NCBI GenBank assembly: GCA_024349765.1
Contig: AP026073.1
Coordinates: 2,046,001-2,110,000 of the forward strand
Source: Streptomyces nigrescens
Lineage (GTDB): Bacteria; Actinomycetota; Actinomycetes; Streptomycetales; Streptomycetaceae
Direction: 5' to 3'
DNA length: 64,000 bases
In this document: positions 1-64,000 of the stretch, piece after piece
Numbering within the stretch: the first letter of the stretch is position 1
Layout: every line of letters starts with the position of its first letter
Made by a program: the position numbers and the translations under genes
The notes under the pieces: model-generated
What the model was told of the DNA's origin: nothing
The model's database searches: none
What the model saw: only the letters and a program-made list of their open reading frames with translations

Positions 1-1
1 C

Positions 2-844
2 ATGGGCCGGGCGCTGGCCGCCGCCTTCCTGCGGGCCGGGCACCCCACGACCGTCTGGAACCGCACCCCGGGCCGGGCCGGTGAACTCGTCGCCCAGGGT
101 GCGACGGCGGCGGGCACCGCGGCCGAGGCGGTGGCCGCCGCCCCACTGGTGATCGTCTGCGTGCTCGACTACGACGCGGCCCACGCCATCCTGGAGCCGA
201 TCGGTGCCCGGCTGTCCGGCCGGGTGCTGGTCAACCTCACCTCCGACACCCCCGAGCGGGCCCGGGCCGCCGCCACCTGGGCCGCCGGGCACGGCATCGA
301 CTACCTCGACGGCTCGATCATGGTGCCGACCCCGGTCATCGGGAAGCCCGAGGCCATGGTCCTCTACAGCGGTGCCCGCGAGGCGTTCGAGACGTACGAG
401 ACGACGCTGAAGGCGCTGGGCGGCCGGGCGCCGTTCCTCGGCGAGGACCACGGCACGGCGGCGGTCTACGACCTCTCGCTGCTCGGCTTCTTCTTCTCGG
501 CGATGGCCGGGCTGGTGCACGGCTTCGCGCTGGCGGAGGCGGAGGGCGTGGCGGCGAAGGACTTCGCACCGTTCACCGGGACGATCGCCGGCATCCTGCC
601 GCCCATCGCCGCGGGGATGGCCGAGGACCTGGAGCGCGGTGCCTACTCCGGCGACCAGGACAACATCGTCATGGAGGCGACGGGCATCGCGCACGTCCTG
701 GAGGCGGCCCGGCACCGCGGGCTCAACACCGAGGTGCTCGACGCGGTCAAGGCGCTCGCGGACCGCACCATCGCGGCCGGCCACGGCAATGCCGGATTCA
801 TCAGCGTCATCGAGGAAATGCGGAGGTCCTCGACAAGCGCGTGA
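2..844 (+). CDS. Imine reductase-like NADP-dependent oxidoreductase (5' partial)
   Basis: This is a 6-phosphogluconate/beta-hydroxyacid-dehydrogenase-type enzyme closest to imine reductases, which reduce cyclic imines with NADPH. The visible part begins inside the Rossmann glycine motif ([13 protein letters not shown]), so the true start lies before the window and the ATG at position 2 is probably internal. [11 protein letters not shown] (residues 78-88) and [20 protein letters not shown] (105-124) are typical imine reductase segments. The Asp in AVYDLSLLG (about D157) fits the Asp-type catalytic residue. The C-terminal helical domain is complete, ending in [10 protein letters not shown]. It lies just upstream of an aldehyde dehydrogenase with an operator between them. 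A hydroxyisobutyrate-dehydrogenase-like role is the alternative. Confidence 0.75.
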
Positions 845-913
845 CACCCGTCGGTGCTCCTAGGCTCGTGGTGACCGTCACCGGGGGAGGTGGCGGGGCT
901 CCCTGGCGGCGGA

Positions 914-932
914 AAACTACCGGCGCTAGTTT
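914..932. promoter_or_regulatory. Probable TetR operator upstream of the aldehyde dehydrogenase
   Basis: AAACTACCGGCGCTAGTTT is a perfect 6-bp inverted repeat with a 7-nt spacer, 39 bases before the aldehyde dehydrogenase start. It matches AAACTAGCAGTGCTAATTT at 4991-5009, next to the TetR gene, at 15 of 19 positions. That the TetR gene product binds both sites is inference. Confidence 0.6.
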
Positions 933-970
933 GGGGCGACGACCACCGGCCGGCGCGGGAGGACCACGAC

Positions 971-2365
<1,395 letters not shown>

Positions 2366-2462
2366 GCGTCCGCACCGTTCCGGCAGTTCCGTTCCGGCAG
2401 CTCCGATCCGGCTGTCCCGCCCCTGCCCCCGCCCCGCCCCGTCCTGGCCCCGAGGAGATCCC

Positions 2463-3542
2463 GTGGTCCGCGCCGCCGTCCTTCCCGCCGTCAACGCCCC
2501 GCTCACGATCACCGAGATCGACCTGCCCGAGCCCGGACCCGGCCAGGTCCGCATCCGGCTCGCCGCGGCCGGGGTCTGCCACTCCGACCTCTCGCTGTCC
2601 AACGGCACCCTGCGCCAGCCCGCGCCGGCCGTCCTCGGGCACGAGGGCGCGGGCACGGTCACCGCGGTGGGCCCCGACGTCACCTCGGTGGCCCTGGGCG
2701 ACCGGGTCGTCCTCAACTGGGCGCCGTCCTGCGGCGACTGCCACTTCTGCGGGCTCGCCGAGCCCTGGCTGTGCGTGAACTCCGGCCTCGCCGCGAACGC
2801 CCCGTACGCCACCACCGCCGACGGCACCGAGCTCTACCCCGGCCTGGGCACCGCCGCCTTCGCCGAGGAGACGGTGGTGCCCGCGCGGGCCGCGCTGCCA
2901 CTGCCGGACGGGGTACCGCTCGCCGACGCCGCACTGCTCGGCTGCGCGGTGCTGACCGGCTGGGGCGCCGTCCACCACAGCGCCCGGGTGCGGGCGGGGG
3001 AGTCGGTGGCGGTCTTCGGCGTGGGCGGGGTGGGGCTGGCCACGATCCAGGCGGCCCGGATCGCGGGTGCCGCGGCGATCGTCGCGGTCGACGTCTCCCC
3101 GGCGAAGGAGGAACTGGCCCGGGCCGCGGGCGCCACCGACTTCGTGACCGCCGGCGAGGACACCGCCCGGCAGATCCGCAAGCTCACCGGCGGGGTGGGC
3201 ACCGACGCCGCGGTGGAGTGCGTGGGCCGCGCCGACACCATCCGTACGGCCTGGTCGGCCACCCGGCGCGGCGGCCGCACCACGGTGGTCGGCATCGGCG
3301 GCCAGGAGCAGCAGGTGACCTTCTCGGCCCTGGAGCTCTTCTACTTCGGGCGGACGCTGTCCGGCTGCGTCTACGGCAACAGCGACCCGGCCCGCGATCT
3401 GCCGGTCATCGCCGGGCACGTCCGCTCCGGCGCGCTCGACCTGTCGCAGCTGGTCACCGACCGCATCGGCCTCGACGGCATCCCGGCCGCCTTCGACGCG
3501 ATGCTCGCGGGGAAGGGCGGCCGGTCCCTGGTGGTCTTCTGA
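2463..3542 (+). CDS. Zinc-dependent alcohol dehydrogenase (class III-like MDR)
   Basis: This medium-chain dehydrogenase/reductase of 359 residues oxidises alcohols with NAD+. The GTG start at 2463 has a GAGGAGA ribosome binding site 5 bases upstream. Catalytic zinc ligands are visible in AGVCHSDLS (Cys) and LGHEGAG (His-Glu). The structural zinc loop appears reduced to [15 protein letters not shown], which still holds four Cys. The NAD-binding glycine motif is [13 protein letters not shown], followed by [11 protein letters not shown]. It follows the aldehyde dehydrogenase in the same direction and is probably in its transcription unit. Formaldehyde/mycothiol dehydrogenases have the same architecture, so that role is possible but not shown. 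Confidence 0.9.
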
Positions 3543-3561
3543 AACCCCGCGGCCGTCCGGT

Positions 3562-4302
3562 TCAGGCCGGGATCCGGCGCAGCCGGGAGAAGGCCGGTGC
3601 CGCCGCCAGGAAGACCAGCGAGACCAGCACGAACGGCCAGGTGAAGGTGTGGCCGCCGGACGGGGCGAGGAGGGCGGCCAGTGCCGGGGTGACGGCGGTG
3701 CCGGTGGCCGCACCGGCCACCGCGTACACCACGCTCCAGCCGTCCGCGGCCAGGAACACCCCGCACAGCGCCATCGCGACCAGCACCGCGTTGTAGCCCA
3801 TGGTGCCCTCGGCGACCTGCTCGGCCGGGGCGCCGAGGGCCCACGCGGTGCCGGTCCCGACCACGCTGCCGACGCAGGCCAGCGCCCCGGCCCGGCGGGA
3901 CGCGGCGAAGATGCCGGCGAGGAAGATCAGGCCGACGTACCACTGCGGCATGAAGAAGATCTGCCCGATGTTGGCGAAGAAGGCGTGCCAGAGGTCGGTG
4001 AGGGTGAGCGAGACCGGGCCGGATGCCGGGCTGGGCAGCGCCGCCGGGCCCGCGTCCTGGTGCCACACCCGCCGGAAACCGGGCGCGGCCAGCGTCAGCG
4101 CACCGGCCGTCAGACAGAACGGCAGGGTGAACGCCGGCAGTTCCCAGACCGCCAGGATCCGCCCGGCGGCGCCGGTGAGGACGGTGACCAGCGCGCTGCC
4201 GGCCAGCGCGAGCAGCGCGGTGGAGAGGTGGCCCGGGCCGAGGAAGACCGCGCAGGCGACCGCCACCAGGCAGGCGTTGAAGCCTTCGAAGGCGTGCGCA
4301 CT
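3562..4302 (-). pseudogene. Urea transporter, 5'-truncated remnant
   Basis: The translated fragment matches the later part of a UT-family urea channel. The first-half signature ELPAFTLPF is present, followed by the second repeat FFANIGQIFFMPQWYVGLIFLAGIF, GYNAVLVAMALCGVF and the second signature HTFTWPF. Full UT proteins begin with an equivalent RGIxQV...NNPxxG block about 80-100 residues earlier; here that is missing. Homology starts abruptly at AFEGFNACLVAVACAVF, 4 codons after the TAG stop of the TetR gene (4303-4305) and in the same frame. The first usable start would be GTG at 4266. A channel lacking its first transmembrane helices is unlikely to work, so this is probably a deletion scar. 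Confidence 0.7.
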
Positions 4303-4971
4303 CTACAGCTGTTGTCCGCCACCCGGCGGTACGCGTTCGGGGTGCTGCAGGGCCAGCCCGTCCACCAGCGCCCGCAGCCCGGTCTCGAAGGCGCCCTCGT
4401 CGACCTGGCGCTGATGCTCCACCAGGAGGTGCGCCTGGCCCAGGTGCGGATAGTCGGCCGGGTCGTAGGCGCCCGGGTCGTCGACGAAGCCGCGGGCGAA
4501 CGAGCCCAGCGCCGAGCCCGCGACGAAGTAGCGGACCATCGCGCAGATCCGGGTGGCCTGCGCGGGCGGCCAGCCCGCCTCGACCATGCCGCCGAACGCC
4601 GCGTCGGCCATCTTCAGCCCGGCCGGGCGGCGGCCGGGTCCCTGGGCGAGGAACGGCACGATGTGCGGATGCGCGGCGAGCGCGGCGCGGTAGGAACGGG
4701 CCCAGCCGAGCAGCCCGGTGCGCCAGTCACCGCCCGCCTCCGCGAACGCCGAGACGTCGACCTGGGCGATGACCGTGTCGGCCACCGCGTCGAGGATCTC
4801 GTCCTTGGTCGTGAAGTGGTTGTAGAGGGACGGGCCGCTGACCCCCAGCTCGGCGGCGAGGCGCCGGGTGGACAGCGCCAAGAGCCCCTCGGAGTCGATC
4901 AGCGCGAGCGCCGTGGAGACGATGCGCTCCCGGCTCAGCAGGGGCTTGCGGGGTCGGGCCATGGGCCACAT
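4303..4971 (-). CDS. TetR-family transcriptional regulator
   Basis: This protein of about 220 residues has an N-terminal TetR helix-turn-helix (residues 10-55, including STRRLAAELGVSGPSLYNHFTTKDEIL) and a TetR_C-type ligand domain. Two starts are possible, ATG at 4971 or ATG at 4962 (MARPRKPLLS), which is the more usual N-terminus. It is divergent from the acyl-CoA dehydrogenase at 5043. The palindrome at 4991-5009 between them is a likely autoregulatory operator, with a second copy upstream of the aldehyde dehydrogenase. The C-terminus stops in frame against a truncated urea transporter, so the last residues may have been altered by the deletion. Confidence 0.9.
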   Translation of the reverse strand: MWPMARPRKPLLSRERIVSTALALIDSEGLLALSTRRLAAELGVSGPSLYNHFTTKDEILDAVADTVIAQVDVSAFAEAGGDWRTGLLGWARSYRAALAAHPHIVPFLAQGPGRRPAGLKMADAAFGGMVEAGWPPAQATRICAMVRYFVAGSALGSFARGFVDDPGAYDPADYPHLGQAHLLVEHQRQVDEGAFETGLRALVDGLALQHPERVPPGGGQQL

Positions 4972-4990
4972 AGTAGAGGCTGTTGGTCAA

Positions 4991-5009
4991 AAACTAGCAG
5001 TGCTAATTT
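4991..5009. promoter_or_regulatory. Probable TetR operator in a divergent promoter
   Basis: AAACTAGCAGTGCTAATTT is an inverted repeat with one mismatch in the arms and a 7-nt spacer, placed between the divergent TetR and acyl-CoA dehydrogenase genes. It overlaps the likely promoter elements (TTGGTC at 4984 and the A/T-rich TAATTTAAT on the plus strand). It is the sister of the site at 914-932. Confidence 0.6.
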
Positions 5010-5042
5010 AATGCCCTCCTCCTCGTCCACAAGGGGTCCGAG

Positions 5043-6194
5043 ATGAATCTGGAGCTCAGCGCGGAGCAGACCGCGGTCCGGCAGCTCGCCAGGGACTTCG
5101 TCGTCCGCGAGGTCGCACCGCACGCCGCCGCCTGGGACCGCGCCGAGCAGGTCGACCGCGGCATCGTGAAGACCCTCGGCGACCTCGGCTTCCTCGGCCT
5201 CACCGTCCCCGAGGAGTACGGCGGCTCCGGCGGTGACCACCTCTCCTACGTCCTGGTCACCGAGGAACTGGGCCGCGGCGACTCCTCCGTGCGCGGCATC
5301 GTCTCGGTCTCCCTCGGTCTGGTGGCCAAGACGATCGCCGCCTGGGGCGACGAACACCAGAAGCGGCAGTGGCTGCCCCGGCTCACCTCGGGCGAGGCGG
5401 TGGGCTGCTTCGGCCTCACCGAACCCGGCACCGGCTCCGACGCCGCCCACCTCGCCACCCGGGCGGTCCGCGAGGGCGACACCTACGTCATCAACGGCGC
5501 CAAGACGTTCATCACCAACGGCACCTGGGCCGACGTGGTGCTGCTCTTCGCCCGCACCGGCGACGCCCCCGGCCACCGGGGCATCAGCGCCTTCCTGGTC
5601 CCCGCCGACACCCCCGGTCTCGAACGGCGCGAGATCCACGGCAAGCTCGGACTGCGCGGCCAGGCCACCGCCGAACTGGTCCTGGACGGCGTCCGGGTGC
5701 CGGCCGGCGCGATGCTCGGCCCCGAGGGCAAGGGCTTCTCGGTCGCGATGTCCGCGCTGGCCAAGGGCCGGATGTCGGTCGCCGCGGGCTGCGTCGGCAT
5801 CGCCCGGGCCGCCCTGGACGCCGCACTCGGCTACGCGGGCCAGCGCGCGCAGTTCGGCAAGCCGATCGCCGGGCACCAGCTGGTCCAGGAGCTGATCAGC
5901 GACATCGCGGTGGACGTCGAGGCCGCCCGCCTGCTGACCTGGCGGGTCGCCGATCTGATCGACCGCGGCGAGCCGTTCACCACCGCCGCCTCCCAGGCCA
6001 AGCTGTTCGCCTCCGAGGCCGCCGTGCGCGCCGCCAACAACGCCCTCCAGGTCTTCGGCGGCTACGGCTACATCGACGAGTACCCGGTCGGGAAACTGCT
6101 CCGGGACGCCCGGGTGATGACCCTCTACGAAGGAACCAGCCAGATACAGAAGCTGGTCATCGGCCGCGCGCTGACCGGCGTCTCGGCCTTCTGA
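5043..6194 (+). CDS. Acyl-CoA dehydrogenase
   Basis: This FAD-dependent acyl-CoA dehydrogenase of 383 residues introduces an alpha-beta double bond into an acyl-CoA. ATG at 5043 follows AAGGGG. CFGLTEPGTGSDAAHLATRA and TFITNGTWADVVLLFARTG are the two flavin/substrate signature segments. FGGYGYIDEYPVGKLLRDARVMTLYEGTSQIQ holds the catalytic Glu position (YEGTSQIQ) of the short-chain acyl-CoA dehydrogenase group. It is divergent from the TetR gene and shares the operator region, so it is probably de-repressed by a CoA-linked ligand. The electron acceptor would be ETF. Confidence 0.93.
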   Translation: MNLELSAEQTAVRQLARDFVVREVAPHAAAWDRAEQVDRGIVKTLGDLGFLGLTVPEEYGGSGGDHLSYVLVTEELGRGDSSVRGIVSVSLGLVAKTIAAWGDEHQKRQWLPRLTSGEAVGCFGLTEPGTGSDAAHLATRAVREGDTYVINGAKTFITNGTWADVVLLFARTGDAPGHRGISAFLVPADTPGLERREIHGKLGLRGQATAELVLDGVRVPAGAMLGPEGKGFSVAMSALAKGRMSVAAGCVGIARAALDAALGYAGQRAQFGKPIAGHQLVQELISDIAVDVEAARLLTWRVADLIDRGEPFTTAASQAKLFASEAAVRAANNALQVFGGYGYIDEYPVGKLLRDARVMTLYEGTSQIQKLVIGRALTGVSAF

Positions 6195-6244
6195 ACGCCC
6201 GATCCGTACGCCGCCGCACCCCGGGCGGAGCCCCCGGCCGCCCC

Positions 6245-6258
6245 TAAGCGCTTGCTCA
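6245..6258. promoter_or_regulatory. Probable TetR operator, copy 1
   Basis: TAAGCGCTTGCTCA lies 67 bases before the TetR gene at 6325 and contains the palindrome AAGCGCTT. The identical 14-mer occurs at 8731-8744, upstream of the MaoC hydratase gene. This suggests that the TetR protein controls itself and the hydratase. Confidence 0.55.
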
Positions 6259-6324
6259 CCAGCCAGGTATGGTGTTCGATCCGTCAGAGGAAGGTCCCTG
6301 GCGGATCGAGGAGCGGGGTGCGCG

Positions 6325-6948
6325 ATGGGTGCGGCGGCACAGCGGGCTGCTGAGGAGAGCGAGGAGTGGGCCGGGGTGACCCCGGACGCCGCGCGACGGC
6401 TGGTCAGCGCCGCCGTCGAGGCGTTCGCCGAGCGCGGCTACCACGCCACCACCACCCGCGACATCGCCGGCCGGGCCGGCATGAGCCCGGCCGCCCTCTA
6501 CATCCACTACAAGACCAAGGAAGAGCTGCTCTACCGCATCAGCGGCATCGGCCACGAGAAGGCGCTGCGCATCATGGGCGCCGCCGCCGAGGCCGAGGGC
6601 AGCGCCACCGATCGGCTCCGCGACGCGGTGCGCACCTTCGCCCGCTGGCACGCCGAGCACCACACCACCGCCCGGGTCATCCAGTACGAGCTGCAGGCGC
6701 TCAGCCCCGAGCACTACACCGAGATCGCCGGGCTGCGCCGCAGCACCGACCGGCTGCTCCGGCAGATCATCCAGGACGGCGCGGACAGCGGGGAGTTCCG
6801 CGCCGACGACGTGCCGGGCACGACCCTCGCGGTGCTGTCCCTCTGCGTCGACGTCGCCCGCTGGTTCTCCGCGGACGGCCCCCGCACCCCCGACGAGGTC
6901 GGCGCCCTCTACGCGGATCTCGTGCTGCGCATGGTGGGCGCCCAGTAA
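6325..6948 (+). CDS. TetR-family transcriptional regulator
   Basis: A 207-residue TetR regulator. The DNA-binding domain spans about residues 20-65, with the recognition region TTTRDIAGRAGMSPAALYIHYKTKEELLYRISG. The remainder resembles the TetR_C domain of regulators of acyl-CoA metabolism. ATG at 6325 is the first Met of the domain-bearing frame. The conserved 14-mer at 6245-6258 lies in its promoter region and recurs upstream of the MaoC hydratase at 8678, linking it to fatty-acid-type metabolism. It is followed 50 bases on by the DHFR-like gene. Confidence 0.9.
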   Translation: MGAAAQRAAEESEEWAGVTPDAARRLVSAAVEAFAERGYHATTTRDIAGRAGMSPAALYIHYKTKEELLYRISGIGHEKALRIMGAAAEAEGSATDRLRDAVRTFARWHAEHHTTARVIQYELQALSPEHYTEIAGLRRSTDRLLRQIIQDGADSGEFRADDVPGTTLAVLSLCVDVARWFSADGPRTPDEVGALYADLVLRMVGAQ

Positions 6949-6998
6949 GACCCCTGTACCCCCAGCAGCGCGAGCAGCGCGGAAGAGGAGAGCACCCC

Positions 6999-7595
6999 AT
7001 GCGCATCGTGGTCAGCGAGTTCATGAGCCTGGACGGCGTCGTGCAGGCGCCGGGCGGCCCCGACGAGGACACCGACGGCGGCTTCGCCCACGGCGGCTGG
7101 TCGCATCCGTACTTCGACCCCGAGGTCATGGGCGGCGCCATCAACGACGCGGTGGCCACGACGGAGGCGCTGCTGTTCGGCCGCCGCACCTGGCAGACCA
7201 TGGCCGCGGCCTGGCCCGAGCGGGCCGGCGACCCGTTCGCGGACCACATGAACGCCGTCCGCAAGTACGTGGTGACCGGCACCCTCGGCGACGCCGACCT
7301 GACGTGGAACAACACCACCCGGATCCCGGGTGACGAGGCCGTGGCCCGCGTCCGCGAACTGCGCGGCACCGACGGCGGCGACCTCCACGTCATGGGCAGC
7401 CCCACGCTCGTCCGCACCCTGCTGACCGAGGGCCTGGTCGACGAGCTCCGGCTCATGATCATGCCGGTGCTGCTCGGCGGCGGAAAGACGATCTTCCCCG
7501 CGGACGGCGGGCGGCGCCCCCTCGAACTGGTCTCGACGGTCACCACCGGCACGGGCGTCCACGTGGCCACGTACCGCCCCGTCGAGAAGGGCTGA
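6999..7595 (+). CDS. Dihydrofolate reductase-family protein (RibD C-terminal-like)
   Basis: This 198-residue protein has the dihydrofolate reductase/RibD-C fold found in many small Streptomyces reductases. MRIVVSEFMSLDGVVQAPGGPDED is the typical N-terminus, LLFGRRTWQTMAAAWP matches the NADPH-binding loop, and LTEGLVDELRLMIMPVLLGGGKTIFP is the family's C-terminal strand. ATG at 6999 has GGAAGAGGAGAG just upstream. It probably reduces a small substrate with NADPH. It is not a housekeeping folate enzyme, and its physiological substrate cannot be told from sequence. Confidence 0.88.
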   Translation: MRIVVSEFMSLDGVVQAPGGPDEDTDGGFAHGGWSHPYFDPEVMGGAINDAVATTEALLFGRRTWQTMAAAWPERAGDPFADHMNAVRKYVVTGTLGDADLTWNNTTRIPGDEAVARVRELRGTDGGDLHVMGSPTLVRTLLTEGLVDELRLMIMPVLLGGGKTIFPADGGRRPLELVSTVTTGTGVHVATYRPVEKG

Positions 7596-7659
7596 CCGGC
7601 AGGTCCGGGAGGGCCGGGAGGAACGCGAGAACGGGGCGCCGGCGCGGGGTTCCCGCCCG

Positions 7660-7665
7660 TACGCT
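7660..7665 (+). promoter_or_regulatory. Likely -10 box of a leaderless promoter
   Basis: TACGCT ends 7 bases before the ATG of the Nudix gene at 7673, and no ribosome binding site is present. This arrangement is typical of leaderless transcripts in actinobacteria. Confidence 0.4.
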
Positions 7666-7672
7666 GGCGCCC

Positions 7673-8167
7673 ATGTCATCCGTCATCGTGGACCCGGGCG
7701 TCGACGTGCCGGTGCCCGCCCGGGGCGAGGTCTGGGCGGTCGGCGCGGTCATCCTCAATCAGCGCGGCGAGGCCTTCGCGCAGAGGCGCAGCGCCGACCG
7801 CCGCCTCTTCCCCGGTGCCTGGGACATCGTGGGCGGCCATGTCGAGCCCGGCGAAACCCTCCTGGAGGCGCTGGCGCGCGAGGTGACGGAGGAGACCGGC
7901 TGGCGTCTGTGCCGGGTGCGCACCCTGCTCGGCGTCACCGCCTGGACCGGCGACGACGGCGGCGGGCTCCGGCACGAGGCCGATTACCTCGTCGAGGTCG
8001 ACGGGGACCTGGACCGGCCGGCCCTGGAGTGGTCCAAGCACTCCGCCTACGACTGGTTCGGCCCCGCCGACCTGCACCGCCTCACCGAGAACCGCTCGCC
8101 CGGCGAGCTCCTGATCCACGACCTGATCGCACGGGTCGTGCACGGCCTCCCGGAGCCCGGCGCCTGA
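7673..8167 (+). CDS. Nudix hydrolase
   Basis: A 164-residue Nudix hydrolase. The Nudix box reads GGHVEPGETLLEALAREVTEETG, preceded by LNQRGEAFAQRRSADRRLFPGAWDIV, a layout shared with isopentenyl-diphosphate-isomerase-like and NTP-pyrophosphatase Nudix proteins. It would cleave a nucleoside diphosphate linked to another group. The ATG at 7673 lacks a ribosome binding site but has a -10-like TACGCT 7 bases before it, so the mRNA may be leaderless. It is convergent with the MaoC hydratase gene, which ends 50 bases away. Confidence 0.9.
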   Translation: MSSVIVDPGVDVPVPARGEVWAVGAVILNQRGEAFAQRRSADRRLFPGAWDIVGGHVEPGETLLEALAREVTEETGWRLCRVRTLLGVTAWTGDDGGGLRHEADYLVEVDGDLDRPALEWSKHSAYDWFGPADLHRLTENRSPGELLIHDLIARVVHGLPEPGA

Positions 8168-8216
8168 GGGGAGGCGCCCCCAGGGCCTTTTCCGACCCTG
8201 ACCCGTCGGACAGGTC

Positions 8217-8678
8217 CTAGAGGTAGAACCGGCTCACCGACTCCGCGACGCACACCGGCTTGTCGCCGCCCTCGCGCTCGATCGTCACGAGCGTGGTGAG
8301 CTGGACGCCGCCGGTCACCTCGGTCACCTCCGCGAGCTTCGCGGTGGCGCGGAGCCGGGAGCCGACCGGGACGGTGGCGGGGAAGCGGACCTTGTTGGTG
8401 CCGTAGTTGATCCCCATCTTCACGTTGTCCACCCGCATCAGCTGCGGGACGAGGGCGGGCAGCAGCGACAGCGTCAGATAGCCGTGCGCGATGGTGGTGC
8501 CGAACGGGCCGGCCGCGGCCTTCTCCTGGTCCACATGGATCCACTGGTGGTCGCCGGTGGCGTCCGCGAAGAGATCGATCCGCTTCTGGTCGATCTCCAG
8601 CCAGTCACTGGGGCCGAGCTCCTCGCCGACCGCGGCCCGCAGTTCGTCGAGCGATCCAAACACTCGGGGCTCTGCCAT
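8217..8678 (-). CDS. MaoC-family (R)-specific enoyl-CoA hydratase
   Basis: A 153-residue single-domain hot-dog hydratase that adds water to trans-2-enoyl-CoA to give (R)-3-hydroxyacyl-CoA. The hydratase-2 motif is intact: FADATGDHQWIHVDQEKA contains the catalytic Asp43 and His48 pair, and TTIAHGYLTLSL completes the active site. ATG at 8678 is followed by MAEPRVFGSLDEL, the common N-terminus of Streptomyces MaoC proteins. The 14-mer TAAGCGCTTGCTCA upstream (8731-8744) is shared with the TetR gene at 6325, suggesting control by acyl-CoA status. It is divergent from soxR. Confidence 0.92.
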   Translation of the reverse strand: MAEPRVFGSLDELRAAVGEELGPSDWLEIDQKRIDLFADATGDHQWIHVDQEKAAAGPFGTTIAHGYLTLSLLPALVPQLMRVDNVKMGINYGTNKVRFPATVPVGSRLRATAKLAEVTEVTGGVQLTTLVTIEREGGDKPVCVAESVSRFYL

Positions 8679-8730
8679 CTCCGTCTGCCTCCTCGGGATC
8701 CGTTCGCCGTCCTCACCGGCCGGCGCTTAC

Positions 8731-8744
8731 TAAGCGCTTGCTCA
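8731..8744. promoter_or_regulatory. Probable TetR operator, copy 2
   Basis: TAAGCGCTTGCTCA is identical to the site at 6245-6258. It lies 53 bases upstream of the MaoC hydratase start on the opposite strand, and 85 bases before soxR. GCGCTTA also occurs just to its left (8723-8729), giving a partly doubled site. Confidence 0.55.
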
Positions 8745-8828
8745 GGATGCGGAGTGCGGCCGCCGGCTGTCAACGCCCGGGCGGCGATCATCGAAAAGCC
8801 GTCGGGAGACACCCCGTAGGGTGGAAAG

Positions 8829-9425
8829 GTGCCCCAGCTTCCGTACAAGGTTCACGAGCTCACCGTCGGCCAGCTCTCCGCGCGCAGCGGCGCCGCGGTC
8901 TCCGCGCTGCACTTCTACGAGTCCAAGGGACTGATCAGCAGCACCCGGACGGCCGGCAACCAGCGGCGCTACACCCGTGACGCGCTGCGCCGGGTCGCCT
9001 TCGTCCGGGCGGCCCAGCGGGTCGGGATCCCGCTCGCGGTGATCCGGGACGCGCTGGCGGAGCTGCCGGACGAGCGCACCCCCAACCGCGACGACTGGGC
9101 CAGGCTCTCCCAGGTCTGGCGCACCGAACTGGACGAACGGATCAGCCAACTCGTCGAGCTCCGGGACCGGTTGACCGACTGCATCGGCTGCGGCTGTCTG
9201 TCGCTGGAGCGCTGCGCGCTGTCCAACCCGTACGACAACCTGGGCGAACAGGGGCCGGGCGCACGGCGGTTGCGGGTCGACCGCACCACCAGGGACCCGG
9301 AGGACGACCGGCACCGCGCGGACGGGGACCGGCCGCGCGAGGACGCCGGCCGGACACCCGCGGAGGGCGCACGGCGCGGCACGGGCGGCGAGCAGGGGTG
9401 CGCGCGCGACGACCAGCGGTGCTGA
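8829..9425 (+). CDS. soxR: Redox-sensitive transcriptional regulator SoxR
   Basis: A MerR-family regulator with an N-terminal winged helix ([26 protein letters not shown]) and a dimerisation helix. The cluster motif [19 protein letters not shown] carries the four Cys that hold the [2Fe-2S] centre, which identifies SoxR. In Streptomyces, SoxR responds to redox-cycling metabolites and activates nearby reductases and transporters. The protein is 198 residues; the last 45 or so (after GPGARRL) are a low-complexity Arg/Asp/Gly-rich tail that E. coli SoxR lacks. The GTG start at 8829 follows GGAAAG. No classical SoxR target gene adjoins it. Confidence 0.92.
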
Positions 9426-9469
9426 GCCGGCGCCACGGCGCGCGCGGCACCGGCCCCTGAGGAGCTCCC

Positions 9470-10216
9470 TCAGCCCCCCGGAGCCAGCGCGGCGGCGATC
9501 AGTTGGGCGTTGTCGGCGGCCGGGCGGCCGTCCGGCAGCAGCAGGGTGTCCTCGATGCCGATCCGCGTGTCCAGACCCAGCTCGACGGCGAGCCGCAGCA
9601 CCGGCCAGGCACCGCCGTCCCAGCCGTGCAGCAGCACCGGACGGCCGTGCGCTCCGCCGGCCACCTCGGTGAGCAGCGTGCGGGCGGTGGCCGGCGCCGA
9701 CCCGGCGTCGGTGTCGGTGATTTCGGCCAGCACCCGCAGGACCCGGGGCGCGAGCGGCGAGCGGAGGAACCGCCCCGGGCCCGGTGTGCCCGACCAGAGG
9801 CCGGCCTCGACGCCTATGCCGCGCTCCAGCAGGGCGCCGGCCAGCGCCTCGGCGCCCTCCTCGTGCCAGTTCACCGAGGCGTGATCGGGCAGCACCGTCC
9901 ACGACCGGACCCGCTCCACACGGCGGTCGGGGGACCTCCCGGGCCCGTCGGACGGGTCGGGCTGGTCCGGCTCGGCCCAGGCGCCGGTCGTCACGCCCAC
10001 CGGGACGTCCACCACCGCCTTGATGGCCTCCAGGGCCGGGCCCACCACGCTCGGCGAGAGCGAATCCCTGCCGCACGGGGTCTTGGGGTGGACATGGACA
10101 TCCTCGGCGCCGGCCGCCACCGCCCGCCGCGCCGCCTCCGCCAGCGCGGCCGGCGACATCGGCACCGCCCCGGAATCGGCCGCGGTCCGGGGCCCGTTGA
10201 GACATACCTGCAACAT
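9470..10216 (-). CDS. BKACE-family beta-keto acid cleavage enzyme
   Basis: A 248-residue member of the 3-keto-5-aminohexanoate cleavage enzyme (DUF849/BKACE) family, TIM-barrel zinc enzymes that condense a beta-keto acid with acetyl-CoA and cleave it. The N-terminus MLQVCLNGPRTAADSG and the zinc-binding HVH in AEDVHVHPKTPCGRDSL are visible. IGIEDTLLLPDGRPAADNAQL is the C-terminal metal-ligand region. ATG at 10216 is chosen because GGGAGAC lies just before it and family homology begins there; an upstream in-frame ATG at 10297 would add 27 unrelated residues. It is shorter than characterised members (about 275-300), so the substrate is uncertain. Confidence 0.85.
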   Translation of the reverse strand: MLQVCLNGPRTAADSGAVPMSPAALAEAARRAVAAGAEDVHVHPKTPCGRDSLSPSVVGPALEAIKAVVDVPVGVTTGAWAEPDQPDPSDGPGRSPDRRVERVRSWTVLPDHASVNWHEEGAEALAGALLERGIGVEAGLWSGTPGPGRFLRSPLAPRVLRVLAEITDTDAGSAPATARTLLTEVAGGAHGRPVLLHGWDGGAWPVLRLAVELGLDTRIGIEDTLLLPDGRPAADNAQLIAAALAPGG

Positions 10217-10348
10217 GTCTCCCAGGATGACACCGGGGTCCGACAACGGGGCCGGCAACGCAGTCCGACGCCGGGCCGGACAACGGGATCCGGCCACGGG
10301 CTCAGGCCACGGGCCCCGGCCACGGTCCGGGCCGTGAACGACGCCGGC

Positions 10349-10963
10349 TCAGGCCGCCGCGAACACCCCCATGTGGTGCGCCCGGTGGGCGGCCCGCAGC
10401 GTTTCGGGGGCCAGTACGGACACCGGGGCCAGCACCCCGCACCGGCGGCAGGCCGGGCCGGGCGCCGGGGCGTCCGCGGTCTCCGGGAGCCAGGCGAAGC
10501 GGGTGGAGCCGCAGACGGGGCAGTCATGGCGCGGCCGGCCGGCCTCCATGGCCGTGATCATGCGGTGCAGCACCACCGCGAGCCGGGCCGCCGGATGCCG
10601 GTGCGGTGATTCGCACGGCACGATGTCACAACCGCCCCAGGTGCGGCGGTGCCAGTCGTCGAGGGCGCCGACCTGCCGGATGCCGTCGTGCTTCTCCTTG
10701 CGGCGCCGGGCGGCGAACTCCTCCTCGTACGCGAGCCAGAGGCTACGGGCCTCCTCCAGCTCGGTGAGCGCGGCGACCAGCCGCTCCGGGTCCGGATCGC
10801 GGTCCTGGGTGGCGATACCGGCCCGGGTGCACAGATGGTGCCAGGTGGCACGGTGCCCGTAAGGGGCGAACCGCTCAAGGCACTTGCGCAGGGCGGTGCG
10901 GCGCTGGGCCGCGACGAGTCGTGGATTGCGGACCTGTTCTGCGAGGGCTCTGAAACCGGCCAT
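10349..10963 (-). CDS. Conserved protein with C-terminal zinc ribbon
   Basis: I do not recognise this 204-residue protein by name. The N-terminal two thirds are helical and charged (RTALRKCLERFAPYGHRATWHHLCTRAG), with one Trp/Tyr-rich segment around LEEARSLWLAYEEEFAARRR. The C-terminus has CPVCGSTRFAWLPE followed by CRRCG, a four-Cys zinc-ribbon arrangement. ATG at 10963 has a strong GGAGGTGGG ribosome binding site. It is divergent from the secreted acylase gene at 11224, with 260 bases between them. A nucleic-acid or metal-binding role is possible, but nothing in the context supports one. Confidence 0.7.
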   Translation of the reverse strand: MAGFRALAEQVRNPRLVAAQRRTALRKCLERFAPYGHRATWHHLCTRAGIATQDRDPDPERLVAALTELEEARSLWLAYEEEFAARRRKEKHDGIRQVGALDDWHRRTWGGCDIVPCESPHRHPAARLAVVLHRMITAMEAGRPRHDCPVCGSTRFAWLPETADAPAPGPACRRCGVLAPVSVLAPETLRAAHRAHHMGVFAAA

Positions 10964-11223
10964 TTCATCCCACCTCCGGGGGGAGGACCCGACTGGACGG
11001 GGATGGGACGTAGCCGATCACCACCCGGATCCCTCGAATTTTTTTGCGGTTTCGCGAGCGATGTTCCGACGTGTCGGGCAGTCAACGGCCGGTGTCTGTG
11101 GGGAAGAAGAAAAGATGACGGTTGTTCATCTTCCGGCCGGGGATAACCGCCGGTAACGTCCCGCCCACCCTCTCTCCCCCGCGCCCGCGAGGAGCAGGGG
11201 GAGACCCCCATCGAGGAGCAGGA

Positions 11224-14046
11224 ATGCGACGACGTACCGGACGGCTCAGGACTGCCGCGGTGGCAGCCCTGTGCGCCTTGGGTGCCACGCTCATGGCGCC
11301 ACCCCCCACCGCGACCGCCACCACGGCCGACGAGACCCACGACTACTGCCAGGGCCAGTGCGCCGACATCCTGCCGCCCGGCGCCACCGGCAACGCCACC
11401 CTGGTGGAGATCCTCGGCAACAAGCTGTTCGGCACCCACCCCGAGCACTCCACCGACCAGCTCGGCCCGTACGCCGCCCTGGCCGGCGGCTACCAGTCGC
11501 TCACCGACGACACCCTGACGAACTTCTTCAACGACGCGTCCTTCGGCGTCCCCGCGGACCAGGTCGGCAAGGTCACCACGCCCCGCGACGACGTGACCAT
11601 CACCCGCGACAAGAAGACCGGCGTGCCGCACATCAAGGGCACCACCCGCTACGGCACCGAGTTCGGCGCCGGTTACGCGGCGGGCCAGGACCGGCTCTGG
11701 CTGATGGACCTCTTCCGCCACATCGGCCGCGGCGAGCTGACCTCCTTCGCCGGGGGCGCGCCCGCCAACCAGGGCCTGGAGCAGGAGTTCTGGCCGCAGG
11801 CGCCGTACACCGAGCAGGACCTCCAGGAGCAGGTCGACTACATCAGGGACCACAACGGGGAGCGCGGCAAGCAGGCCATGGCGGACGCCCAGGCGTACGT
11901 CGACGGCATCAACGCCTACCGCGAACAGTCCAAGAACGGCCGCTACTTCCCCGGCGAATACGTCCTCACCGGCCACATCGACGCGATCACCAACGCCGGG
12001 GAGATCCAGCCCTTCAAGCTCACCGACCTGATAGCCCTGGCCTCCGTCGTCGGCGGCCTCTTCGGCAACGGCGGGGGCGGCGAGGTCACCAACGCCCTGT
12101 CCCTGCTCGCCGCCCAGCAGAAGTACGGCGTCCAGAAGGGCACCGAGGTCTGGGAGTCCTTCCGGGAGCGCAACGACCCCGAGGCCGCCAAGACCCTGCA
12201 CGACGGCCAGAGCTTCCCCTACGCCGTCAAACCGGCCAAGGCCAAGGGCACGGCACTGCCCGACCGCGGTTCGGTCACCCCCGAGCCCCTGGTCTTCGAC
12301 CGGACCGGCGCCGCGACCGCCAAGGGCGGGACCGCGCCCCAGGACCCGGTCAAGGCACCGAAGAAGTACCGGAAGCTGGAGGGCCTCTTCAAGGACGGGG
12401 TTCTCCCCAAGGGCAGCTTCAACCCCACCCAGCACCGCGGCATGTCCAACGCCCTGCTGGTCTCGGGCAAGCACACCGCCAGCGGCCACCCCGTCGCCGT
12501 CTTCGGCCCGCAGACCGGGTACTTCGCGCCGCAGCTGCTGATGCTCCAGGAGATCCAGGGCCCCGGCATCAGCGCCCGCGGCGCCTCCTTCGCCGGCGTC
12601 GGGATGTACATCCAGCTCGGCCGCGGCCAGGACTACGCCTGGAGCGCCACCTCCGCCGGGCAGGACATCACCGACACCTACGCCGTCGACCTGTGCAACC
12701 AGGACGGCTCGCCGGCCACCAAGGACTCCACCTCCTACCGCTACCGCGGCGCGTGCGTCCCCATGGAGAAGCTGGAGCGCACCAACTCCTGGAAGCCCAC
12801 CGTCGCCGACCCCACCGCGGCCGGCTCGTACCGGATGCAGGTCTTCCGGACGAAGTACGGCACGGTCACCCACCGCGCCACCATCGGCGGCAAGCCCGTC
12901 GCCTACACCGCGCAGCGCTCGACCTACCGCCACGAGGCCGACTCGATCATAGGCTTCCAGATGCTCAACGACCCCTCGGCCGTGCACGACGCGGCGTCCT
13001 TCCAGCAGGCCGCGGCGCACATCGGCTACGCCTTCAACTGGTTCTACGCCGACTCCCGCGACATCGCCTTCTACAACAGCGGCCTCAACCCCGTCCGCGA
13101 CCCCGACGTCGACCCGTCCCTGCCGGTCAGGGCGGACGACGCCTACGAGTGGCGCGGCTACGACCCCGCCACCAACACCAGCGACTACACCCCGCCCGCA
13201 CAGCATCCGCAGTCCGTCGACCAGGACTACTACATCTCCTGGAACAACAAGCAGGCCAAGGACTACGACTCGGCCGGCTTCGGCAACGGCTCGGTGCACC
13301 GCGGCAACCTGCTGGACGACCGGGTGCGCGCGCTGACCCAGGAGGGCGGGGTCACCCGGGCCTCCCTCACCCGCGCCATGTCCGAGGCCGCCGTCACCGA
13401 CCTGCGCGGTGAGGACGTGCTGCCCGAACTCCTGCGGGTGCTGAACAGCAAGCCGGTCACCGACCCCGCACTGAAGACCGCCGTCCAGCAGCTGTCGGCC
13501 TGGCGCAAGGACGGCACCCAGCGCCGGGAGACCAGCCCCGGCTCGCACACCTACACCCACCCCGACGCGGTCCGCCTGATGGACGCCTGGTGGCCGCTGA
13601 TGATCGAGGGCGTCTTCAAGCCCGGCCTCGGCGACGACCTGTACGGCGCCCTCACCTCCGACCTCGGCATCGACGAGTCACCGTCGGCCGGCCACGGCCC
13701 CACCGGGGCGCACGCCGGCTCCGCGTTCCAGTACGGCTGGTGGTCGTACGCGGACAAGGACCTGCGCTCCGTACTGGGCGAGACGGTCAAGGGCCCGCTC
13801 GCCCAGCGGTACTGCGGCGGCGGTGACCTGTCCGCCTGCCGCGACACCCTGCTGACGACCCTCCGGCAGGCCACCGCCAAAACGGCCGAGCAGGTCTACC
13901 CGGGCGACGCCAGCTGCAAGGCCGGCGACCAGTGGTGCGCGGACGCGATCGTCCACCGCGCGGTCGGCGGGCTGACCCACGACACCATCAGCTGGCAGAA
14001 CCGCCCGACCTACCAGCAGGTCGTGGAGTTCCCCACCCACCGGTAG
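11224..14046 (+). CDS. Secreted penicillin acylase-family Ntn hydrolase
   Basis: This is a 940-residue secreted peptidase S45 protein that hydrolyses amide bonds of acylated compounds such as beta-lactams, lipopeptides or acyl-homoserine lactones. ATG at 11224 follows GAGGAGCAGGA and starts a signal peptide (MRRRTGRLRTAAVAALCALG, then an Ala/Pro-rich stretch). The alpha/beta autoprocessing site is probably GM/SNALLVSG, giving Ser408 as N-terminal nucleophile of the beta chain. WSATSAGQDITDTYAVDL and YAFNWFYADSRDIAFYNSG are conserved beta-chain segments. It stands alone with a strong terminator behind it. The true substrate is not evident. Confidence 0.88.
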   Translation: MRRRTGRLRTAAVAALCALGATLMAPPPTATATTADETHDYCQGQCADILPPGATGNATLVEILGNKLFGTHPEHSTDQLGPYAALAGGYQSLTDDTLTNFFNDASFGVPADQVGKVTTPRDDVTITRDKKTGVPHIKGTTRYGTEFGAGYAAGQDRLWLMDLFRHIGRGELTSFAGGAPANQGLEQEFWPQAPYTEQDLQEQVDYIRDHNGERGKQAMADAQAYVDGINAYREQSKNGRYFPGEYVLTGHIDAITNAGEIQPFKLTDLIALASVVGGLFGNGGGGEVTNALSLLAAQQKYGVQKGTEVWESFRERNDPEAAKTLHDGQSFPYAVKPAKAKGTALPDRGSVTPEPLVFDRTGAATAKGGTAPQDPVKAPKKYRKLEGLFKDGVLPKGSFNPTQHRGMSNALLVSGKHTASGHPVAVFGPQTGYFAPQLLMLQEIQGPGISARGASFAGVGMYIQLGRGQDYAWSATSAGQDITDTYAVDLCNQDGSPATKDSTSYRYRGACVPMEKLERTNSWKPTVADPTAAGSYRMQVFRTKYGTVTHRATIGGKPVAYTAQRSTYRHEADSIIGFQMLNDPSAVHDAASFQQAAAHIGYAFNWFYADSRDIAFYNSGLNPVRDPDVDPSLPVRADDAYEWRGYDPATNTSDYTPPAQHPQSVDQDYYISWNNKQAKDYDSAGFGNGSVHRGNLLDDRVRALTQEGGVTRASLTRAMSEAAVTDLRGEDVLPELLRVLNSKPVTDPALKTAVQQLSAWRKDGTQRRETSPGSHTYTHPDAVRLMDAWWPLMIEGVFKPGLGDDLYGALTSDLGIDESPSAGHGPTGAHAGSAFQYGWWSYADKDLRSVLGETVKGPLAQRYCGGGDLSACRDTLLTTLRQATAKTAEQVYPGDASCKAGDQWCADAIVHRAVGGLTHDTISWQNRPTYQQVVEFPTHR

Positions 14047-14062
14047 GAGCGGACGGCAGAAC

Positions 14063-14109
14063 CACGAAGGCCCCGGAGCCCGCTCGGCGGCGCGCCCGGG
14101 GCCTTCGTG
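14063..14109 (+). terminator. Strong intrinsic terminator after the acylase
   Basis: CACGAAGGCCCCGG (14063-14076) pairs perfectly with CCGGGGCCTTCGTG (14096-14109), a 14-bp stem with a 19-nt loop, 17 bases after the acylase stop codon. There is no U-run, as is usual in Streptomyces. Confidence 0.85.
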
Positions 14110-14202
14110 CGTAACCACCCCTGCACCGGCGGTGATTGAGCGCCCGGCTATGCTGCACAGTCCTGAAATCCCGGGACGGGAAGCGAGTACGAGTAGGGGC
14201 GC

Positions 14203-15225
14203 ATGGCCTTGTCCGGACCGCAGCAGTACCCGACGGAGCTGCTTGACACCACCATGGACCAGCTGCGCACGCTGATCGTCGTCCACGAGGCGGGCACCGC
14301 ACTGGGCGCCGCCCGCCGGCTGGGCCGCGAACAGTCCAGCGTGCAGAAGCAGTTGGACACCCTGAACCGCACCTTCGCCGCGCTGTGCGGCGAGGAGCTG
14401 GTGCGCAAACAGGGGCGCGGCCGGGACGCCCTGTTCACCGCGACCGGCGAGGCACTGGTGGGTCTGGCCCGCCGCACGCTGGGGGAGTGGGCCGAGGGCG
14501 TGCACGACGCCCGGCGCCGGCTCGGCCGGACCCTGTCGGTCGGCACCACCCGCTACACCCTCGGCTTCCTGCTCGACGCCGTGGAGCGGGTCAGCGAGGA
14601 CTACGAGCGCGAGAACGTCGACCTCAAGGTCACGCACGTCCGCACCGGCGACCTCTTCACCAAGCTGCGCAGCACCGAACTCGACCTGGTCTGCGGCAGC
14701 GTGGTGGTCACCGAGGGCGAAGAAACGGAACTGCTGGCCCCCTACGAGGTCATGGAGTGGCGGCGCAGCGGCCTCTCCCTGCTGACCAACCTGCCGCCGG
14801 ACCGACTCCCCGGCACCTCCCTCCCCGCCCACGAGCTGGACCGGCTGCCCCTGGTGATCTCCGCGCGCGGACTCATCGGCCGCTTCCTGACCGCCTGGTA
14901 CGGCACCGACTACCGCCAGAAGCTCTCCATAGCGGCCGAGATAGAGGCCGCCCACTACGGCTTCGAACTGCTGCGCTCGGGCCTGGTGAGCGGCGCGATG
15001 CTGGTCACCCGGGGCATCGGCGAGGCCGCCGCGGACGGCCGGCTCCCGGAGGCCGGGGGCCTGCGCACCCTGGAGATCGTCGGGGACGTGGGCCCGCGGA
15101 CCGAGGTCCTGGTCGGCGTCTTCACCCGTCGCGGGGAGCGGGCCTCGTACCCGCCCGGCCATCCGCTCAACCTGCTGTGGAAGGCGCTGTCGGCGGAGAA
15201 CGAGCGCTGGTGGCTCCAGTCGTGA
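14203..15225 (+). CDS. LysR-family transcriptional regulator
   Basis: A 340-residue LysR regulator. The N-terminal winged helix covers about residues 18-75 (TMDQLRTLIVVHEAGTALGAARRLGREQSSVQKQLDTL). The substrate-binding domain begins near RTLSVGTTRYTLGFLLDAVERVSEDYE. The DNA-binding segment has the LysR order but with an unusual insertion (NRTFAALCGEELVRKQGRGRD). It runs convergently with the MHS transporter at 15302-16615, and a shared hairpin separates the two. A link between them is not shown, because LysR regulators usually act on divergent genes. Confidence 0.82.
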   Translation: MALSGPQQYPTELLDTTMDQLRTLIVVHEAGTALGAARRLGREQSSVQKQLDTLNRTFAALCGEELVRKQGRGRDALFTATGEALVGLARRTLGEWAEGVHDARRRLGRTLSVGTTRYTLGFLLDAVERVSEDYERENVDLKVTHVRTGDLFTKLRSTELDLVCGSVVVTEGEETELLAPYEVMEWRRSGLSLLTNLPPDRLPGTSLPAHELDRLPLVISARGLIGRFLTAWYGTDYRQKLSIAAEIEAAHYGFELLRSGLVSGAMLVTRGIGEAAADGRLPEAGGLRTLEIVGDVGPRTEVLVGVFTRRGERASYPPGHPLNLLWKALSAENERWWLQS

Positions 15226-15248
15226 ACGACGGGGACCGTCAATTCCTG

Positions 15249-15283
15249 GGCCGCCGCCGGTAGTTGTTCGCCCGGCGGCGGCC
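15249..15283. terminator. Bidirectional terminator between convergent genes
   Basis: GGCCGCCGCCGG (15249-15260) pairs perfectly with CCGGCGGCGGCC (15272-15283), a 12-bp stem with an 11-nt loop between the LysR and transporter genes. Confidence 0.8.
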
Positions 15284-15301
15284 GGTTCTCCGCCGCGCCG
15301 C

Positions 15302-16615
15302 TCAGCCCAGGTCGCGCTCCCGGGTCTCCGGCAGCGCCAGCACGCACGCCAGCGAGACCACCGCCATGGCGCTGACGTACCAGCCCACCGAGGCGGAACC
15401 GAACGAGGACTGGAGCCGGGTGGCGACCAGCGGGGCCACCGCGCCGCCCAGCACACCGCCGAGGTTGTACGCGAGCGAGGCGCCCGAGTAGCGCACCGTC
15501 GTGCCGAACAGCTCCGGCAGGAACGCGCCCATCGGGCCGTAGATCACGCCCATGCAGAACAGCGCCCCGCCGATGCCGAGCGCGACCAGCACCGGCTGCC
15601 GGGTGTCCAGCAGCGGGAAGAGCACCAGGCCCCAGACGACGGCGCACCCGCTGCCGAGCAGGACCAGCTTGCGGCGGCCGGCCCCGTCCGAGCGGGTGGC
15701 GGCGAGCCAGGTGCCGGCGGCGAGGAACAGGCAGGCGACGAGGGAGAGCCCCAGCATGGTGTTGCGGGAGATGCCCAGGGTGCCGGTGGCGTAGGAGAGG
15801 CAGTAGGTGGTGGCGGTGTAGAAGAGGCCGTACGCGATGATCATGCCGCCCGCGCCCAGCAGCAGTTCGCGCGGATGACGGCGCAGTACGTCGGCCGCGG
15901 GGACCTTGCCGGCCTCCTGGGCGTCCCGCACCCGGGCGAACACCGGGGTCTCGCTGATCTTCAGCCGGACGAACAGCCCGACGCCGACCAGGAGGAAGGA
16001 CAGCAGGAACGGCACCCGCCAGCCCCACGAGCGGAACGCCGCGTCGTCGAGCTCCGACGACAGCAGCCAGAAGACCCCGGTCGCCGCGAAGAAGCCGACC
16101 GAGGGCCCGAGTTGGGGGAAGGCGGCGTACAGGCCCCGGCGTCCGCGCGGGGCGTGCTCGGCGGCCAGCAGCGCGGCGCCGCCCCACTCGCCGCCCAGCC
16201 CGATGCCCTGCAGGAAGCGGAGGGCGATCAGCAGCAGCGGGGCCCAGATGCCCCAGGTGCCGTAGCCCGGCAGCAGTCCGACGAACGCGGTGGACAGCCC
16301 CATCAGCAGCAGCGAGGCGACCAGTACGGACTTGCGGCCCACCCGGTCACCGAAGTGGCCGAATATCACCGACCCGAGGGGCCGGGCGGCGAACGCCACC
16401 GCATAGGTGGAGAAGGACGCGAGGGTGGCGTTCACCGGGTCGAGGGTCGGGAAGAACGCCTCGTTGAGGACGAGCGCGGCGGCCGTCCCGTAGATGTAGA
16501 AGTCGTAGAACTCGATGGCCGTCCCGATGAACGAGGCCACGGCGACCCGCCGCAGGCTCTCCTTGCTCTCCGCGGGCGCTGCGGTGGCCTGGTCCGAAGT
16601 GGTTTCACTCTGCAC
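15302..16615 (-). CDS. MFS transporter, metabolite:H+ symporter (MHS) type
   Basis: A 437-residue 12-helix transporter of the MHS family (ShiA/ProP/KgtP relatives), which import small organic acids or betaines with protons. SFIGTAIEFYDFYIYGTAAALV is the characteristic first helix. GHFGDRVGRKSVLV is the MFS loop 2-3 motif, and FLQGIGLGGEWGGAALL is the MHS helix 5 motif. GTG at 16615 (MQSETTSDQATAAP) is chosen because it gives the usual length; the frame extends 100 codons further upstream without homology. It is convergent with the LysR gene. Its substrate cannot be told from sequence. Confidence 0.88.
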   Translation of the reverse strand: MQSETTSDQATAAPAESKESLRRVAVASFIGTAIEFYDFYIYGTAAALVLNEAFFPTLDPVNATLASFSTYAVAFAARPLGSVIFGHFGDRVGRKSVLVASLLLMGLSTAFVGLLPGYGTWGIWAPLLLIALRFLQGIGLGGEWGGAALLAAEHAPRGRRGLYAAFPQLGPSVGFFAATGVFWLLSSELDDAAFRSWGWRVPFLLSFLLVGVGLFVRLKISETPVFARVRDAQEAGKVPAADVLRRHPRELLLGAGGMIIAYGLFYTATTYCLSYATGTLGISRNTMLGLSLVACLFLAAGTWLAATRSDGAGRRKLVLLGSGCAVVWGLVLFPLLDTRQPVLVALGIGGALFCMGVIYGPMGAFLPELFGTTVRYSGASLAYNLGGVLGGAVAPLVATRLQSSFGSASVGWYVSAMAVVSLACVLALPETRERDLG

Positions 16616-16962
16616 CTGTCGCACTCTCACGTGGTCGGCCGAGCCAGTCAATACGTGGGATACGTGATCTCGGTGCATGAGATGGCGGTGGGGTGCGAGT
16701 GGCGTTCCGATGCGCTGCGGAAAATGGCCATTTCTCGGCGCAACCAGATACCTCTTCCGGGAGTCCTCAGAAATGGATTCGGGCGACGATCGGCTCTCCG
16801 TGGGGCGACGAACGGCGGCCGGTGGCCGGAAAAATGGGGGTGTGAGGCGCTGACCGGTACCGGGATTGAAGGATTCCGTTTGACTTCCCGGGCCATGCGG
16901 ATTCCGTCCCGGCAATCCGCTGTAGTGCCGCTGTAGTGCAGCATGAGAAAGATATCTGCTTC

Positions 16963-16980
16963 AACTACTCGACCGTAGTT
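16963..16980. repeat. Inverted repeat AACTAC-N6-GTAGTT
   Basis: Perfect 6-bp arms with a 6-nt spacer (TCGACC) lie just upstream of the putative -35 box at 16994. The position suits an operator, but no partner site was found, so the assignment is tentative. Confidence 0.35.
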
Positions 16981-16993
16981 TACCTTTGGCCGG

Positions 16994-17023
16994 TTGCCGG
17001 GGGTGCGTGGCGTGAACTATGCT
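16994..17023 (+). promoter_or_regulatory. Putative promoter for the cluster regulator
   Basis: TTGCCG (16994-16999) and TATGCT (17018-17023) are separated by 18 bases and point toward the regulator at 17385. Transcription would start near 17030, leaving a leader of about 350 bases that includes two large inverted repeats. Confidence 0.45.
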
Positions 17024-17053
17024 CCAAGTGGGGGTCATTCAAAGGTTTGGTGA

Positions 17054-17087
17054 CACTTCGTTTGATGTCACCACATCAAATGAAGTG
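17054..17087. repeat. 34-bp near-palindrome, probable operator
   Basis: CACTTC(G)TTTGATGT, spacer CACC, then ACATCAAA(T)GAAGTG: 15-base arms with a single mismatch. An overlapping alternative pairs GGTGACA (17049-17055) with TGTCACC (17066-17072). The two folds are mutually exclusive as RNA. The element lies just downstream of the likely transcription start of the regulator gene, where bound protein or RNA structure could block transcription. Confidence 0.6.
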
Positions 17088-17304
17088 GACATCACGCGGC
17101 CGGCCCGAGCCGACATTCCACTCTTCACGCTGAGTGCGGCGAGGGCCAATCCTGCTGCGGGGGAGCAGAGGCACATCCTCTCGGCCTGATCCGCGCCGAC
17201 TCACCGTGCTGCACTGCGGAGAGGTAATTCCATACGCGATCTTTTCAGGCCAGTTCCGGTGCCGCAACCGCCGACGGGGTGCCGTGACGAGGGCTGAAGC
17301 ATTG

Positions 17305-17338
17305 CTGTACGCCGGGGACGACCAACCCCGGCGTACAG
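17305..17338 (+). terminator. GC-rich hairpin in the regulator leader (possible attenuator)
   Basis: CTGTACGCCGGGG (17305-17317) pairs perfectly with CCCCGGCGTACAG (17326-17338) around an 8-nt loop, 47 bases before the regulator start codon. It could terminate transcription in the leader or insulate from upstream read-through. Confidence 0.45.
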
Positions 17339-17384
17339 GCGTGAACGTGGTTCACCAGTGGTTCTTCTGAACGGGGGAAAAGAA

Positions 17385-18368
17385 GTGACCGAAGTGGTCG
17401 GACTTCATCTGGGCACAAACGTCGACATTCCCGTATCCATAGCGTTTCTTCCGGGAGTGTCGGTCATCTCGTTGCTGGCCGATGTCCTCGGTGTCGCGCA
17501 GGGCGTGCCGGTGAGCCGGCGCAGGCTGCTGCGGAAGGCCTGCCCGGAGTATCTGGCGGATGTGATGGGCCCGATCACCGCGGGCGGCTCCCTGCGCATT
17601 CCCGAGTCACTCCTGATGCGGGGCGAACTCAAGGAAAGCAGTATGCGCGACGAGGTCCGGCGCATTGCCGAGATGTCGCCGGATGCCTTCCTCACCGACC
17701 TGGAACGCACATTCGGCGGAGAAGTGCCGCCGGCCTGGCGAAAGGCCACGGATAATCCCGCGGACTTCCTGAATGCGTACGCCGGGTTGGCGCGAAAGGT
17801 ATGGGACGCGGTGGCGCCGGTATGGCAGCAGGGAAAGCCCTTATTGGAACGGGAAATCGAGCGCGCGGGCGTGGCCTCGGTCACCGGCACGATGAGCGCG
17901 TTCCTCGCGAATCTCAGTCCGCGCATCGCCTTCGTCGACGGAAACATTCAGCTGCCCGACCACGCACCGATCGAAAAGGGCGTCACGGTACGCAAATTGA
18001 CGCTCATGCCGCTGGTCTCCGGCACCCGCGCCTGCGCCTACCACGTCGACCACCACGGCCACATGTACCTCGGCTATCCCATCGCCGGCCTCGCCCCGCT
18101 TCTGCAGGGCGAGGCCGCACGGGCGGAGACGGCCGCCGATGCGCTCGCCATGATGCTCGGCGATCTCCGGGCCGACATCCTCCGGACGGGCAACCAGCCC
18201 GTCACCATGGGAAAGCTGGCCGACCTGCTGCACTGCACCGCCGGCACGGTGACGTACCACTGCCGGCAGCTGGAACAGGCGGGTCTCCTCTCCCGCGAGC
18301 GGCGCGGCCGGGAGGTCCGGATACTGCGCACCCTGCGGGGCGACGCACTGGTGGACGCCCTGTCATGA
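17385..18368 (+). CDS. ArsR-like (winged-helix) cluster regulator with a TTA codon
   Basis: A 327-residue regulator. The C-terminal 75 residues form an ArsR/MarR-like winged helix (VTMGKLADLLHCTAGTVTYHCRQLEQAGLLSRERRGREVRIL). The first 230 or so resemble the DUF5937 domain found in front of such domains in actinobacteria. GTG at 17385 follows GGGGGAAAAGAA. Codon 153 (17841-17843) is TTA, which requires the bldA tRNA, a hallmark of pathway-specific regulators. Its stop codon overlaps the purN start (ATGA), so the two are translationally coupled. It probably controls the purine-linked cluster through palindromes at 17054 and possibly 22384. Confidence 0.8.
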   Translation: MTEVVGLHLGTNVDIPVSIAFLPGVSVISLLADVLGVAQGVPVSRRRLLRKACPEYLADVMGPITAGGSLRIPESLLMRGELKESSMRDEVRRIAEMSPDAFLTDLERTFGGEVPPAWRKATDNPADFLNAYAGLARKVWDAVAPVWQQGKPLLEREIERAGVASVTGTMSAFLANLSPRIAFVDGNIQLPDHAPIEKGVTVRKLTLMPLVSGTRACAYHVDHHGHMYLGYPIAGLAPLLQGEAARAETAADALAMMLGDLRADILRTGNQPVTMGKLADLLHCTAGTVTYHCRQLEQAGLLSRERRGREVRILRTLRGDALVDALS

Positions 18369-19057
18369 CGCACCCGACGAACAGGACGGACATGCCCCAC
18401 ATGACGAACGTGAGGGACGCGGCGGACATGATCGAGCGACGAGCACCGAACCTCCGTCTCGTCGTCCTGGTCTCGGGCTCCGGCACGAACCTCCAGGCGC
18501 TCCTCGACGCGATCGCCGCCGATCCCGCAGGATTCGGGGCGGAGATCGTCGCGGTCGGCGCCGACCGGCCGGGCATCACCGGGTTGGAACGTGCCCAGCG
18601 CGCCGGCCTGCCGACCTTCGTGTGCCGGGTGAAGGACCACACCACCCGCGAGGAGTGGGACGAGGCCCTCGCCGAGGCGACCGCGGCGCACCGGCCGGAC
18701 CTGGTGGTCTCGGCCGGCTTCATGAAGATCGTCGGCAAGGCGTTCCTCGCCCGGTTCGGCGGCCGCGTCCTCAACACGCACCCCGCCCTGCTGCCCAGCT
18801 TCCCCGGCGCCCACGGCGTACGCGACGCCCTCGCCTACGGCGTCCGGGTGACCGGCTGCACGGTGCACCTCGTCGACGACGGCGTGGACACCGGGCCGAT
18901 CATCGCGCAGGGCGTGGTGCAGGTACGCGACGAGGACGACGAGACCACGCTGCACGAACGCATCAAGGAGGTCGAGCGCGCACTGCTGGTCGACGTCGTA
19001 CGACGGATCGCCCGGGACGGCTACCGGGTGGTGGGACGAAGAGTGCTGATTCCCTGA
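18365..19057 (+). CDS. purN: Phosphoribosylglycinamide formyltransferase (GAR transformylase)
   Basis: PurN transfers a formyl group from 10-formyl-tetrahydrofolate to GAR, giving FGAR, the third step of purine synthesis. The 230-residue protein has LVVLVSGSGTNLQALLDA, NTHPALLPSFPGAHG (catalytic Asn-x-His) and GCTVHLVDDGVDTGPII (catalytic Asp). The ATG at 18365 overlaps the regulator stop; the first 25 or so residues (MTHPTNRTDMPHMTNV...) are extra, and ATG at 18392 or 18401 could also serve. Housekeeping purN in Streptomyces normally sits beside purH; here it follows a regulator and faces purL, so this is probably a dedicated second copy. Confidence 0.93.
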   Translation: MTHPTNRTDMPHMTNVRDAADMIERRAPNLRLVVLVSGSGTNLQALLDAIAADPAGFGAEIVAVGADRPGITGLERAQRAGLPTFVCRVKDHTTREEWDEALAEATAAHRPDLVVSAGFMKIVGKAFLARFGGRVLNTHPALLPSFPGAHGVRDALAYGVRVTGCTVHLVDDGVDTGPIIAQGVVQVRDEDDETTLHERIKEVERALLVDVVRRIARDGYRVVGRRVLIP

Positions 19058-19084
19058 AGAAGAGGCTGATACGGCGAGTTCGGC

Positions 19085-19131
19085 GGTGGCCGTGGACTCG
19101 TTGCCCGACCGGCAACGAGTCCACGGCCACC
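19085..19131. terminator. Very strong bidirectional terminator between purN and purL
   Basis: A perfect 21-bp stem (19085-19105 with 19111-19131) closes a 5-nt loop (CGACC). It fills most of the gap between the convergent purN and purL stop codons and should terminate both. Confidence 0.9.
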
Positions 19132-19140
19132 ACCATCTCG

Positions 19141-21390
19141 TCAGGGCAGCAACCCCGGGATGGTGCCTTCGTGGGCGGTGCGCAGTTCGCTCAGCGGGAT
19201 GCTGAACTCGCCCTGGATGTCGATCTCTTCGCCGTCGACGACACCGATGCGGGTGGCCGGCAGGCCCCGGACGGTGCACATGTCGGTGAAGCGGACTTCC
19301 TCGCTCCGCGGCACGGCGACGACCGCACGGCCCGCCGACTCGGAGAACAGGAAGGTGAACGCGTCCAGAGCGTCGGGCACGACGAGCCGGGCACCGGTCC
19401 CGCCGCGCAGGCAGGACTCGACGAGGGCCTGGATCAGTCCGCCGTCGGACAGGTCGTGCGCGGCGTCGATCATGCCGTCGCGGGAGGCGGAGATCAGGAT
19501 CTCGGCCAGCAGCCGCTCCCGCTCCAGGTCCACCTGCGGGGGCAGCCCGCCCAGGTGCTCGTGGACGACCTGCGACCAGGCCGAACCACCGAACTCCTCA
19601 CGGGTGTCACCGAGCAGGTAGATCAGCTGCCCTTCCTCGGCGAACCCGATCGGCGTGCGGCGCGTGACGTCGTCGATGACACCCAGCACGGCGACGACCG
19701 GCGTCGGGTGGATCGCCGTCTCGCCGGTCTGGTTGTAGAGGGAGACGTTGCCGCCGGTCACCGGGGTGCCCAGGGTCTGGCAGGCGTCGGCCAGACCACG
19801 GGTGGCCTCGGCGAACTGCCACATGACGGCCGGATCCTCGGGCGAGCCGAAGTTCAGGCAGTCCGAGACGGCCAACGGCTTGGCACCGGAGGCCGCCACA
19901 TTGCGGTAGGCCTCGGCGAGCGCCAGCTGCGCACCCGCGTACGGGTCGAGTTTCGCGTACCGGCCGTTGCCGTCCGTGGCCAGCGCGACGCCCAGGTTGG
20001 TGTCGGCGTCGATCCGCACCATGCCCGCGTCCTCGGGCTGCGCGAGGACGGTGTTGCCCTGGACGAAGCGGTCGTACTGGTCGGTGATCCACGCCTTGGA
20101 CGCCTGGTTGGGAGACGCCACGAGCTGCAGGACCTGGTCCTTCAGCTCTGCCGAAGTGGCGGGCCGGGCGAGCTGGCCCGCGTCGTCGGCCTGCAGGGCG
20201 TCCTGCCAGTCGGGGCGGGCGTAGGGGCGCTGGTAGACCGGGCCCTCGTGGGCGACGGTGCGCGGCGGAACATCGACGATCTGCTCACCGTGCCAGAAGA
20301 TCTCCAGGCGCTCGCCGTCGGTGACCTCACCGATGACGGTGGCGATCACGTCCCACTTCTCGCAGATCTCCATGAACCGCTCGACGTGCTGCGGCTCGAC
20401 GATCGCGCACATCCGCTCCTGCGACTCACTCATGAGGATCTCCTCAGGAGAGAGCGTCGCATCCCGCAGCGGAACGGAGTCCAGCTCGACCCGCATCCCG
20501 CCGGAACCGGCCGACGCCAGCTCACTGGTGGCACACGACAGACCGGCACCACCCAGGTCCTGGATGCCCGCGACCAGCTTCTCCTGGAAGATCTCCAGAG
20601 TGCACTCGATGAGCAGCTTCTCCTGGAAGGGGTCACCGACCTGGACGGCCGGGCGCTTCGTCGGCTTGCTGTCGTCGAAGGTCTCGGAGGCGAGCACGGA
20701 GACGCCGCCGATGCCGTCGCCGCCGGTGCGGGCGCCGTAGAGGATGACCTTGTTGCCGGCGCCGGAGGCCTTGGCCAGGTGGATGTCCTCGTGCTTCATC
20801 ACACCGATGCAGCCGGCGTTGACCAGCGGATTGCCCTGGTAGCAGGCGTCGAAGACGACCTCACCACCGATGTTCGGCAGGCCCAGGCAGTTGCCGTAGC
20901 CGCCGATCCCGGCCACCACGCCTGGCAGCACACGCTTGGTGTCGGGGTGATCGGCCGCACCGAACCGCAGCGGATCGACCACCGCCACCGGACGGGCACC
21001 CATCGCCAGGATGTCGCGGACGATACCGCCCACACCCGTCGCCGCGCCCTGGTAGGGCTCGATGTAGGAGGGGTGGTTGTGCGACTCGACCTTGAAGGTC
21101 ACCGCATACCCCTGGCCCACATCCACCACGCCGGCGTTCTCACCGATACCGACCAGCAGCGCATCGTTCTCGGGCGCCTTCTCCCCGAACTGCTTCAGAT
21201 GCACCTTGCTGGACTTGTACGAGCAGTGCTCGGACCACATCACCGAGTACATCGCCAGCTCCGCCCCGGTGGGGCGGCGGCCCAGGATCTCGCGGATCCG
21301 CGCGTACTCGTCCTCCTTCAGACCCAACTCGGCCCAGGGCTGGGCGGATTCGGGGGTCTCGGTGGCGTGCTTGACAGTGTCGAGAGTCAT
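19141..21390 (-). CDS. purL: Phosphoribosylformylglycinamidine synthase, large subunit
   Basis: Small-type PurL (749 residues) uses ATP and ammonia from PurQ to convert FGAR to FGAM. It shows [20 protein letters not shown] near the N-terminus, the repeated [13 protein letters not shown] and [16 protein letters not shown] segments, and [20 protein letters not shown] in the second half, all typical of AIRS-fold PurL. Its ATG overlaps the purQ stop codon (ATGA), completing a purS-purQ-purL operon. The housekeeping genes have the same order, but here the operon adjoins a biosynthetic cluster with purF, purM and purN, and no purD or purC is present. Confidence 0.96.
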
Positions 21391-22070
21391 CAGGCGCCCA
21401 CCAGCTTCTTCAGGATCGAGGTGAAGAATCCCAGGCCGTCGGTCCGGCCGGTCCCGATCAGCGGCTCCACCGCGTGCTCGGGGTGCGGCATCAGGCCGAC
21501 CACATTGCCCGCCGCATTCGTGATGCCGGCAATGTCACGCAACGAACCGTTGGGGTTACCGTCCAGGTAACGGAAGACCACCCGGCCCTCCGCCTCCAGC
21601 TCATCGAGCGTGCGCTCGTCGGCGGTGTACCGGCCATCGATGTTCTTCAGCGGAACGGAGATTTCCTGCCCGGCCGAGAATTCGGTCGTCCAGGCCGTGT
21701 TCGCGTTCTCCACCCGCAGTCTCTGATCGCGGCAGATGAAGTGCAGATGGTTGTTGCGCAGCATCGCGCCCGGCAGCAGATGCGTCTCGGTCAGCACCTG
21801 GAACCCGTTGCAGATACCCAGGACGGGAAGTCCGGCCTTCGCCTGCTCGATGACGGTCTCCATCACCGGCGAAAAGCGCGAGATCGCTCCGGCGCGCAGG
21901 TAATCGCCGTAGGAAAACCCGCCGGGCAGGACCACGGCGTCGACCTGCTTGAGGTCCTTGTCACGGTGCCACAACGGCACCGCCTCGGCGCCCGCCAGAC
22001 CGACCGCGCGCTGGGTGTCGCGGTCATCGAGCGTGCCGGGGAAAGTGATCACCCCTACCCGTGCGGTCAT
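21390..22070 (-). CDS. purQ: Phosphoribosylformylglycinamidine synthase, glutaminase subunit
   Basis: PurQ is the class I glutamine amidotransferase that feeds ammonia to PurL. The 226-residue protein has the nucleophile Cys in [13 protein letters not shown] and the His-Glu pair in [30 protein letters not shown] is the oxyanion strand. Both ends overlap neighbours by ATGA (purS before, purL after), so the three subunits are translationally coupled and made in step. Confidence 0.96.
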
Positions 22071-22321
22071 GACGGCTCGACCTTCACGGTGAAGTCTTCG
22101 ATGACGGTGTTGGCGAGAAAGGTGTCGGCCAGCTCCTGGATACGGGTGAGGGCGGCGTCATCGACGGGCCCGTCCACCTCCAGTTCGAAACGCTTGCCCT
22201 GGCGGACTTCGGCGATCGCGATGCCGTCGAAACCGAGGCGGGGCAGTGCGCGCTGTACCGCCTGCCCCTGCGGGTCGAGGATCTCCGGCTTGAGCATGAC
22301 GTCGACCACGACGCGTGCCAC
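22067..22321 (-). CDS. purS: Phosphoribosylformylglycinamidine synthase subunit PurS
   Basis: PurS (84 residues) is the small dimeric bridge of the PurLQS complex. [21 protein letters not shown] and the C-terminal [13 protein letters not shown] are almost diagnostic. The GTG at 22321 is preferred to the GTG at 22327, because GGAAGGAG lies 5-6 bases before the former and abuts the latter. It is the first gene of the purSQL operon and is divergent from the monooxygenase gene at 22679 across a palindrome-rich intergenic region. Confidence 0.93.
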
Positions 22322-22383
22322 TGGCACTCCTTCCGGTAAGGGTGTTGACGCAAAAGGGAGTTGCTTGGTTCCACCGGAAGGAA

Positions 22384-22403
22384 AAAGTGACCTGTTTCAC
22401 TTT
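22384..22403. promoter_or_regulatory. Palindrome AAAGTGA-N6-TCACTTT, probable operator
   Basis: Perfect 7-bp arms with a 6-nt spacer (CCTGTT) lie 63 bases upstream of purS on its template side. The size and symmetry are those of a dimeric repressor site. Which regulator binds it is unknown. Confidence 0.45.
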
Positions 22404-22415
22404 GGAGTCGGCGGA

Positions 22416-22451
22416 TTCGCGCCGGAGTGACGCTGTGCACTCCGGCGCGAA
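22416..22451. repeat. Perfect 14-bp stem-loop in the divergent region
   Basis: TTCGCGCCGGAGTG (22416-22429) pairs with CACTCCGGCGCGAA (22438-22451) around an 8-nt loop. It may insulate the two promoters or act in the purS leader. No U-run follows on either strand. Confidence 0.6.
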
Positions 22452-22678
22452 GTCGGTTCGGTCCGCTCGGTCCGGGCCCCCGTCCGGTCGGCTCCATTAG
22501 GGGGAAGTCGGGGCGGTGAAGTCAAGGTTCGGCAGGAATCCAGCCGGTCGTTTGAAAGTCCTTGAAAGTGGCTGGAGTCGACCCCGCGACTTGATGAAGT
22601 CTTGGTCGTACAGCAGCACCCTCACAGGCTTCGGAGGGGGCTGCGTACGCCGCACCATCGATGGGGGAATTCAGTTTC

Positions 22679-24058
22679 ATGCCAGAACCACAAGTGGATC
22701 CACGGCCGGTCGCCGTCATCGGAGCGGGCCCTTCCGGGCTGGCCTCTCTCAAGAACCTCAGTGATCTCAACATTCCGTGTGTGGCGTACGAGTCCCACTC
22801 CGGCGTGGGCGGTATCTGGGACATCCGTAATCCGCGGAGTTCCGTCTACCAGAACACCCACACCATCACCTCCCGCGAGGTGACGGGTTACGCGGATCTT
22901 CCCATGGACCGCGGGCTGCCCGCCTATCCCCGGCACGATCAGGTGCACGGGTATCTGCGGCAGTACGCGGAGCGGTTCAACCTGCTGCCGCTGATCCGGT
23001 TCGGCTCCGACGTCACGCAGGTCGAGCGGCTCACGGACGGCTGGCGGGTCACCACCGCGGACGGGCACTCGGCCGAGCACCGCGCGCTGATCATTGCGAA
23101 CGGCCACAACTGGCACCCCCATATGCCGGCGTTCTCGGGGAAGTTCGACGGGGAGATCCTGCACAGCCGGGACTACACCAGCGCGGCCGCTCTCGCCGGC
23201 AAGCGGGTCCTGGTCGTCGGTGCCGGGAACTCCGGCTGTGACATCGCGGTGGAGGCCGCCGGCGTCACCGATCACGTCGCGATCAGCATGCGCCGCGGCT
23301 ACTACTTCTTCCCGAAATTCATCTTCGGAAAGCCCGCGGACCAGGTCTCCGAATCGAGCCAGAATCTGCGACTGCCGGCCCCGATGGCGCGTGCGGCGTA
23401 CCGGACCATGCTGAAGCTGAGCATCGGCACCCCCGATCAGTTCGGACTGCCGAAGCCCGATCACGAGCCGCTGGAATCCCCGCCGATCGTGAACTCCCTG
23501 CTGCCGTACTACTGCGCGCACGGCCGGGTGAAGGTGCGCAAGGCCCCGGTGCGTTTCGACGGGAAGTTCGTCGAGTTCTCGGACGGTACGTCGGAGGAAT
23601 TCGACACCATCATCATGGCGACCGGTTTCCGGATCCACATTCCGTTCGTCGGTGAGGAGCACCTGGACTGGAACAAGGGCCGGCCGGACTTCTATCTGCT
23701 CGCCTTCTCGCCGCGCTACGACGATCTCTTCATCGCCGGAATGACCGACGGAACGGGCGGCCATTTCCCCACTGTCGAGCTGCAGTCGCGGGTGATCGCG
23801 AGCTATCTGGCGGCCCGGGAACGGGACCCGGAGGCGGCCCGCCGGTTCGACGAGCGCAAGCGGAGGCGGGACGTGGACATCACCGGCGGGATCAAGTTCC
23901 TCGACTCCCCGCGCAATCTCACCCAGTTCGAACTCCTCACCTACCTGCGGGTGCTGCGCGACCACCTGTCGCTGCTGGGCGGCCGCGACACCACCTACGC
24001 CCAACGGCCCTCCCTGCTGGAGCAGGCGGCCGCGCTCTTCTCGGGAGGCCGCAAGTGA
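22679..24058 (+). CDS. Flavin-containing monooxygenase (N-oxidising type)
   Basis: A 459-residue class B flavin monooxygenase, first gene of the large cluster operon. VAVIGAGPSGLASLKNL is the FAD-binding motif and VLVVGAGNSGCDIAVEAA the NADPH-binding motif. Between them FSGKFDGEILHSRDY matches the FMO fingerprint FxGxxxHxxxY. MATGFRIHIPF is the C-terminal ATG motif. Such enzymes oxygenate amines or sulfides, and an amine such as an aminoimidazole is a plausible substrate here (inference). ATG at 22679 has GGGGGA 10 bases before it; an in-frame ATG at 22661 lacks a ribosome binding site. Its stop overlaps the next start (GTGA). Confidence 0.9.
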   Translation: MPEPQVDPRPVAVIGAGPSGLASLKNLSDLNIPCVAYESHSGVGGIWDIRNPRSSVYQNTHTITSREVTGYADLPMDRGLPAYPRHDQVHGYLRQYAERFNLLPLIRFGSDVTQVERLTDGWRVTTADGHSAEHRALIIANGHNWHPHMPAFSGKFDGEILHSRDYTSAAALAGKRVLVVGAGNSGCDIAVEAAGVTDHVAISMRRGYYFFPKFIFGKPADQVSESSQNLRLPAPMARAAYRTMLKLSIGTPDQFGLPKPDHEPLESPPIVNSLLPYYCAHGRVKVRKAPVRFDGKFVEFSDGTSEEFDTIIMATGFRIHIPFVGEEHLDWNKGRPDFYLLAFSPRYDDLFIAGMTDGTGGHFPTVELQSRVIASYLAARERDPEAARRFDERKRRRDVDITGGIKFLDSPRNLTQFELLTYLRVLRDHLSLLGGRDTTYAQRPSLLEQAAALFSGGRK

Positions 24059-24933
24059 ACGCCGTCGGTGCGGCGGTGCTGAGCGAGGTGCAGAAGGAGG
24101 TCCTCGACGAGGTGCTCGTCGGGGTGCCGTACAACAGCGCCTCCCAGTTCCACGAGTACTTCGGCACCCGGGCCGCCCCGCCGCGGTTCGGACAGTCCTG
24201 CGCCTGGCAGTCGTTCACGGCCGGCCGGCTGGTCGCCGAACGGTCCGGGATCACCGCCGAATACCCCATCGACGGACGGCACGTGGCGGCCGTCTACCGG
24301 CGGGCGGAGGGCCTCGACATCCTCGACCCGTACCTGCTGCACGCCGAGCCGCTGCGGCTCGACCGCGCCGCCGCGACCGACGGCGTCGTGCAGCTGACCG
24401 TCGACGCCTACCCGTTCCGGGTCAAGAAGGACGGCAGCCCGGCGCCCAGCCGGGTGCGGGCCACCTGGACGCTCGACGACGACGCGGTCCGCCTGGACTA
24501 CCTGCGGTACAGCCCGCGGCGCGGGCACAACATCGCCTCGCGGTCCTTCGTGCTGCGCCCCGAGTCGCAGCTGGAGACCGTGCCGCCGGCCGCGGACTGG
24601 GTGCGCCCGCTGCTGGTCCACCCCGAGCAGCACAGCGTGTCCGTACGGGTGCTGCACCCGGTCAGCCGGCAGATGGCGGAGCTGGTCCTGCCGCTCGCCG
24701 GGCGGCCCGCCGGGGTCGCCGAGGACAGCCTGCTGATGCTCACCAAGGACAACCAGGGCGCCGTCGCGACGCACGGCGACGCCCGCTTCCGGCGCGACCT
24801 GGAGGTCGTGGCCGACGCTGTCGGCGCACCGCAGGACGACGTGGTCGCCTTCCTCCTCGAAGCGGCCGCGATCCACCGCGCCGCGGCACCGGCCGGGCTG
24901 GTCCTGGCCCCGTACTCCCTGGAGGACGAGTGA
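24055..24933 (+). CDS. Arylamine N-acetyltransferase-like protein
   Basis: I read this 292-residue protein as a divergent NAT-fold acyltransferase. FGQSCAWQSF carries Cys49, RHVAAVYRRAEGLDILDP carries His76 and Asp91, and the His-to-Asp spacing of 15 equals that of known NATs (Cys-His-Asp triad). NATs move an acyl group from CoA, or in rifamycin-type amide synthases from a carrier protein, onto an aromatic amine. In this operon a carrier-bound acyl chain and an aminoimidazole would be natural partners, but that is inference. GTG at 24055 overlaps the monooxygenase stop. Overall similarity outside the triad is low, so an unrelated cysteine enzyme is possible. Confidence 0.5.
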   Translation: MNAVGAAVLSEVQKEVLDEVLVGVPYNSASQFHEYFGTRAAPPRFGQSCAWQSFTAGRLVAERSGITAEYPIDGRHVAAVYRRAEGLDILDPYLLHAEPLRLDRAAATDGVVQLTVDAYPFRVKKDGSPAPSRVRATWTLDDDAVRLDYLRYSPRRGHNIASRSFVLRPESQLETVPPAADWVRPLLVHPEQHSVSVRVLHPVSRQMAELVLPLAGRPAGVAEDSLLMLTKDNQGAVATHGDARFRRDLEVVADAVGAPQDDVVAFLLEAAAIHRAAAPAGLVLAPYSLEDE

Positions 24934-25460
24934 CCGCCCCAGACGCGCGGGACGACCGGCCCGCCCGCTCCTACTTCCTGGCCGGCACCATGCAGGGCGC
25001 GCGCACCGGCGCCGACCTCACCGATCAGTCCTACCGGCAGCGGCTGACCGAGGCGCTGCGCGCGCGCCGCCCCGACGCGGTCATCCACGACCCGGGTGTG
25101 GTGATGGCCGAATGGCTCGCCTCGCACCCCGCGGACGTCCGCGCCGCACACGCCGCGCTGGCCGACCGGAAGGTCCTGCACCACGACGAACTCGCCAAGG
25201 AACTCCGCGAGTTGACCGACCTGTTCCACCGGCTCACCCGGCTGGCGGCGGACAGCGACGTGTGCGTGGCCTGGCTGCCCGGGCACGAGCCGAGCATGGG
25301 CACCGCCGCGGAGATGCTCTCCGCGCACCGTGCCGGCCGCACCGTCGTCGCCATCACGGACATGCGCCAGAACCTCGCGGTGCTGTCCTGCTCGACCGTG
25401 ATCCTGCCGGACCTGGACGCCTTCACCGACTGGCTCGACTCGGGCGGTGACGCCTTATGA
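24930..25460 (+). CDS. Nucleoside 2-deoxyribosyltransferase-like protein
   Basis: This 176-residue protein has the outline of the NDT/DNPH1/BlsM superfamily, which breaks or transfers N-glycosidic bonds of nucleosides and nucleotides. YFLAGTMQGAR resembles the N-terminal loop, SDVCVAWL the central strand, and PSMGTAAEML (121-130) the conserved segment holding the nucleophilic Glu (about E128). BlsM and MilB, which release bases from CMP derivatives in nucleoside antibiotic clusters, belong here. Beside six AIR-forming genes it could release aminoimidazole from AIR (inference). Its last sense codon is TTA (25455-25457), overlapping the purF start, so both may depend on bldA. Confidence 0.5.
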   Translation: MTAPDARDDRPARSYFLAGTMQGARTGADLTDQSYRQRLTEALRARRPDAVIHDPGVVMAEWLASHPADVRAAHAALADRKVLHHDELAKELRELTDLFHRLTRLAADSDVCVAWLPGHEPSMGTAAEMLSAHRAGRTVVAITDMRQNLAVLSCSTVILPDLDAFTDWLDSGGDAL

Positions 25461-26932
25461 ACGGGTCCCTGTACGACGCGGACAAGCCCCGCGAGGCCTG
25501 TGGCGTCGCGGGCGTCTGGGGGCCGGCCGGCCACCACGCCGCACTGGTACGGGAGATGCTCGTCGCACTGCAGCACCGCGGCCAGGAGAGCGTCGGCATC
25601 GCCGTCGGCACCGGCGCCGCCCTGGTCGCCCGGCACGGCGCCGGCACCGTCGCCCAGGGAATGCCCGACCTCGACGGACTGCCGCACGGCCCGGTCGCGG
25701 TCGGCCACGTCCGCTACGCCACCCACGGTGCCCGGGACGGGCTGGCCGGCGCCCAGCCGGTCGTCCTGGACCGGCCGCCGCTGGCCCTGGCCCACAACGG
25801 CACCCTGGTCGACCCGCACACCGCGCCCGGCGCCGAGGCGATCGACCCCGCCCGGTGGGCCACCGACAGCGAGCTGATGGCCCACTTGCTGCTCGCCCGG
25901 CGCGCCGCGGCGGGCGTCGACACCTCGGCCGCCCTGCACGCGGTGCTGCCCGGACTGACCGGCGCCTACGCGCTGGTCCTGTCCGACGGCGCGCAGCTGT
26001 ACGGCGTGCGCGACCCGCACGGCTTCCGGCCGCTGGCCCTCGGCCGGCGCGGTGACGCCTGGCTGCTGGCCTCCGAGACCGCGGCGATCACCGCCGTCGG
26101 CGGCGAGGTGGTCCGCGAGCTGGAGCCGGGCGAGGTGCTGACCATCGGCCCGCACGGCACCGCGAGCAGCCGGGTGCCGGTGCCGGACGCCAAGACCGCG
26201 GCCTGCCTCTTCGAATACGTCTACTTCGCCCGGGCCGACTCGGCCCTCTCCGGGCGCAGCGTCTACCAGGCGCGCTACCGGGCGGGCCAGGCCCTCGCCG
26301 ACTACGCGCCGGTGACCGGATCGCCGCGCCCGGTGGTCGTCGCCACCCCCGAGACGGCACGGGTCGCGGCCGACGGCTACGCCGAGCGGTCCGGACTCCG
26401 GGTCGTCCAGGGCCTGCTGCGGCCCGGGGCGGTCGGCCGCAGCTTCATCGCGGGCGACCCGGCGGCCCGGGAGACCACCGTGCGCCGCAAGCTCGCCCCG
26501 GTCGCCGCCGCGGTCGCCGGGCAGCGGGTGGTGCTGGTGGACGACTCGCTCGTCCGGGGCACCACCATGCGCACCGTGACCGGCTTGCTGCGCAGGGCCG
26601 GGGCCGTGGAGGTGCACCTGCGGGTCGCCTCCCCGCCGTACCGGTGGCCGTGCTTCTACGGCATCGACACCGGACGCCCGGAGGAACTGCTCGCCGCCCG
26701 ACTGCCGATCACCGAGCTGGCCGAGCAACTGGGCTGCGACAGCGTGGCGTTCCTCTCGCTGGACCGGCTCCTGGAGGCCGCCGGCGGGGACCCCTCCGGC
26801 TACTGCACCGCGTGCCTGACCGGCCGCTACCCCACCGCGATTCCCGCCGGTGCGCTCGCCGCCCCGGCCACCCGGCCGCAGCCGGGAACCCGATCCGGCA
26901 CCGCCCTCGCGTCCCGAGGCACCGTCGAATGA
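25457..26932 (+). CDS. purF: Amidophosphoribosyltransferase
   Basis: PurF makes phosphoribosylamine from PRPP and glutamine, the committed purine step. The 491-residue protein has a short propeptide before the Cys nucleophile (EACGVAGVWG, C15), glutaminase segments LQHRGQESVGIAV and VRYATHGA, and the PRPP-binding VVLVDDSLVRGTTMRT. The four Cys for an Fe-S cluster, as in the B. subtilis enzyme, are in AACLFEYVYFA, WPCFYGID and GYCTACLTG. It sits inside the cluster operon rather than beside purM as in housekeeping loci, so it is probably a pathway-dedicated copy, perhaps less feedback-inhibited. Confidence 0.95.
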   Translation: MNGSLYDADKPREACGVAGVWGPAGHHAALVREMLVALQHRGQESVGIAVGTGAALVARHGAGTVAQGMPDLDGLPHGPVAVGHVRYATHGARDGLAGAQPVVLDRPPLALAHNGTLVDPHTAPGAEAIDPARWATDSELMAHLLLARRAAAGVDTSAALHAVLPGLTGAYALVLSDGAQLYGVRDPHGFRPLALGRRGDAWLLASETAAITAVGGEVVRELEPGEVLTIGPHGTASSRVPVPDAKTAACLFEYVYFARADSALSGRSVYQARYRAGQALADYAPVTGSPRPVVVATPETARVAADGYAERSGLRVVQGLLRPGAVGRSFIAGDPAARETTVRRKLAPVAAAVAGQRVVLVDDSLVRGTTMRTVTGLLRRAGAVEVHLRVASPPYRWPCFYGIDTGRPEELLAARLPITELAEQLGCDSVAFLSLDRLLEAAGGDPSGYCTACLTGRYPTAIPAGALAAPATRPQPGTRSGTALASRGTVE

Positions 26933-26943
26933 GGAGCACAGCA

Positions 26944-28743
26944 GTGAACACCCCAACCGAGGCGACCACGACCACGGCGCCGGGCCCCGGCCGGGAGCCC
27001 CGCACCCTCGTCGCGGCGCTGCTCGCCCGCGCCGCGGGCCCCGACGCAAACCGGCCGGTGGTCACCGCCCTCGACGCGTCCGGGGACACCCTCGAGACCC
27101 TGAACCCGGTCGAACTCGACCTGTGCGCACGCCAGTTGGCGGCCGCGCTGCGCGAGATCGGCACCGCCGGGGACCGCGTCATCGTGCCCGCGCTGCCCGG
27201 ACTCGACTTCCACATCGGCTTCCTGGGCTGCCTGTACGCCGGCATGATCGCCGTGCCGGTGCCCGCGTTCCGCACCGCCGCCCGCGGCGGCACCACCACC
27301 CGCGCCGAGCGGCTGTCGGCGATCTGCGGCGACTGCGACCCGTGCGCCGTCCTCGTCTCCACCCAGGAGGACGCCGACGAGGCCGACGCCGAACTGCTGC
27401 CCGGCGTGCGGTGGATCGCCGTGCGCCGGCCGGACCGCCCGCGGCCCGACGGGGCGGCGCTGCCCGACCCGGTCGCGCTCGACCCGGCGGCCACGGCGCT
27501 GCTCCAGTACACCTCCGGCTCCACCGGCGACCCGCGCGGCGTCGTCGTCCGGCACGGCAACCTCGTCGCCAACCAGATCGCGATGCGCGACGCCTGCGAG
27601 GTGGAGCCCACCACCACCATCGTCAGCTGGCTGCCGTTCTTCCACGACATGGGCCTGTGCACCGCGGTGGTGCTGCCCCTGGTGTCCGGCGCGTCCACCG
27701 TCACCATGGAACCGGCCACCTTCGTCCGCGACCCGCGGGTGTGGCTGCGCGCCATCGCCGCCGAGGACGACGTCTTCACCGCCGCGCCCGACTTCGCGTA
27801 CGACATGTGCGTCAACCGGGTGCCCGCGGAGGAGCGCGCCGCCATCGACCTGTCCACCTGGCGGGTCGCGGTCAACGGCTCCGAGCCCGTACGGGCCGCC
27901 ACCCAGCGGCGGTTCGCCGAGGCGTTCCGGCTCAGCCTCTTCCGCGAGGAGGTCTTCTCGCCCGGCTTCGGGCTCGCCGAGTGCACCCTCCTGGTGAGCG
28001 TGAGCCCGTCGCTGGAACCGGTGGTCGCGGCGTACTACGACCGGGACGCGCTGGCCGAGGGCAAGGCCGTGCCGACCGCCGACACCGCGGCGGGCGTCGA
28101 ACTCGTCGGCTGCGGACCGGTGGCGGACGGCATCCGCGTCGCCGTGGTCGACCCCGCCACCCGCCAGGCGCTCGCCGACCGCGTGGTCGGCGAGATCTGG
28201 GTCGACTCGCCCGGCAACTGCGGGGGCTACTGGGGCCGCGAAGAGGAGTCCGCGGAGGTCTTCGCGGCCCGCCTGGCCGGCACCGAGGACACCACCGGCC
28301 CGTCCTACGTACGGACCGGGGACCTCGGATTCGTCGACGGCGGCCAGCTGTTCATCACCGGCCGCATCAAGGACGTGCTGATCATCGGCGGGGAGAACTA
28401 CTTCCCGCAGGACGCCGAGGCCGTCGCGGTCGCCGCCCACCCCGCCTTCGCCCAGCAGCGGGCCGCCGCCTGGCCGCTCCACGAGGACGACCGGGGCGTG
28501 GCCGTGGTCGTGGAGACCACCGTGCGCGACCCGGAGGTGCTCGCCACCGCCGTCCGCGCGGCCGGTATCGCGGTGGCCAAGGTGCTGCCGACCGCGGTCA
28601 GCGTCTACGCCGTACCGCGCAACAAGGTGCCCCGCACCACCAGCGGGAAGATCCGCCGGCGCGCCTGCGCCGAGCAGATGAGGTCGGGCCAGCTGCCGCC
28701 GCTGGCCCAGTGGTCCAGCGTACGGAAGGACGGTGCGGCATGA
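26944..28743 (+). CDS. Fatty-acyl-AMP ligase (FAAL-type)
   Basis: A 599-residue adenylate-forming enzyme that activates a carboxylic acid and probably loads the neighbouring carrier protein. YTSGSTGDPRGVVVRHGN is the P-loop, WLPFFHDMGL is the FAAL/long-chain segment, and GLAECTLLVS the adenine-binding motif. RTGDLGFVDGGQLFITGRIKDVLIIGGENYFP contains the hinge and the FAAL-type GENYFPQD. TTSGKIRRRAC ends with the catalytic Lys. GTG at 26944 has GAGGAG 7 bases upstream; ATG at 26929, overlapping the purF stop, is an alternative. It overlaps the carrier protein gene that follows (ATGA). Confidence 0.9.
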   Translation: MNTPTEATTTTAPGPGREPRTLVAALLARAAGPDANRPVVTALDASGDTLETLNPVELDLCARQLAAALREIGTAGDRVIVPALPGLDFHIGFLGCLYAGMIAVPVPAFRTAARGGTTTRAERLSAICGDCDPCAVLVSTQEDADEADAELLPGVRWIAVRRPDRPRPDGAALPDPVALDPAATALLQYTSGSTGDPRGVVVRHGNLVANQIAMRDACEVEPTTTIVSWLPFFHDMGLCTAVVLPLVSGASTVTMEPATFVRDPRVWLRAIAAEDDVFTAAPDFAYDMCVNRVPAEERAAIDLSTWRVAVNGSEPVRAATQRRFAEAFRLSLFREEVFSPGFGLAECTLLVSVSPSLEPVVAAYYDRDALAEGKAVPTADTAAGVELVGCGPVADGIRVAVVDPATRQALADRVVGEIWVDSPGNCGGYWGREEESAEVFAARLAGTEDTTGPSYVRTGDLGFVDGGQLFITGRIKDVLIIGGENYFPQDAEAVAVAAHPAFAQQRAAAWPLHEDDRGVAVVVETTVRDPEVLATAVRAAGIAVAKVLPTAVSVYAVPRNKVPRTTSGKIRRRACAEQMRSGQLPPLAQWSSVRKDGAA

Positions 28744-29015
28744 GCGTCACCCAGGAGATCACCCCGGAGCTGGTCGTCGAGCGGCTGCGCCACGTGCTGG
28801 CCGAGATGCTGGAGATGGCGCCCGCCGACCTCGACGCGGACGTCCCGCTCAGCGCCTTCGGCATCGACTCCATGACGAGTTCCGTGCTCCTCGGCGACCT
28901 GCAGAAGTGGTGCGGCGCCGAGCTGCGCACGGAGGCGTCGCTGGGCGGACTGAGCCTGACCGAAGCGGCCGACCTGGTCGTGGCGGAGCTGCGGCAGCCG
29001 CGGAAGGAGTGCTGA
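28740..29015 (+). CDS. Free-standing acyl carrier protein
   Basis: A 91-residue carrier protein. FGIDSMTSSVLLGDL contains the Ser that would receive phosphopantetheine, in the usual position at the start of helix 2. The start overlaps the FAAL stop codon, which strongly suggests that the FAAL loads it. It would hold the acyl chain for the OleA-like enzyme, the P450s or the NAT-like acyltransferase. Confidence 0.9.
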   Translation: MSVTQEITPELVVERLRHVLAEMLEMAPADLDADVPLSAFGIDSMTSSVLLGDLQKWCGAELRTEASLGGLSLTEAADLVVAELRQPRKEC

Positions 29016-29017
29016 GC

Positions 29018-29329
29018 ATGGCCCTGGACGCCTTCGGGTTCCTGTTCACCGGACGCGGGCTGGACCCCGACCGCGACCGCTCCGTCATCGAACGCGACGG
29101 CTTCCGCGCCGTCCTCGTCGGCATGGCGGACCCGGCCCGGGCACCCGAGGTCGCCGCCCGGCTCGTCGACGAGGGCATCCAGCTCATCGAACTGTGCGGC
29201 GGCTTCGGCCCCGTGTGGACGGCCCGGGTCATCGAGGCCACCAAGTCCCGTGTCCCGGTCGGCTCGGTCGGCTACGGCCCCGAGTCGATCGACGGCATGG
29301 CAGCGCTCTTTCCTCCCCAGGCAGGCTGA
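29018..29329 (+). CDS. DUF6506 family small protein
   Basis: A 103-residue protein with the outline of DUF6506: FGFLFTGRGLDPDRDRSVIERDGFRAVLVGM, then VAARLVDEGIQLIELCGGFG and VPVGSVGYGPES. LIELCGGFG is the conserved core. It has no known reaction. It starts 2 bases after the carrier protein stop codon, within the operon, so it presumably acts on pathway intermediates or assists an enzyme complex. A single Cys in the core motif could be catalytic (inference). Confidence 0.75.
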   Translation: MALDAFGFLFTGRGLDPDRDRSVIERDGFRAVLVGMADPARAPEVAARLVDEGIQLIELCGGFGPVWTARVIEATKSRVPVGSVGYGPESIDGMAALFPPQAG

Positions 29330-29427
29330 TCCCGCAGCCTGCTCCCCGCCGGGCCCCCTCCCTCCCCCGTACGGGAGGGAGCCCGGCGGGCCCCGGCCGT
29401 TCCCCCGACACCACGAGAGGGACCACC

Positions 29428-30600
29428 ATGAACCGCGCCGGACTCCACGAGCTGCGCGTCCTGGCCGCCAGCCGCCCCGCCCTCCCGCTGCTGCTGCACG
29501 CCGGCCGGCTGGCCCGGCCCCTGACCTACGTCCCGAAGCTGGGCTGGCTGACCGCCGACGCGGCGACCGCCCGGTCCGTGCTCGTCGACCAGAAGCACTT
29601 CACCGTCCTCGACCGCGGCGGCGTCGGCCGGCTGTGGGCCCAGCTCCTGGGCGGCTGGGTCGAGGACCTCTTCGACGGCGAGGGCCACCGGGCGCTGCGC
29701 GCCGGCACCCGCGAGCTGTTCGGCGAGACCGCGGCCCGCGAGCTGGTCGACCGCACCATCGGGGCCCGGCTCGTCGAGGCCCGCGTCCAGCTCGCCGCGG
29801 GCCGGCCCCTGGACGTCGCGGCCCTCGGCCGGGCCGTCGTCGGCCGGATCGTGACCGAGCTGCTCCGGGTCCCGGTCACCGGCACCGACGACGCCGCCTA
29901 CGAACGGGTCTTCGCCACCGCCCGCGCACTGGCCGCGCTGTCCGTGGAGGCGGCCGGTGGCGGCGAGTTGACCGAGGCGACGGTGGCCCGCGGCCGCGGC
30001 ATCGTGGCGCGGCTCACCGGGCACGTCGAGGGACTGTGGGCCACCGAGCCCGCCGACCACCTCATCGGCCGCTGCCGCGAGGTCGGCCTGAACGCCCGGC
30101 AGACCGCCGGCATGGCCGCGCTGGTGGGCGTGGCCGCCACCGAGACCGCCGCCAGCGCCATCACCCGGACCGTCGCGCTGCTGCACGACACCGGCGAGCA
30201 GCACGCCCTGCTGGCGTCCCCGCAGCGGGTCCCGGAGGCGGTCCGCGAGGGGCTGCGGGTGACCGCGCCGGCGCCGGTCATCGGCCGGACCGTGCGCAGC
30301 CAGGTGCGGCTGGCCGGGCGCACCCTGCGGGCCGGCGACCGGATCACGCTGCTCAACTACACCGCCAACAGCCTCACCGGCGGCTTCCGGCTCGGCCGGC
30401 CCGCCGAACCCGCCAACCGCCAGCTGTGGTTCGGCGCCGGCCGCCACCACTGCCTCGGCTCCGCCATCGCCCAGGCCGAGATCGGCCGGACCCTGGAGAC
30501 CCTGACCGCGGTGGGACGGCCCTGGCGGATCACCGAGCGCCGCTACAGCCGCCGCGTGGTCATCCCCTCGTACGACCGGCTGACCGTGACCCTCGTCTGA
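29428..30600 (+). CDS. Cytochrome P450
   Basis: A 390-residue bacterial P450. The heme loop reads WFGAGRHHCLGSAIA, the ExxR pair lies in VREGLRVTAPAP, and the I-helix segment is LVGVAATETAAS with the conserved Thr region. It is one of two P450s in the operon; both presumably oxidise the acyl chain or the assembled product. No ferredoxin gene is present, so electrons must come from elsewhere. ATG at 29428 follows GAGAGGGA. It is preceded by 98 bases without a gene, the only sizeable gap in the operon, where an internal promoter could lie. Confidence 0.93.
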   Translation: MNRAGLHELRVLAASRPALPLLLHAGRLARPLTYVPKLGWLTADAATARSVLVDQKHFTVLDRGGVGRLWAQLLGGWVEDLFDGEGHRALRAGTRELFGETAARELVDRTIGARLVEARVQLAAGRPLDVAALGRAVVGRIVTELLRVPVTGTDDAAYERVFATARALAALSVEAAGGGELTEATVARGRGIVARLTGHVEGLWATEPADHLIGRCREVGLNARQTAGMAALVGVAATETAASAITRTVALLHDTGEQHALLASPQRVPEAVREGLRVTAPAPVIGRTVRSQVRLAGRTLRAGDRITLLNYTANSLTGGFRLGRPAEPANRQLWFGAGRHHCLGSAIAQAEIGRTLETLTAVGRPWRITERRYSRRVVIPSYDRLTVTLV

Positions 30601-30615
30601 CGGGAGACCAGCACC

Positions 30616-31626
30616 ATGCCCCAGATCCACGCGCGGCTGGCCGGTGTGGCCGTCCACCTGCCCGAGACCCTGCGCTCCACGACGGACACCGAGCACCGGG
30701 TGGCCGCCGCCGGCACCGGATTCCGCCCGCCGCCCGGCCTCGTGTACCGGCTGACCGGCGTCGAGCGGCTGCACGTCATGCCCGACGACTGGCAGGCGTC
30801 CGACCTGGCGGCCGCCGCGGCCCGCAAACTCCTCGCCGACACCGGCACCGACGCCGGCACCATCGACCTGCTGCTCTTCGCCGCCGCCAGCCAGGACATG
30901 ATCGAGCCGGCCACCTCGCACATGGTCGCCGACCGCCTCGGCCTGCGCTGCCCCGTCTTCGACGTCAAGAACGCCTGCAACAGCGTGCTCAACGCGCTGG
31001 AGACCGCCCACGCGCTGATCGCCCAGGGCTCCTACCGCCGGATCCTGATCGCCTGCGGCGAATCGCCCTCCCGCGCCGTCCGCTGGGCGGTGCCGGACCT
31101 GCGCAGCTACCTCGCGTCGATCCCCGGCTACACCCTCTCCGACGCCGGCGCCGCGCTGCTCGTCGAGGCGTCCGCGGAGCCCGGCATCCTCGGCTGCGGC
31201 TTCACCGCCGACTCCGCCTCCTGGAACGTCGGCACGCTCGCCTCGGGCGGCTCGGCCCACCCCCGCGGCGACGAGCACACCTACTTCCGGCTCGACGGCG
31301 TGGGACTGCGCCGCGCCTTCGAACGGCTCGGCCCGCAGATCCTCGACGACACCCTGGACCGGCTCGGCGTCCGCTGGCAGGACATGGCGGCCATCTGCGT
31401 CCACCAGGTCTCCAAGCCCTATCTGGACCAGCTCGCCGAACGGTTCGGGCTGCCCCCCGACAAGATCCCGCTCACCGTCACCGAACACGGCAACGCGGCG
31501 TCGGCCAGCCTGCCGCTGCAGCTCGTCCGCGCCCGGGAGAGCGGCCGGGCCGGCGTCGGCGACCTGGTGGCCCTGATCGGGCTCGCCGGCGGCATCAGCA
31601 TGGGAGTGAGCGTGATCCGGCTGTGA
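30616..31626 (+). CDS. OleA-like ketoacyl synthase III (head-to-head condensing enzyme)
   Basis: A 336-residue thiolase-fold KASIII. Cys121 (FDVKNACNSVLNAL), His263 (CVHQVSKPYL) and Asn293 (EHGNAASASLPL) form the triad. SQDMIEPATSHMVADRLG (Glu97) matches the OleA segment with its special Glu (RDYLEPST in Xanthomonas OleA). OleA joins two acyl thioesters without decarboxylation to give a 2-alkyl-3-keto acid. OleC-like and OleD-like genes lie three and four genes downstream, which supports that reaction rather than fatty-acid initiation. No second KASIII is present, so it is probably a homodimer. A conventional FabH-like role is the alternative. Confidence 0.82.
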   Translation: MPQIHARLAGVAVHLPETLRSTTDTEHRVAAAGTGFRPPPGLVYRLTGVERLHVMPDDWQASDLAAAAARKLLADTGTDAGTIDLLLFAAASQDMIEPATSHMVADRLGLRCPVFDVKNACNSVLNALETAHALIAQGSYRRILIACGESPSRAVRWAVPDLRSYLASIPGYTLSDAGAALLVEASAEPGILGCGFTADSASWNVGTLASGGSAHPRGDEHTYFRLDGVGLRRAFERLGPQILDDTLDRLGVRWQDMAAICVHQVSKPYLDQLAERFGLPPDKIPLTVTEHGNAASASLPLQLVRARESGRAGVGDLVALIGLAGGISMGVSVIRL

Positions 31627-32366
31627 GGCTCTGGGTGGTGGTACCGGCCTACAACGAGGCCCCCGGCATCACCGCGACGCTGCGGGCGCTCGCGGCCCAG
31701 ACCGACCGGGACTTCTCCCTCGTGATCGTCGACAACGACTCCACGGACGGCACCCCGGACGTCGTACGGTCCTTCGGCTTCCCCGGCGACCTGCACCTGG
31801 TGCACGAGACCCGCAAGGGCACCGGCGCGGCCGCCGACACCGGGATGCGCCACGCCATCGCGCACGGCGCCACGCACCTGGCCCGCACCGACGCCGACTG
31901 CCTGCCCGCGCCCGACTGGACCGCCCGGGTCCGGGCCGGCTTCGACGCCGGACTGGAACTGATCGCCGGCCGGCTGCGGCCCCGCACCGACGAGGCGCCG
32001 CTGCCCCCGCTGCGGCGCGCCGCCCTGGTCTCCGCGACCGAAGTGGCCGCGCTCTTCGGCCGGTTCCGGCCCGGCAACCGCGGCCCGGAGTACCTCGGCC
32101 CGTACGTGATGGCGCCCGGCTGCAACATGGCGATCACCGCGGAGCTGTACGAACGCGCCGGCGGGTTCCCGCGCACCGCCATCGAGGAGGTCCACGAGGA
32201 CCGCGCCCTGGTCAACGCGGTCCGCCGGCTGACCACCGCGTACGGCACGCGGCGCGACGTGAAGGTGGCCGGCTCGGCCCGCCGGGTGCGGGCCTGGGGA
32301 CTGCGCCGCACCCTCGGCTGGTACGCGGACCACCGCTACCGGCCCGAGGTGGTGGACATCCGGTGA
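31623..32366 (+). CDS. GT2-family glycosyltransferase
   Basis: A 247-residue soluble GT-A glycosyltransferase. VVVPAYNEAPGITATL and VDNDSTDGTPDVV form the nucleotide-sugar site, and RTDADCLPAPDW holds the DxD metal motif. The later HEDRALVNAVRRL matches the catalytic ED of inverting GT2 enzymes. No membrane segments are visible, so it may glycosylate a small molecule rather than a polymer. GTG at 31623 overlaps the KASIII stop codon. No sugar-nucleotide biosynthesis genes are present, so a common donor is expected. Confidence 0.85.
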   Translation: MRLWVVVPAYNEAPGITATLRALAAQTDRDFSLVIVDNDSTDGTPDVVRSFGFPGDLHLVHETRKGTGAAADTGMRHAIAHGATHLARTDADCLPAPDWTARVRAGFDAGLELIAGRLRPRTDEAPLPPLRRAALVSATEVAALFGRFRPGNRGPEYLGPYVMAPGCNMAITAELYERAGGFPRTAIEEVHEDRALVNAVRRLTTAYGTRRDVKVAGSARRVRAWGLRRTLGWYADHRYRPEVVDIR

Positions 32367-33553
32367 CGACGACCACCACCACGGCGGCGCCCGCCACCTG
32401 GGAGCACTGGGAACACCGGGTGCAGACCGCCGCCCACCCCGTCGCCTACCGGCTGCTGCGCGCGATCGCCGCCCGCGGCCCGGTGGTCCGGGTGCCGCGG
32501 GTCGGCGTCGTGGTCAGCGACGCCGCGCTGGCCCGCGAAGTCCTCTGCGACACCGGCCACTTCACCAAGACCGGGCCCGGCTCACCGTCCGACCTGTGGA
32601 CTCCGGTGCTCGGCCCGTCGGTGCTGCTCAACATGGAGGGCCCCGACCACGCGGCGCTCCGCCGCCGGCTGTCCGGGCTCTTCACCCCCGGCTACGTCAC
32701 GGCCCTGTGCGCCCGGGTGCTGGCGCAGCCGCTCGACGCGCTGACCCGCCGGCTGCGCGCCGGCGAACAGGTCGATCTGGTCCGGGTCGCGCAGATCTGC
32801 GCGGGCGCCGCGATCTGCGCGATCGTCGGGATGCCCGCGGAGCCCGGCCGGTTCGGCGGGGCGCACGCCGAGGCGTCCGAGGTGACGAAGTCGGTACGGC
32901 TGTGGCGGTCCGGCATGACGGGCCGTCAGGTGACGCGGGCGCGCGAGATGCTGGGCCGGCTGACCGCCTCCGCGGTGACGGCCTACCGGCAGGGCGGCGA
33001 CGAGACCCTGCCGGGGCGGCTGCGGGAACTGGGCCTGACCGAGCAGGAGGCCCGCGGGGCCGTCGGCGCCTTCCTGCTCACCGGCACCGAGACCCTGGTC
33101 TCGTTCATCCCGCGGCTGATCGCGCTCTGCCACGACACCGGCCGGCTCGACCGGCTCGCGGACCCCGCCGCCGACCCCGACCCGGTGATCGAGGAGGCAC
33201 TGCGGATCACCGTGCCGTCCCCCGTGATGCTGCGCAGCGTCGCCCGCGCCGCACGGATCGGCGGCGTCCCGGTCGCGCCCGGCGACCGGGTCGTGGTGGC
33301 CACGCTGCTGTGCGCCCAGGCCTACGGGCCGTTCGACCCCGAGCGGCCGCACCCGCCGGAACTGCGCCGGCTGTGGTTCGGCGCGGGCCCGCACTTCTGC
33401 CTCGGCATGCCGCTGGCCATGGCGCAGATCCGCGCGGTGCTGGCCGCCGCGCTCGCCGCCGGGCCGGTCGCCGTCACCGGCCGCCGCCCGGCCCGGCACG
33501 TCCTGATCCCGGGCTACGCCCGGCTGAACCTCGAACTCAGGAGCGCCAGTTGA
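32363..33553 (+). CDS. Cytochrome P450
   Basis: A 396-residue P450. The heme loop is WFGAGPHFCLGMPLAMAQ, EEALRITVPSP contains ExxR, and FLLTGTETLVSF is the I-helix with the TET segment. GPSVLLNMEGPDHAALRRRLSGLFTP is the conserved helix C region. GTG at 32363 overlaps the glycosyltransferase stop codon. It is clearly different in sequence from the P450 at 29428, so the pair probably carries out two separate oxidations. Confidence 0.93.
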   Translation: MTTTTTTAAPATWEHWEHRVQTAAHPVAYRLLRAIAARGPVVRVPRVGVVVSDAALAREVLCDTGHFTKTGPGSPSDLWTPVLGPSVLLNMEGPDHAALRRRLSGLFTPGYVTALCARVLAQPLDALTRRLRAGEQVDLVRVAQICAGAAICAIVGMPAEPGRFGGAHAEASEVTKSVRLWRSGMTGRQVTRAREMLGRLTASAVTAYRQGGDETLPGRLRELGLTEQEARGAVGAFLLTGTETLVSFIPRLIALCHDTGRLDRLADPAADPDPVIEEALRITVPSPVMLRSVARAARIGGVPVAPGDRVVVATLLCAQAYGPFDPERPHPPELRRLWFGAGPHFCLGMPLAMAQIRAVLAAALAAGPVAVTGRRPARHVLIPGYARLNLELRSAS

Positions 33554-35118
33554 CCGGCACCCGGCCCGCGGCGGACGACCCGATCGATCTGCTCACCGCC
33601 TTCTTCGACACCGCCGAGCGGCGCGCCGACGCGCCGGCCCTCACCGGCCCGGACGGCCGCACCCTCGGCTACCGCGAACTGGCCCGCGCCGTCCTGACCA
33701 CGGCGAGCGGGCTGCGCGCGGCCGGGATGGCGGCGGGGGAGCGGATGCTGTTCTCCGTACGGCCGGGACCGGACGGCGTGGTGCTCGCCCTGGGCGTGAT
33801 CGCCGCAGGCGGCACCGTGGTCTTCGCCGACCCCGGCGCCGGGCCCGAACTGTTCACCGCCCGCCGCGAACTCGCCCGGCCGCGCTGGGCCGCCGCCGAG
33901 TCCCTGCTGTATGCGGTGGCCCGCTACGGCCGCCCGCTGGCCCGGCGCCGCGGACTGCTGCTGCCGCACTACCACCGGCTCGGCCTGCGGCACGTCCACA
34001 CCGGCCGACGGCTGCCCGGCGTCCCCGCCGGGGCACTGTCCGCCCGCCGGCTCGCCGCCGGCCCCGCCCCGGCCGACCGCCCCGGACCGGCGCCCGGACA
34101 GGAGGCGCTGGTCGTCTTCACCTCCGGCACCACCCAGGCGCCCCGGGCCGTGGTCCACACCCGCGGCTCGCTCGGCGCCGGCCTGGTCGGCTGCGGCTCC
34201 GCCCTGTGCATGGGCGACGGCGACGTGCTGCACACCGACCAGTTGATGATGGGCATCCCGGCCCTGGTCGCCGGGGCGCACTGGACCATGCCGCCGTACG
34301 GCTTCGCGCCCGCCGCCGACCCCGGGCGGTTCACCCGCGGACTGGCCGGCGCCACCCACGCGTTCTGCGTACCGGCCGACCTGCCCGCGGTGCTCGACGC
34401 CGTCGAACGCGGCGAGGCGGCACTGCCCGCCTCGCTGCGCCACCTCGTCCTCGGCGGCGCACCGGTCCTGCCCGGCCTGCTGCGCCGGGCCACCCAGGTC
34501 CTGCCGCGGGTCCGCTTCCTCGCCGTGTACGGCATGACCGAGATCGTGCCGGTCGCGGTCGCCACCGGCCGCGCGAAGCTCGCCCACCGCGGCCCCGGCG
34601 ACCTGCTCGGCACCCCCCTGCCGGGGGTCCGCGTGCGCACCGCCCCGGACGGCGAACTGCTGGTCTCCGGGCCCAACCTGTGCCGCGGCTACCTCGGCGA
34701 GCCGCCGATGACCGAACACGCCACCGGTGACCTCGCCCGGCTGGAGAACGGCGAACTGGTCCTGCTCGGCCGGAAGAAGGACATGCTCATCCGCGGCCGC
34801 ACCAACATCTACCCCGGGCTCTACGAACCGGCCGTCGCGGCCCTGCCCGGCGTCGCCGACGCGGTCATCGTCGGCGTCCCGGACACCTACGGCGACGAGC
34901 GCGTCGTCCTGGCCGTCGTGCCCGAACGGCCCGCTGCCGACCGGGAGTCGCTCGCCGACGCCGTGCGCTCCCGGCTGCCCGCCCTCATCGACGCGGCCGC
35001 GCTGCCGGACGAGGTGGTGGTCCTGGACCGCGTCCCGGTCACCGGCCGCACCCGCAAGCCGGACCGCGCCGCGCTGCGCGACCTGCTGGGCGACCGGACG
35101 GCGGGGGCGGCGCGATGA
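33550..35118 (+). CDS. OleC-like adenylate-forming enzyme (possible beta-lactone synthetase)
   Basis: A 522-residue ANL-superfamily protein. VVFTSGTTQAPRAVVHTRGS (189-208) is a P-loop with Arg in place of the usual Lys, and VYGMTEIVPVAVATGR (327-341) closely matches YGATECLPVAVVEGR of OleC. VVFADPGAG (91-98) resembles the OleC VLVDPGID. OleC turns a beta-hydroxy acid into a beta-lactone with ATP. TTG at 33550 overlaps the P450 stop and has AGGAG upstream. The next gene resembles OleD, OleC's usual partner. An ordinary acyl-CoA or acyl-ACP ligase is the alternative; a structure-guided alignment would decide. Confidence 0.7.
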   Translation: MTGTRPAADDPIDLLTAFFDTAERRADAPALTGPDGRTLGYRELARAVLTTASGLRAAGMAAGERMLFSVRPGPDGVVLALGVIAAGGTVVFADPGAGPELFTARRELARPRWAAAESLLYAVARYGRPLARRRGLLLPHYHRLGLRHVHTGRRLPGVPAGALSARRLAAGPAPADRPGPAPGQEALVVFTSGTTQAPRAVVHTRGSLGAGLVGCGSALCMGDGDVLHTDQLMMGIPALVAGAHWTMPPYGFAPAADPGRFTRGLAGATHAFCVPADLPAVLDAVERGEAALPASLRHLVLGGAPVLPGLLRRATQVLPRVRFLAVYGMTEIVPVAVATGRAKLAHRGPGDLLGTPLPGVRVRTAPDGELLVSGPNLCRGYLGEPPMTEHATGDLARLENGELVLLGRKKDMLIRGRTNIYPGLYEPAVAALPGVADAVIVGVPDTYGDERVVLAVVPERPAADRESLADAVRSRLPALIDAAALPDEVVVLDRVPVTGRTRKPDRAALRDLLGDRTAGAAR

Positions 35119-36002
35119 GGATCGCGGTGACCGGCGCCCGCGGCTTCGTGGGCGGCGCGGTCTGCCGGGCGGCGACCGCCGCGGGCTGGACCGTGCACGC
35201 CCTCACCCGCGCCGACTGGGACCTGTGCGCCGGGGCCTGGGCGGACGCCCCCGAGGTCGACGCGGTGGTGCACGCGGCCGCCGCCGTCCGCGACTGGGGC
35301 GCGCCCGGACCCGTCTGGCACGCCAACCTCACCGGCACCCGGAACGTGGCCGCGTCCTTCCCCGGCGCCCGGCTGGTGCACATCTCGACGGCCAGCGTGT
35401 ACGACCCGTTCCGGCCGACCGTCCTCGGCCACGAGACCGAGGCCCCGGTCCGCCGCTACCTCACCCCGTACGCCGCCTCCAAGGCCGCCGCCGAACTGGC
35501 CCTGCGCGGCCGCCCGGACACCGTCGTGCTGCGCCCGCACGCCGTCTACGGGCCGGGCGACCGGACGCTGCTGCCCCGGGTGCTCGGCGCGGTCCGCGGC
35601 GGCGCCCTGTGGCTGCCGGGCGACGGCACCGCCCTGCAGTCGCTCACCCACATCGACCAGCTGACCGCGGCCGCGCTGCTGGCCTGCGACCGGGCCACCC
35701 GGCCCGGCACCTACAACATCGCCGACGCGGCCCCGGTCCCCATCGGCGAGGCGCTGCGGGCCCTGCTCGCCGCCCGCGGCCTGACGGTACGGCTGCGCAC
35801 CGTACCGGCCGCCGTGGCGTCCGCGGCCGCGGCGGCCGCCGAGACGGCCTGGCGGCTGGCGGAACGGCCCCGGCCGCCGCGGCTCACCCGCTACGCGCTC
35901 AGCCACCTCGCCATGGAACGCACCCTGGCGCTCGGCGCCGCCCGCCGCGGCCTCGGCTTCCGTCCCGGACCGACCTCCTTCCACGGCGCGGCGTCATGGT
36001 GA
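35115..36002 (+). CDS. OleD-like NAD(P)-dependent reductase/epimerase
   Basis: A 295-residue extended SDR. VTGARGFVGGAV is the glycine motif, HISTASVYD holds the catalytic Ser/Thr, and Tyr119 and Lys123 lie in PYAASKAAAE. VLRPHAVYGPGD and the C-terminal AETAWRLAERPRPPRLTRYALSHLA with AARRGLGFRP follow OleD (2-alkyl-3-oxoalkanoate reductase) closely. OleD reduces the OleA product before OleC acts. ATG at 35115 overlaps the OleC-like stop. No OleB (beta-lactone decarboxylase) gene is present, so the lactone, if made, would be kept. Confidence 0.8.
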   Translation: MRIAVTGARGFVGGAVCRAATAAGWTVHALTRADWDLCAGAWADAPEVDAVVHAAAAVRDWGAPGPVWHANLTGTRNVAASFPGARLVHISTASVYDPFRPTVLGHETEAPVRRYLTPYAASKAAAELALRGRPDTVVLRPHAVYGPGDRTLLPRVLGAVRGGALWLPGDGTALQSLTHIDQLTAAALLACDRATRPGTYNIADAAPVPIGEALRALLAARGLTVRLRTVPAAVASAAAAAAETAWRLAERPRPPRLTRYALSHLAMERTLALGAARRGLGFRPGPTSFHGAASW

Positions 36003-36048
36003 CGCCGCACCCCACCACCTGCCCCAACTCCCCGAAAGGCGGCCGCCC

Positions 36049-37119
36049 GTGAGCCCCCGCACCGGAGCCAGCTATGCGTCCGCGGGCGTCGACATCGACG
36101 CCGGCGACCGCGCCGTCGAGCTGATGAAGGAGTGGGTGAGGAAGACCGCCCGCCCCGAGGTCGTCGGCGGCCTCGGCGGGTTCGCCGGCCTCTTCGACGC
36201 CTCGGCGCTGAAGGGCTACGCCCGCCCGCTGCTGGCCTCGGCCACCGACGGCGTCGGCACCAAGGTCGACATCGCCCGCGCCCTGGGCGTCCACCACACC
36301 ATCGGCCACGACCTCGTCGCGATGGTCATGGACGACATCGTCGTGTGCGGCGCCGAACCGCTCTTCATGACCGACTACCTCTGCGTCGGCAAGGTCCACC
36401 CCGAGCGGGTCGCCGCGATCGTCAAGGGCATCGCCGAGGGCTGCGTCCTGGCCGGCTGCGCGCTGATCGGCGGCGAGACCGCCGAACACCCGGGCCTGCT
36501 CGGCGCGGACGAGTTCGACCTCGCCGGCGCCGGCACGGGCGTCGTCGAGGCGGACCGGCTGCTGGGCGCGGATCGTATCCGCACCGGCGACGCGGTGATC
36601 GCGATGGCCTCGTCGGGCCTGCACGCCAACGGGTACTCCCTGGTGCGCCACGTCCTCCTCGACCGCGCCGGACTGCGCCTGGACCAGCACATCGCCGAAC
36701 TGGGCCGCACCCTGGGCGAGGAACTGCTGGAACCCACCAGGATCTACGCCGCCGCCTGCCTGGCCCTGACCCGCGCGACCGAGGTGCACGCCTTCGCGCA
36801 CATCACCGGCGGCGGACTGGCGGGCAACCTCGCCCGGGTGGTCCCAGACGGGCTGCACGCCACCGTCGACCGCGCGACCTGGACCCCGGGCCCGGTCTTC
36901 GGCCTGGTCGGCACGGCCGGCCCGGTCGAGCGCCGGGAACTGGAGCGGACCCTGAACATGGGCGTCGGCATGATCGCCGTCGTCCCACCGGAGTCCGTGA
37001 CCACGGCCCTCGCCACGCTCGCCGACCGCGGGGTGGACGCCTGGGTCGGCGGCGAGATCGTCGAGCGCGGCGACCGCACCACCGGCGCGGAACTCGTCGG
37101 CGACTACGCCGGCGGATAG
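36049..37119 (+). CDS. purM: Phosphoribosylformylglycinamidine cyclo-ligase (AIR synthetase)
   Basis: PurM closes FGAM to 5-aminoimidazole ribonucleotide with ATP. The 356-residue protein shows SYASAGVDIDAGDRAVELMK, LLASATDGVGTKVDIA, VVCGAEPLFMTDYLCVGK and HITGGGLAGNLARVVP, all PurM signatures. GTG at 36049 follows AAAGGCGG. It is the last gene of the operon and makes AIR, the last purine intermediate that this cluster can supply. The stop codon lies inside the 3' end of the oppositely oriented muramidase gene (16-base tail overlap). Confidence 0.96.
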   Translation: MSPRTGASYASAGVDIDAGDRAVELMKEWVRKTARPEVVGGLGGFAGLFDASALKGYARPLLASATDGVGTKVDIARALGVHHTIGHDLVAMVMDDIVVCGAEPLFMTDYLCVGKVHPERVAAIVKGIAEGCVLAGCALIGGETAEHPGLLGADEFDLAGAGTGVVEADRLLGADRIRTGDAVIAMASSGLHANGYSLVRHVLLDRAGLRLDQHIAELGRTLGEELLEPTRIYAAACLALTRATEVHAFAHITGGGLAGNLARVVPDGLHATVDRATWTPGPVFGLVGTAGPVERRELERTLNMGVGMIAVVPPESVTTALATLADRGVDAWVGGEIVERGDRTTGAELVGDYAGG

Positions 37120-38390
37120 CGGAGGTAACGGGCCCGTACCGCACGGAACTTCGCCAGACCGGCCTGCCAGGCGGCGACGATCTCGTCCGGGCCCGCGCCC
37201 GCGTCGATCATCGTGCGCACGGTCGCCGAACCGGTCAGCCGGTCGATGCCGTGGTCCGGCCGCCAGGCGAAGCCGCCCCAGACCCGTTTCGCGGTGACCA
37301 GCAGGCCGATGCCGGTGCGCACCGGGTCGAAGGCGGCCCGGTCGTGCACGTGCAGCTGCACCCCGCCGATGGTCCTGCCCTGGAACTTCGAGAAGGTGGG
37401 CGCGAAGTACGCCTCCCTGAAGTGCACGCCGGGCAGGCCGAGTTCGGTGGCGGCCGCGGCCCAGCGCCGGTCGATGCCGTCGGCGCCGAGGAGTTCGAAG
37501 GGGCGGGTGGTGCCGCGCCCCTCGGAGAGGTTGGTGCCCTCGAAGAGGCAGGTGCCCGCGTAGACCAGCGCGGTGTCCGGGGTGGGCATGTTGGGGCTCG
37601 GGGGGACCCAGGGCAGGCCCGTCGCGTCGTAGAAGTCGCCGCGGCGCCAGCCGCTCATCCGCACGGTCGCGAGTTCCACCGGACGGCCGGCCGCCTCCGG
37701 GACGAACTCGCCGTTGAAGAGCAGGGCGAGTTCGGCCACCGTCAGGCCGTGCGCCTGCGCGATCGGCTCGCGGCCGACGAACGAGGCGTACGCCTTGTCC
37801 AGCACCGGGCCGGAGGCGAAGCGGCCGGTGACCGGGTTGGGCCGGTCCAGCACCACGAAGCGCTTGCCGGCGAGGACGGCCGCCACCATGCAGTCGTAGA
37901 GCGTCCAGATGTAGGTGTAGAAGCGGGCGCCGACGTCCTGGATGTCGAAGACGACGGTGTCGACACCGGAGGCGGTGAAGATGTCCGCGAGTTCCCGGCC
38001 GCTCTTGCCGTACGTGTCGTAGACCGGCAGCCCGGTGGCCGGATCGTCGTAGCGGCCCTCGGACCCGCCCGCCTGCGCGGTGCCCCGGAAGCCGTGCTCG
38101 GGGCCGAAGACCGCGGTCAGCCGCACCCGCGGGTCGGCGTGCAGCACGTCCACGATGTGCCGCAGCTCGGTCGTGACACCGGTGGGGTTGGTGACGACGC
38201 CGACCTTCTCGCCCGCCAGGAGGCGGTAGCCGTCCGCGGCCAGCCGCGCGAAACCGGTCCGCACCCGCCGTCCGCCCCGGCCCGGGCCGGACACCGCCGC
38301 CCGCGCCGGCGCCGCGGCCGCGGTCAGGGCCGTACCGGCCGCGCCGGTCGCCGCCAGATGTCCCAGCAGAACGCGCCTCGACAGAGCCAT
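37104..38390 (-). CDS. Tat-exported NamZ-like exo-beta-N-acetylmuramidase (DUF1343)
   Basis: A 428-residue DUF1343 protein; characterised members (NamZ) remove terminal MurNAc from peptidoglycan fragments. The N-terminus MALSRRVLLGHLAATGAAG has a twin-arginine motif and an Ala-rich cleavage region. GVVTNPTGVTTELRHIVDVL, VFGPEHGFRG, FDIQDVGARFYTYIWTLYDCM and LDRPNPVTG are conserved family blocks. ATG at 38390 is chosen over GTG at 38396 because GGAGG lies 8 bases before it. It overlaps purM by 16 bases tail to tail and is probably outside the biosynthetic cluster. Confidence 0.9.
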   Translation of the reverse strand: MALSRRVLLGHLAATGAAGTALTAAAAPARAAVSGPGRGGRRVRTGFARLAADGYRLLAGEKVGVVTNPTGVTTELRHIVDVLHADPRVRLTAVFGPEHGFRGTAQAGGSEGRYDDPATGLPVYDTYGKSGRELADIFTASGVDTVVFDIQDVGARFYTYIWTLYDCMVAAVLAGKRFVVLDRPNPVTGRFASGPVLDKAYASFVGREPIAQAHGLTVAELALLFNGEFVPEAAGRPVELATVRMSGWRRGDFYDATGLPWVPPSPNMPTPDTALVYAGTCLFEGTNLSEGRGTTRPFELLGADGIDRRWAAAATELGLPGVHFREAYFAPTFSKFQGRTIGGVQLHVHDRAAFDPVRTGIGLLVTAKRVWGGFAWRPDHGIDRLTGSATVRTMIDAGAGPDEIVAAWQAGLAKFRAVRARYLRYPPA

Positions 38391-38505
38391 CCGCACACCT
38401 CCGTGATCGGGAGAGCCAAACCGGTACGTGCGGTGGGCACGCTAACGCGCCGGGCGCCGTCCGGGAACGGGACGGGCCGACCGGAAACCGACTCTTCCGC
38501 TCCCA

Positions 38506-38525
38506 CATACCGACTGGTTAGTCTG
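38506..38525. promoter_or_regulatory. Probable TetR operator before the SDR operon
   Basis: CATACCGACTGGTTAGTCTG lies 38 bases before the SDR gene. The left half is identical to the reverse complement of the right half of CATGCCGACTAGTCGGTATG at 44210-44229, upstream of the divergent-side operon. The TetR gene at 40995 lies between the two sites. Confidence 0.55.
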
Positions 38526-38563
38526 CCTGTCAGTCGATCCGCGCGACCGAGGGAGACACCGCA

Positions 38564-39337
38564 GTGGAAGCCGTACGGGACAAGGCCGTCGTCGTGACCG
38601 GGGCGGGCGGGGGGATCGGCGCGGCACTGGCCCGCCGGTTCGCCGCCGAGGGCGCCCGGGTCGTGGTCAACGACCTGGACGAGGCCAAGGCCGAGCAGAC
38701 CGCCGCGGAGATCGGGGCGGTCGCGGTCGCCGGGGACGCGTCCGGCATCGTCCCGGCCGCCCGCGAGGCGCTCGGCGGCACCATCGACGTCTTCTGCGCC
38801 AACGCCGGCGTCGGCACCGGCGGCGGCCCGGACGCGCCCGAGGACGACTGGGCGCTCGCCTGGGACGTCAACGTCATGGCGCACGTCCGGGCGGCCCGCG
38901 AGCTGGTACCGGAGTGGCTGGCGCGCGGCAGCGGCCGCTTCGTCTCCACCGTCTCCGCCGCCGGCCTGCTCACCATGGTCGCCGCCGCCCCCTACAGCGT
39001 CACCAAGCACGGCGCGTACGCCTTCGCCGAATGGCTCTCGCTCACCTACCGGCACCGCGGGATCGACGTGCACGCCATCTGTCCGCAGGGCGTCCGCACC
39101 GACATGCTGGCCGCCACCGGAGCGGCCGGGGACCTGGTGCTCACGCCCACCGCCGTCGAGCCCGACGCCGTCGCCGACGCGCTGTTCGACGCCATCGAAA
39201 AGGACCGGTTCCTGGTCCTGCCGCACCCGGAGGTCGCCGACTACTACACCGCCCGGGCCACCGACCCCGACCGCTGGCTGACCGCGATGAACCACCTCCA
39301 GCAGAAGCTTGAGCAGCGCGAAGGGGGCACCCGGTGA
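38564..39337 (+). CDS. Short-chain dehydrogenase/reductase
   Basis: A 257-residue classical SDR. VVTGAGGGIGAALARRF is the TGxxxGxG cofactor motif, NAGVGTGGG the NAG motif, and STVSAAGLLTMVAAAPYSVTKHG carries the Ser and YxxxK catalytic residues. VVNDLDEAK with an acidic residue after beta-2 suggests NAD(H). GTG at 38564 follows GAGGGAGA. Its stop overlaps the acyl-CoA synthetase start (GTGA), making a three-gene operon with the TetR gene. It may oxidise a hydroxyacyl-CoA or alcohol intermediate in fatty-acid-like catabolism. Confidence 0.92.
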   Translation: MEAVRDKAVVVTGAGGGIGAALARRFAAEGARVVVNDLDEAKAEQTAAEIGAVAVAGDASGIVPAAREALGGTIDVFCANAGVGTGGGPDAPEDDWALAWDVNVMAHVRAARELVPEWLARGSGRFVSTVSAAGLLTMVAAAPYSVTKHGAYAFAEWLSLTYRHRGIDVHAICPQGVRTDMLAATGAAGDLVLTPTAVEPDAVADALFDAIEKDRFLVLPHPEVADYYTARATDPDRWLTAMNHLQQKLEQREGGTR

Positions 39338-40998
39338 CCTCGTACCGCGACAAGCCCTGGCTGGCCCTGCTCACCGACGCCCAGCGCGCCCCGATCCAGC
39401 CGCCGCCCTCCGTCCTGCACGCCTTCCGCGCCGCCGCCCGGAAGGCCCCCGACCGCACCGCGCTCGCCTACTTCGACGGCCGGCTGTCCTACGCCGAGAC
39501 CGACGCGCTCTCCGACGGCATCGCCGCCCACCTCGCCGACCGCGGCTTCCGGCCCGGCGACCGGGCCGCGATCATGCTGCAGAACACCCCGCAGTTCGTC
39601 CTCGCCCTGCTCGGGGTCTGGAAGGCCGGCGGGGTCGTGGTGCCCGTCAACCCCATGTACAAGTCCGCCGAGCTGCGGCACGTCCTGGACGACGCCGAGG
39701 TCACCGCCGTGATCTGCGCCGACCGCACCTGGGACGGCTTCCTGCGCACCACCGCCGCCGCCGCGCCCTCCGTACGCCTGGCGCTGACCACCTCCGAGCG
39801 GGAACTGCAGACCCGTGACGACGCCCGGGTGCTGCGCGGGGAGCCGCTCGGGCCGCAGGAGGGCGCCGACGACCTGCTGGCCGTCGCCCGCGCCGGCACC
39901 GGGCGGGCCGCGGCACCGCCGGCCGGTCCCGGGCCGGCCGCCGACGACCTCGCGCTGATCAGCTACACCTCCGGCACCAGCGGCACGCCCAAGGGCGCCA
40001 CCAACACCCACGGCAACCTCACCTACAACGCCGAACGCCAGCGCACCGGCCACGGACTGCCCGAAGGCACCACGTACTTCGCGCTCGCCCCGCTCTTCCA
40101 CATCACCGGCATGGTCTGCGAACTCGCCGTCTGCTTCGCCAACGCCGGCACCCTCGTGCTCGCCTACCGGTTCGAGGCCGGTGTCGTCCTGGACGCCTTC
40201 CTGGAACACCGCCCCGCCTACACCGTCGGCCCCTCCACCGCCTACATGGCGCTGATGGCCCACCCGGACGTCACCCGCGACCACTTCACGTCCTTCGCGA
40301 TCATGTCGTCCGGCGGCGCGCCGCTGCCGCCCGCCCTCGTCGAGAAGTTCCGCACCGCCTTCGGCCCGTACCTCCACAACGGCTACGGCCTGACCGAGTG
40401 CACCGCGCCGTGCGCCAGCGTGCCGCCCGGCCGGGAGGCGCCGGTGGACAAGGTCTCCGGGACGCTCGCGGTCGGCGTGCCCGGCCCGGACACCGTCGTC
40501 CGGATCGTCGACGACCACGGCGCGGACCTGCCGTTCGGCGAACCGGGCGAGATCGCGGTCCGCGGGCCCCAGGTCGTCCCCGGCTACTGGCGCCGCCCGG
40601 ACGCCACCGCCGAGGCCCTCCCGGACGGCGAGCTGCGCACCGGCGACATCGGCTTCATGGACACCGACGGCTGGCTCTACGTCGTCGACCGCAAGAAGGA
40701 CATGATCAACGCCTCCGGCTTCAAGGTGTGGCCGCGCGAGGTCGAGGACGTCCTCTACGGCCACCCGGCGGTGCGCGAGGCGGCGGTGGTCGGGGTGCCC
40801 GACGCCTACCGCGGTGAGTCGGTCAAGGCGTACGTGAGCCTGCGTCCGGGGGCCGACGTGCCGCCCGCCGAGCTGGCGGCGTACTGCAAGGAACGGCTCG
40901 CGGCGTACAAATATCCCCGTGAGGTGGAGATCCTGACCGAGCTCCCCAAGACCACGAGTGGCAAGATCCTCCGACGGGAGCTGCGCCACCGCGCATGA
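39334..40998 (+). CDS. Long-chain acyl-CoA synthetase (AMP-forming)
   Basis: A 554-residue class I adenylate-forming ligase that activates a carboxylic acid to acyl-CoA. ISYTSGTSGTPKGATNTHGN is the P-loop, GYGLTECTAPCASVPPGR the adenine motif, and GELRTGDIGFMDTDGWLYVVDRKKDMI the hinge. KTTSGKILRRELR ends with the catalytic Lys. It overlaps both its neighbours (SDR and TetR genes) by 4 bases, so the operon is translationally coupled. The second operon of this regulon holds the acyl-CoA dehydrogenase that would act next. Confidence 0.93.
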   Translation: MTSYRDKPWLALLTDAQRAPIQPPPSVLHAFRAAARKAPDRTALAYFDGRLSYAETDALSDGIAAHLADRGFRPGDRAAIMLQNTPQFVLALLGVWKAGGVVVPVNPMYKSAELRHVLDDAEVTAVICADRTWDGFLRTTAAAAPSVRLALTTSERELQTRDDARVLRGEPLGPQEGADDLLAVARAGTGRAAAPPAGPGPAADDLALISYTSGTSGTPKGATNTHGNLTYNAERQRTGHGLPEGTTYFALAPLFHITGMVCELAVCFANAGTLVLAYRFEAGVVLDAFLEHRPAYTVGPSTAYMALMAHPDVTRDHFTSFAIMSSGGAPLPPALVEKFRTAFGPYLHNGYGLTECTAPCASVPPGREAPVDKVSGTLAVGVPGPDTVVRIVDDHGADLPFGEPGEIAVRGPQVVPGYWRRPDATAEALPDGELRTGDIGFMDTDGWLYVVDRKKDMINASGFKVWPREVEDVLYGHPAVREAAVVGVPDAYRGESVKAYVSLRPGADVPPAELAAYCKERLAAYKYPREVEILTELPKTTSGKILRRELRHRA

Positions 40999-41636
40999 CG
41001 TACGACGAAGGACAGGTGAGGGCGATGGCCGGCACGAAGGACGGCACCGGCAACGGCAACGGCAGCACGAAGCCGGTGGCGCGGCGGCTGCTGGCCACCG
41101 CCACCAGGCTCTTCGCGGAACAGGGCTACGACCGCACCTCCGTCCAGGAGATCGTGGACGCGGCGGGCGTCACCAAGGGCGCCCTCTACCACTACTTCGG
41201 CTCCAAGGAAGACCTGCTGCACGAGGTCTACGGCCGGGTGCTCCGGCTCCAGCAGGAGCGGCTGGACCACTTCGCCGACGCCGACGCCCCGGTCGAGCAG
41301 CGGCTGCGGGACGCCGCCGCCGACGTCGTGGTCACCACGATCGACAACCTCGACGACACCAAGATCTTCTTCCGGTCGATGCACCACCTCAGCCCGGAGA
41401 AGGACAAGCAGGTGCGCGCCGAGCGGCGGCGCTACCACGAACGGTTCCGCGCCCTGATCGAGGAGGGCCAGCGCTCCGGCGTGTTCGCCGCCGACATCCC
41501 CGCCGACCTCGTCGTCGACTACCACTTCGGCTCGGTCCACCACCTCGGCACCTGGTACCGCGAGGACGGCCCCCTCACCCCGCAACAGGTCGCCGACCAC
41601 TTGGCCGACCTCCTGCTGCGGGCGCTACGGCCGTAG
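40995..41636 (+). CDS. TetR-family transcriptional regulator
   Basis: A 213-residue TetR protein. The DNA-binding domain (RRLLATATRLFAEQGYDRTSVQEIVDAAGVTKGALYHYFGSKEDLL) occupies about residues 29-75, followed by an all-helical ligand domain. ATG at 40995 overlaps the synthetase stop; a start at ATG 41025 (MAGTKDGTGNG) is also possible. It probably represses its own operon through 38506-38525 and the acyl-CoA dehydrogenase/phosphotransferase operon through 44210-44229, released by an acyl-CoA (inference from family and layout). Confidence 0.92.
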   Translation: MTYDEGQVRAMAGTKDGTGNGNGSTKPVARRLLATATRLFAEQGYDRTSVQEIVDAAGVTKGALYHYFGSKEDLLHEVYGRVLRLQQERLDHFADADAPVEQRLRDAAADVVVTTIDNLDDTKIFFRSMHHLSPEKDKQVRAERRRYHERFRALIEEGQRSGVFAADIPADLVVDYHFGSVHHLGTWYREDGPLTPQQVADHLADLLLRALRP

Positions 41637-41818
41637 ACCGGCGCGGCAGGCGACACCTCAAGGCAGGCGACACCTCCGCAGAGACGGGAATACCCCCACC
41701 CCTGCACCCCGTTGTGGCCCCGAGGGGGCGCTGCCGACCCCTACGGGATGTGTTCGACGCCCCCTACTGGGACCGCCCCCCACCAGCCCCGCCCCCCCCA
41801 CCAGACCAGGCACCCACC

Positions 41819-41855
41819 GAGCTGGGGCCGCCCCCCACCGGTGCGGCCCCAGCTC
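41819..41855. terminator. Bidirectional terminator
   Basis: GAGCTGGGGCCGC (41819-41831) pairs perfectly with GCGGCCCCAGCTC (41843-41855) around an 11-nt loop, between the convergent TetR and acyl-CoA dehydrogenase genes. A 15-base direct repeat, GGCAGGCGACACCTC, lies in the same gap at 41645 and 41662. Confidence 0.85.
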
Positions 41856-41882
41856 GTGTCCTCAGGTGTCGGCTCGCGGCGT

Positions 41883-43097
<1,215 letters not shown>

Positions 43098-43102
43098 GTG
43101 GC

Positions 43103-44155
43103 TCAGCCTTCCTTGAGGGTGGTCAGTCCGCGGTCGATGAAGACGGGCACGAGCTCGCCGATCCGGTCGAAACCGGCGCCGACGGTCTGGCCGAGCGTGA
43201 AGCGGTAGTGGATGCCTTCGAGGATCACCGCGAGCTTGAACCAGGCGAACGCGGTGTACCAGGCGATGGCCGAGGTGTCCCGGCCGGAGCGGGCCGCGTA
43301 ACGCTCGATCAGCTCGGCGGGGGTGGGGTGGCCCGGGGCGCCGCTGGTCGTGCTCACCGGGGACTCGGGCAGGCCCAGGTCCGAGCTGTACATCGCCAGC
43401 AGGCCGAGGTCGGTCAGCGGGTCGCCGAGCGTGGACATCTCCCAGTCCAGCACGGCCTTGATGGTGTCGTCGGCGCCGACCAGGACGTTGTCCAGGCGGT
43501 AGTCGCCGTGTACGACGGCCGGCGCGGGGGAGGCGGGCAGCGCCCGGCCGAGCGCCTCGTGCAGCTCGTCGATCCCGGCCAGTTCACGGTTCTTCGAGGC
43601 GGCCAGCTGCTTGCCCCAGCGCCGCAGCTGGCGCTCCAGGAAGCCGTCCGGACGGCCGAAGTCGCCCAGCCCCACCGCCTCCGGATCCACGGCGTGCAGC
43701 TCCACCAGCGTGTCCACGAGGGACAGCACCACGGCGCGGGTGCGCTCCGGGCCGAGCGGCGCCAGCTGGGCGGCGGTGCGGTACGGCGTGCCCGCGACCA
43801 GCTCCATCACGTAGAACGGGGCGCCGATCACCGCCTCGTCCTCGCACAGCAGCAGCGTCTCGGGCACCGGCACCGGCGTCGGGTGCAGTGCGCTGATCAC
43901 CCGGTGCTCGCGGCGCATGTCGTGCGCGGTGGCCAGGACATGGCCGAGCGGCGGCCGGCGGACGACCCACCGGGCGGTGCCGTCGGTGACCCGGTAGGTG
44001 AGGTTGGACCGCCCGCCCTCGATCAGCTCCGCCCGCAGCGGACCGCCGGCCAGCCCGGGCCGCTCCCGGTCCAGATGCGCGCGCAACCGCGCCAGGTCGA
44101 GGCCCGGGGGATCCTCCCGGTCCGGGGCCGTGGGGGGAGGGGTGCCCTTGCTCAT
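43103..44155 (-). CDS. Phosphotransferase-family protein (ACAD10/11 kinase-like)
   Basis: A 350-residue aminoglycoside-phosphotransferase-fold kinase. ELIEGGRSNLTYRVTDG is the nucleotide loop, VVHGDYRLDNVLVG the catalytic loop (HGDxxxxN), and AVLDWEMSTLGDPLTDLG the metal-binding Asp motif. In mammalian ACAD10/11, the same kinase domain phosphorylates 4-hydroxyacyl-CoAs before dehydrogenation; here kinase and dehydrogenase are separate adjacent genes. ATG at 44155 has GGAGGAG upstream, and the probable operator at 44210-44229 lies 55 bases before it. Confidence 0.9.
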   Translation of the reverse strand: MSKGTPPPTAPDREDPPGLDLARLRAHLDRERPGLAGGPLRAELIEGGRSNLTYRVTDGTARWVVRRPPLGHVLATAHDMRREHRVISALHPTPVPVPETLLLCEDEAVIGAPFYVMELVAGTPYRTAAQLAPLGPERTRAVVLSLVDTLVELHAVDPEAVGLGDFGRPDGFLERQLRRWGKQLAASKNRELAGIDELHEALGRALPASPAPAVVHGDYRLDNVLVGADDTIKAVLDWEMSTLGDPLTDLGLLAMYSSDLGLPESPVSTTSGAPGHPTPAELIERYAARSGRDTSAIAWYTAFAWFKLAVILEGIHYRFTLGQTVGAGFDRIGELVPVFIDRGLTTLKEG

Positions 44156-44209
44156 CGTGCTCCTCCGTGGGGAGTGGACGGTCCGACGGTCGATCGGTCG
44201 TGCCCCGAT

Positions 44210-44229
44210 CATGCCGACTAGTCGGTATG
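44210..44229. promoter_or_regulatory. Probable TetR operator before the phosphotransferase operon
   Basis: CATGCCGACTAGTCGGTATG is a 20-bp palindrome with one mismatched pair. Its half-site CATACCGACT recurs at 38506, before the SDR operon. Confidence 0.65.
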
Positions 44230-44305
44230 GCGTCCAGTGGCGGTACGTGGGGCGTCCGTCACGCACCGCCGCACGGGAGGATTCCGGTCACCCGCGGCCG
44301 CCGCC

Positions 44306-45253
44306 TCAGGCGTGACAGGCCACCGGCACCCCGCCGTTCATCACCGTCATGTCGCCGAACCCGACCAGCGGATCGAGCGGGGCCCCCGGCGCCCCGCCCG
44401 CCAGCTCCGCGTACGCCCGGTGCAGATTGGCCACCAGCCGCTCCGACTCCGCCAGCTCCGCGAACCGGCCGAGCTCCGCCCGCTGCGCCACCTGGAGCGG
44501 CGTACGGCCGGCCGCCCGCCCCTCCTCCGCCAGCTCGCCGACGAACCGCAGATAGCGCTCGATGACGTCGTACACCTCGGGGCCGGCGACCGGGCCGTGC
44601 CCGGGGACGACGGTGACCGCGTCCAGCGAGCGCAGCAGCTCGACCGCCTTCAGCGAGCCGGTGAGCGAGCCCATGAAGAGGAACGGGGTGCCGCCGTGGA
44701 AGACCAGGTCCCCGGTGAAGACGATGCGCTGCCGGGGCAGCCAGACCACGGTGTCCCCGGGCGTGTGCGCCACCCCCGGGTGGAGCAGCCGCACCTCGGT
44801 GCCGCCGAGGTGGAGGGTGAGCTCGTCGGTGTAGGTCACGGTCGGCGGGGTGAGCCGGATGTCGCCGTACTCCACCTCCGGCCAGACGGCGTGCAGTTGG
44901 TGCCCGGCGGCCAGCAGCTCCCGGCGGCAGGCGGCGTGCCCGATGACGGTCGCCTCGGGCGCGAAGACGCCGTTGCCGTAGGTGTGGTCGCCGTGGTGGT
45001 GGGTGTTGACCACGAAGCGGGGCGCCGGGGCGCCGCTCTCCGCGATCCGCCGGCCCAGCAGCCGGGCCCGGCGCTCGGTGGCGGCGGTGTCCACGAGGAG
45101 GGTGGTCCCGCCGTCGGTGAGGAACCCGGCGTTGTTCAGGCACCAGCCCCCGTCGGGCTGGATGAAGGCGTGCACCCCGCCCGCGAGTTCGGTCAGATAT
45201 GGCTCGTCCGGCACGCCCCGCCCGGTCGTGGTCCGCTCCGCCGCTTCCGTCAT
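44306..45253 (-). CDS. Metallo-beta-lactamase-fold hydrolase
   Basis: A 315-residue MBL-fold enzyme. The metal motif NTHHHGDHTYGN (HxHxDH, residues 85-90) is complete. HTPGDTVVWLP and FTGDLVFHGGTPF carry the later His and Asp ligands, and VVPGHGPV the last His. The fold covers lactonases, glyoxalase II and related hydrolases; the closest outline is the MBL/cyclase group of actinobacteria. ATG at 45253 is the first Met of the family region (MTEAAERTTT). It does not share an obvious operon with its neighbours, and its substrate is unknown. Confidence 0.9.
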   Translation of the reverse strand: MTEAAERTTTGRGVPDEPYLTELAGGVHAFIQPDGGWCLNNAGFLTDGGTTLLVDTAATERRARLLGRRIAESGAPAPRFVVNTHHHGDHTYGNGVFAPEATVIGHAACRRELLAAGHQLHAVWPEVEYGDIRLTPPTVTYTDELTLHLGGTEVRLLHPGVAHTPGDTVVWLPRQRIVFTGDLVFHGGTPFLFMGSLTGSLKAVELLRSLDAVTVVPGHGPVAGPEVYDVIERYLRFVGELAEEGRAAGRTPLQVAQRAELGRFAELAESERLVANLHRAYAELAGGAPGAPLDPLVGFGDMTVMNGGVPVACHA

Positions 45254-45409
45254 GGGTGCGCCTCCTGCTCCGATGCCCCGTCAGTGTCCACCCGCCTACG
45301 GGAAGTTCGGTCGCGCTCCGCCGCCGCGGGACCGGGCCACGGTACCCCCGCCACCGCCCCGGGCGGGAAACCGCCGCCCGCCCCTGGATCCCCCGGCACC
45401 AGGAGCGAC

Positions 45410-45769
45410 TCACCCCTGGAGCAGGATCGCCGCCCCGCACAGCGCCAGCGCGAGGGTGCAGCCGATCAGCAGCAGCGCGGTCCGCGGCGGCAGTCCCGGC
45501 GGACGGCCGCTCGCCATGGCCCGCATCCTGCGGTGCGCGAGGACGACGAAGCCGAGCCACACCAGGCCGGTCAGTACCGCCTCCGCCGCCACCGCCGCCC
45601 CGTGCTCGGCGTTCCGCAACAGCTGCCGGCCGGCCAGCAGCGCCACCACGGTGACGGACAGCGTGGTCCGCCGCCAGGCCAGCCGGGTCCGCTCCGGCTG
45701 CAGCCCCGGATCCCGGTCCGACGCCGGCCGGGGCCCCGCACCGCCCGCCACCGGGCGCTCCCTCTCCAT
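45410..45769 (-). CDS. DUF202 family membrane protein
   Basis: A 119-residue protein with the DUF202 signature ERTRLAWRRTTLSVTVVALL, followed by two further membrane segments (TGLVWLGFVVLA and ALLLIGCTLALALCGAAILL). Its function is unknown. It follows another DUF202 gene by 3 bases, so the two small membrane proteins are probably produced together, perhaps as a hetero-oligomer. Confidence 0.85.
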   Translation of the reverse strand: MERERPVAGGAGPRPASDRDPGLQPERTRLAWRRTTLSVTVVALLAGRQLLRNAEHGAAVAAEAVLTGLVWLGFVVLAHRRMRAMASGRPPGLPPRTALLLIGCTLALALCGAAILLQG

Positions 45770-45772
45770 CGC

Positions 45773-46183
45773 CTAGTTCGTCCGGCCCAGCAGCACCAGC
45801 ACGACCACCGCCGCCGCGAACAGCCCGACGGCCAGCGCCAGCGCACCGGGGAAGCGGGAAACGGGCAGGTCCTCGCCGCGCCGCATGGCCCGCTCGCAGC
45901 GCACCCAGTGGTTGACCGCCCGCAACGCGCACAGCCCTCCGCCCACCAGCAGCACGACGGTGAAGCTCACCCGCAGCGTGCCGTGCAGCCGGGGCAGGAA
46001 CTGGTCCACCGCGAACCCGCCGCCGATCAGCGCCAGCCCCGTCCGCAGCCAGGCCAGAAACGTCCGCTCATTGGCCAGCGAGAACCGGTAGTCGGGGGTC
46101 GTGCCCTCCTCGCGGACGCGCGCGGGCGCGACCCAGAGCCGCACCGCCTCGCCGGCCGCCCGCAGCCCACCGCCGCGCCTCAT
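45773..46183 (-). CDS. DUF202 (YidH-like) family membrane protein
   Basis: A 136-residue protein with FSLANERTFLAWLRTGLALIGGGFAV, the YidH/DUF202 core, and two more hydrophobic segments (VSFTVVLLVGGGLCAL and ALALAVGLFAAAVVVLVLL). A short amphipathic N-terminus precedes the first helix. No reaction is known for the family. It is paired with the DUF202 gene at 45410 and lies 22 bases after the Nudix gene, so the three may form an operon. Confidence 0.87.
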   Translation of the reverse strand: MRRGGGLRAAGEAVRLWVAPARVREEGTTPDYRFSLANERTFLAWLRTGLALIGGGFAVDQFLPRLHGTLRVSFTVVLLVGGGLCALRAVNHWVRCERAMRRGEDLPVSRFPGALALAVGLFAAAVVVLVLLGRTN

Positions 46184-46205
46184 CGCCGGAACCCGCCCGC
46201 CCGCA

Positions 46206-46736
46206 TCAGCATTCCCCCCGCTCCCGCCGGGCGAGCAGCTGCCGGTACGCGGCCATCCCGTCCGGCGTCCACGGCCACTCGTCCAGCCGCGCGATCAGCT
46301 CCTCCTCGGTCAGGAACGCGTACCAGTCGATCTCCGCCTCCTGCGGAACGACCGGCAGCGTGCAGCGCACCTGGTACACCGCCGACCACCAGGTGTGCTC
46401 GGCCGTCTCGTAGAGGAACTTGAACAGCGGCTCCGGTTGCGGCAGCCCCCGCACGCCCAGCTCCTCCTCCGCCTCGCGCAGCGCCGCCCGGTCGTAGCTC
46501 TCACCGGCCCCGACCACCCCGCCCACGAACATGTCGTAGTGCGCGGGGAAGACCAGCTTGTTCGGCGTGCGACGGTGCACGAAGATCCGGTCCTCGGCGT
46601 CCCGCACCAGCACGAAGGAGCAGCGGGTCCGCATCCGGCGCGCGTAGCTCTCGCCGCGCGGGGCCTGCCCCACGACCTGATCGTTCTCGTCGACGACATC
46701 GAGGACTTCATCGACATTGAGCGGTTCCTCAGCCAT
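46206..46736 (-). CDS. Nudix hydrolase (isopentenyl-diphosphate isomerase-like)
   Basis: A 176-residue Nudix protein. The Nudix box GGVVGAGESYDRAALREAEEELG is intact, and the preceding RTPNKLVFPAHYDMF and SYARRMRTRCSFVLV follow the YfcD-type Nudix layout. ATG at 46736 gives MAEEPLNVDEVLDVVDENDQ, the usual N-terminus of this subfamily; upstream in-frame sequence belongs to a repeat-rich intergenic region. It is the promoter-proximal gene of a possible operon with two DUF202 genes. The substrate is unknown. Confidence 0.9.
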   Translation of the reverse strand: MAEEPLNVDEVLDVVDENDQVVGQAPRGESYARRMRTRCSFVLVRDAEDRIFVHRRTPNKLVFPAHYDMFVGGVVGAGESYDRAALREAEEELGVRGLPQPEPLFKFLYETAEHTWWSAVYQVRCTLPVVPQEAEIDWYAFLTEEELIARLDEWPWTPDGMAAYRQLLARRERGEC

Positions 46737-47185
46737 GGGGGCATTCTCCCCACGTACCCGTCTGTCCCGCCGTCGGGGTTGCTCGCCGTTGCGCTTTGCG
46801 GCGCCCCGCACGTACCTGGCTGTCCCGCCGCGGGGCGTCTCGCCGTTGCGCCTGGCGGCGGGCGTTGTTTGTCGGGTGCGGTGCCGGCCCTCCAGACTTC
46901 GTCCTCCGGTCCAGCCCCTCCCGTGAGTGGGAGTTCTTAGCTGGTTGGGGGCGGGCCCTATCCGTTGCCTGCGGGCGCGTGGCATTACGTGCACCCCCAC
47001 CGGCCTTAACTTCCCCCCTCACGGGAGGGGACGGGCCGGAGGGGCCGGTTGTGTGGACGTAAAGCGTCAGCAGTCCACACAACCGGCCCCGGAGGTCCGT
47101 CACCGCACCCAACACAACCCAGCCCGCCGCAGGCGCAACGGCGAACAACAACCGCGGCGGGACGGCCAGGTACGTGGGAGGAAAA
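46737..47185. repeat. Palindrome and repeat island (no gene)
   Basis: This 449-base gap holds three copies of a unit beginning CACGTACC-N3-CTGTCCCGCC or close to it: direct at 46751 and 46809, and inverted at about 47101-47176. The second and third copies match over some 75 bases, including CGCCGTTGCGCCTG and GGGTGCGGTG, making a large imperfect inverted repeat. Inside it are a 13-bp repeat CCCCTCCCGTGAG/CTCACGGGAGGGG (46915-46927 and 47018-47030) and a perfect 18-bp hairpin (47041-47058 with 47073-47090). It lies upstream of the Nudix gene and downstream of the DMT transporter, and looks like a dispersed non-coding element. Confidence 0.75.
47041..47090. terminator. Perfect 18-bp hairpin in the repeat island
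   Basis: GGGGCCGGTTGTGTGGAC pairs with GTCCACACAACCGGCCCC around a 14-nt loop. It could terminate transcription downstream of the DMT transporter, which ends 96 bases away on the same strand, or be the core of the repeat element. Confidence 0.5.
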
Positions 47186-48079
47186 CTAATGCGGCAGCAT
47201 TTCGCGGACGTCCTCCGGACGCCCCGCGCCCGGTGGCATCGCCGGGTGGGTGCCGATCAGGACGATGCCCGCGACCACGGCCGCGATTCCGGCGACCTCC
47301 CAGGCCAGCGCGCCGGCGGTGACCCGTAGCTGGTCGCCGAGGAAACCGACTCCGCACAGGATCCCGGCCAGCGGCTGGGCGGCGGTCAGCGCGGGCAGGG
47401 AGAGCCGCAGCGGCGCGGACTCGAAGGCGCTCTGCACCATCACCAGTGCCAGCACACCGAGGACCACGATGGCGTACGGCTGCCAGCTGGTGAGCAGGGC
47501 CGACCAGCCGCCCTGGCCGAAGTGTTCGCCGCTGATCCGGGTCAGTGCGTCCTGCAGGCCGTATATCAAGCCGGCCGCCACGCCCAGCAGCGCGGCCTCC
47601 AGGCTGACGTGCACCCGCTCCCGTTTGGCGACCGCCGCCAGCGTCAGGGCGATGCCCAGCACGAGGCCCATGATCACCCATTGCCACAGGTGATCGGTGC
47701 TGCGCTGACCGCCCCGTGGCCGGCCCGCCACGATGAACGCGGTGACGCCGCCGGCCAGCAGCCACAGTCCGGCCCAGCCGGTGCGGCCCAGGCGCTGTTT
47801 GGTCAGCCGCCTCGACAGTGCCATCGCGAAGAGCAGATTGGTCGCCAGCAAGGGCTCCACCAGAGTGATGTCGCCCATGCCCAGCGCCACCGCGCCCAGC
47901 GCCATGCCCACCACCATCAGGCCGATGCCGGCCACCCACAGGGGCATCCGCACGAGGTCGAGCAGCAGGCGGATGGAGAGGTAGTCCTTCATGGGGGCGT
48001 GCTGTGCGGCGGCTTGCTGGAGTACGAAGCCGAGTCCCAGACAGCAGGCCGCTCCAAGGGCGAGCAGTATCACCGTCAC
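47186..48079 (-). CDS. DMT-superfamily (EamA-like) membrane transporter
   Basis: A 297-residue protein with about ten hydrophobic helices, in two EamA-like halves. The first half begins VILLALGAACCLGLGFVLQQAAAQ; the second contains EAALLGVAAGLIYGLQDALTRISG and SLPALTAAQPLAGILCGVGFLGDQL. Such proteins export or import metabolites. GTG at 48079 follows GAGGTGCGAC. It is divergent from the FAD dehydrogenase gene and followed by the repeat island. Nothing indicates its substrate. Confidence 0.85.
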   Translation of the reverse strand: MTVILLALGAACCLGLGFVLQQAAAQHAPMKDYLSIRLLLDLVRMPLWVAGIGLMVVGMALGAVALGMGDITLVEPLLATNLLFAMALSRRLTKQRLGRTGWAGLWLLAGGVTAFIVAGRPRGGQRSTDHLWQWVIMGLVLGIALTLAAVAKRERVHVSLEAALLGVAAGLIYGLQDALTRISGEHFGQGGWSALLTSWQPYAIVVLGVLALVMVQSAFESAPLRLSLPALTAAQPLAGILCGVGFLGDQLRVTAGALAWEVAGIAAVVAGIVLIGTHPAMPPGAGRPEDVREMLPH

Positions 48080-48204
48080 GTCGCACCTCTATCGCGCGGG
48101 GCGGGGGATGCGCCTGAGGATAGCCATCCGGCGGCGGGTGAGGGGTGGCCCTGGTCACCCCCCATTCTCCCGCGCGCCCTCCTCTACTGCGCGGTAACGG
48201 ACGG

Positions 48205-48233
48205 TTGACGCGGCAGTCGGGTGCACTGAGGAT
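48205..48233 (+). promoter_or_regulatory. Putative sigma-70-type promoter for the FAD dehydrogenase
   Basis: TTGACG (48205-48210) and GAGGAT (48228-48233) are 17 bases apart and lie 66 bases before the ATG at 48299. The spacing is ideal, and the -10 box deviates by one base from TAGGAT. Confidence 0.5.
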
Positions 48234-48298
48234 CGTTTCCACCCGGGTGGTCCGGGGCGGCCGGGTGCCCGGCGGGCCCCGGCGAGGAGAGGCTGCTG

Positions 48299-49954
48299 AT
48301 GGCGTACGACGCTGATGTGATCGTGATCGGAGCGGGGCTGGCGGGGCTGGCGGCCACCGCGGAACTGGTGGACGCCGGCCGCAAGGTGATCCTGCTCGAC
48401 CAGGAGCCCGAGCAGTCCCTCGGCGGGCAGGCGCACTGGTCCTTCGGCGGCCTGTTCCTCGTCGACTCACCCGAGCAGCGCCGGATGCGGATCCGCGACA
48501 GCCACGCCCTGGCGTGGCAGGACTGGCTCGGCACGGCCGGATTCGACCGTCCGGAGGACCACTGGCCGCGCGCATGGGCCGAGGCGTACGTCGACTTCGC
48601 GGCCGGTGAGAAGCGGTCCTGGCTGCACCGGCAGGGCGTGCGGCTCTTCCCCGTCGTGGGCTGGGCCGAGCGCGGCGGCTACGCCGCGACCGGGCACGGC
48701 AACTCCGTCCCGCGCTTCCACATCACCTGGGGCACCGGCCCCGGTCTGGTCGCCCCGTTCGAGCGCCGGGTGCGGGCCGGGGCCGCGCGCGGCCTGGTGG
48801 ACCTCCGCTTCCGGCACCGGGTCACCGCGCTCACCCGCAGCGCCGGCGACGTGGACACGGTCAGCGGTGAGGTCCTGGAGCCCTCGGACGTCCCGCGCGG
48901 CAAGCCCAGCAGCCGCGAGGTGACCGGTGCCTTCGAGCTGCGGGCGCAGGCGGTGATCGTCACCTCCGGCGGGATCGGCGGCAACCACGAGCTGGTGCGC
49001 GCCAACTGGCCCGAGCGCCTGGGCACCCCGCCGGAGCGGATGCTGTCCGGGGTGCCCGCGCACGTCGACGGCAGGATGCTGGGCATCACCGAGGCGGCCG
49101 GCGGGCGGATCATCAACCGCGACCGGATGTGGCACTACACCGAGGGCATCGACAACTGGAACCCGATCTGGCCGCTGCACGGCATCCGGATCCTCTCCGG
49201 CCCCTCCCCGCTGTGGCTGGACGCCCGCGGCCGGCGGCTGCCGGTGCCGCTGTTCCCGGGCTTCGACACCCTCGGCACCCTCGAACACATCATGCGCACC
49301 GGCCACGACCACACCTGGTTCGTGCTCACCCGGAAGATCATCGAGAAGGAGTTCACGCTCTCCGGCTCCGAGCAGAACCCCGACCTGACCGGCAAGAGCA
49401 TCCGGGACGTGCTGGGCCGGGCCAGGGGCGGGGCGCCCGGTCCGGTGCAGGCGTTCATGGACCGGGGCGCGGACTTCATCGTCGAGCGCGCGCTGCCCGA
49501 CCTCGTACGGCGGATGAACGCGCTCACCAAGGAGCCGCTGATCGACGAGGCCGCGCTGCGCGGCGAGATCGTGGCCCGGGACCGGGAGATCGCGAACTCC
49601 TTCACCAAGGACCTCCAGGTGACGGCGATGCGCGGGGCCCGCAAGTACCTCGGTGACCGGCTGATCCGCACCGCGGCCCCGCACCGGCTGCTCGACCCCA
49701 AGGCGGGCCCGCTGATCGCCGTCCGGCTGAGCATCCTCACCCGCAAGACGCTCGGCGGGCTGGAGACCGACCTCTCCTCGCGGGTGCTGACCGACGGCGG
49801 CGCGCCCCTGCCGGGCGTCTACGCGGCCGGCGAGGCGGCCGGCTTCGGCGGCGGCGGGGTGCACGGGTACCGTTCGCTGGAGGGCACTTTCCTCGGCGGC
49901 TGCCTGTTCTCCGGCCGTACGGCGGGCCGGGCGGCGGCCCGGGCGGTGGCCTGA
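48299..49954 (+). CDS. FAD-binding dehydrogenase (ketosteroid dehydrogenase/fumarate reductase-like)
   Basis: A 551-residue flavoprotein. DVIVIGAGLAGLAATAELVDAGRKVILLDQEPE is the FAD-binding Rossmann motif. GGLFLVDSPEQRRM and the central RFHITWGTGPGLVAPF follow the FAD_binding_2 family. The C-terminal VYAAGEAAGFGGGGVHGYRSLEGTFLGGCLFSGRTAG contacts the flavin. ATG at 48299 follows GAGGAGAGG. Such enzymes act on steroid-like or keto substrates with an unknown acceptor. It stands alone with its own promoter. Confidence 0.9.
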   Translation: MAYDADVIVIGAGLAGLAATAELVDAGRKVILLDQEPEQSLGGQAHWSFGGLFLVDSPEQRRMRIRDSHALAWQDWLGTAGFDRPEDHWPRAWAEAYVDFAAGEKRSWLHRQGVRLFPVVGWAERGGYAATGHGNSVPRFHITWGTGPGLVAPFERRVRAGAARGLVDLRFRHRVTALTRSAGDVDTVSGEVLEPSDVPRGKPSSREVTGAFELRAQAVIVTSGGIGGNHELVRANWPERLGTPPERMLSGVPAHVDGRMLGITEAAGGRIINRDRMWHYTEGIDNWNPIWPLHGIRILSGPSPLWLDARGRRLPVPLFPGFDTLGTLEHIMRTGHDHTWFVLTRKIIEKEFTLSGSEQNPDLTGKSIRDVLGRARGGAPGPVQAFMDRGADFIVERALPDLVRRMNALTKEPLIDEAALRGEIVARDREIANSFTKDLQVTAMRGARKYLGDRLIRTAAPHRLLDPKAGPLIAVRLSILTRKTLGGLETDLSSRVLTDGGAPLPGVYAAGEAAGFGGGGVHGYRSLEGTFLGGCLFSGRTAGRAAARAVA

Positions 49955-50045
49955 CAGTGGGGGACCGCGGAGAGGTCGGCGGATCCAGCCATTCCCCTTT
50001 CCGCCTTGACGGGGAGCTCTGCGTAGCGCTTTGCTGTGCGTGATG

Positions 50046-50061
50046 ACTGGTGCGGACCAGA
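50046..50061. promoter_or_regulatory. DasR-like (dre) site
   Basis: ACTGGTGCGGACCAGA matches the DasR consensus ACTGGTCTAGACCAGT at 12 of 16 positions, with perfect outer CTGGT/ACCAG arms and a mismatched core. It lies 102 bases before the gene at 50163. The remaining 150 or so bases of this gap show nothing else. Confidence 0.3.
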
Positions 50062-50162
50062 CCGTCACCCTCTGCACAGGCGCGCGCAGACCCGGCCCCG
50101 CCCACCAAGGACGACAGGTGCGGCGCACGACCGGCGCGGCGCGCCATGGAGCCCGCTGACCC

Positions 50163-51158
50163 GTGATGTCGATTTCCCCCTCGCCGCCCCTCGCACCCCC
50201 GGCCCCCGGCCCCACCGGCCGCGCGGCCGGCCCGGCCCCCGGCCCCGCGCTGGACGACGCCGAACTGGCCGTCGCCGCCGACGCCCTGGCGCTCGGCCAG
50301 TGGGCCCGGGTGCGCACCCTGCTCGCCGAGACCGGCACCGACTGGGACCGCCGGGGCCACCGATTAACGGTCCTGGCCGGCTGCCAGGGCAGTGCCGCCT
50401 GGGCCGGTGACTGGCAGCTCGCCGAACCGGACAGCGGGGACGCGGCCACCCTCCTCGCCGTCGCCACCGTCCGGCGGGCGCTGCGCGGCGAGACCAGCAC
50501 CGGCGCCGCCGCCGCGGCCTGCGCGGCCGCCGCCCGGCTGCTGCCCGACGACCCCACGCCCTGGCTCGGCGCGCTGATCCTGGCCCGCCGCACCGGCACC
50601 GAGGACGCCCGCGCCCACGCCTTCCGGCAGATCCGGGCCCGGCACCCCGACCACCACCACGCCCACCACCTGATGGCCGCCTGCCTGGCCGAACAGCAGC
50701 CGCACGCCGCGGACGACCCGTGCCACCCGGCCCACGAGTTCGCCGCCCGTGCCGCGGCCCGCGCCCCCGCGGACTCCCCGCTCGCCCTGCTCCCGGTCGT
50801 CGCCCACGCCGAGCGCTACCGCGTACGGGCCGCCGCCGGCCTGGAGCCGCCCGACCCGGCGGACTCCGGCCACTGGAACACCCGGCACGCGCACCGGCTC
50901 CGGCAGGCCGCCTTCGACTGGTGGCTGGAATGGGAGGGCGAGGACCACCCCCGCGGCAAGGTCGACCTCAACTTCCTGGCCCACGCCACCTTCCACGAGG
51001 GACGGATGGCCGAGGCCGCCACCCTCTTCGCCCGCATCGGCCGCCACCGGACCCGCGCCCCCTGGTCGTACCCGGGCCGCGATCCCGACCGCGCCTTCCG
51101 GGCCGCCCGGGCCACCGCACTCCGCCGGGCCCGGGGGTTCGGGCGCACCGGCACATGA
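50163..51158 (+). CDS. TPR-like protein of unknown function with a TTA codon
   Basis: I do not recognise this 331-residue protein. After a Pro/Ala-rich N-terminus (residues 1-32) it is Ala-rich and all-helical, with repeats of paired helices (AELAVAADALALGQWARVRTLLAETG, AEAATLFARIGRH) that look like tetratricopeptide-type units. His-rich HPDHHHAHHLMAACLAEQQ is notable. Codon 68 (50364-50366) is TTA, so translation may need the bldA tRNA and be tied to development. GTG at 50163 or ATG at 50166 could be the start. A weak DasR-like site lies upstream. Confidence 0.75.
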   Translation: MMSISPSPPLAPPAPGPTGRAAGPAPGPALDDAELAVAADALALGQWARVRTLLAETGTDWDRRGHRLTVLAGCQGSAAWAGDWQLAEPDSGDAATLLAVATVRRALRGETSTGAAAAACAAAARLLPDDPTPWLGALILARRTGTEDARAHAFRQIRARHPDHHHAHHLMAACLAEQQPHAADDPCHPAHEFAARAAARAPADSPLALLPVVAHAERYRVRAAAGLEPPDPADSGHWNTRHAHRLRQAAFDWWLEWEGEDHPRGKVDLNFLAHATFHEGRMAEAATLFARIGRHRTRAPWSYPGRDPDRAFRAARATALRRARGFGRTGT

Positions 51159-51221
51159 CGAAAGTCTGACGCCGGGGCCCGGACACTGGCCCCGGCGCCC
51201 GTGGGGTGTTCGAATCGAGGG

Positions 51222-51974
51222 GTGACCAAGGACGCGAATCCGGCCCGCCCGGCCGACCACGACGGGGACCGGCGCGGCACGCCCGTCGGCCGCCGCGTGG
51301 TGCTCGGGATGCTCGCGGCCGGTGCCGCCGGCGTCGCCGCGGCCCCCTACCTCCAGCGCGCCTACGACGAAACCCTCGGCGCGGCCGCGCAGAACGACCC
51401 CACCGGCCTGTCCGGTCTGCTGCCCGCCGGCGGCGGCTTCCGCTACTACTCGGTGACCGGTTCCGTCCCGGACAAGGACGAGCACAGCTACCGCCTCACC
51501 GTCGACGGCCTGGTGCGCCACCGCGCCAGCTACCGCCTCGCCGATCTGCGCGCCCTGCCGCAGACCCGGCTGGTCCGCGACGTCCAGTGCGTGACCGGCT
51601 GGCGGGTGCCCCGCACCCCGTTCGAGGGGGTGCGCCTGGCCACCCTCCTCGACGCCGCCGGTGTCCGCCCCGAGGCCAAGGCCGTTCGCTTCACCTGCTT
51701 CGACGGCGCCTACAGCGAGTCCCTCACCCTCGAACAGGCCCGCCGCCACGACGTGCTGATCGCCCTGCGGATGCAGGACCGGCCGCTCGGCCACGACCAC
51801 GGCGGGCCGGTGCGCCTCTACGTCGCGCCCATGTACTTCTACAAGTCGGCGAAGTGGCTCTCCGGGATCACCGTCACCGACCACGTCCAGCCCGGATACT
51901 GGGAGCAGCTCGGATATGACGTCGATGCCTGGGTCGGCCGGTCGAACGGACGGGACGATGTCCCCACGACCTGA
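51222..51974 (+). CDS. Molybdopterin-dependent oxidoreductase (SuoX/YedY-like)
   Basis: A 250-residue sulfite-oxidase-fold enzyme. RDVQCVTGWRVPRTPFEGV contains the Cys that binds molybdenum, and ALRMQDRPLGHDHGGPVRLYVAPMYFYKSAKWLSGI is the cofactor-binding C-terminal block. The N-terminus GRRVVLGMLAAGAAGVAAAP is a Tat-type signal anchor. GTG at 51222 is preferred to GTG at 51201, which adds seven residues. The next gene, overlapping by 17 bases, is a cytochrome b-like membrane protein, as in MsrP-MsrQ pairs, so it probably reduces an exported substrate with electrons from the membrane. Confidence 0.9.
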   Translation: MTKDANPARPADHDGDRRGTPVGRRVVLGMLAAGAAGVAAAPYLQRAYDETLGAAAQNDPTGLSGLLPAGGGFRYYSVTGSVPDKDEHSYRLTVDGLVRHRASYRLADLRALPQTRLVRDVQCVTGWRVPRTPFEGVRLATLLDAAGVRPEAKAVRFTCFDGAYSESLTLEQARRHDVLIALRMQDRPLGHDHGGPVRLYVAPMYFYKSAKWLSGITVTDHVQPGYWEQLGYDVDAWVGRSNGRDDVPTT

Positions 51975-52641
51975 GTCCGCCGCCGCGGCCGCGGACCGCC
52001 CCCGCGTCCCGCGCTTCACCCGCGCCGAACACCGGGTGCACCGGGCCACCGGCGCCCTCATGGCCGTCTGCGTGGCCACCGCGGCCTGCCTCTACCTCCC
52101 CTTCCTCGCCGAACTCGTCGGCCGGCGCGCCCTGATGGTCACCCTCCACGAGTGGTCCGGCATCCTGCTGCCGGTCCCGCTGCTGTTCGGCCTGGCCTCC
52201 CGTGCGCTGCGCGCCGACCTCACCCGCCTCAACCGCTTCGGCCCGCACGACCGGACCTGGCTGCGGGCCGTACTGCGTCGCCGGGGAGCCCGCCCGGCCG
52301 GGAAGTTCAACGCCGGCCAGAAGCTGTACGCGGCCTGGCTCGCCGGCGCGGTCCTGGTGATGACCGGCACCGGCCTGCTGATGTGGTTCACGCACCTGGC
52401 GTCCCTGGTCTGGCGCACCGGCGCCACCTTCGTCCACGACTGGCTCGCCCTCAGCCTCCTCATCGTGATCGGCGGCCACGTCTGGATGGCGTACCGGGAC
52501 CCCGAGTCGAGGGTGGGCCTGCGCACCGGATCGGTCGAGGCGGCATGGGCCCGGCGCGAACACCCGTTGTGGCGGCCGGGGGAGGGGGCGGACGGGAAGC
52601 GCGGGCCGGACGGGGCGGACGGGAAGCCCGGGAACCCGTAG
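51958..52641 (+). CDS. Cytochrome b561-like membrane partner
   Basis: A 227-residue membrane protein with four hydrophobic segments (LMAVCVATAACLYLPFLAEL, LHEWSGILLPVPLLFGLAS, LYAAWLAGAVLVMTGTGLLMWF and FVHDWLALSLLIVIGGHVWMAY). His residues placed in these helices (HRATG, HEWSG, HDWLA, GGHVW) suit heme b ligation. ATG at 51958 overlaps the molybdoenzyme gene, which supports an electron-transfer pair. The C-terminus is a Gly/Asp-rich cytoplasmic tail. The heme count is inference. Confidence 0.85.
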   Translation: MSPRPESAAAAADRPRVPRFTRAEHRVHRATGALMAVCVATAACLYLPFLAELVGRRALMVTLHEWSGILLPVPLLFGLASRALRADLTRLNRFGPHDRTWLRAVLRRRGARPAGKFNAGQKLYAAWLAGAVLVMTGTGLLMWFTHLASLVWRTGATFVHDWLALSLLIVIGGHVWMAYRDPESRVGLRTGSVEAAWARREHPLWRPGEGADGKRGPDGADGKPGNP

Positions 52642-52678
52642 CGGGTCTGGTGCGGTAAGGGGACTGCAGAGAACCCTG

Positions 52679-52696
52679 TGCAGAGAGTTCTCTGCA
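52679..52696. promoter_or_regulatory. Operator palindrome with an extra half-site
   Basis: TGCAGAGAGTTCTCTGCA has perfect 8-bp arms and a 2-nt centre; a further half-site, TGCAGAGA, lies at 52665-52672. It overlaps the -35 region of the ArsR-like gene, just upstream of TATGCT. Autoregulation by the gene product at 52713 is likely. Confidence 0.6.
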
Positions 52697-52700
52697 AACC

Positions 52701-52706
52701 TATGCT
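52701..52706 (+). promoter_or_regulatory. -10 box of a probable leaderless promoter
   Basis: TATGCT ends 6 bases before the ATG at 52713, and no ribosome binding site is visible, so the transcript probably begins at or next to the start codon. Confidence 0.5.
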
Positions 52707-52712
52707 CGCGGC

Positions 52713-53405
52713 ATGCCTGACGATGCCTCAATACCGCCCACTCCGCCGTCCACCGCCCTCCCCGTGCGCCGGCTGGACGCCCGGAGCCTGCGCGGTCTGG
52801 CGCACCCGCTGCGGATGCGCATCCTGGACCTGCTGACCCTCGACGGCCCGGACACCGCGACCGGGGTGGCCCGGCGCCTTGGCGAGAACACCGGCACCGT
52901 CAGCTGGCATCTGCGCCACCTCGCCGACCACGGCTTCATCGAGGAGGAGACCGGCCGGGGCACCAAACGCGAACGCTGGTGGCGGGCGGTCCGGGTCTCC
53001 CGCCACCTGGACACCGTCGAGTTCCGCGACGATCCGGACACCCGCGGGGCCCTGTCGGTCTACCTCCACGAGATCGTCCAGCGGGACTTCCACCAGGTCG
53101 TCACCTACCTCACCGAGGACTGGGAGCCGGAGTGGCGCAACGCCGGCACCCTCGCCCGCTGGCCGGACCTGCGCCTGACGGCCGACCAACTGGCAGCGCT
53201 CAACGCCGAGTTGGCGGCCGTCGTCGAACGGCACCGGGCGGCGGCCCTGGACGCGAAGGCGAACGCGGACGGGAAAGGGAAAGAGGAGGGGGAGGGGGAA
53301 GGGGCAGGGAACGTGGTGGACGGCGCGCCGGAGCGACCCGTCCTCGTCCAGGTGCAGTCCTTCCCGCGCAAGGAGAGGGACGGCGGGGACGGCGGCGCGC
53401 GATGA
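52713..53405 (+). CDS. ArsR-type winged-helix regulator
   Basis: A 230-residue regulator. ARSLRGLAHPLRMRILDLLTLDGPDTATGVARRLGENTGTVSWHLRHLADHGFI is the winged helix (residues 20-75), and RGTKRERWWRAV the wing. The rest is a helical domain ending in a Lys/Glu/Gly-rich tail. It is probably leaderless and autoregulated at the palindrome 52679-52696. The MFS transporter that follows overlaps its stop codon by ATGA, the usual layout of a drug-efflux regulator with its pump. Confidence 0.88.
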   Translation: MPDDASIPPTPPSTALPVRRLDARSLRGLAHPLRMRILDLLTLDGPDTATGVARRLGENTGTVSWHLRHLADHGFIEEETGRGTKRERWWRAVRVSRHLDTVEFRDDPDTRGALSVYLHEIVQRDFHQVVTYLTEDWEPEWRNAGTLARWPDLRLTADQLAALNAELAAVVERHRAAALDAKANADGKGKEEGEGEGAGNVVDGAPERPVLVQVQSFPRKERDGGDGGAR

Positions 53406-54709
53406 GCGGACTGCTCCGCCGGCACCGCGACTTCCGGCTGCTGTGGTGCGGCGAGACGGCCGGGAAGTTCGGGGCCGCGGTCACCAACGTGGCCATGCCG
53501 CTGGTCGCGGTGTCCACGCTGCACGCCTCCACCTTCGCGGTCGGACTGCTCGCCGCCACCGGCTGGCTGCCCTGGCTGCTGATCGGCCTCCCGGTCGGCG
53601 TATGGGTGGACCGGGTCCGCCGCCGCCCCCTGATGCTCGCCTCCGCCGCGCTGTCCCTGGCGCTCTTCGCCGCCGTCCCCGTCCTGGCCCGGTACGGCGG
53701 GCTCGGTCTGGGAGCGCTGCTCGCGGTGGCCCTGCTGACCGGCGGCGCCGCGGTGGTCTTCCAGACCGCCTACAGCGCCTACCTCCCCACCCTGCTCGAC
53801 CCCGCCGACCGGGCCGAGGGCAACGCCAAGCTGCACGGCAGCGCCTCCGCCGCGCAGATCGCCGGGCAGGGCACCGCCGGCCTCCTCACCCAACTGGTCG
53901 GCGCGGTGGGCGGCTTGCTGGCCAACGCCGCCACCTTCCTCGTCGCGCTGCTGTGCCTGCTCGGCATCCGGCACCGCGAACCCCACCCGGCGGAACGCAA
54001 CGGCGGCCGCGCAGCGCGCTCCCTGCCCGCCGAGGTCGCCGAGGGGGTGCGGCTGGTCGCGGGCGACGTGTGGTTCCGTACGCTGACGCTCTTCGGCGCG
54101 CTCTCCAACCTCGCGCTGATGGGCTATCAGTCGCTGGTCGCCGTCTTCCTGGTGCGCGAGGTCGGCCTGCCGTCCGGTGCCGTCGGCGGGCTGCTGGCGC
54201 TGGCCAGTACCGGCGGGATCGCGGGCGCGTTCCTGGTGCGCCGCGCCGCCGCCCGGCTCGGCACCGCACGCGCCATGCTGCTGTACGAACTCGGCCTGCC
54301 CGGCGCCGCGTTGCTCATCCCGCTGACCACCCAGGGTGCCGGCACCCTGCTCTACGTGGCGGGCAGCTTCGGGGTCAGCGCGGGCGTGGTGGGCGGCAAC
54401 ATCCTCAAGGCGGGCTTCCAGCAGCGGTACTGCCCGCCGTCCCTGCTCGGCCGCCTGGTCGCCAGCAGCGCCTTCCTCAACTACGGGACGCTGCCGCTGG
54501 GTGCCCTGCTCGGCGGGGCGCTCGGCTCCGCCCTCGGCGTCCGCACCGCGCTGTGGATCACCACCGCCGGTGTGCCGCTCGCCGCCCTGACCCTGGTCCT
54601 CTCACCGGTCCGTACCGTGCGGGACCTCCCGGAGCACCGGACGGAGGACGCGCACCACGCCGACGGTCCCGAACCGGAGGAACGGGACGGGGCGGCGGCC
54701 CGCAACTGA
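53402..54709 (+). CDS. MFS transporter (drug efflux type)
   Basis: A 435-residue transporter with about 12 helices, of the enterobactin-exporter/MFS_3 type. LLRRHRDFRLLWCGETAGKFGAAVTNVAMPLVAV is the typical start; LIGLPVGVWVDRVRRRPLMLAS is the loop 2-3 motif. The tail after VRTVRDLPEHR is acidic and soluble. Translational coupling to the ArsR-type regulator suggests that its expression is induced by the exported compound. Its range of substrates cannot be read from sequence. Confidence 0.9.
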   Translation: MSGLLRRHRDFRLLWCGETAGKFGAAVTNVAMPLVAVSTLHASTFAVGLLAATGWLPWLLIGLPVGVWVDRVRRRPLMLASAALSLALFAAVPVLARYGGLGLGALLAVALLTGGAAVVFQTAYSAYLPTLLDPADRAEGNAKLHGSASAAQIAGQGTAGLLTQLVGAVGGLLANAATFLVALLCLLGIRHREPHPAERNGGRAARSLPAEVAEGVRLVAGDVWFRTLTLFGALSNLALMGYQSLVAVFLVREVGLPSGAVGGLLALASTGGIAGAFLVRRAAARLGTARAMLLYELGLPGAALLIPLTTQGAGTLLYVAGSFGVSAGVVGGNILKAGFQQRYCPPSLLGRLVASSAFLNYGTLPLGALLGGALGSALGVRTALWITTAGVPLAALTLVLSPVRTVRDLPEHRTEDAHHADGPEPEERDGAAARN

Positions 54710-54735
54710 GCCGGCCGGCCCGCGCCCGGGACCCG

Positions 54736-55860
54736 TCACGCCCCGGGCCCCGGCAGCGCCACCTCGAACCGGCAGCCCGCGCCGGCGTTCCGTACCGTCG
54801 CCCGGCCGCCGTGGGCCTCCACGATGCCGCGCACGATCGCCAGGCCGAGGCCCGCACCGGCCTGGCCGTCCGCGCGCGGGGTGCGGGCGCTGCCGCCGCG
54901 CCAGCCGGTGTCGAAGACCCGGGCCAGGTCCTCCGGCGGGATGCCGCCGCAGCCGTCCTCGACGGCCAGCACCACCCGGTCCGCCTCCTGCCGGGCGCTG
55001 ACCGCGACGGTCCCCTCGGCCGGGGTCGCCCGGATCGCGTTGACCAGCAGATTGCCCAGGACGCGGGTGATCTGCTGGGCGTCCACCCGCACCGGCAGCG
55101 GCGCCACCCCGCCGTCCACCAGCCGCACCCCGCCCGCCCGCGCCAGCGGCCGGGCCCCGGTCAGCGCGTCGTCCACCAGGTCGTACACCGACACCCGCGA
55201 CAGGGTCAGGGCCAGCGCTCCGGCCTGGATCCGGGACAGCTCGAAGAGGTCGTCGACCATGGCGGACAGCCGCTCCACCTCGATCCGGATCCGCGCGTGG
55301 TAGCGCGCCGGGTCCTCGGCGACCTCGTCCTCCAGTGCCTCGGCCATCGCCCGCAGCCCGGCGAGCGGGGTCCGCAGATCGTGCGAGATCCCCGCGATCA
55401 GCTCGCGCCGGGAGCCGTCCAGCGCCCGCTCGCGCTCCCGGGCCGCCGCCAGCCGGGCGCTGGTCTCCTCCAACGCCCGTGACAGCGCGGCCAGTTCGGC
55501 CGTCGGCGGCTCGTCCGGCGCGACGAATCCGCCCTCGCTGCCGACCGTACGCGCCGACCGCGCCAGCTCCCGGCTGCCCGCCGCGATCCGCCGGCCGAAG
55601 AGCAGCGCGGCCGCCAGCGACACCACCCCGGACACCGCCACCACGGCCATCACCACGCCCAGGTCGTGCCCCGACAGGAACATCGCCTGGGCGACCGCCA
55701 CCGTGCCCGCGGCCATCGCGGCCACCGCCAGCGCCGCCACCGCGAACAGCGACAGCGCCACCGAACGGCGCCGCAGCGCCCGTACCGCGGGCGCGGCGAG
55801 CAGCCCCACCAGCGCCGCGCCGAGCGCCGCCAGCGCCACGATGACCAGGAAGTCCGTCAT
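54736..55860 (-). CDS. Sensor histidine kinase
   Basis: A 374-residue kinase. The N-terminus has membrane segments at about residues 3-23, 36-58 and 65-88, then a HAMP-like linker. The HisKA motif is LIAGISHDLRTPLAGLRAMAEAL (His160), and the ATPase domain shows NLLVNAIRATP (N box), VEDGCGGIPPEDLARVF (G1) and GAGLGLAIVRGIVEAHGG (G2). There is no large extracellular domain, so it probably senses in or at the membrane. It overlaps the response regulator gene by ATGA, forming a two-component operon. Confidence 0.93.
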   Translation of the reverse strand: MTDFLVIVALAALGAALVGLLAAPAVRALRRRSVALSLFAVAALAVAAMAAGTVAVAQAMFLSGHDLGVVMAVVAVSGVVSLAAALLFGRRIAAGSRELARSARTVGSEGGFVAPDEPPTAELAALSRALEETSARLAAARERERALDGSRRELIAGISHDLRTPLAGLRAMAEALEDEVAEDPARYHARIRIEVERLSAMVDDLFELSRIQAGALALTLSRVSVYDLVDDALTGARPLARAGGVRLVDGGVAPLPVRVDAQQITRVLGNLLVNAIRATPAEGTVAVSARQEADRVVLAVEDGCGGIPPEDLARVFDTGWRGGSARTPRADGQAGAGLGLAIVRGIVEAHGGRATVRNAGAGCRFEVALPGPGA

Positions 55861-56651
55861 GGCAGACACCCCTCGTCCGCCTCTCCCGGCCCGGGGGAGC
55901 CCGTTGCCGGATCGAAGCGGTAGCCCGCGCCCCAGACCGTCGTCACCAGCCGGGGCGCCGCCGGATCCGACTCGATCTTCTCGCGCAGCCGCCGCACATG
56001 GACGGTCACCGTCGACAGATCGCCGAACTCCCAGCCCCAGACCCGGTGCAGCAGCTCCTCCCGGGAGAAGACCCGCCCCGGGTGGCGCATCAGGAAGACC
56101 AGCAGATCGAACTCGCGGGCGGTGAGGGCGAGTACGCGTCCGGCACGGTCGGCCCGGCGGCCCTCGGGGTCGGCGGTCAGGTCCCCGGCCCGCAGGACGG
56201 GCGCGGGCGCCGCGGCCGGCGGCGGGGACTCGGCGCGGCGCAGCACCGAGCCGATCCGCAGCACCAGTTCCCGCGGGCTGAACGGCTTGGTCACGTAGTC
56301 GTCCGCGCCCAGCTCCAGCCCGAGGATGCGGTCCGCCTCCTCGCCCCGGGCGGTCAGCATCACCACCGGGACCACGGGCCCGTCGTCGGCGCGGCGCAGC
56401 CGGCGGCACACCTCCAGGCCGTCCAGGCCGGGCAGCATCAGGTCCAGGACGACCAGGTGCGGCCGGAAGGCCGCGGCCCGGTCCAGCGCGGCGAACCCGT
56501 CGGCGGCGTGCTCGGTGGCGTATCCGGCGCGGGAGAGATAGCCGGTGACGACCTCGGCGACGGTCGGATCGTCCTCGACGACCAGGACGCGCCGGGGCGG
56601 CCCGGGTGCGGGGGCGGGCGGGGGAGCGGCGGGCGGCGGTTCGTGGTGCAC
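55857..56651 (-). CDS. OmpR-family response regulator
   Basis: A 264-residue regulator. The receiver domain has VLVVEDDPT (acidic pair), VVLDLMLPGLDG (phosphoacceptor Asp70) and ADDYVTKPFSPRELVLRI (Lys). The DNA-binding winged helix is in LTAREFDLLVFLMRHPGRVFSREELLHRVWGWEFGDLSTVTVHVRRLREKIE. It has a Pro-rich 18-residue N-terminal extension from the GTG at 56651. It is the first gene of the operon with the histidine kinase. Its targets are not evident; the MFS gene downstream is on the other strand. Confidence 0.93.
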   Translation of the reverse strand: MHHEPPPAAPPPAPAPGPPRRVLVVEDDPTVAEVVTGYLSRAGYATEHAADGFAALDRAAAFRPHLVVLDLMLPGLDGLEVCRRLRRADDGPVVPVVMLTARGEEADRILGLELGADDYVTKPFSPRELVLRIGSVLRRAESPPPAAAPAPVLRAGDLTADPEGRRADRAGRVLALTAREFDLLVFLMRHPGRVFSREELLHRVWGWEFGDLSTVTVHVRRLREKIESDPAAPRLVTTVWGAGYRFDPATGSPGPGEADEGCLP

Positions 56652-56837
56652 GGGTCAGCGGGCCCTTCCCGGGAGAGACCTCATGGCCCCAAGCCAACAC
56701 CACCGGGCGCCGCGGCGCGCGGCCCGGCCCGCGTCCGTAAGACTCCGGTAACCGGCGCGAGGGATGACGGCGGGTGGGGTGACGGCGGGGCGGGGCGACC
56801 GGCGGCAGGAGCCGGACGCCGGGGAGGACGCGTGGCC

Positions 56838-57245
56838 TCAGTCCGCCAGTCCCTCCCGCACCCGCCGCGACACCGTGATCGTGTACAGGTCCAGGACGCC
56901 CGGCGGCTCGGCGAGGCCGGGACCGCCGGCCCGGATCCAGGCGGCGATGTCCGCCAGCGCGTCGTCGTCGTTGACCAGGCCCAGCCACACCGGGCGGCCG
57001 CCCGCCGCCCTGCCGGCCGGTGAGGGCTGTACCACCACGACGTTCGCCTGGTCGCAGACGTCCAGGCAGTCCGAGGCGCGCACCGGTGCCGCCCCGTCCA
57101 GGGCCGCCCGCAGCCGGGGTATCTGACCGGTGTGGTCCACGCCCGGGATCTTGGCCGCATCGCCGCAGCAGCAACCGCGGCAGACGGTGACCCGGCAGGA
57201 CGCCGCGGCCGCGGTGGCCGGGCGGCCGGCACGCTTGTTGATCAT
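56838..57245 (-). CDS. (2Fe-2S) ferredoxin-like domain protein
   Basis: A 135-residue protein with a Cys pattern of thioredoxin-like [2Fe-2S] ferredoxins: CRGCCCGDAAKIPG near the start and CLDVCDQANVVVVQP in the middle (Cys22, 25-27, 60 and 64). The last third (PVWLGLVNDDDALADIAAWIRAGG) is the typical end of this group. ATG at 57245 is chosen because a -10-like TAGCAT lies 7 bases before it, suggesting a leaderless mRNA. It is divergent from the P450 at 57365 and could be a redox partner, though such proteins usually are not P450 donors. Confidence 0.75.
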   Translation of the reverse strand: MINKRAGRPATAAAASCRVTVCRGCCCGDAAKIPGVDHTGQIPRLRAALDGAAPVRASDCLDVCDQANVVVVQPSPAGRAAGGRPVWLGLVNDDDALADIAAWIRAGGPGLAEPPGVLDLYTITVSRRVREGLAD

Positions 57246-57252
57246 CCGGCCC

Positions 57253-57258
57253 ATGCTA
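57253..57258 (-). promoter_or_regulatory. -10 box of a possible leaderless promoter
   Basis: TAGCAT on the minus strand ends 7 bases before the ferredoxin-like start codon at 57245. No ribosome binding site is present. Confidence 0.35.
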
Positions 57259-57364
57259 CGCGGCCCCGCCCGGCACCGCCCCGGCCCCCTGCGCCTTCCC
57301 GCCACATTCCGCCCGGGCCCCGGCCGGGGGTAGGAACGCCCGTCGCCGGGATAGACATCCGACC

Positions 57365-58807
57365 ATGCCCATAACCGACTCCCAGCCCGACTCCCCGTCC
57401 GGCTCCCGGCCCGTCCCGGCCCCCATCGACGACATCCCCGGCCCGGCCGGCCTCCCCCTCCTCGGCTCGATGCTCGACCTGCGCCGCGACTCCCTCAGCA
57501 CGTTCGCGAGGGCCCGGCGCGCACACGGCGACGTGGTCCGCCTGGAGGCCGGACCGCCCGGCCTGCGCAGCGTGTTCCACGCCGTCTTCGCGCCCGAGGG
57601 CGTCCAGCAGATCCTCGCCTCCCAGGCCGCCAACTTCCGCAAGGACCACCCGCTGTACGAGGAGGTCCGGCAGGCGTTCGGCAACGGCCTGCTCACCAGC
57701 CAGGACGCCGACTACCTCCGGCAACGGCGGCTGGTGCAGCCGCTGTTCACCAAGCGCCGGGTGGACGGCTACGCCTCGGCCGTGACGGGCGAGGCCGCCA
57801 CCGTCGTCGACCGCTGGCGGACCGCCGAGGACGCCACCGTCGACCTGGTCCCCGAGATGAACCGGCTCGCGCTGCGCACCGTCGCCCGGATCCTCTTCGG
57901 CCTGGACGCCGAGGAGGCGGTGACCGCCATCCACCGCTGCGCCCCGGTCATCAACGCCTACGTCGTGCAGCGCGCCTACGTGCCGGTGAAGATCCCGCGG
58001 CACTGGCCGACCCCGGGCAATCTGCGGGCGCGGGCCGCCATGGACGAACTCGACGCGCTGTGCGACCGGATCATCGCCGGCCGCCGCGCGGCGGGCGGAG
58101 CGGCGGACGGCCCGGACGACGCCGAGGGCGAGGACCTGCTCTCGCTGCTGGCCGCGGCCGGCAACGCCGAGGACGGTTCGCTGGACGCCACCGAGATCCG
58201 CGAACAGGTGCTGATCTTCCTGCTGGCCGGCCACGAGACCACCGCGACCTCGCTGGCCTTCACCCTGCACCTCCTCGCCCGCCACCCCGAGGAACAGGCC
58301 CGGGTCCGGGCGGAGATCGACCGGGTGCTGGCGGACCGGGTGCCCACCGCCGCCGACCTGGACCGGCTGCCGTACCTGACGCAGGCGCTCAAGGAATCCA
58401 TGCGGCTCTACCCGGCGGCACCGGTCGTCAGCCGGCGGGCCGTGGAGGCCACCGAGATCTGCGGGTTCCGCATACCGGCCGGTGCGGACGTGGTGGTCGC
58501 GCCGTGGGTGACGCACCGCGACCCGGCGCTGTGGCCGGACCCGGAACGCTTCGATCCGGGCCGGTTCGCACCCGAGCGGGAGGCGGACCGGCACCGGTAC
58601 GCCTGGTTCCCCTTCGGCGGCGGTCCGCGCGCCTGCATCGGGCAGCACTTCTCCATGCTGGAGTCGGTGCTCGCGCTGGCGACCCTCCTGCGCGGGTACG
58701 AACTGCACGCCGTGGACGAGGAGGTGCCGGTCGCCGCGGGCATCACCCTCCAGCCGACCGGCCCCGCCCGGGTGCGGCTGCGCCCGCGCGACGGGGCGGG
58801 GGAGTAG
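57365..58807 (+). CDS. Cytochrome P450
   Basis: A 480-residue P450, longer than most actinobacterial ones and closer in outline to the CYP102/CYP4-like class. FPFGGGPRACIGQHFSMLESVLAL is the heme loop, LAGHETTATSLAF the I-helix with Thr, and QALKESMRLYPAAP the ExxR. PGPAGLPLLGSMLDLRRD is the Pro-rich N-terminal hinge; no membrane anchor precedes it. ATG at 57365 lacks a clear ribosome binding site. The gene is monocistronic, and a hairpin at 58848 may terminate it. Confidence 0.92.
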   Translation: MPITDSQPDSPSGSRPVPAPIDDIPGPAGLPLLGSMLDLRRDSLSTFARARRAHGDVVRLEAGPPGLRSVFHAVFAPEGVQQILASQAANFRKDHPLYEEVRQAFGNGLLTSQDADYLRQRRLVQPLFTKRRVDGYASAVTGEAATVVDRWRTAEDATVDLVPEMNRLALRTVARILFGLDAEEAVTAIHRCAPVINAYVVQRAYVPVKIPRHWPTPGNLRARAAMDELDALCDRIIAGRRAAGGAADGPDDAEGEDLLSLLAAAGNAEDGSLDATEIREQVLIFLLAGHETTATSLAFTLHLLARHPEEQARVRAEIDRVLADRVPTAADLDRLPYLTQALKESMRLYPAAPVVSRRAVEATEICGFRIPAGADVVVAPWVTHRDPALWPDPERFDPGRFAPEREADRHRYAWFPFGGGPRACIGQHFSMLESVLALATLLRGYELHAVDEEVPVAAGITLQPTGPARVRLRPRDGAGE

Positions 58808-58847
58808 GGCCGGGTTTCCGGGGACGCCGGCGCGACACACCGCTCCC

Positions 58848-58875
58848 GGCAAACGCAACGAAAAATGCGTTTGCC
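58848..58875 (+). terminator. Hairpin followed by TTTT (terminator or leader element)
   Basis: GGCAAACGCA (58848-58857) pairs with TGCGTTTGCC (58866-58875) around an 8-nt A-rich loop and is followed by TTTT. It could end the P450 transcript. The possible leader-peptide start codon (58865-58867) lies at the edge of the right arm, so the hairpin could also affect leader translation. Confidence 0.5.
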
Positions 58876-58948
58876 TTTTCGCGGCGTCCCCCGTACCGTC
58901 TTCCTCGGCCCCATTGCCGCCGATTGGAGAAGGCCGTTGCTCGTCTGA
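58865..58948 (+). CDS. Possible attenuator leader peptide (uORF, 27 aa)
   Basis: ATG at 58865 opens a 27-codon frame that begins MRLPFRGVPRTVF and ends WRRPLLV before TGA at 58946-58948, 168 bases before the ABC-F start. Short peptides with Arg/Leu/Val-rich ends are found in leaders of antibiotic-resistance ABC-F genes, where a drug-stalled ribosome frees the downstream start. No ribosome binding site is clear, so support is positional and by analogy. Confidence 0.4.
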   Translation: MRLPFRGVPRTVFLGPIAADWRRPLLV

Positions 58949-59115
58949 GGTCTTGAGACACCGCGCGCACGCGTACGCCCTGACGTACCGCGTGGCGCCG
59001 TCCGTGACCTCGGCGTGCCCGACCGGCGTACCCCGGCGCACCCGGCCCTTCGGCGTCCCCCCGCGGTGTCTCCCGCGCAGCTTCCGCACACCTTCCGCGC
59101 ACCCAGGAGACCCGT

Positions 59116-60747
59116 ATGTCCCAGACCCCCGCATCCCGCGCCGCCTCCGCCGCGTCCCTCGTCTGCTCCGGCCTCGGCTTCGGCTGGCCCGACGGCAGCC
59201 CCGTCTTCGAGGACTTCCAGCTCACCGTGGGCCCCGGCCGCACCGGCCTGATCGGCCTCAACGGCTGTGGAAAATCAACCCTGTTGAAGCTCCTCGCGGG
59301 CGAGCTGACCCCGTCCGCGGGCAGCGTGCGGACCACCGGCGAGATCGGCTACCTCCCGCAGCACGCCCCCCTCGACACCGCGCTCCGCGTCGACCAGGCA
59401 CTCGGCATCGCCGCGACCCGCGCCGCCCTGCACGCCATCGAGAACGGCGACCCGAGCGAGGAGCACTTCACCGCCATCGGCGACGACTGGGACGTCGAGG
59501 AGCGGGCCCGCGCCACCCTCGACCAGCTCGGACTGACCGGCATCGACCTCGACCGCACCATCGGCGAGATCTCCGGCGGGGAATCCGTCCTGCTCCGGCT
59601 GGCCGCCCTGCTGCTGCGCCGGCCGGACGTCCTGCTGCTCGACGAGCCCACCAACAACCTCGACCGGGCCGCCCGCGAGCGCCTGTATACCGCGGTCAAC
59701 GGCTGGTCCGGCGTGCTCGTCGTGGTCAGCCACGACCGGGAACTCCTCGGCCTGGTCGACCGGATCGCCGACCTCCGCGGCGGCGAGATCCACTGGTACG
59801 GCGGCAACTTCGACGACTACGAACGCGCCCTGGCCGCCGAACAGGAGGCGGCCGAACGGATGGTGCGGGTCGCCGAGGCCGACGTCCAGCGCCAGAAACG
59901 CGAACTGTCCGACGCCCACCTCAAGTTGGCCCGCCGGGTCCGCTACGGCAACAAGATGAGCGCCAACAAGCGCGAACCCAAGATCGTCATGAACGAACGG
60001 AAGAGGGAGGCCCAGGTCTCCGCCGGCAAACACCGCATCCTGCACACCGAACGCCTCAAGGAAGCCAGGGACCGCCTCGACGAGGCCGTCGAAGCGGTCC
60101 GGGACGACGACGAGATCCGCATCGACCTGCCGCACACCGCCGTCCCGCCGGGCCGCGGCGTGCTCACCCTGCGCGACCTGCGCACCCGCTACGGCGCCCG
60201 CGCCGACCTGGACGTGCACGGCCCCGAGCGGATCGCCCTCACCGGCCGCAACGGCTCCGGCAAGACCACCCTCCTGCGCACCCTCGCCGGGGAGATCCCA
60301 CCGGAGTCCGGCACCGCACAGACCCACGTCCCGCACCGCTTCCTCCCCCAGCGACTGGAGGTCCTCGACCACGACCTGACCATCGTCGAGAACGTCGCCC
60401 GCTTCGCCCCGGACGCCACCAACAACCGCATCCGGGCCCGGCTCGCGCGCTTCCTCTTCAAGGGCGCCCGGGCCGACCAGCGGGCCGGCACGCTCTCCGG
60501 CGGTGAACGCTTCCGCGCCTCGCTCGCCGCGCTGATGCTGGCCGAGCCCGCCCCGCAGCTGCTGCTGCTCGACGAGCCGACCAACAACCTCGACATGGCC
60601 TCGGTCCGCCGGCTGGTCACCGCCCTGGAGTCCTACGAGGGCGCGCTGGTGGTCGTCAGCCACGACCTGACGTTCCTCCGGGAACTGGGCATCACCCGCT
60701 GGCTCGCCCTGGAGGACGGTGAACTCACCGATATCGCCCCGCTGTAG
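59116..60747 (+). CDS. ABC-F ATP-binding protein (ribosome protection, antibiotic resistance type)
   Basis: A 543-residue protein with two ABC domains and no membrane segments. Domain 1 has GLNGCGKST, ISGGESVLL and LLLLDEPTNNLD; domain 2 has GRNGSGKTT, LSGGERFRASLA and the same Walker B. The linker (about residues 225-330, KMSANKREPKIVMNERKREAQV) enters the ribosomal exit site in this family and is typical of actinobacterial ARE-type members such as LmrC. It would protect ribosomes from peptidyl-transferase-centre drugs. The structured leader with a small reading frame suggests drug-induced expression. Confidence 0.92.
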   Translation: MSQTPASRAASAASLVCSGLGFGWPDGSPVFEDFQLTVGPGRTGLIGLNGCGKSTLLKLLAGELTPSAGSVRTTGEIGYLPQHAPLDTALRVDQALGIAATRAALHAIENGDPSEEHFTAIGDDWDVEERARATLDQLGLTGIDLDRTIGEISGGESVLLRLAALLLRRPDVLLLDEPTNNLDRAARERLYTAVNGWSGVLVVVSHDRELLGLVDRIADLRGGEIHWYGGNFDDYERALAAEQEAAERMVRVAEADVQRQKRELSDAHLKLARRVRYGNKMSANKREPKIVMNERKREAQVSAGKHRILHTERLKEARDRLDEAVEAVRDDDEIRIDLPHTAVPPGRGVLTLRDLRTRYGARADLDVHGPERIALTGRNGSGKTTLLRTLAGEIPPESGTAQTHVPHRFLPQRLEVLDHDLTIVENVARFAPDATNNRIRARLARFLFKGARADQRAGTLSGGERFRASLAALMLAEPAPQLLLLDEPTNNLDMASVRRLVTALESYEGALVVVSHDLTFLRELGITRWLALEDGELTDIAPL

Positions 60748-60760
60748 GACCGCGGCGCAC

Positions 60761-60797
60761 GGCGGCGGGCCCGCTCGGTAAATGCGTTGCCGCCGCC
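60761..60797 (+). terminator. Weak terminator hairpin after the ABC-F gene
   Basis: GGCGGCGG (60761-60768) can pair with CCGCCGCC (60790-60797), an 8-bp stem with a 21-nt loop, 14 bases after the stop codon. Confidence 0.35.
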
Positions 60798-60857
60798 CTT
60801 CCCGTGGCCCATGATCCTCCTCATGACCTACAGGAAGGGCGGCCACCGCCCCACCCG

Positions 60858-62807
60858 ATGACCACGCGGACGCCGGGCCAGGACCCGGCCTCCGCCCCGT
60901 CGACCGCCTCCGGCCCGTCGAACGGTGCCACTCCGTCGACCGCCCCCGGTCCCGACCGCCCGTCGGAGCTCACCGCGGCGGTCCTCGACGGATCCGTCCT
61001 CTCCCCGGGCACCCCGGCCAGAACCGCCGTCTTCGAGGCGGTCGGCGCCGACCCCGACGGCCCGGTCACCCGCGAACTGCTGGCGCTCGCACGGCATGTG
61101 AGCCCCGCCGTACGCCGTACCGCGCTCACCCTGCTCGGCGAGCTCACGCACGGCCGGACGCCCTGGCCGGCCCCGGTCGAGGCGGCCGGGGCCCGGCTCC
61201 ACGACCCGGACCCGGACGTCCGCCGGGCCGCCGCCAGGCTCCTCGTACGCACCGGCGCCGCCGACCGCGCCCGTACCGCCCTCGGCGAACTCACCGACCC
61301 CGTCACCCGGATCGCCCTGGCCGACGCGCTGCTCGGCACCCCGGGCACCTCCTGCCCGCCCGGCCCGCTCCGCACCGACCCGCTCCCCGAGATCCGGCTG
61401 CTCGGCTGCCTGGAGGAGCTGGCCACCGCACCGCGCGAACAGTGGCCGGAACTGGACGCCCAGACCCTGGCGGAGGTCACCGCGCTCACCGCCCACGACG
61501 CCGACCGCGGCTACTCCATCGGCTCCCGCTGGGGCCGCGCCCTGTACCGCCAGGAACGCGAAGCGGACTGCTACGCCACCGCCCCCCGGCTGCTGGCCGG
61601 CGATGCGGGCGCATACGGGCGACGGGTCGGGGTGCAGCTGGCCCACCGGGCCTTCCAGGAGTGGCGGGCCGCCCCCGACACCCTCGCCCCGCACCTCGTC
61701 CGGCTGCTGCCCACCGCACCGCCCGACCTCCGCACCCTCGTCGTGCACGCCCTGTGCGCCTCCCGCACGGCCACCCGCCGGTCCGCCGACGCCCTGGCCG
61801 CCCTGCTCCCGGACCCCACCACGGCCCCGGCCGCGGACCCCGCCGGCCCGGGCGCCGGCCCCTTCGACGCCGTCGCCTGGGAGGTCACCTACGCCCTCGC
61901 CACGACCGGCGACCCGCGCGCCGCCCCGTACGTCCACGCCCTGCTGACCGCCGGCGCCCGCCCGCCCGGCATGCTCGCCGCGCTCCGCGGCCTGCTCCGT
62001 GCCGGAGCCGCCGACACCGGCCAACTGGCCGCCTACGCACGCACGTTGCTCCGATCCGACACCGGAGACGCCCGCTCCCTCGCCCTCGGCGTCCTCGACG
62101 CCCTCGATCCGGCGGCCGCCGCCCCCTGCGTCCCCGACCTCCTCACGGCGCTGCGCAACGCGTGCGAGACGGCCGAGGCCCGCGGCGCCGCACTGGCCAC
62201 CTGGCCCGAGCTCTCACTCATCGGCACGCTCGGCCGGATCGGCCCGCCCGCGGCCGCCGCGGTGCCGCTGCTCACCACCCTCACCCGCGACTCCCGACGG
62301 CGCCCCGGCCACGGCGCACTGGCCCTGGCCCGGATCACCGGCGACCGGGCGCCCCTGGAGACCTATCTGCGCACCCATCCACCGGAGGGCCGCCGCCCCA
62401 CCGCGGACCACTCCGCCCTCTTCCAATGGCTGCTCGACCACGGCGGCCTCGACCCCGAGCAGTCCGCGCGGCTGCGCGGCGCCGTCCTCGGGCGCGGCGG
62501 TGCCATGCAGGTCCGCGGCTCCCTCGTGCTGTGGCGGAACGAGGGCCCGCCGGTGGCCGCGGAACTCCTCGCCGTACTCCCGGACTACCTCGACGACGAC
62601 CTCTTCGGGCCCGTCGCGATGACCACCCTGGCCGCCATGGGACCGCACGCCCGTCCCGCGCTCCCGCACCTGCGCGCGCTGATCGACCGGCGCACCCGGC
62701 TCCCGCTCCACGCCGGTTCCGAGGACGCCGACCTGCGCGCCGACGAACAGCTCCTGGAAGCCGCCGAGCGCACGGCGGCGGCCCTCACCGGAGGAGACGG
62801 GCGTTAG
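60858..62807 (+). CDS. HEAT-like repeat protein
   Basis: A 649-residue, Ala/Leu/Arg-rich protein. Repeated helical pairs of HEAT type are visible: HVSPAVRRTALTLLGELTHG, LHDPDPDVRRAAARLLVRTGA, DLRTLVVHALCASRTATRRSADALAALL and more to the C-terminus. The first 40 residues are a Pro/Ser/Thr-rich linker. No catalytic motif or signal peptide is seen, so it is probably a cytoplasmic binding scaffold. ATG at 60858 is the first start after the GGAAGGG region, although the spacing is long; an in-frame GTG at 60804 is an alternative. Its 3' end overlaps the Nudix gene by 4 bases. Confidence 0.8.
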   Translation: MTTRTPGQDPASAPSTASGPSNGATPSTAPGPDRPSELTAAVLDGSVLSPGTPARTAVFEAVGADPDGPVTRELLALARHVSPAVRRTALTLLGELTHGRTPWPAPVEAAGARLHDPDPDVRRAAARLLVRTGAADRARTALGELTDPVTRIALADALLGTPGTSCPPGPLRTDPLPEIRLLGCLEELATAPREQWPELDAQTLAEVTALTAHDADRGYSIGSRWGRALYRQEREADCYATAPRLLAGDAGAYGRRVGVQLAHRAFQEWRAAPDTLAPHLVRLLPTAPPDLRTLVVHALCASRTATRRSADALAALLPDPTTAPAADPAGPGAGPFDAVAWEVTYALATTGDPRAAPYVHALLTAGARPPGMLAALRGLLRAGAADTGQLAAYARTLLRSDTGDARSLALGVLDALDPAAAAPCVPDLLTALRNACETAEARGAALATWPELSLIGTLGRIGPPAAAAVPLLTTLTRDSRRRPGHGALALARITGDRAPLETYLRTHPPEGRRPTADHSALFQWLLDHGGLDPEQSARLRGAVLGRGGAMQVRGSLVLWRNEGPPVAAELLAVLPDYLDDDLFGPVAMTTLAAMGPHARPALPHLRALIDRRTRLPLHAGSEDADLRADEQLLEAAERTAAALTGGDGR

Positions 62808-63271
62808 CCCGCCCCCGGGGACGAGGCGGACCGCACGAACAACGCCAGGCTCTCCCCGCACTGCGAATGCAGCGGTGCGGGGAGGGCGTCCGGCGGGCAC
62901 CACCTCAGCGCGTCGAACTTGTGCGGTTCGCCGATCGTCACCTCGTCCGGTGCCACCCGCACCGCGAAGACCACCGCGACCCAGTGCGAGTCCACCGGAT
63001 CGCCGCGCAGCACATTGCGCACACCGAGCCGCTCGATGCCCAGCGGCCGGGTGCCGTACTCCTCGTACACCTCGCGCGCCACCGCGGCCTCGAAGGTCTC
63101 GCCGAACTCCAGCGCCCCGGCGCCGCAGTCCCACGTCCCCGGTTCGTCCCGGGCCCCGGCGCTCCGCCGCGCCAGCAGCACCCGCCCCGCCCCGTCATGG
63201 CACACGAACACGCACGACACCCCCGGCCGCCGCACCGCACCGGTTCCTTCTCCCACGTCGTCCCTCCTCAC
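62804..63271 (-). CDS. Nudix hydrolase
   Basis: A 155-residue Nudix hydrolase. The box is GALEFGETFEAAVAREVYEEYG, with VLLARRSAGARDEPGTWDCGAG in front and PHKFDALRWCPPDALP behind, similar to the ADP-ribose/dNTP-type MutT group. GTG at 63271 follows the HAD gene by 19 bases, so the two minus-strand genes are probably co-transcribed. It may sanitise damaged nucleotides, but the substrate is not known. Confidence 0.9.
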   Translation of the reverse strand: MRRDDVGEGTGAVRRPGVSCVFVCHDGAGRVLLARRSAGARDEPGTWDCGAGALEFGETFEAAVAREVYEEYGTRPLGIERLGVRNVLRGDPVDSHWVAVVFAVRVAPDEVTIGEPHKFDALRWCPPDALPAPLHSQCGESLALFVRSASSPGAG

Positions 63272-63290
63272 GTCCCGTCGGTGCCCGCCC

Positions 63291-63965
63291 TCAGAAGTGC
63301 CGCAGCAGTTCGTGGAACGCCGACAGCCGCAGCACCTTCTTGTCGTCCGGGTCGAGCTCGTCGTGCTCCAGCACCCAGGTGTGCTGGTGCGGGATGAACA
63401 CCGCGTTCAGCCCGGCCGAACGCGCCGGCAGGATGTCCGACTTGGGGGAGTTGCCGATCATCCAGGTCTCGTCCGGCACCAGGTCGTAGGCGCGCTTCAG
63501 CCGCTCGTACGTGGTGACGTCCTTCTCCGGCACGATGTGCACCCCGCGGAAGTGCCGGGTCAGCCCTGAGGCCGTCACCTTCCGCTCCTGCTCCTCGGCG
63601 TCGCCCTTGGTCAGCAGCAGCAACTCGTGCCGCCGCGCCAGCTCCGCCAGCGTCTCGGCCACCCCGGGCATCAGCTCCACCCGGTCCCCGGCGAAGGCGG
63701 CCGCCCACCCGGCGATCCGCGCCGTCTCCTCGGCCGTCGCGGCCCGCCCGCGCAGCCGCGCCACGCACTCGCCCAGGCTGTGCAGGAAGACCTTGCTGCC
63801 GTACCCCAGCGTCGGCGCGTTCGCGGCCTCGATCCCGTCGAGCACCGTCCGCACCGCCGCCCGGTCGAGCCCCGGCCGCACCATCCACTCCAGGAACTCG
63901 TCGATGACCCGCTCGAAGATCACGTTGTTCTCCCACAACGTGTCGTCCGCGTCAAAGATCAGCAT
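63291..63965 (-). CDS. HAD-superfamily hydrolase (phosphatase)
   Basis: A 224-residue HAD phosphatase. Motif I FDADDTLWENN has the nucleophile Asp5 and general acid Asp7, motif II is LLLTKGD, motif III is PEKDVTTYERL (Lys), and motif IV is MIGNSPKSDILPA. The cap is a small four-helix type between residues 15 and 90. It is complete in the window, with ATG at 63965. It would remove phosphate from a small metabolite; the nearby Nudix gene suggests a nucleotide or sugar phosphate, but this is only suggestive. Confidence 0.92.
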   Translation of the reverse strand: MLIFDADDTLWENNVIFERVIDEFLEWMVRPGLDRAAVRTVLDGIEAANAPTLGYGSKVFLHSLGECVARLRGRAATAEETARIAGWAAAFAGDRVELMPGVAETLAELARRHELLLLTKGDAEEQERKVTASGLTRHFRGVHIVPEKDVTTYERLKRAYDLVPDETWMIGNSPKSDILPARSAGLNAVFIPHQHTWVLEHDELDPDDKKVLRLSAFHELLRHF

Positions 63966-64000
63966 CCGGCCAGCCCTTCGCCCCAGTTCACCAACCCCCG

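Follow-up and report, generated by a model that had tools for sequence, protein, structure and literature searches.

The locus described here raises the question of why a Streptomyces genome should carry a second set of early purine genes beside a regulator and tailoring genes, and what becomes of the 5-aminoimidazole ribonucleotide (AIR) that they would make. It lies in a 64,000-nucleotide stretch of Streptomyces nigrescens DNA (the window), where positions 17358-37119 hold purN, purL, purQ, purS, purF and purM together with a regulator, a flavin-dependent monooxygenase (FMO), a protein here called U292, an NDT-like protein, a fatty acyl-AMP ligase (FAAL), an acyl carrier protein (ACP), two cytochromes P450 and a module of KASIII-, GT2-, OleC- and OleD-like genes (Table 1). 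We read this segment as a natural-product cluster that provides AIR for itself, the base of which would be released and acylated, and put the probability of that reading at roughly 0.6. The dedicated supply of AIR by the cluster pur genes is well supported, and the steps downstream of AIR are ones that we infer. An earlier, sequence-only reading had placed the six pur genes here with a pathway-type regulator, tailoring genes and an acyl component; Pfam and NCBIfam models find all six, the regulator and tailoring genes do lie beside them, and a FAAL, an ACP and a KASIII are present for the acyl part. The inference drawn there, of AIR being diverted into a natural product, is supported by what follows.

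Table 1. Features of the cluster, in window coordinates.
Feature	Position	Strand	Evidence
Pathway regulator of 336 aa with an ArsR/MarR-like helix-turn-helix at its C-terminus	17358..18368	+	MarR 5.7e-7, HTH_20 4.4e-6
purN, GAR formyltransferase (second copy)	18365..19057	+	TIGR00639 2e-69, over cut-off; formyltransferase domain (Pfam)
Perfect inverted repeat, terminator-like, between converging purN and purL	19085..19131	.	Sequence read directly
purL, FGAM synthase large subunit (second copy)	19141..21390	-	AIRS/AIRS_C (Pfam)
purQ, FGAM synthase glutaminase subunit (second copy)	21390..22070	-	GATase_5 6.2e-33
purS, FGAM synthase small subunit (second copy)	22067..22327	-	PurS 2.8e-26 (Pfam)
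Divergent regulatory region (predicted)	22328..22660	.	11 clusters compared
FMO-class flavin-dependent monooxygenase	22661..24058	+	FMO-like 2.3e-56
U292, amide-synthase-like protein	24055..24933	+	No Pfam or NCBIfam model for its family
NDT-like protein, nucleotide N-glycosidase of NDT/DNPH1/MilB fold	24930..25460	+	PF05014 weak; AF2 and Foldseek
purF, PRPP amidotransferase	25457..26932	+	TIGR01134 8.7e-113, over cut-off
Fatty acyl-AMP ligase (FAAL)	26929..28743	+	AMP-binding 3.1e-60
Acyl carrier protein, Ser in DSM motif	28740..29015	+	PP-binding 1.1e-7
DUF6506 protein	29018..29329	+	PF20116 2.9e-32
Cytochrome P450 a, or P450-derived glycosyltransferase activator	29428..30600	+	PF00067 6.4e-5, just below cut-off
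KASIII/OleA-like condensing enzyme	30616..31626	+	ACP_syn_III_C 1.6e-21; Cys121 in active-site position
Family-2-type glycosyltransferase (GT2)	31623..32366	+	NCBIfam matches weak (TIGR04283 the best, 1.8e-17, under cut-off)
Cytochrome P450 b	32363..33553	+	PF00067 3.7e-13
OleC-like acyl-AMP ligase	33550..35118	+	AMP-binding 1.3e-37; place in KASIII-GT2-P450-ligase-reductase module
OleD-like NAD-dependent reductase	35115..36002	+	Epimerase 4.3e-29, 3Beta_HSD 1.7e-13
purM, AIR synthetase (second copy)	36049..37119	+	AIRS/AIRS_C; AIRS_C 8.2e-32; last gene of conserved unit

The clustered pur set is not simply the housekeeping one, a possibility that the earlier reading had itself raised. Separate copies of all six genes exist in the same genome, with purSQL, purF and purM at about C1:7.969-7.978 Mb and purN at C1:6.857 Mb (TIGR00639 2.1e-68, over cut-off). 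PurD had been named as the exception, correctly, as purD is not duplicated and gives a single match over its cut-off in the genome, at 7.960 Mb. The gene for the first step after AIR, purE, likewise has a single match, 1.7 Mb from the window; purD and purE were the only pur genes searched besides the six. Amino acid identity between cluster and housekeeping copies is 98.7% for PurL, 96% for PurQ, 84% for PurS (over 74 residues) and 85% for PurM. Two purF loci are present in all eight cluster-bearing genomes for which they are given, and one in each of three genomes that have the U292 cassette without pur genes in it. Thus, a route from PRPP to AIR through cluster PurF, PurN, PurSQL and PurM together with the single housekeeping PurD is well supported.

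The purF and purL genes of the cluster have followed different courses. Cluster PurFs form a separate clade, 42.2-44.5% identical to housekeeping PurFs. All seven compared retain the N-terminal catalytic Cys, the four Fe-S Cys and the PRPP loop, and all seven carry S283T, K305R and N306P (B. subtilis numbering), positions at which 11 of 11 housekeeping PurFs have S, K and N. The PurF changes reported as relieving feedback include, in the part of the source available, S283A, K305Q and K316Q (PMC4223553), the last of which appears to be K305 with the propeptide counted. On this basis the cluster PurF is probably freed from purine feedback. Against this, K to R and S to T are mild substitutions, S347 is retained, and the housekeeping PurFs themselves already have S or A in place of R307. 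In all four genomes that can be compared, cluster purL pairs with the housekeeping purL found beside it in that genome's chromosome set, the pattern expected from gene conversion, which apparently keeps purL like its housekeeping twin while the neighbouring purF diverges. Both genes bear on the idea that the spare pur genes provide self-resistance by target duplication, the product being an inhibitor of early purine synthesis such as a glutamine analogue that hits PurF and PurL. PurF and PurL/Q are established glutamine amidotransferase systems and the cluster PurF is strongly diverged, as this idea would have it, but PurN and PurM are duplicated although they are not glutamine enzymes, the near-identity of purL to its housekeeping copy in those four genomes is the opposite of target alteration, and the catalytic and Fe-S residues of PurF are kept. 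Self-resistance also gives no reason for a base-releasing enzyme or for the acyl cassette, and we consider it very improbable.

Conservation in relatives indicates that the pur genes belong with their neighbours. The order FMO-U292-NDT-purF-FAAL-ACP-DUF6506-P450-KASIII-GT2-P450-OleC is identical in all ten Streptomyces relatives found, and in each the purS start adjoins FMO. An arrangement kept from FMO to OleC in 10/10 relatives, with purF inside it and the purS start beside it, is more than chance, and the concern that the flanking genes might be unrelated falls away. The DUF6506 protein is 90-100% identical in all ten. Further along, purM follows OleD in six of the seven relatives whose fetched stretch extends past OleD; purM is missing from this place in S. 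rimosus, and in S. lichenis it is matched over 71% only. Where contigs extend, the conserved block is bounded by the regulator and by OleD-purM, with different genes beyond it in more distant species. A NamZ/SDR/AMP-ligase/TetR flank is common to the window, S. endophytica and NRRL S-337 and was not seen in the five other relatives whose stretch extends past OleD.

Within this block, the genes around the KASIII resemble those of beta-lactone pathways. The nearest solved chains to the KASIII are FabH-type by name (4ryb, 2.9e-38), followed by the 3fk5/3row/4kti series, which we take to be OleA, so that FabH outscores the entries taken for OleA. The best NCBIfam match of P450 a is TIGR04515, P450-derived glycosyltransferase activator (3.5e-11, below cut-off), and that of the OleD-like protein is NF042422, OleD (2.1e-37, far under its cut-off). 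OleA-, OleC- and OleD-like genes occur together, with no OleB-like gene within the cluster. Compared with the oleACD beta-lactone clusters of lipstatin and nocardiolactone, this one adds pur genes, FAAL/ACP, U292/NDT and FMO. The same five gene types make up an OleA-GT-OleC-P450-OleD module in Actinoplanes atraurantiacus, for which the accessible part of the source predicts a glycosylated beta-lactone (PMC7064751); a beta-lactone is a prediction for that module and for this cluster. GT2 matches at E<=1e-30 are found in 75 of 394 family genomes (own genome counted), and the seven of these loci that were opened each held matches to all five module genes. The ability of the KASIII-GT2-P450-OleC-OleD module to occur alone elsewhere, together with a 98-base gap ahead of P450 a, would suit two neighbouring pathways with unrelated products, an Ole-type beta-lactone/GT/P450 cluster having been inserted in a pur/U292/FAAL cluster. 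This is nonetheless unlikely, as purF precedes the module in 10/10 relatives and purM lies beyond OleD in 6/7 that can be judged.

The candidate for release of the AIR base is the NDT-like protein. PF05014 matches weakly in all eight members (best 4.1e-4), and an AF2 model (pLDDT 83) suggests the same fold, with Foldseek matches to 2'-deoxyribosyltransferases, DNPH1 and MilB at probability 1.00. At E<=0.001, 18 of 19 chains are NDT, DNPH1 or 7m5h, which carries the NDT name, and one is a flavin reductase; MilB matches at 1.6e-3, with 4jem and 4jel among the matches at probability 1.00. Ser97, Gly99 and Glu103 of MilB, as given in the available part of PMC4081090, are retained in spacing as S122, G124 and E128, which are invariant in 8/8 members; this correspondence is by spacing, not superposition, and by the same measure the counterpart of MilB Asp78 is Thr103, a position that an insertion could shift. 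The cytosine-recognising motif that this part of the source gives for MilB, F-L-(G/A)-(G/A)-P-F (PMC4081090), is absent from the NDT-like family, which has F(L/I/V)AGT(M/I)QG (FLAGTMQG in the window) with T20, Q22 and G23 invariant and without Pro-Phe. A place in the CMP-specific MilB/BlsM branch was rejected on this motif. Like the MilB/BlsM-type N-glycosidases of mildiomycin and blasticidin S, the NDT-like protein has the shared fold, and its proposed substrate is AIR.

The acyl transfer would fall to U292, in which Cys49, His76 and Asp91 are invariant in 14/14 sequences and the AF2 model (pLDDT 88) places Cys49 at a helix start. These triad residues fit an arylamine N-acyltransferase (NAT), but the model has no credible fold match, with no NAT among the 50 matches listed of 656, and hhalign comparison with 12 arylamine N-acetyltransferases was not significant (E 0.19 and 0.11, probability 0.3-0.5%). 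U292 is not filed as a NAT and may be a new amide-forming family, one without a model in the libraries used. The FMO carries FxGxxxHxxxY, which we take as the FMO-class motif, and its nearest solved chain is 8z16 (3.6e-56); the FAAL matches PRK05850, fatty-acid--AMP ligase, at 1.7e-111, under that model's cut-off. In the cluster, purF sits within the U292-NDT-FAAL-ACP cassette and overlaps the NDT and FAAL genes by 4 bases on each side. In three other relatives NDT and FAAL are adjacent with purF absent between them, and the cassette is found elsewhere with no pur genes nearby or doubled. Its substrate therefore need not be AIR, or AIR may be available from the general pool, and the pur-free cassettes counsel caution against a firm AIR assignment. 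They also suggest that the cassette may normally act on a common nucleotide, in which case the pur genes would increase purine flux in general, and a later purine nucleotide (IMP, AMP, GMP, GTP) or some other nucleotide, not AIR, would be the source of the product. However, purE is single-copy and far from the window, and the divergence from the MilB motif, as the available text of PMC4081090 has it, speaks against CMP; we regard a nucleotide other than AIR as unlikely.

If AIR is indeed the starting point, the NDT/MilB-fold enzyme would cleave the N-glycosidic bond of AIR or N-acylated AIR, separating the aminoimidazole base from ribose 5-phosphate, and U292 would move an acyl chain, loaded on the ACP by FAAL, to the exocyclic amine. 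The chain itself would be built or lengthened by KASIII, OleC and OleD, ending as a beta-hydroxy acid or a beta-lactone, and its decoration may be the work of GT2, the P450s and the FMO. The fullest form of this proposal, possible but tentative, is a new lipid or glycolipid class with a 5-aminoimidazole head, made by a feedback-free PRPP-to-AIR route, N-glycosidase release of the base and immediate acyl-ACP capture of the unstable amine by an amide synthase of a new family, with purL gene-converted and purF evolving freely.

Parallels exist for several parts of this scheme. Amide formation on a nucleobase amine, of the amicetin type, likewise joins a base to an activated acid through a dedicated amide synthetase. 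AIR is known to leave the purine pathway as precursor of the thiamine pyrimidine (ThiC) and of the B12 lower ligand (BzaF), but these branches draw on housekeeping AIR, whereas the cluster duplicates the purF, purN, purSQL and purM steps within itself. The idea behind EvoMining is that duplicated central-metabolism enzymes are recruited into natural-product clusters, and the diverged second PurF in a specialised cluster is of this type; the difference is that a whole series of steps has been duplicated and that cluster purL has not diverged but resembles the housekeeping purL of the same genome. The locus suggests that a half-made purine can serve as a natural-product building block, a role apparently unreported for AIR as such. 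If true, 11 Streptomyces genomes (the window and ten relatives) lead one to predict a class of acyl-aminoimidazoles, and since some of these strains bear the names S. noursei and S. rimosus, the product could be searched for in existing culture collections. The cluster would also provide a natural PurF that may be feedback-free and an example of one secondary-metabolism duplicate staying housekeeping-like as its neighbour diverges.

Both operons would be controlled by the regulator and the divergent promoter region. The start codon of the regulator is uncertain, 17385 being another possible start. It is present in four of the ten relatives (96% identical in S. endophytica, 56-60% in three others); contigs of the other six end before its position on that side. 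The divergent region contains AGTG-N8-CACT at 22426-22441, within a 36-bp perfect inverted repeat (22416-22451), followed by AAGTCAAG at 22519-22526 and by TTGAAAGT repeats with CTGGA at 22551-22576. Among the 11 clusters compared, the 36-bp repeat is limited to the window, S. endophytica and NRRL S-337, AGTG-N8-CACT is present in ten, and AAGTCAAG, TCCTT(G/A)AAAGT and CTGGA are each present in all 11.

The sequence-only reading, which saw in purN, purS, purQ, purL, purF and purM a second purine set diverting 5-aminoimidazole ribonucleotide (AIR) into a natural product, was right in observation and direction, as the cluster is conserved and its pur set is not the housekeeping one. We put the probability that this is a real, conserved cluster carrying a dedicated supply from PRPP to AIR at about 0.85. 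Its genes were found by GC3-based gene calling, ORF listing and family searches (Pfam, NCBIfam). With the chosen start codons, 4-base overlaps occur at FMO/U292, U292/NDT, NDT/purF, purF/FAAL and FAAL/ACP, and again at KASIII/GT2, GT2/P450b, P450b/OleC and OleC/OleD, where U292 is an amide-synthase-like protein, NDT a nucleotide N-glycosidase-like protein and FAAL a fatty acyl-AMP ligase. Because it shares 4 bases with NDT and 4 with FAAL, purF is overlapped at both ends. Intergenic gaps of 98 and 46 bases lie upstream of P450a and purM, respectively.

Features of the cluster, its flank and the related pur loci (window positions unless C1, L011 or Mb is given)
Feature	Position	Strand	Remark
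Regulator with C-terminal ArsR/MarR-like helix-turn-helix, then purN	from 17358		cluster start
purL, purQ, purS		minus	
purSQL coding block resembling housekeeping copy	19139-22330		L011:7068-10250 (about 7.969-7.972 Mb)
36-bp perfect inverted repeat	22416-22451		
Short words common to 11 clusters	22519-22576		purS/FMO divergent region
FMO-U292-NDT-purF-FAAL-ACP-DUF6506-P450a-KASIII-GT2-P450b-OleC-like-OleD-like-purM	to 37119	plus	cluster end
DUF6506 protein	29018-29329	plus	
P450a	29428-30600	plus	
NamZ-type exo-muramidase, then SDR, AMP ligase, TetR-like genes	37104-41636		outside cluster; common to two near relatives
Housekeeping pur locus (L011)	C1: about 7.969-7.978 Mb		
Other purN	6.857 Mb		

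Separate housekeeping copies of all six genes are present in the genome (9.33 Mb, two contigs; window at C1:2046001-2110000), which rules out that the cluster genes are themselves the housekeeping set. The housekeeping locus, found with the AIRS_C family for purL and purM together with a PurF search, also includes purS and purQ. The other purN scores over the TIGR00639 cut-off; Formyl_trans_N has six matches in total, and the next two formyltransferases are closer to PurU and Fmt. The searches covered the cluster's six genes, purD and purE; purD gave one match over cut-off and four under, and purE one match. With a single purD and second copies of the other six, the duplicated steps are therefore those from PRPP to AIR minus PurD. 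Between cluster and housekeeping copies, DNA identity is 97.1% over 3195 bases for the purSQL block and 89.2% over 1015 bases for purM, and protein identity is 41.5% for PurF. The purSQL likeness is confined to the coding block.

A scan of the U292 alignment against genome_contigs (84,980 species) returned 18 loci, ten of which hold the pur-type cluster (S. endophytica, Streptomyces sp. NRRL S-337, PKU-EA00015, S. albospinus, S. yangpuensis, S. lavendofoliae, S. noursei B-3066, S. lichenis, S. rimosus NRRL WC-3904 and Streptomyces sp. SW4). The order from FMO through OleC is kept in all ten, ruling out a chance gene neighbourhood, and the start of purS is readable beside FMO in each; purN and the regulator were seen in four. 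Six draft contigs stop within purS (L063, L064, L066, L067), purQ (L062) or purL (L069), ends that would fit assembler behaviour at a near-identical repeat. Among the seven relatives whose stretch continues beyond OleD, purM follows in six (in S. lichenis with 71% of purM matched). For the exception, S. rimosus NRRL WC-3904, searching the genome gave a single purM, and the housekeeping PurM would therefore have to serve. NamZ, SDR, AMP ligase and TetR genes lie beyond purM in the window, S. endophytica and NRRL S-337, and in none of the other five relatives whose stretch passes OleD. In S. lichenis the purQ of the cluster is truncated to 81 residues and runs into an inverted purL scrap, either a real rearrangement or an assembly error. 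The DUF6506 protein, to which Pfam assigns no function, is 90-100% identical in all ten relatives, above most of its neighbours.

The purF and purL genes evolve in opposite directions. Seven cluster PurFs share 82.7-99.0% identity with one another and 42.2-44.5% with eleven housekeeping PurFs, and they form one clade (support 1.000) in which Cys1, the four Fe-S cysteines and the PRPP loop are kept. In a site table omitting the split cluster copy of genome G403, positions 283, 305 and 306 (B. subtilis numbering) are T, R and P in 7/7 cluster PurFs and S, K and N in 11/11 housekeeping PurFs; position 347 is S in both, and position 307 is G in cluster PurFs and already S or A in the housekeeping proteins. 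Feedback-relieving changes named in the excerpted source are S283A, K305Q, R307Q and S347A, with K316Q in another numbering (PMC4223553). Because the cluster's own changes are mild in kind, release of its PurF from feedback is likely rather than certain. The two purL copies within one genome are instead 98.4, 97.0, 97.6 and 92.1% identical in four of the six two-copy genomes (G398 and G402, with fragmentary copies, were dropped), the last being a rough figure for G403, with frame changes throughout; cluster copies between genomes are 85.4-93.7% identical. In all four the copies pair within their own genome (support 0.987-1.000), and in G400, where the purL on contig C81 was assumed to be the cluster copy, the pairing holds either way. 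Repeated gene conversion best accounts for this, the alternative being independent re-duplication. Among six cluster purM copies, that of S. noursei pairs with the housekeeping gene of its genome (98.7%), and the other five do not. That the spare pur genes confer self-resistance, or boost purine synthesis generally, we consider weaker explanations than a dedicated AIR supply.

For the fate of AIR, release of its base, N-acylation of that base and further work on the acyl chain would make a coherent proposal. Caution is called for mainly because U292-NDT-FAAL-ACP cassettes exist without pur genes. Of the 18 loci, three (in S. piniterrae, S. filamentosus and Streptomyces sp. NBC_00083) carry the cassette at 38-74% identity with no pur match within the examined stretch, and in each of these genomes purM, purL and purF give a single match (E<=1e-60). 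The PurF search covered eight genomes with the cluster, without G396, G397 and G399, and two purF loci occur in 8/8; G396 and G399 have no purM whatever in the purM search, a sign of incomplete assemblies. The purF gene was either added between NDT and FAAL or lost from there. The other five loci are more divergent (30-34%), and each has U292 and NDT paired, with FAAL further off. Across 394 sampled family genomes, 11 have U292 matches (E<=0.001), of which three are short or marginal. By eye, the S. piniterrae cassette adjoins an NRPS, that of S. filamentosus a membrane protein resembling a desaturase, and that of NBC_00083 lies near halogenase-like and SbnA/SbnB-like genes.

At a threshold of 0.001 Pfam gives no match for the NDT-like protein, and PF05014 matches weakly in 8/8 aligned members. 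Fold matches to its AF2 model (pLDDT 83) include 2'-deoxyribosyltransferases, human DNPH1 and MilB, at probability 1.00. By spacing, without superposition, the invariant S122, G124 and E128 (8/8) correspond to MilB Ser97, Gly99 and Glu103, and T103 stands at the place of Asp78, the MilB residues being those given in the excerpted MilB paper (PMC4081090). CMP is an unlikely substrate, since FLAGTMQG replaces the MilB cytosine motif F-L-(G/A)-(G/A)-P-F. U292 matches no Pfam or NCBIfam model; Cys49, His76 and Asp91 are invariant in 14/14 sequences, and Cys49 sits at a helix start in the model (pLDDT 88). Its fold search gave no credible match among the best 50 of 656, PDB searches by sequence yielded at most chance matches, and similarity to 12 arylamine N-acetyltransferases (NATs) from relatives was below significance. 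We take the residue spacing and order VP(F/Y)...C...H...D to resemble those of NATs. A reverse hhalign lines up the C, H and D residues at E 0.11 and 0.5% probability, which makes the likeness no more than a hint.

GT2 of the Ole-type module has matches (E<=1e-30) in 75/394 family genomes, its own included, and KASIII, GT2, P450b, OleC and OleD matches occur in all seven GT2 loci opened. The solved chains nearest to KASIII are named FabH-type, followed by a series that is presumably OleA. The names OleC-like and OleD-like rest on family and gene order; for OleD-like, NCBIfam gives the OleD model as best match, far under cut-off. P450a may be a helper of GT2 instead of an oxidising enzyme, because its best NCBIfam match, under cut-off, is a P450-derived glycosyltransferase activator. 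Actinoplanes atraurantiacus also has the five gene types of the Ole-type module, and for it the excerpted report predicts a glycosylated beta-lactone (PMC7064751). Two separate clusters lying side by side is a weaker reading than a single cluster. No such cluster or AIR-derived natural product was found among the open-licence papers listed, mostly by title and abstract start; of the natural-product papers listed, the one naming AIR is on conglobatin, where, in the excerpted text, PurM serves solely as a mechanistic comparison (PMC4504003).

Between purS and FMO, the words AAGTCAAG, TCCTT(G/A)AAAGT and CTGGA are present in 11/11 clusters and AGTG-N8-CACT in 10/11. Together with the inverted repeat, these words are putative operator and promoter elements. 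The 36-bp repeat is shared with two near relatives only.
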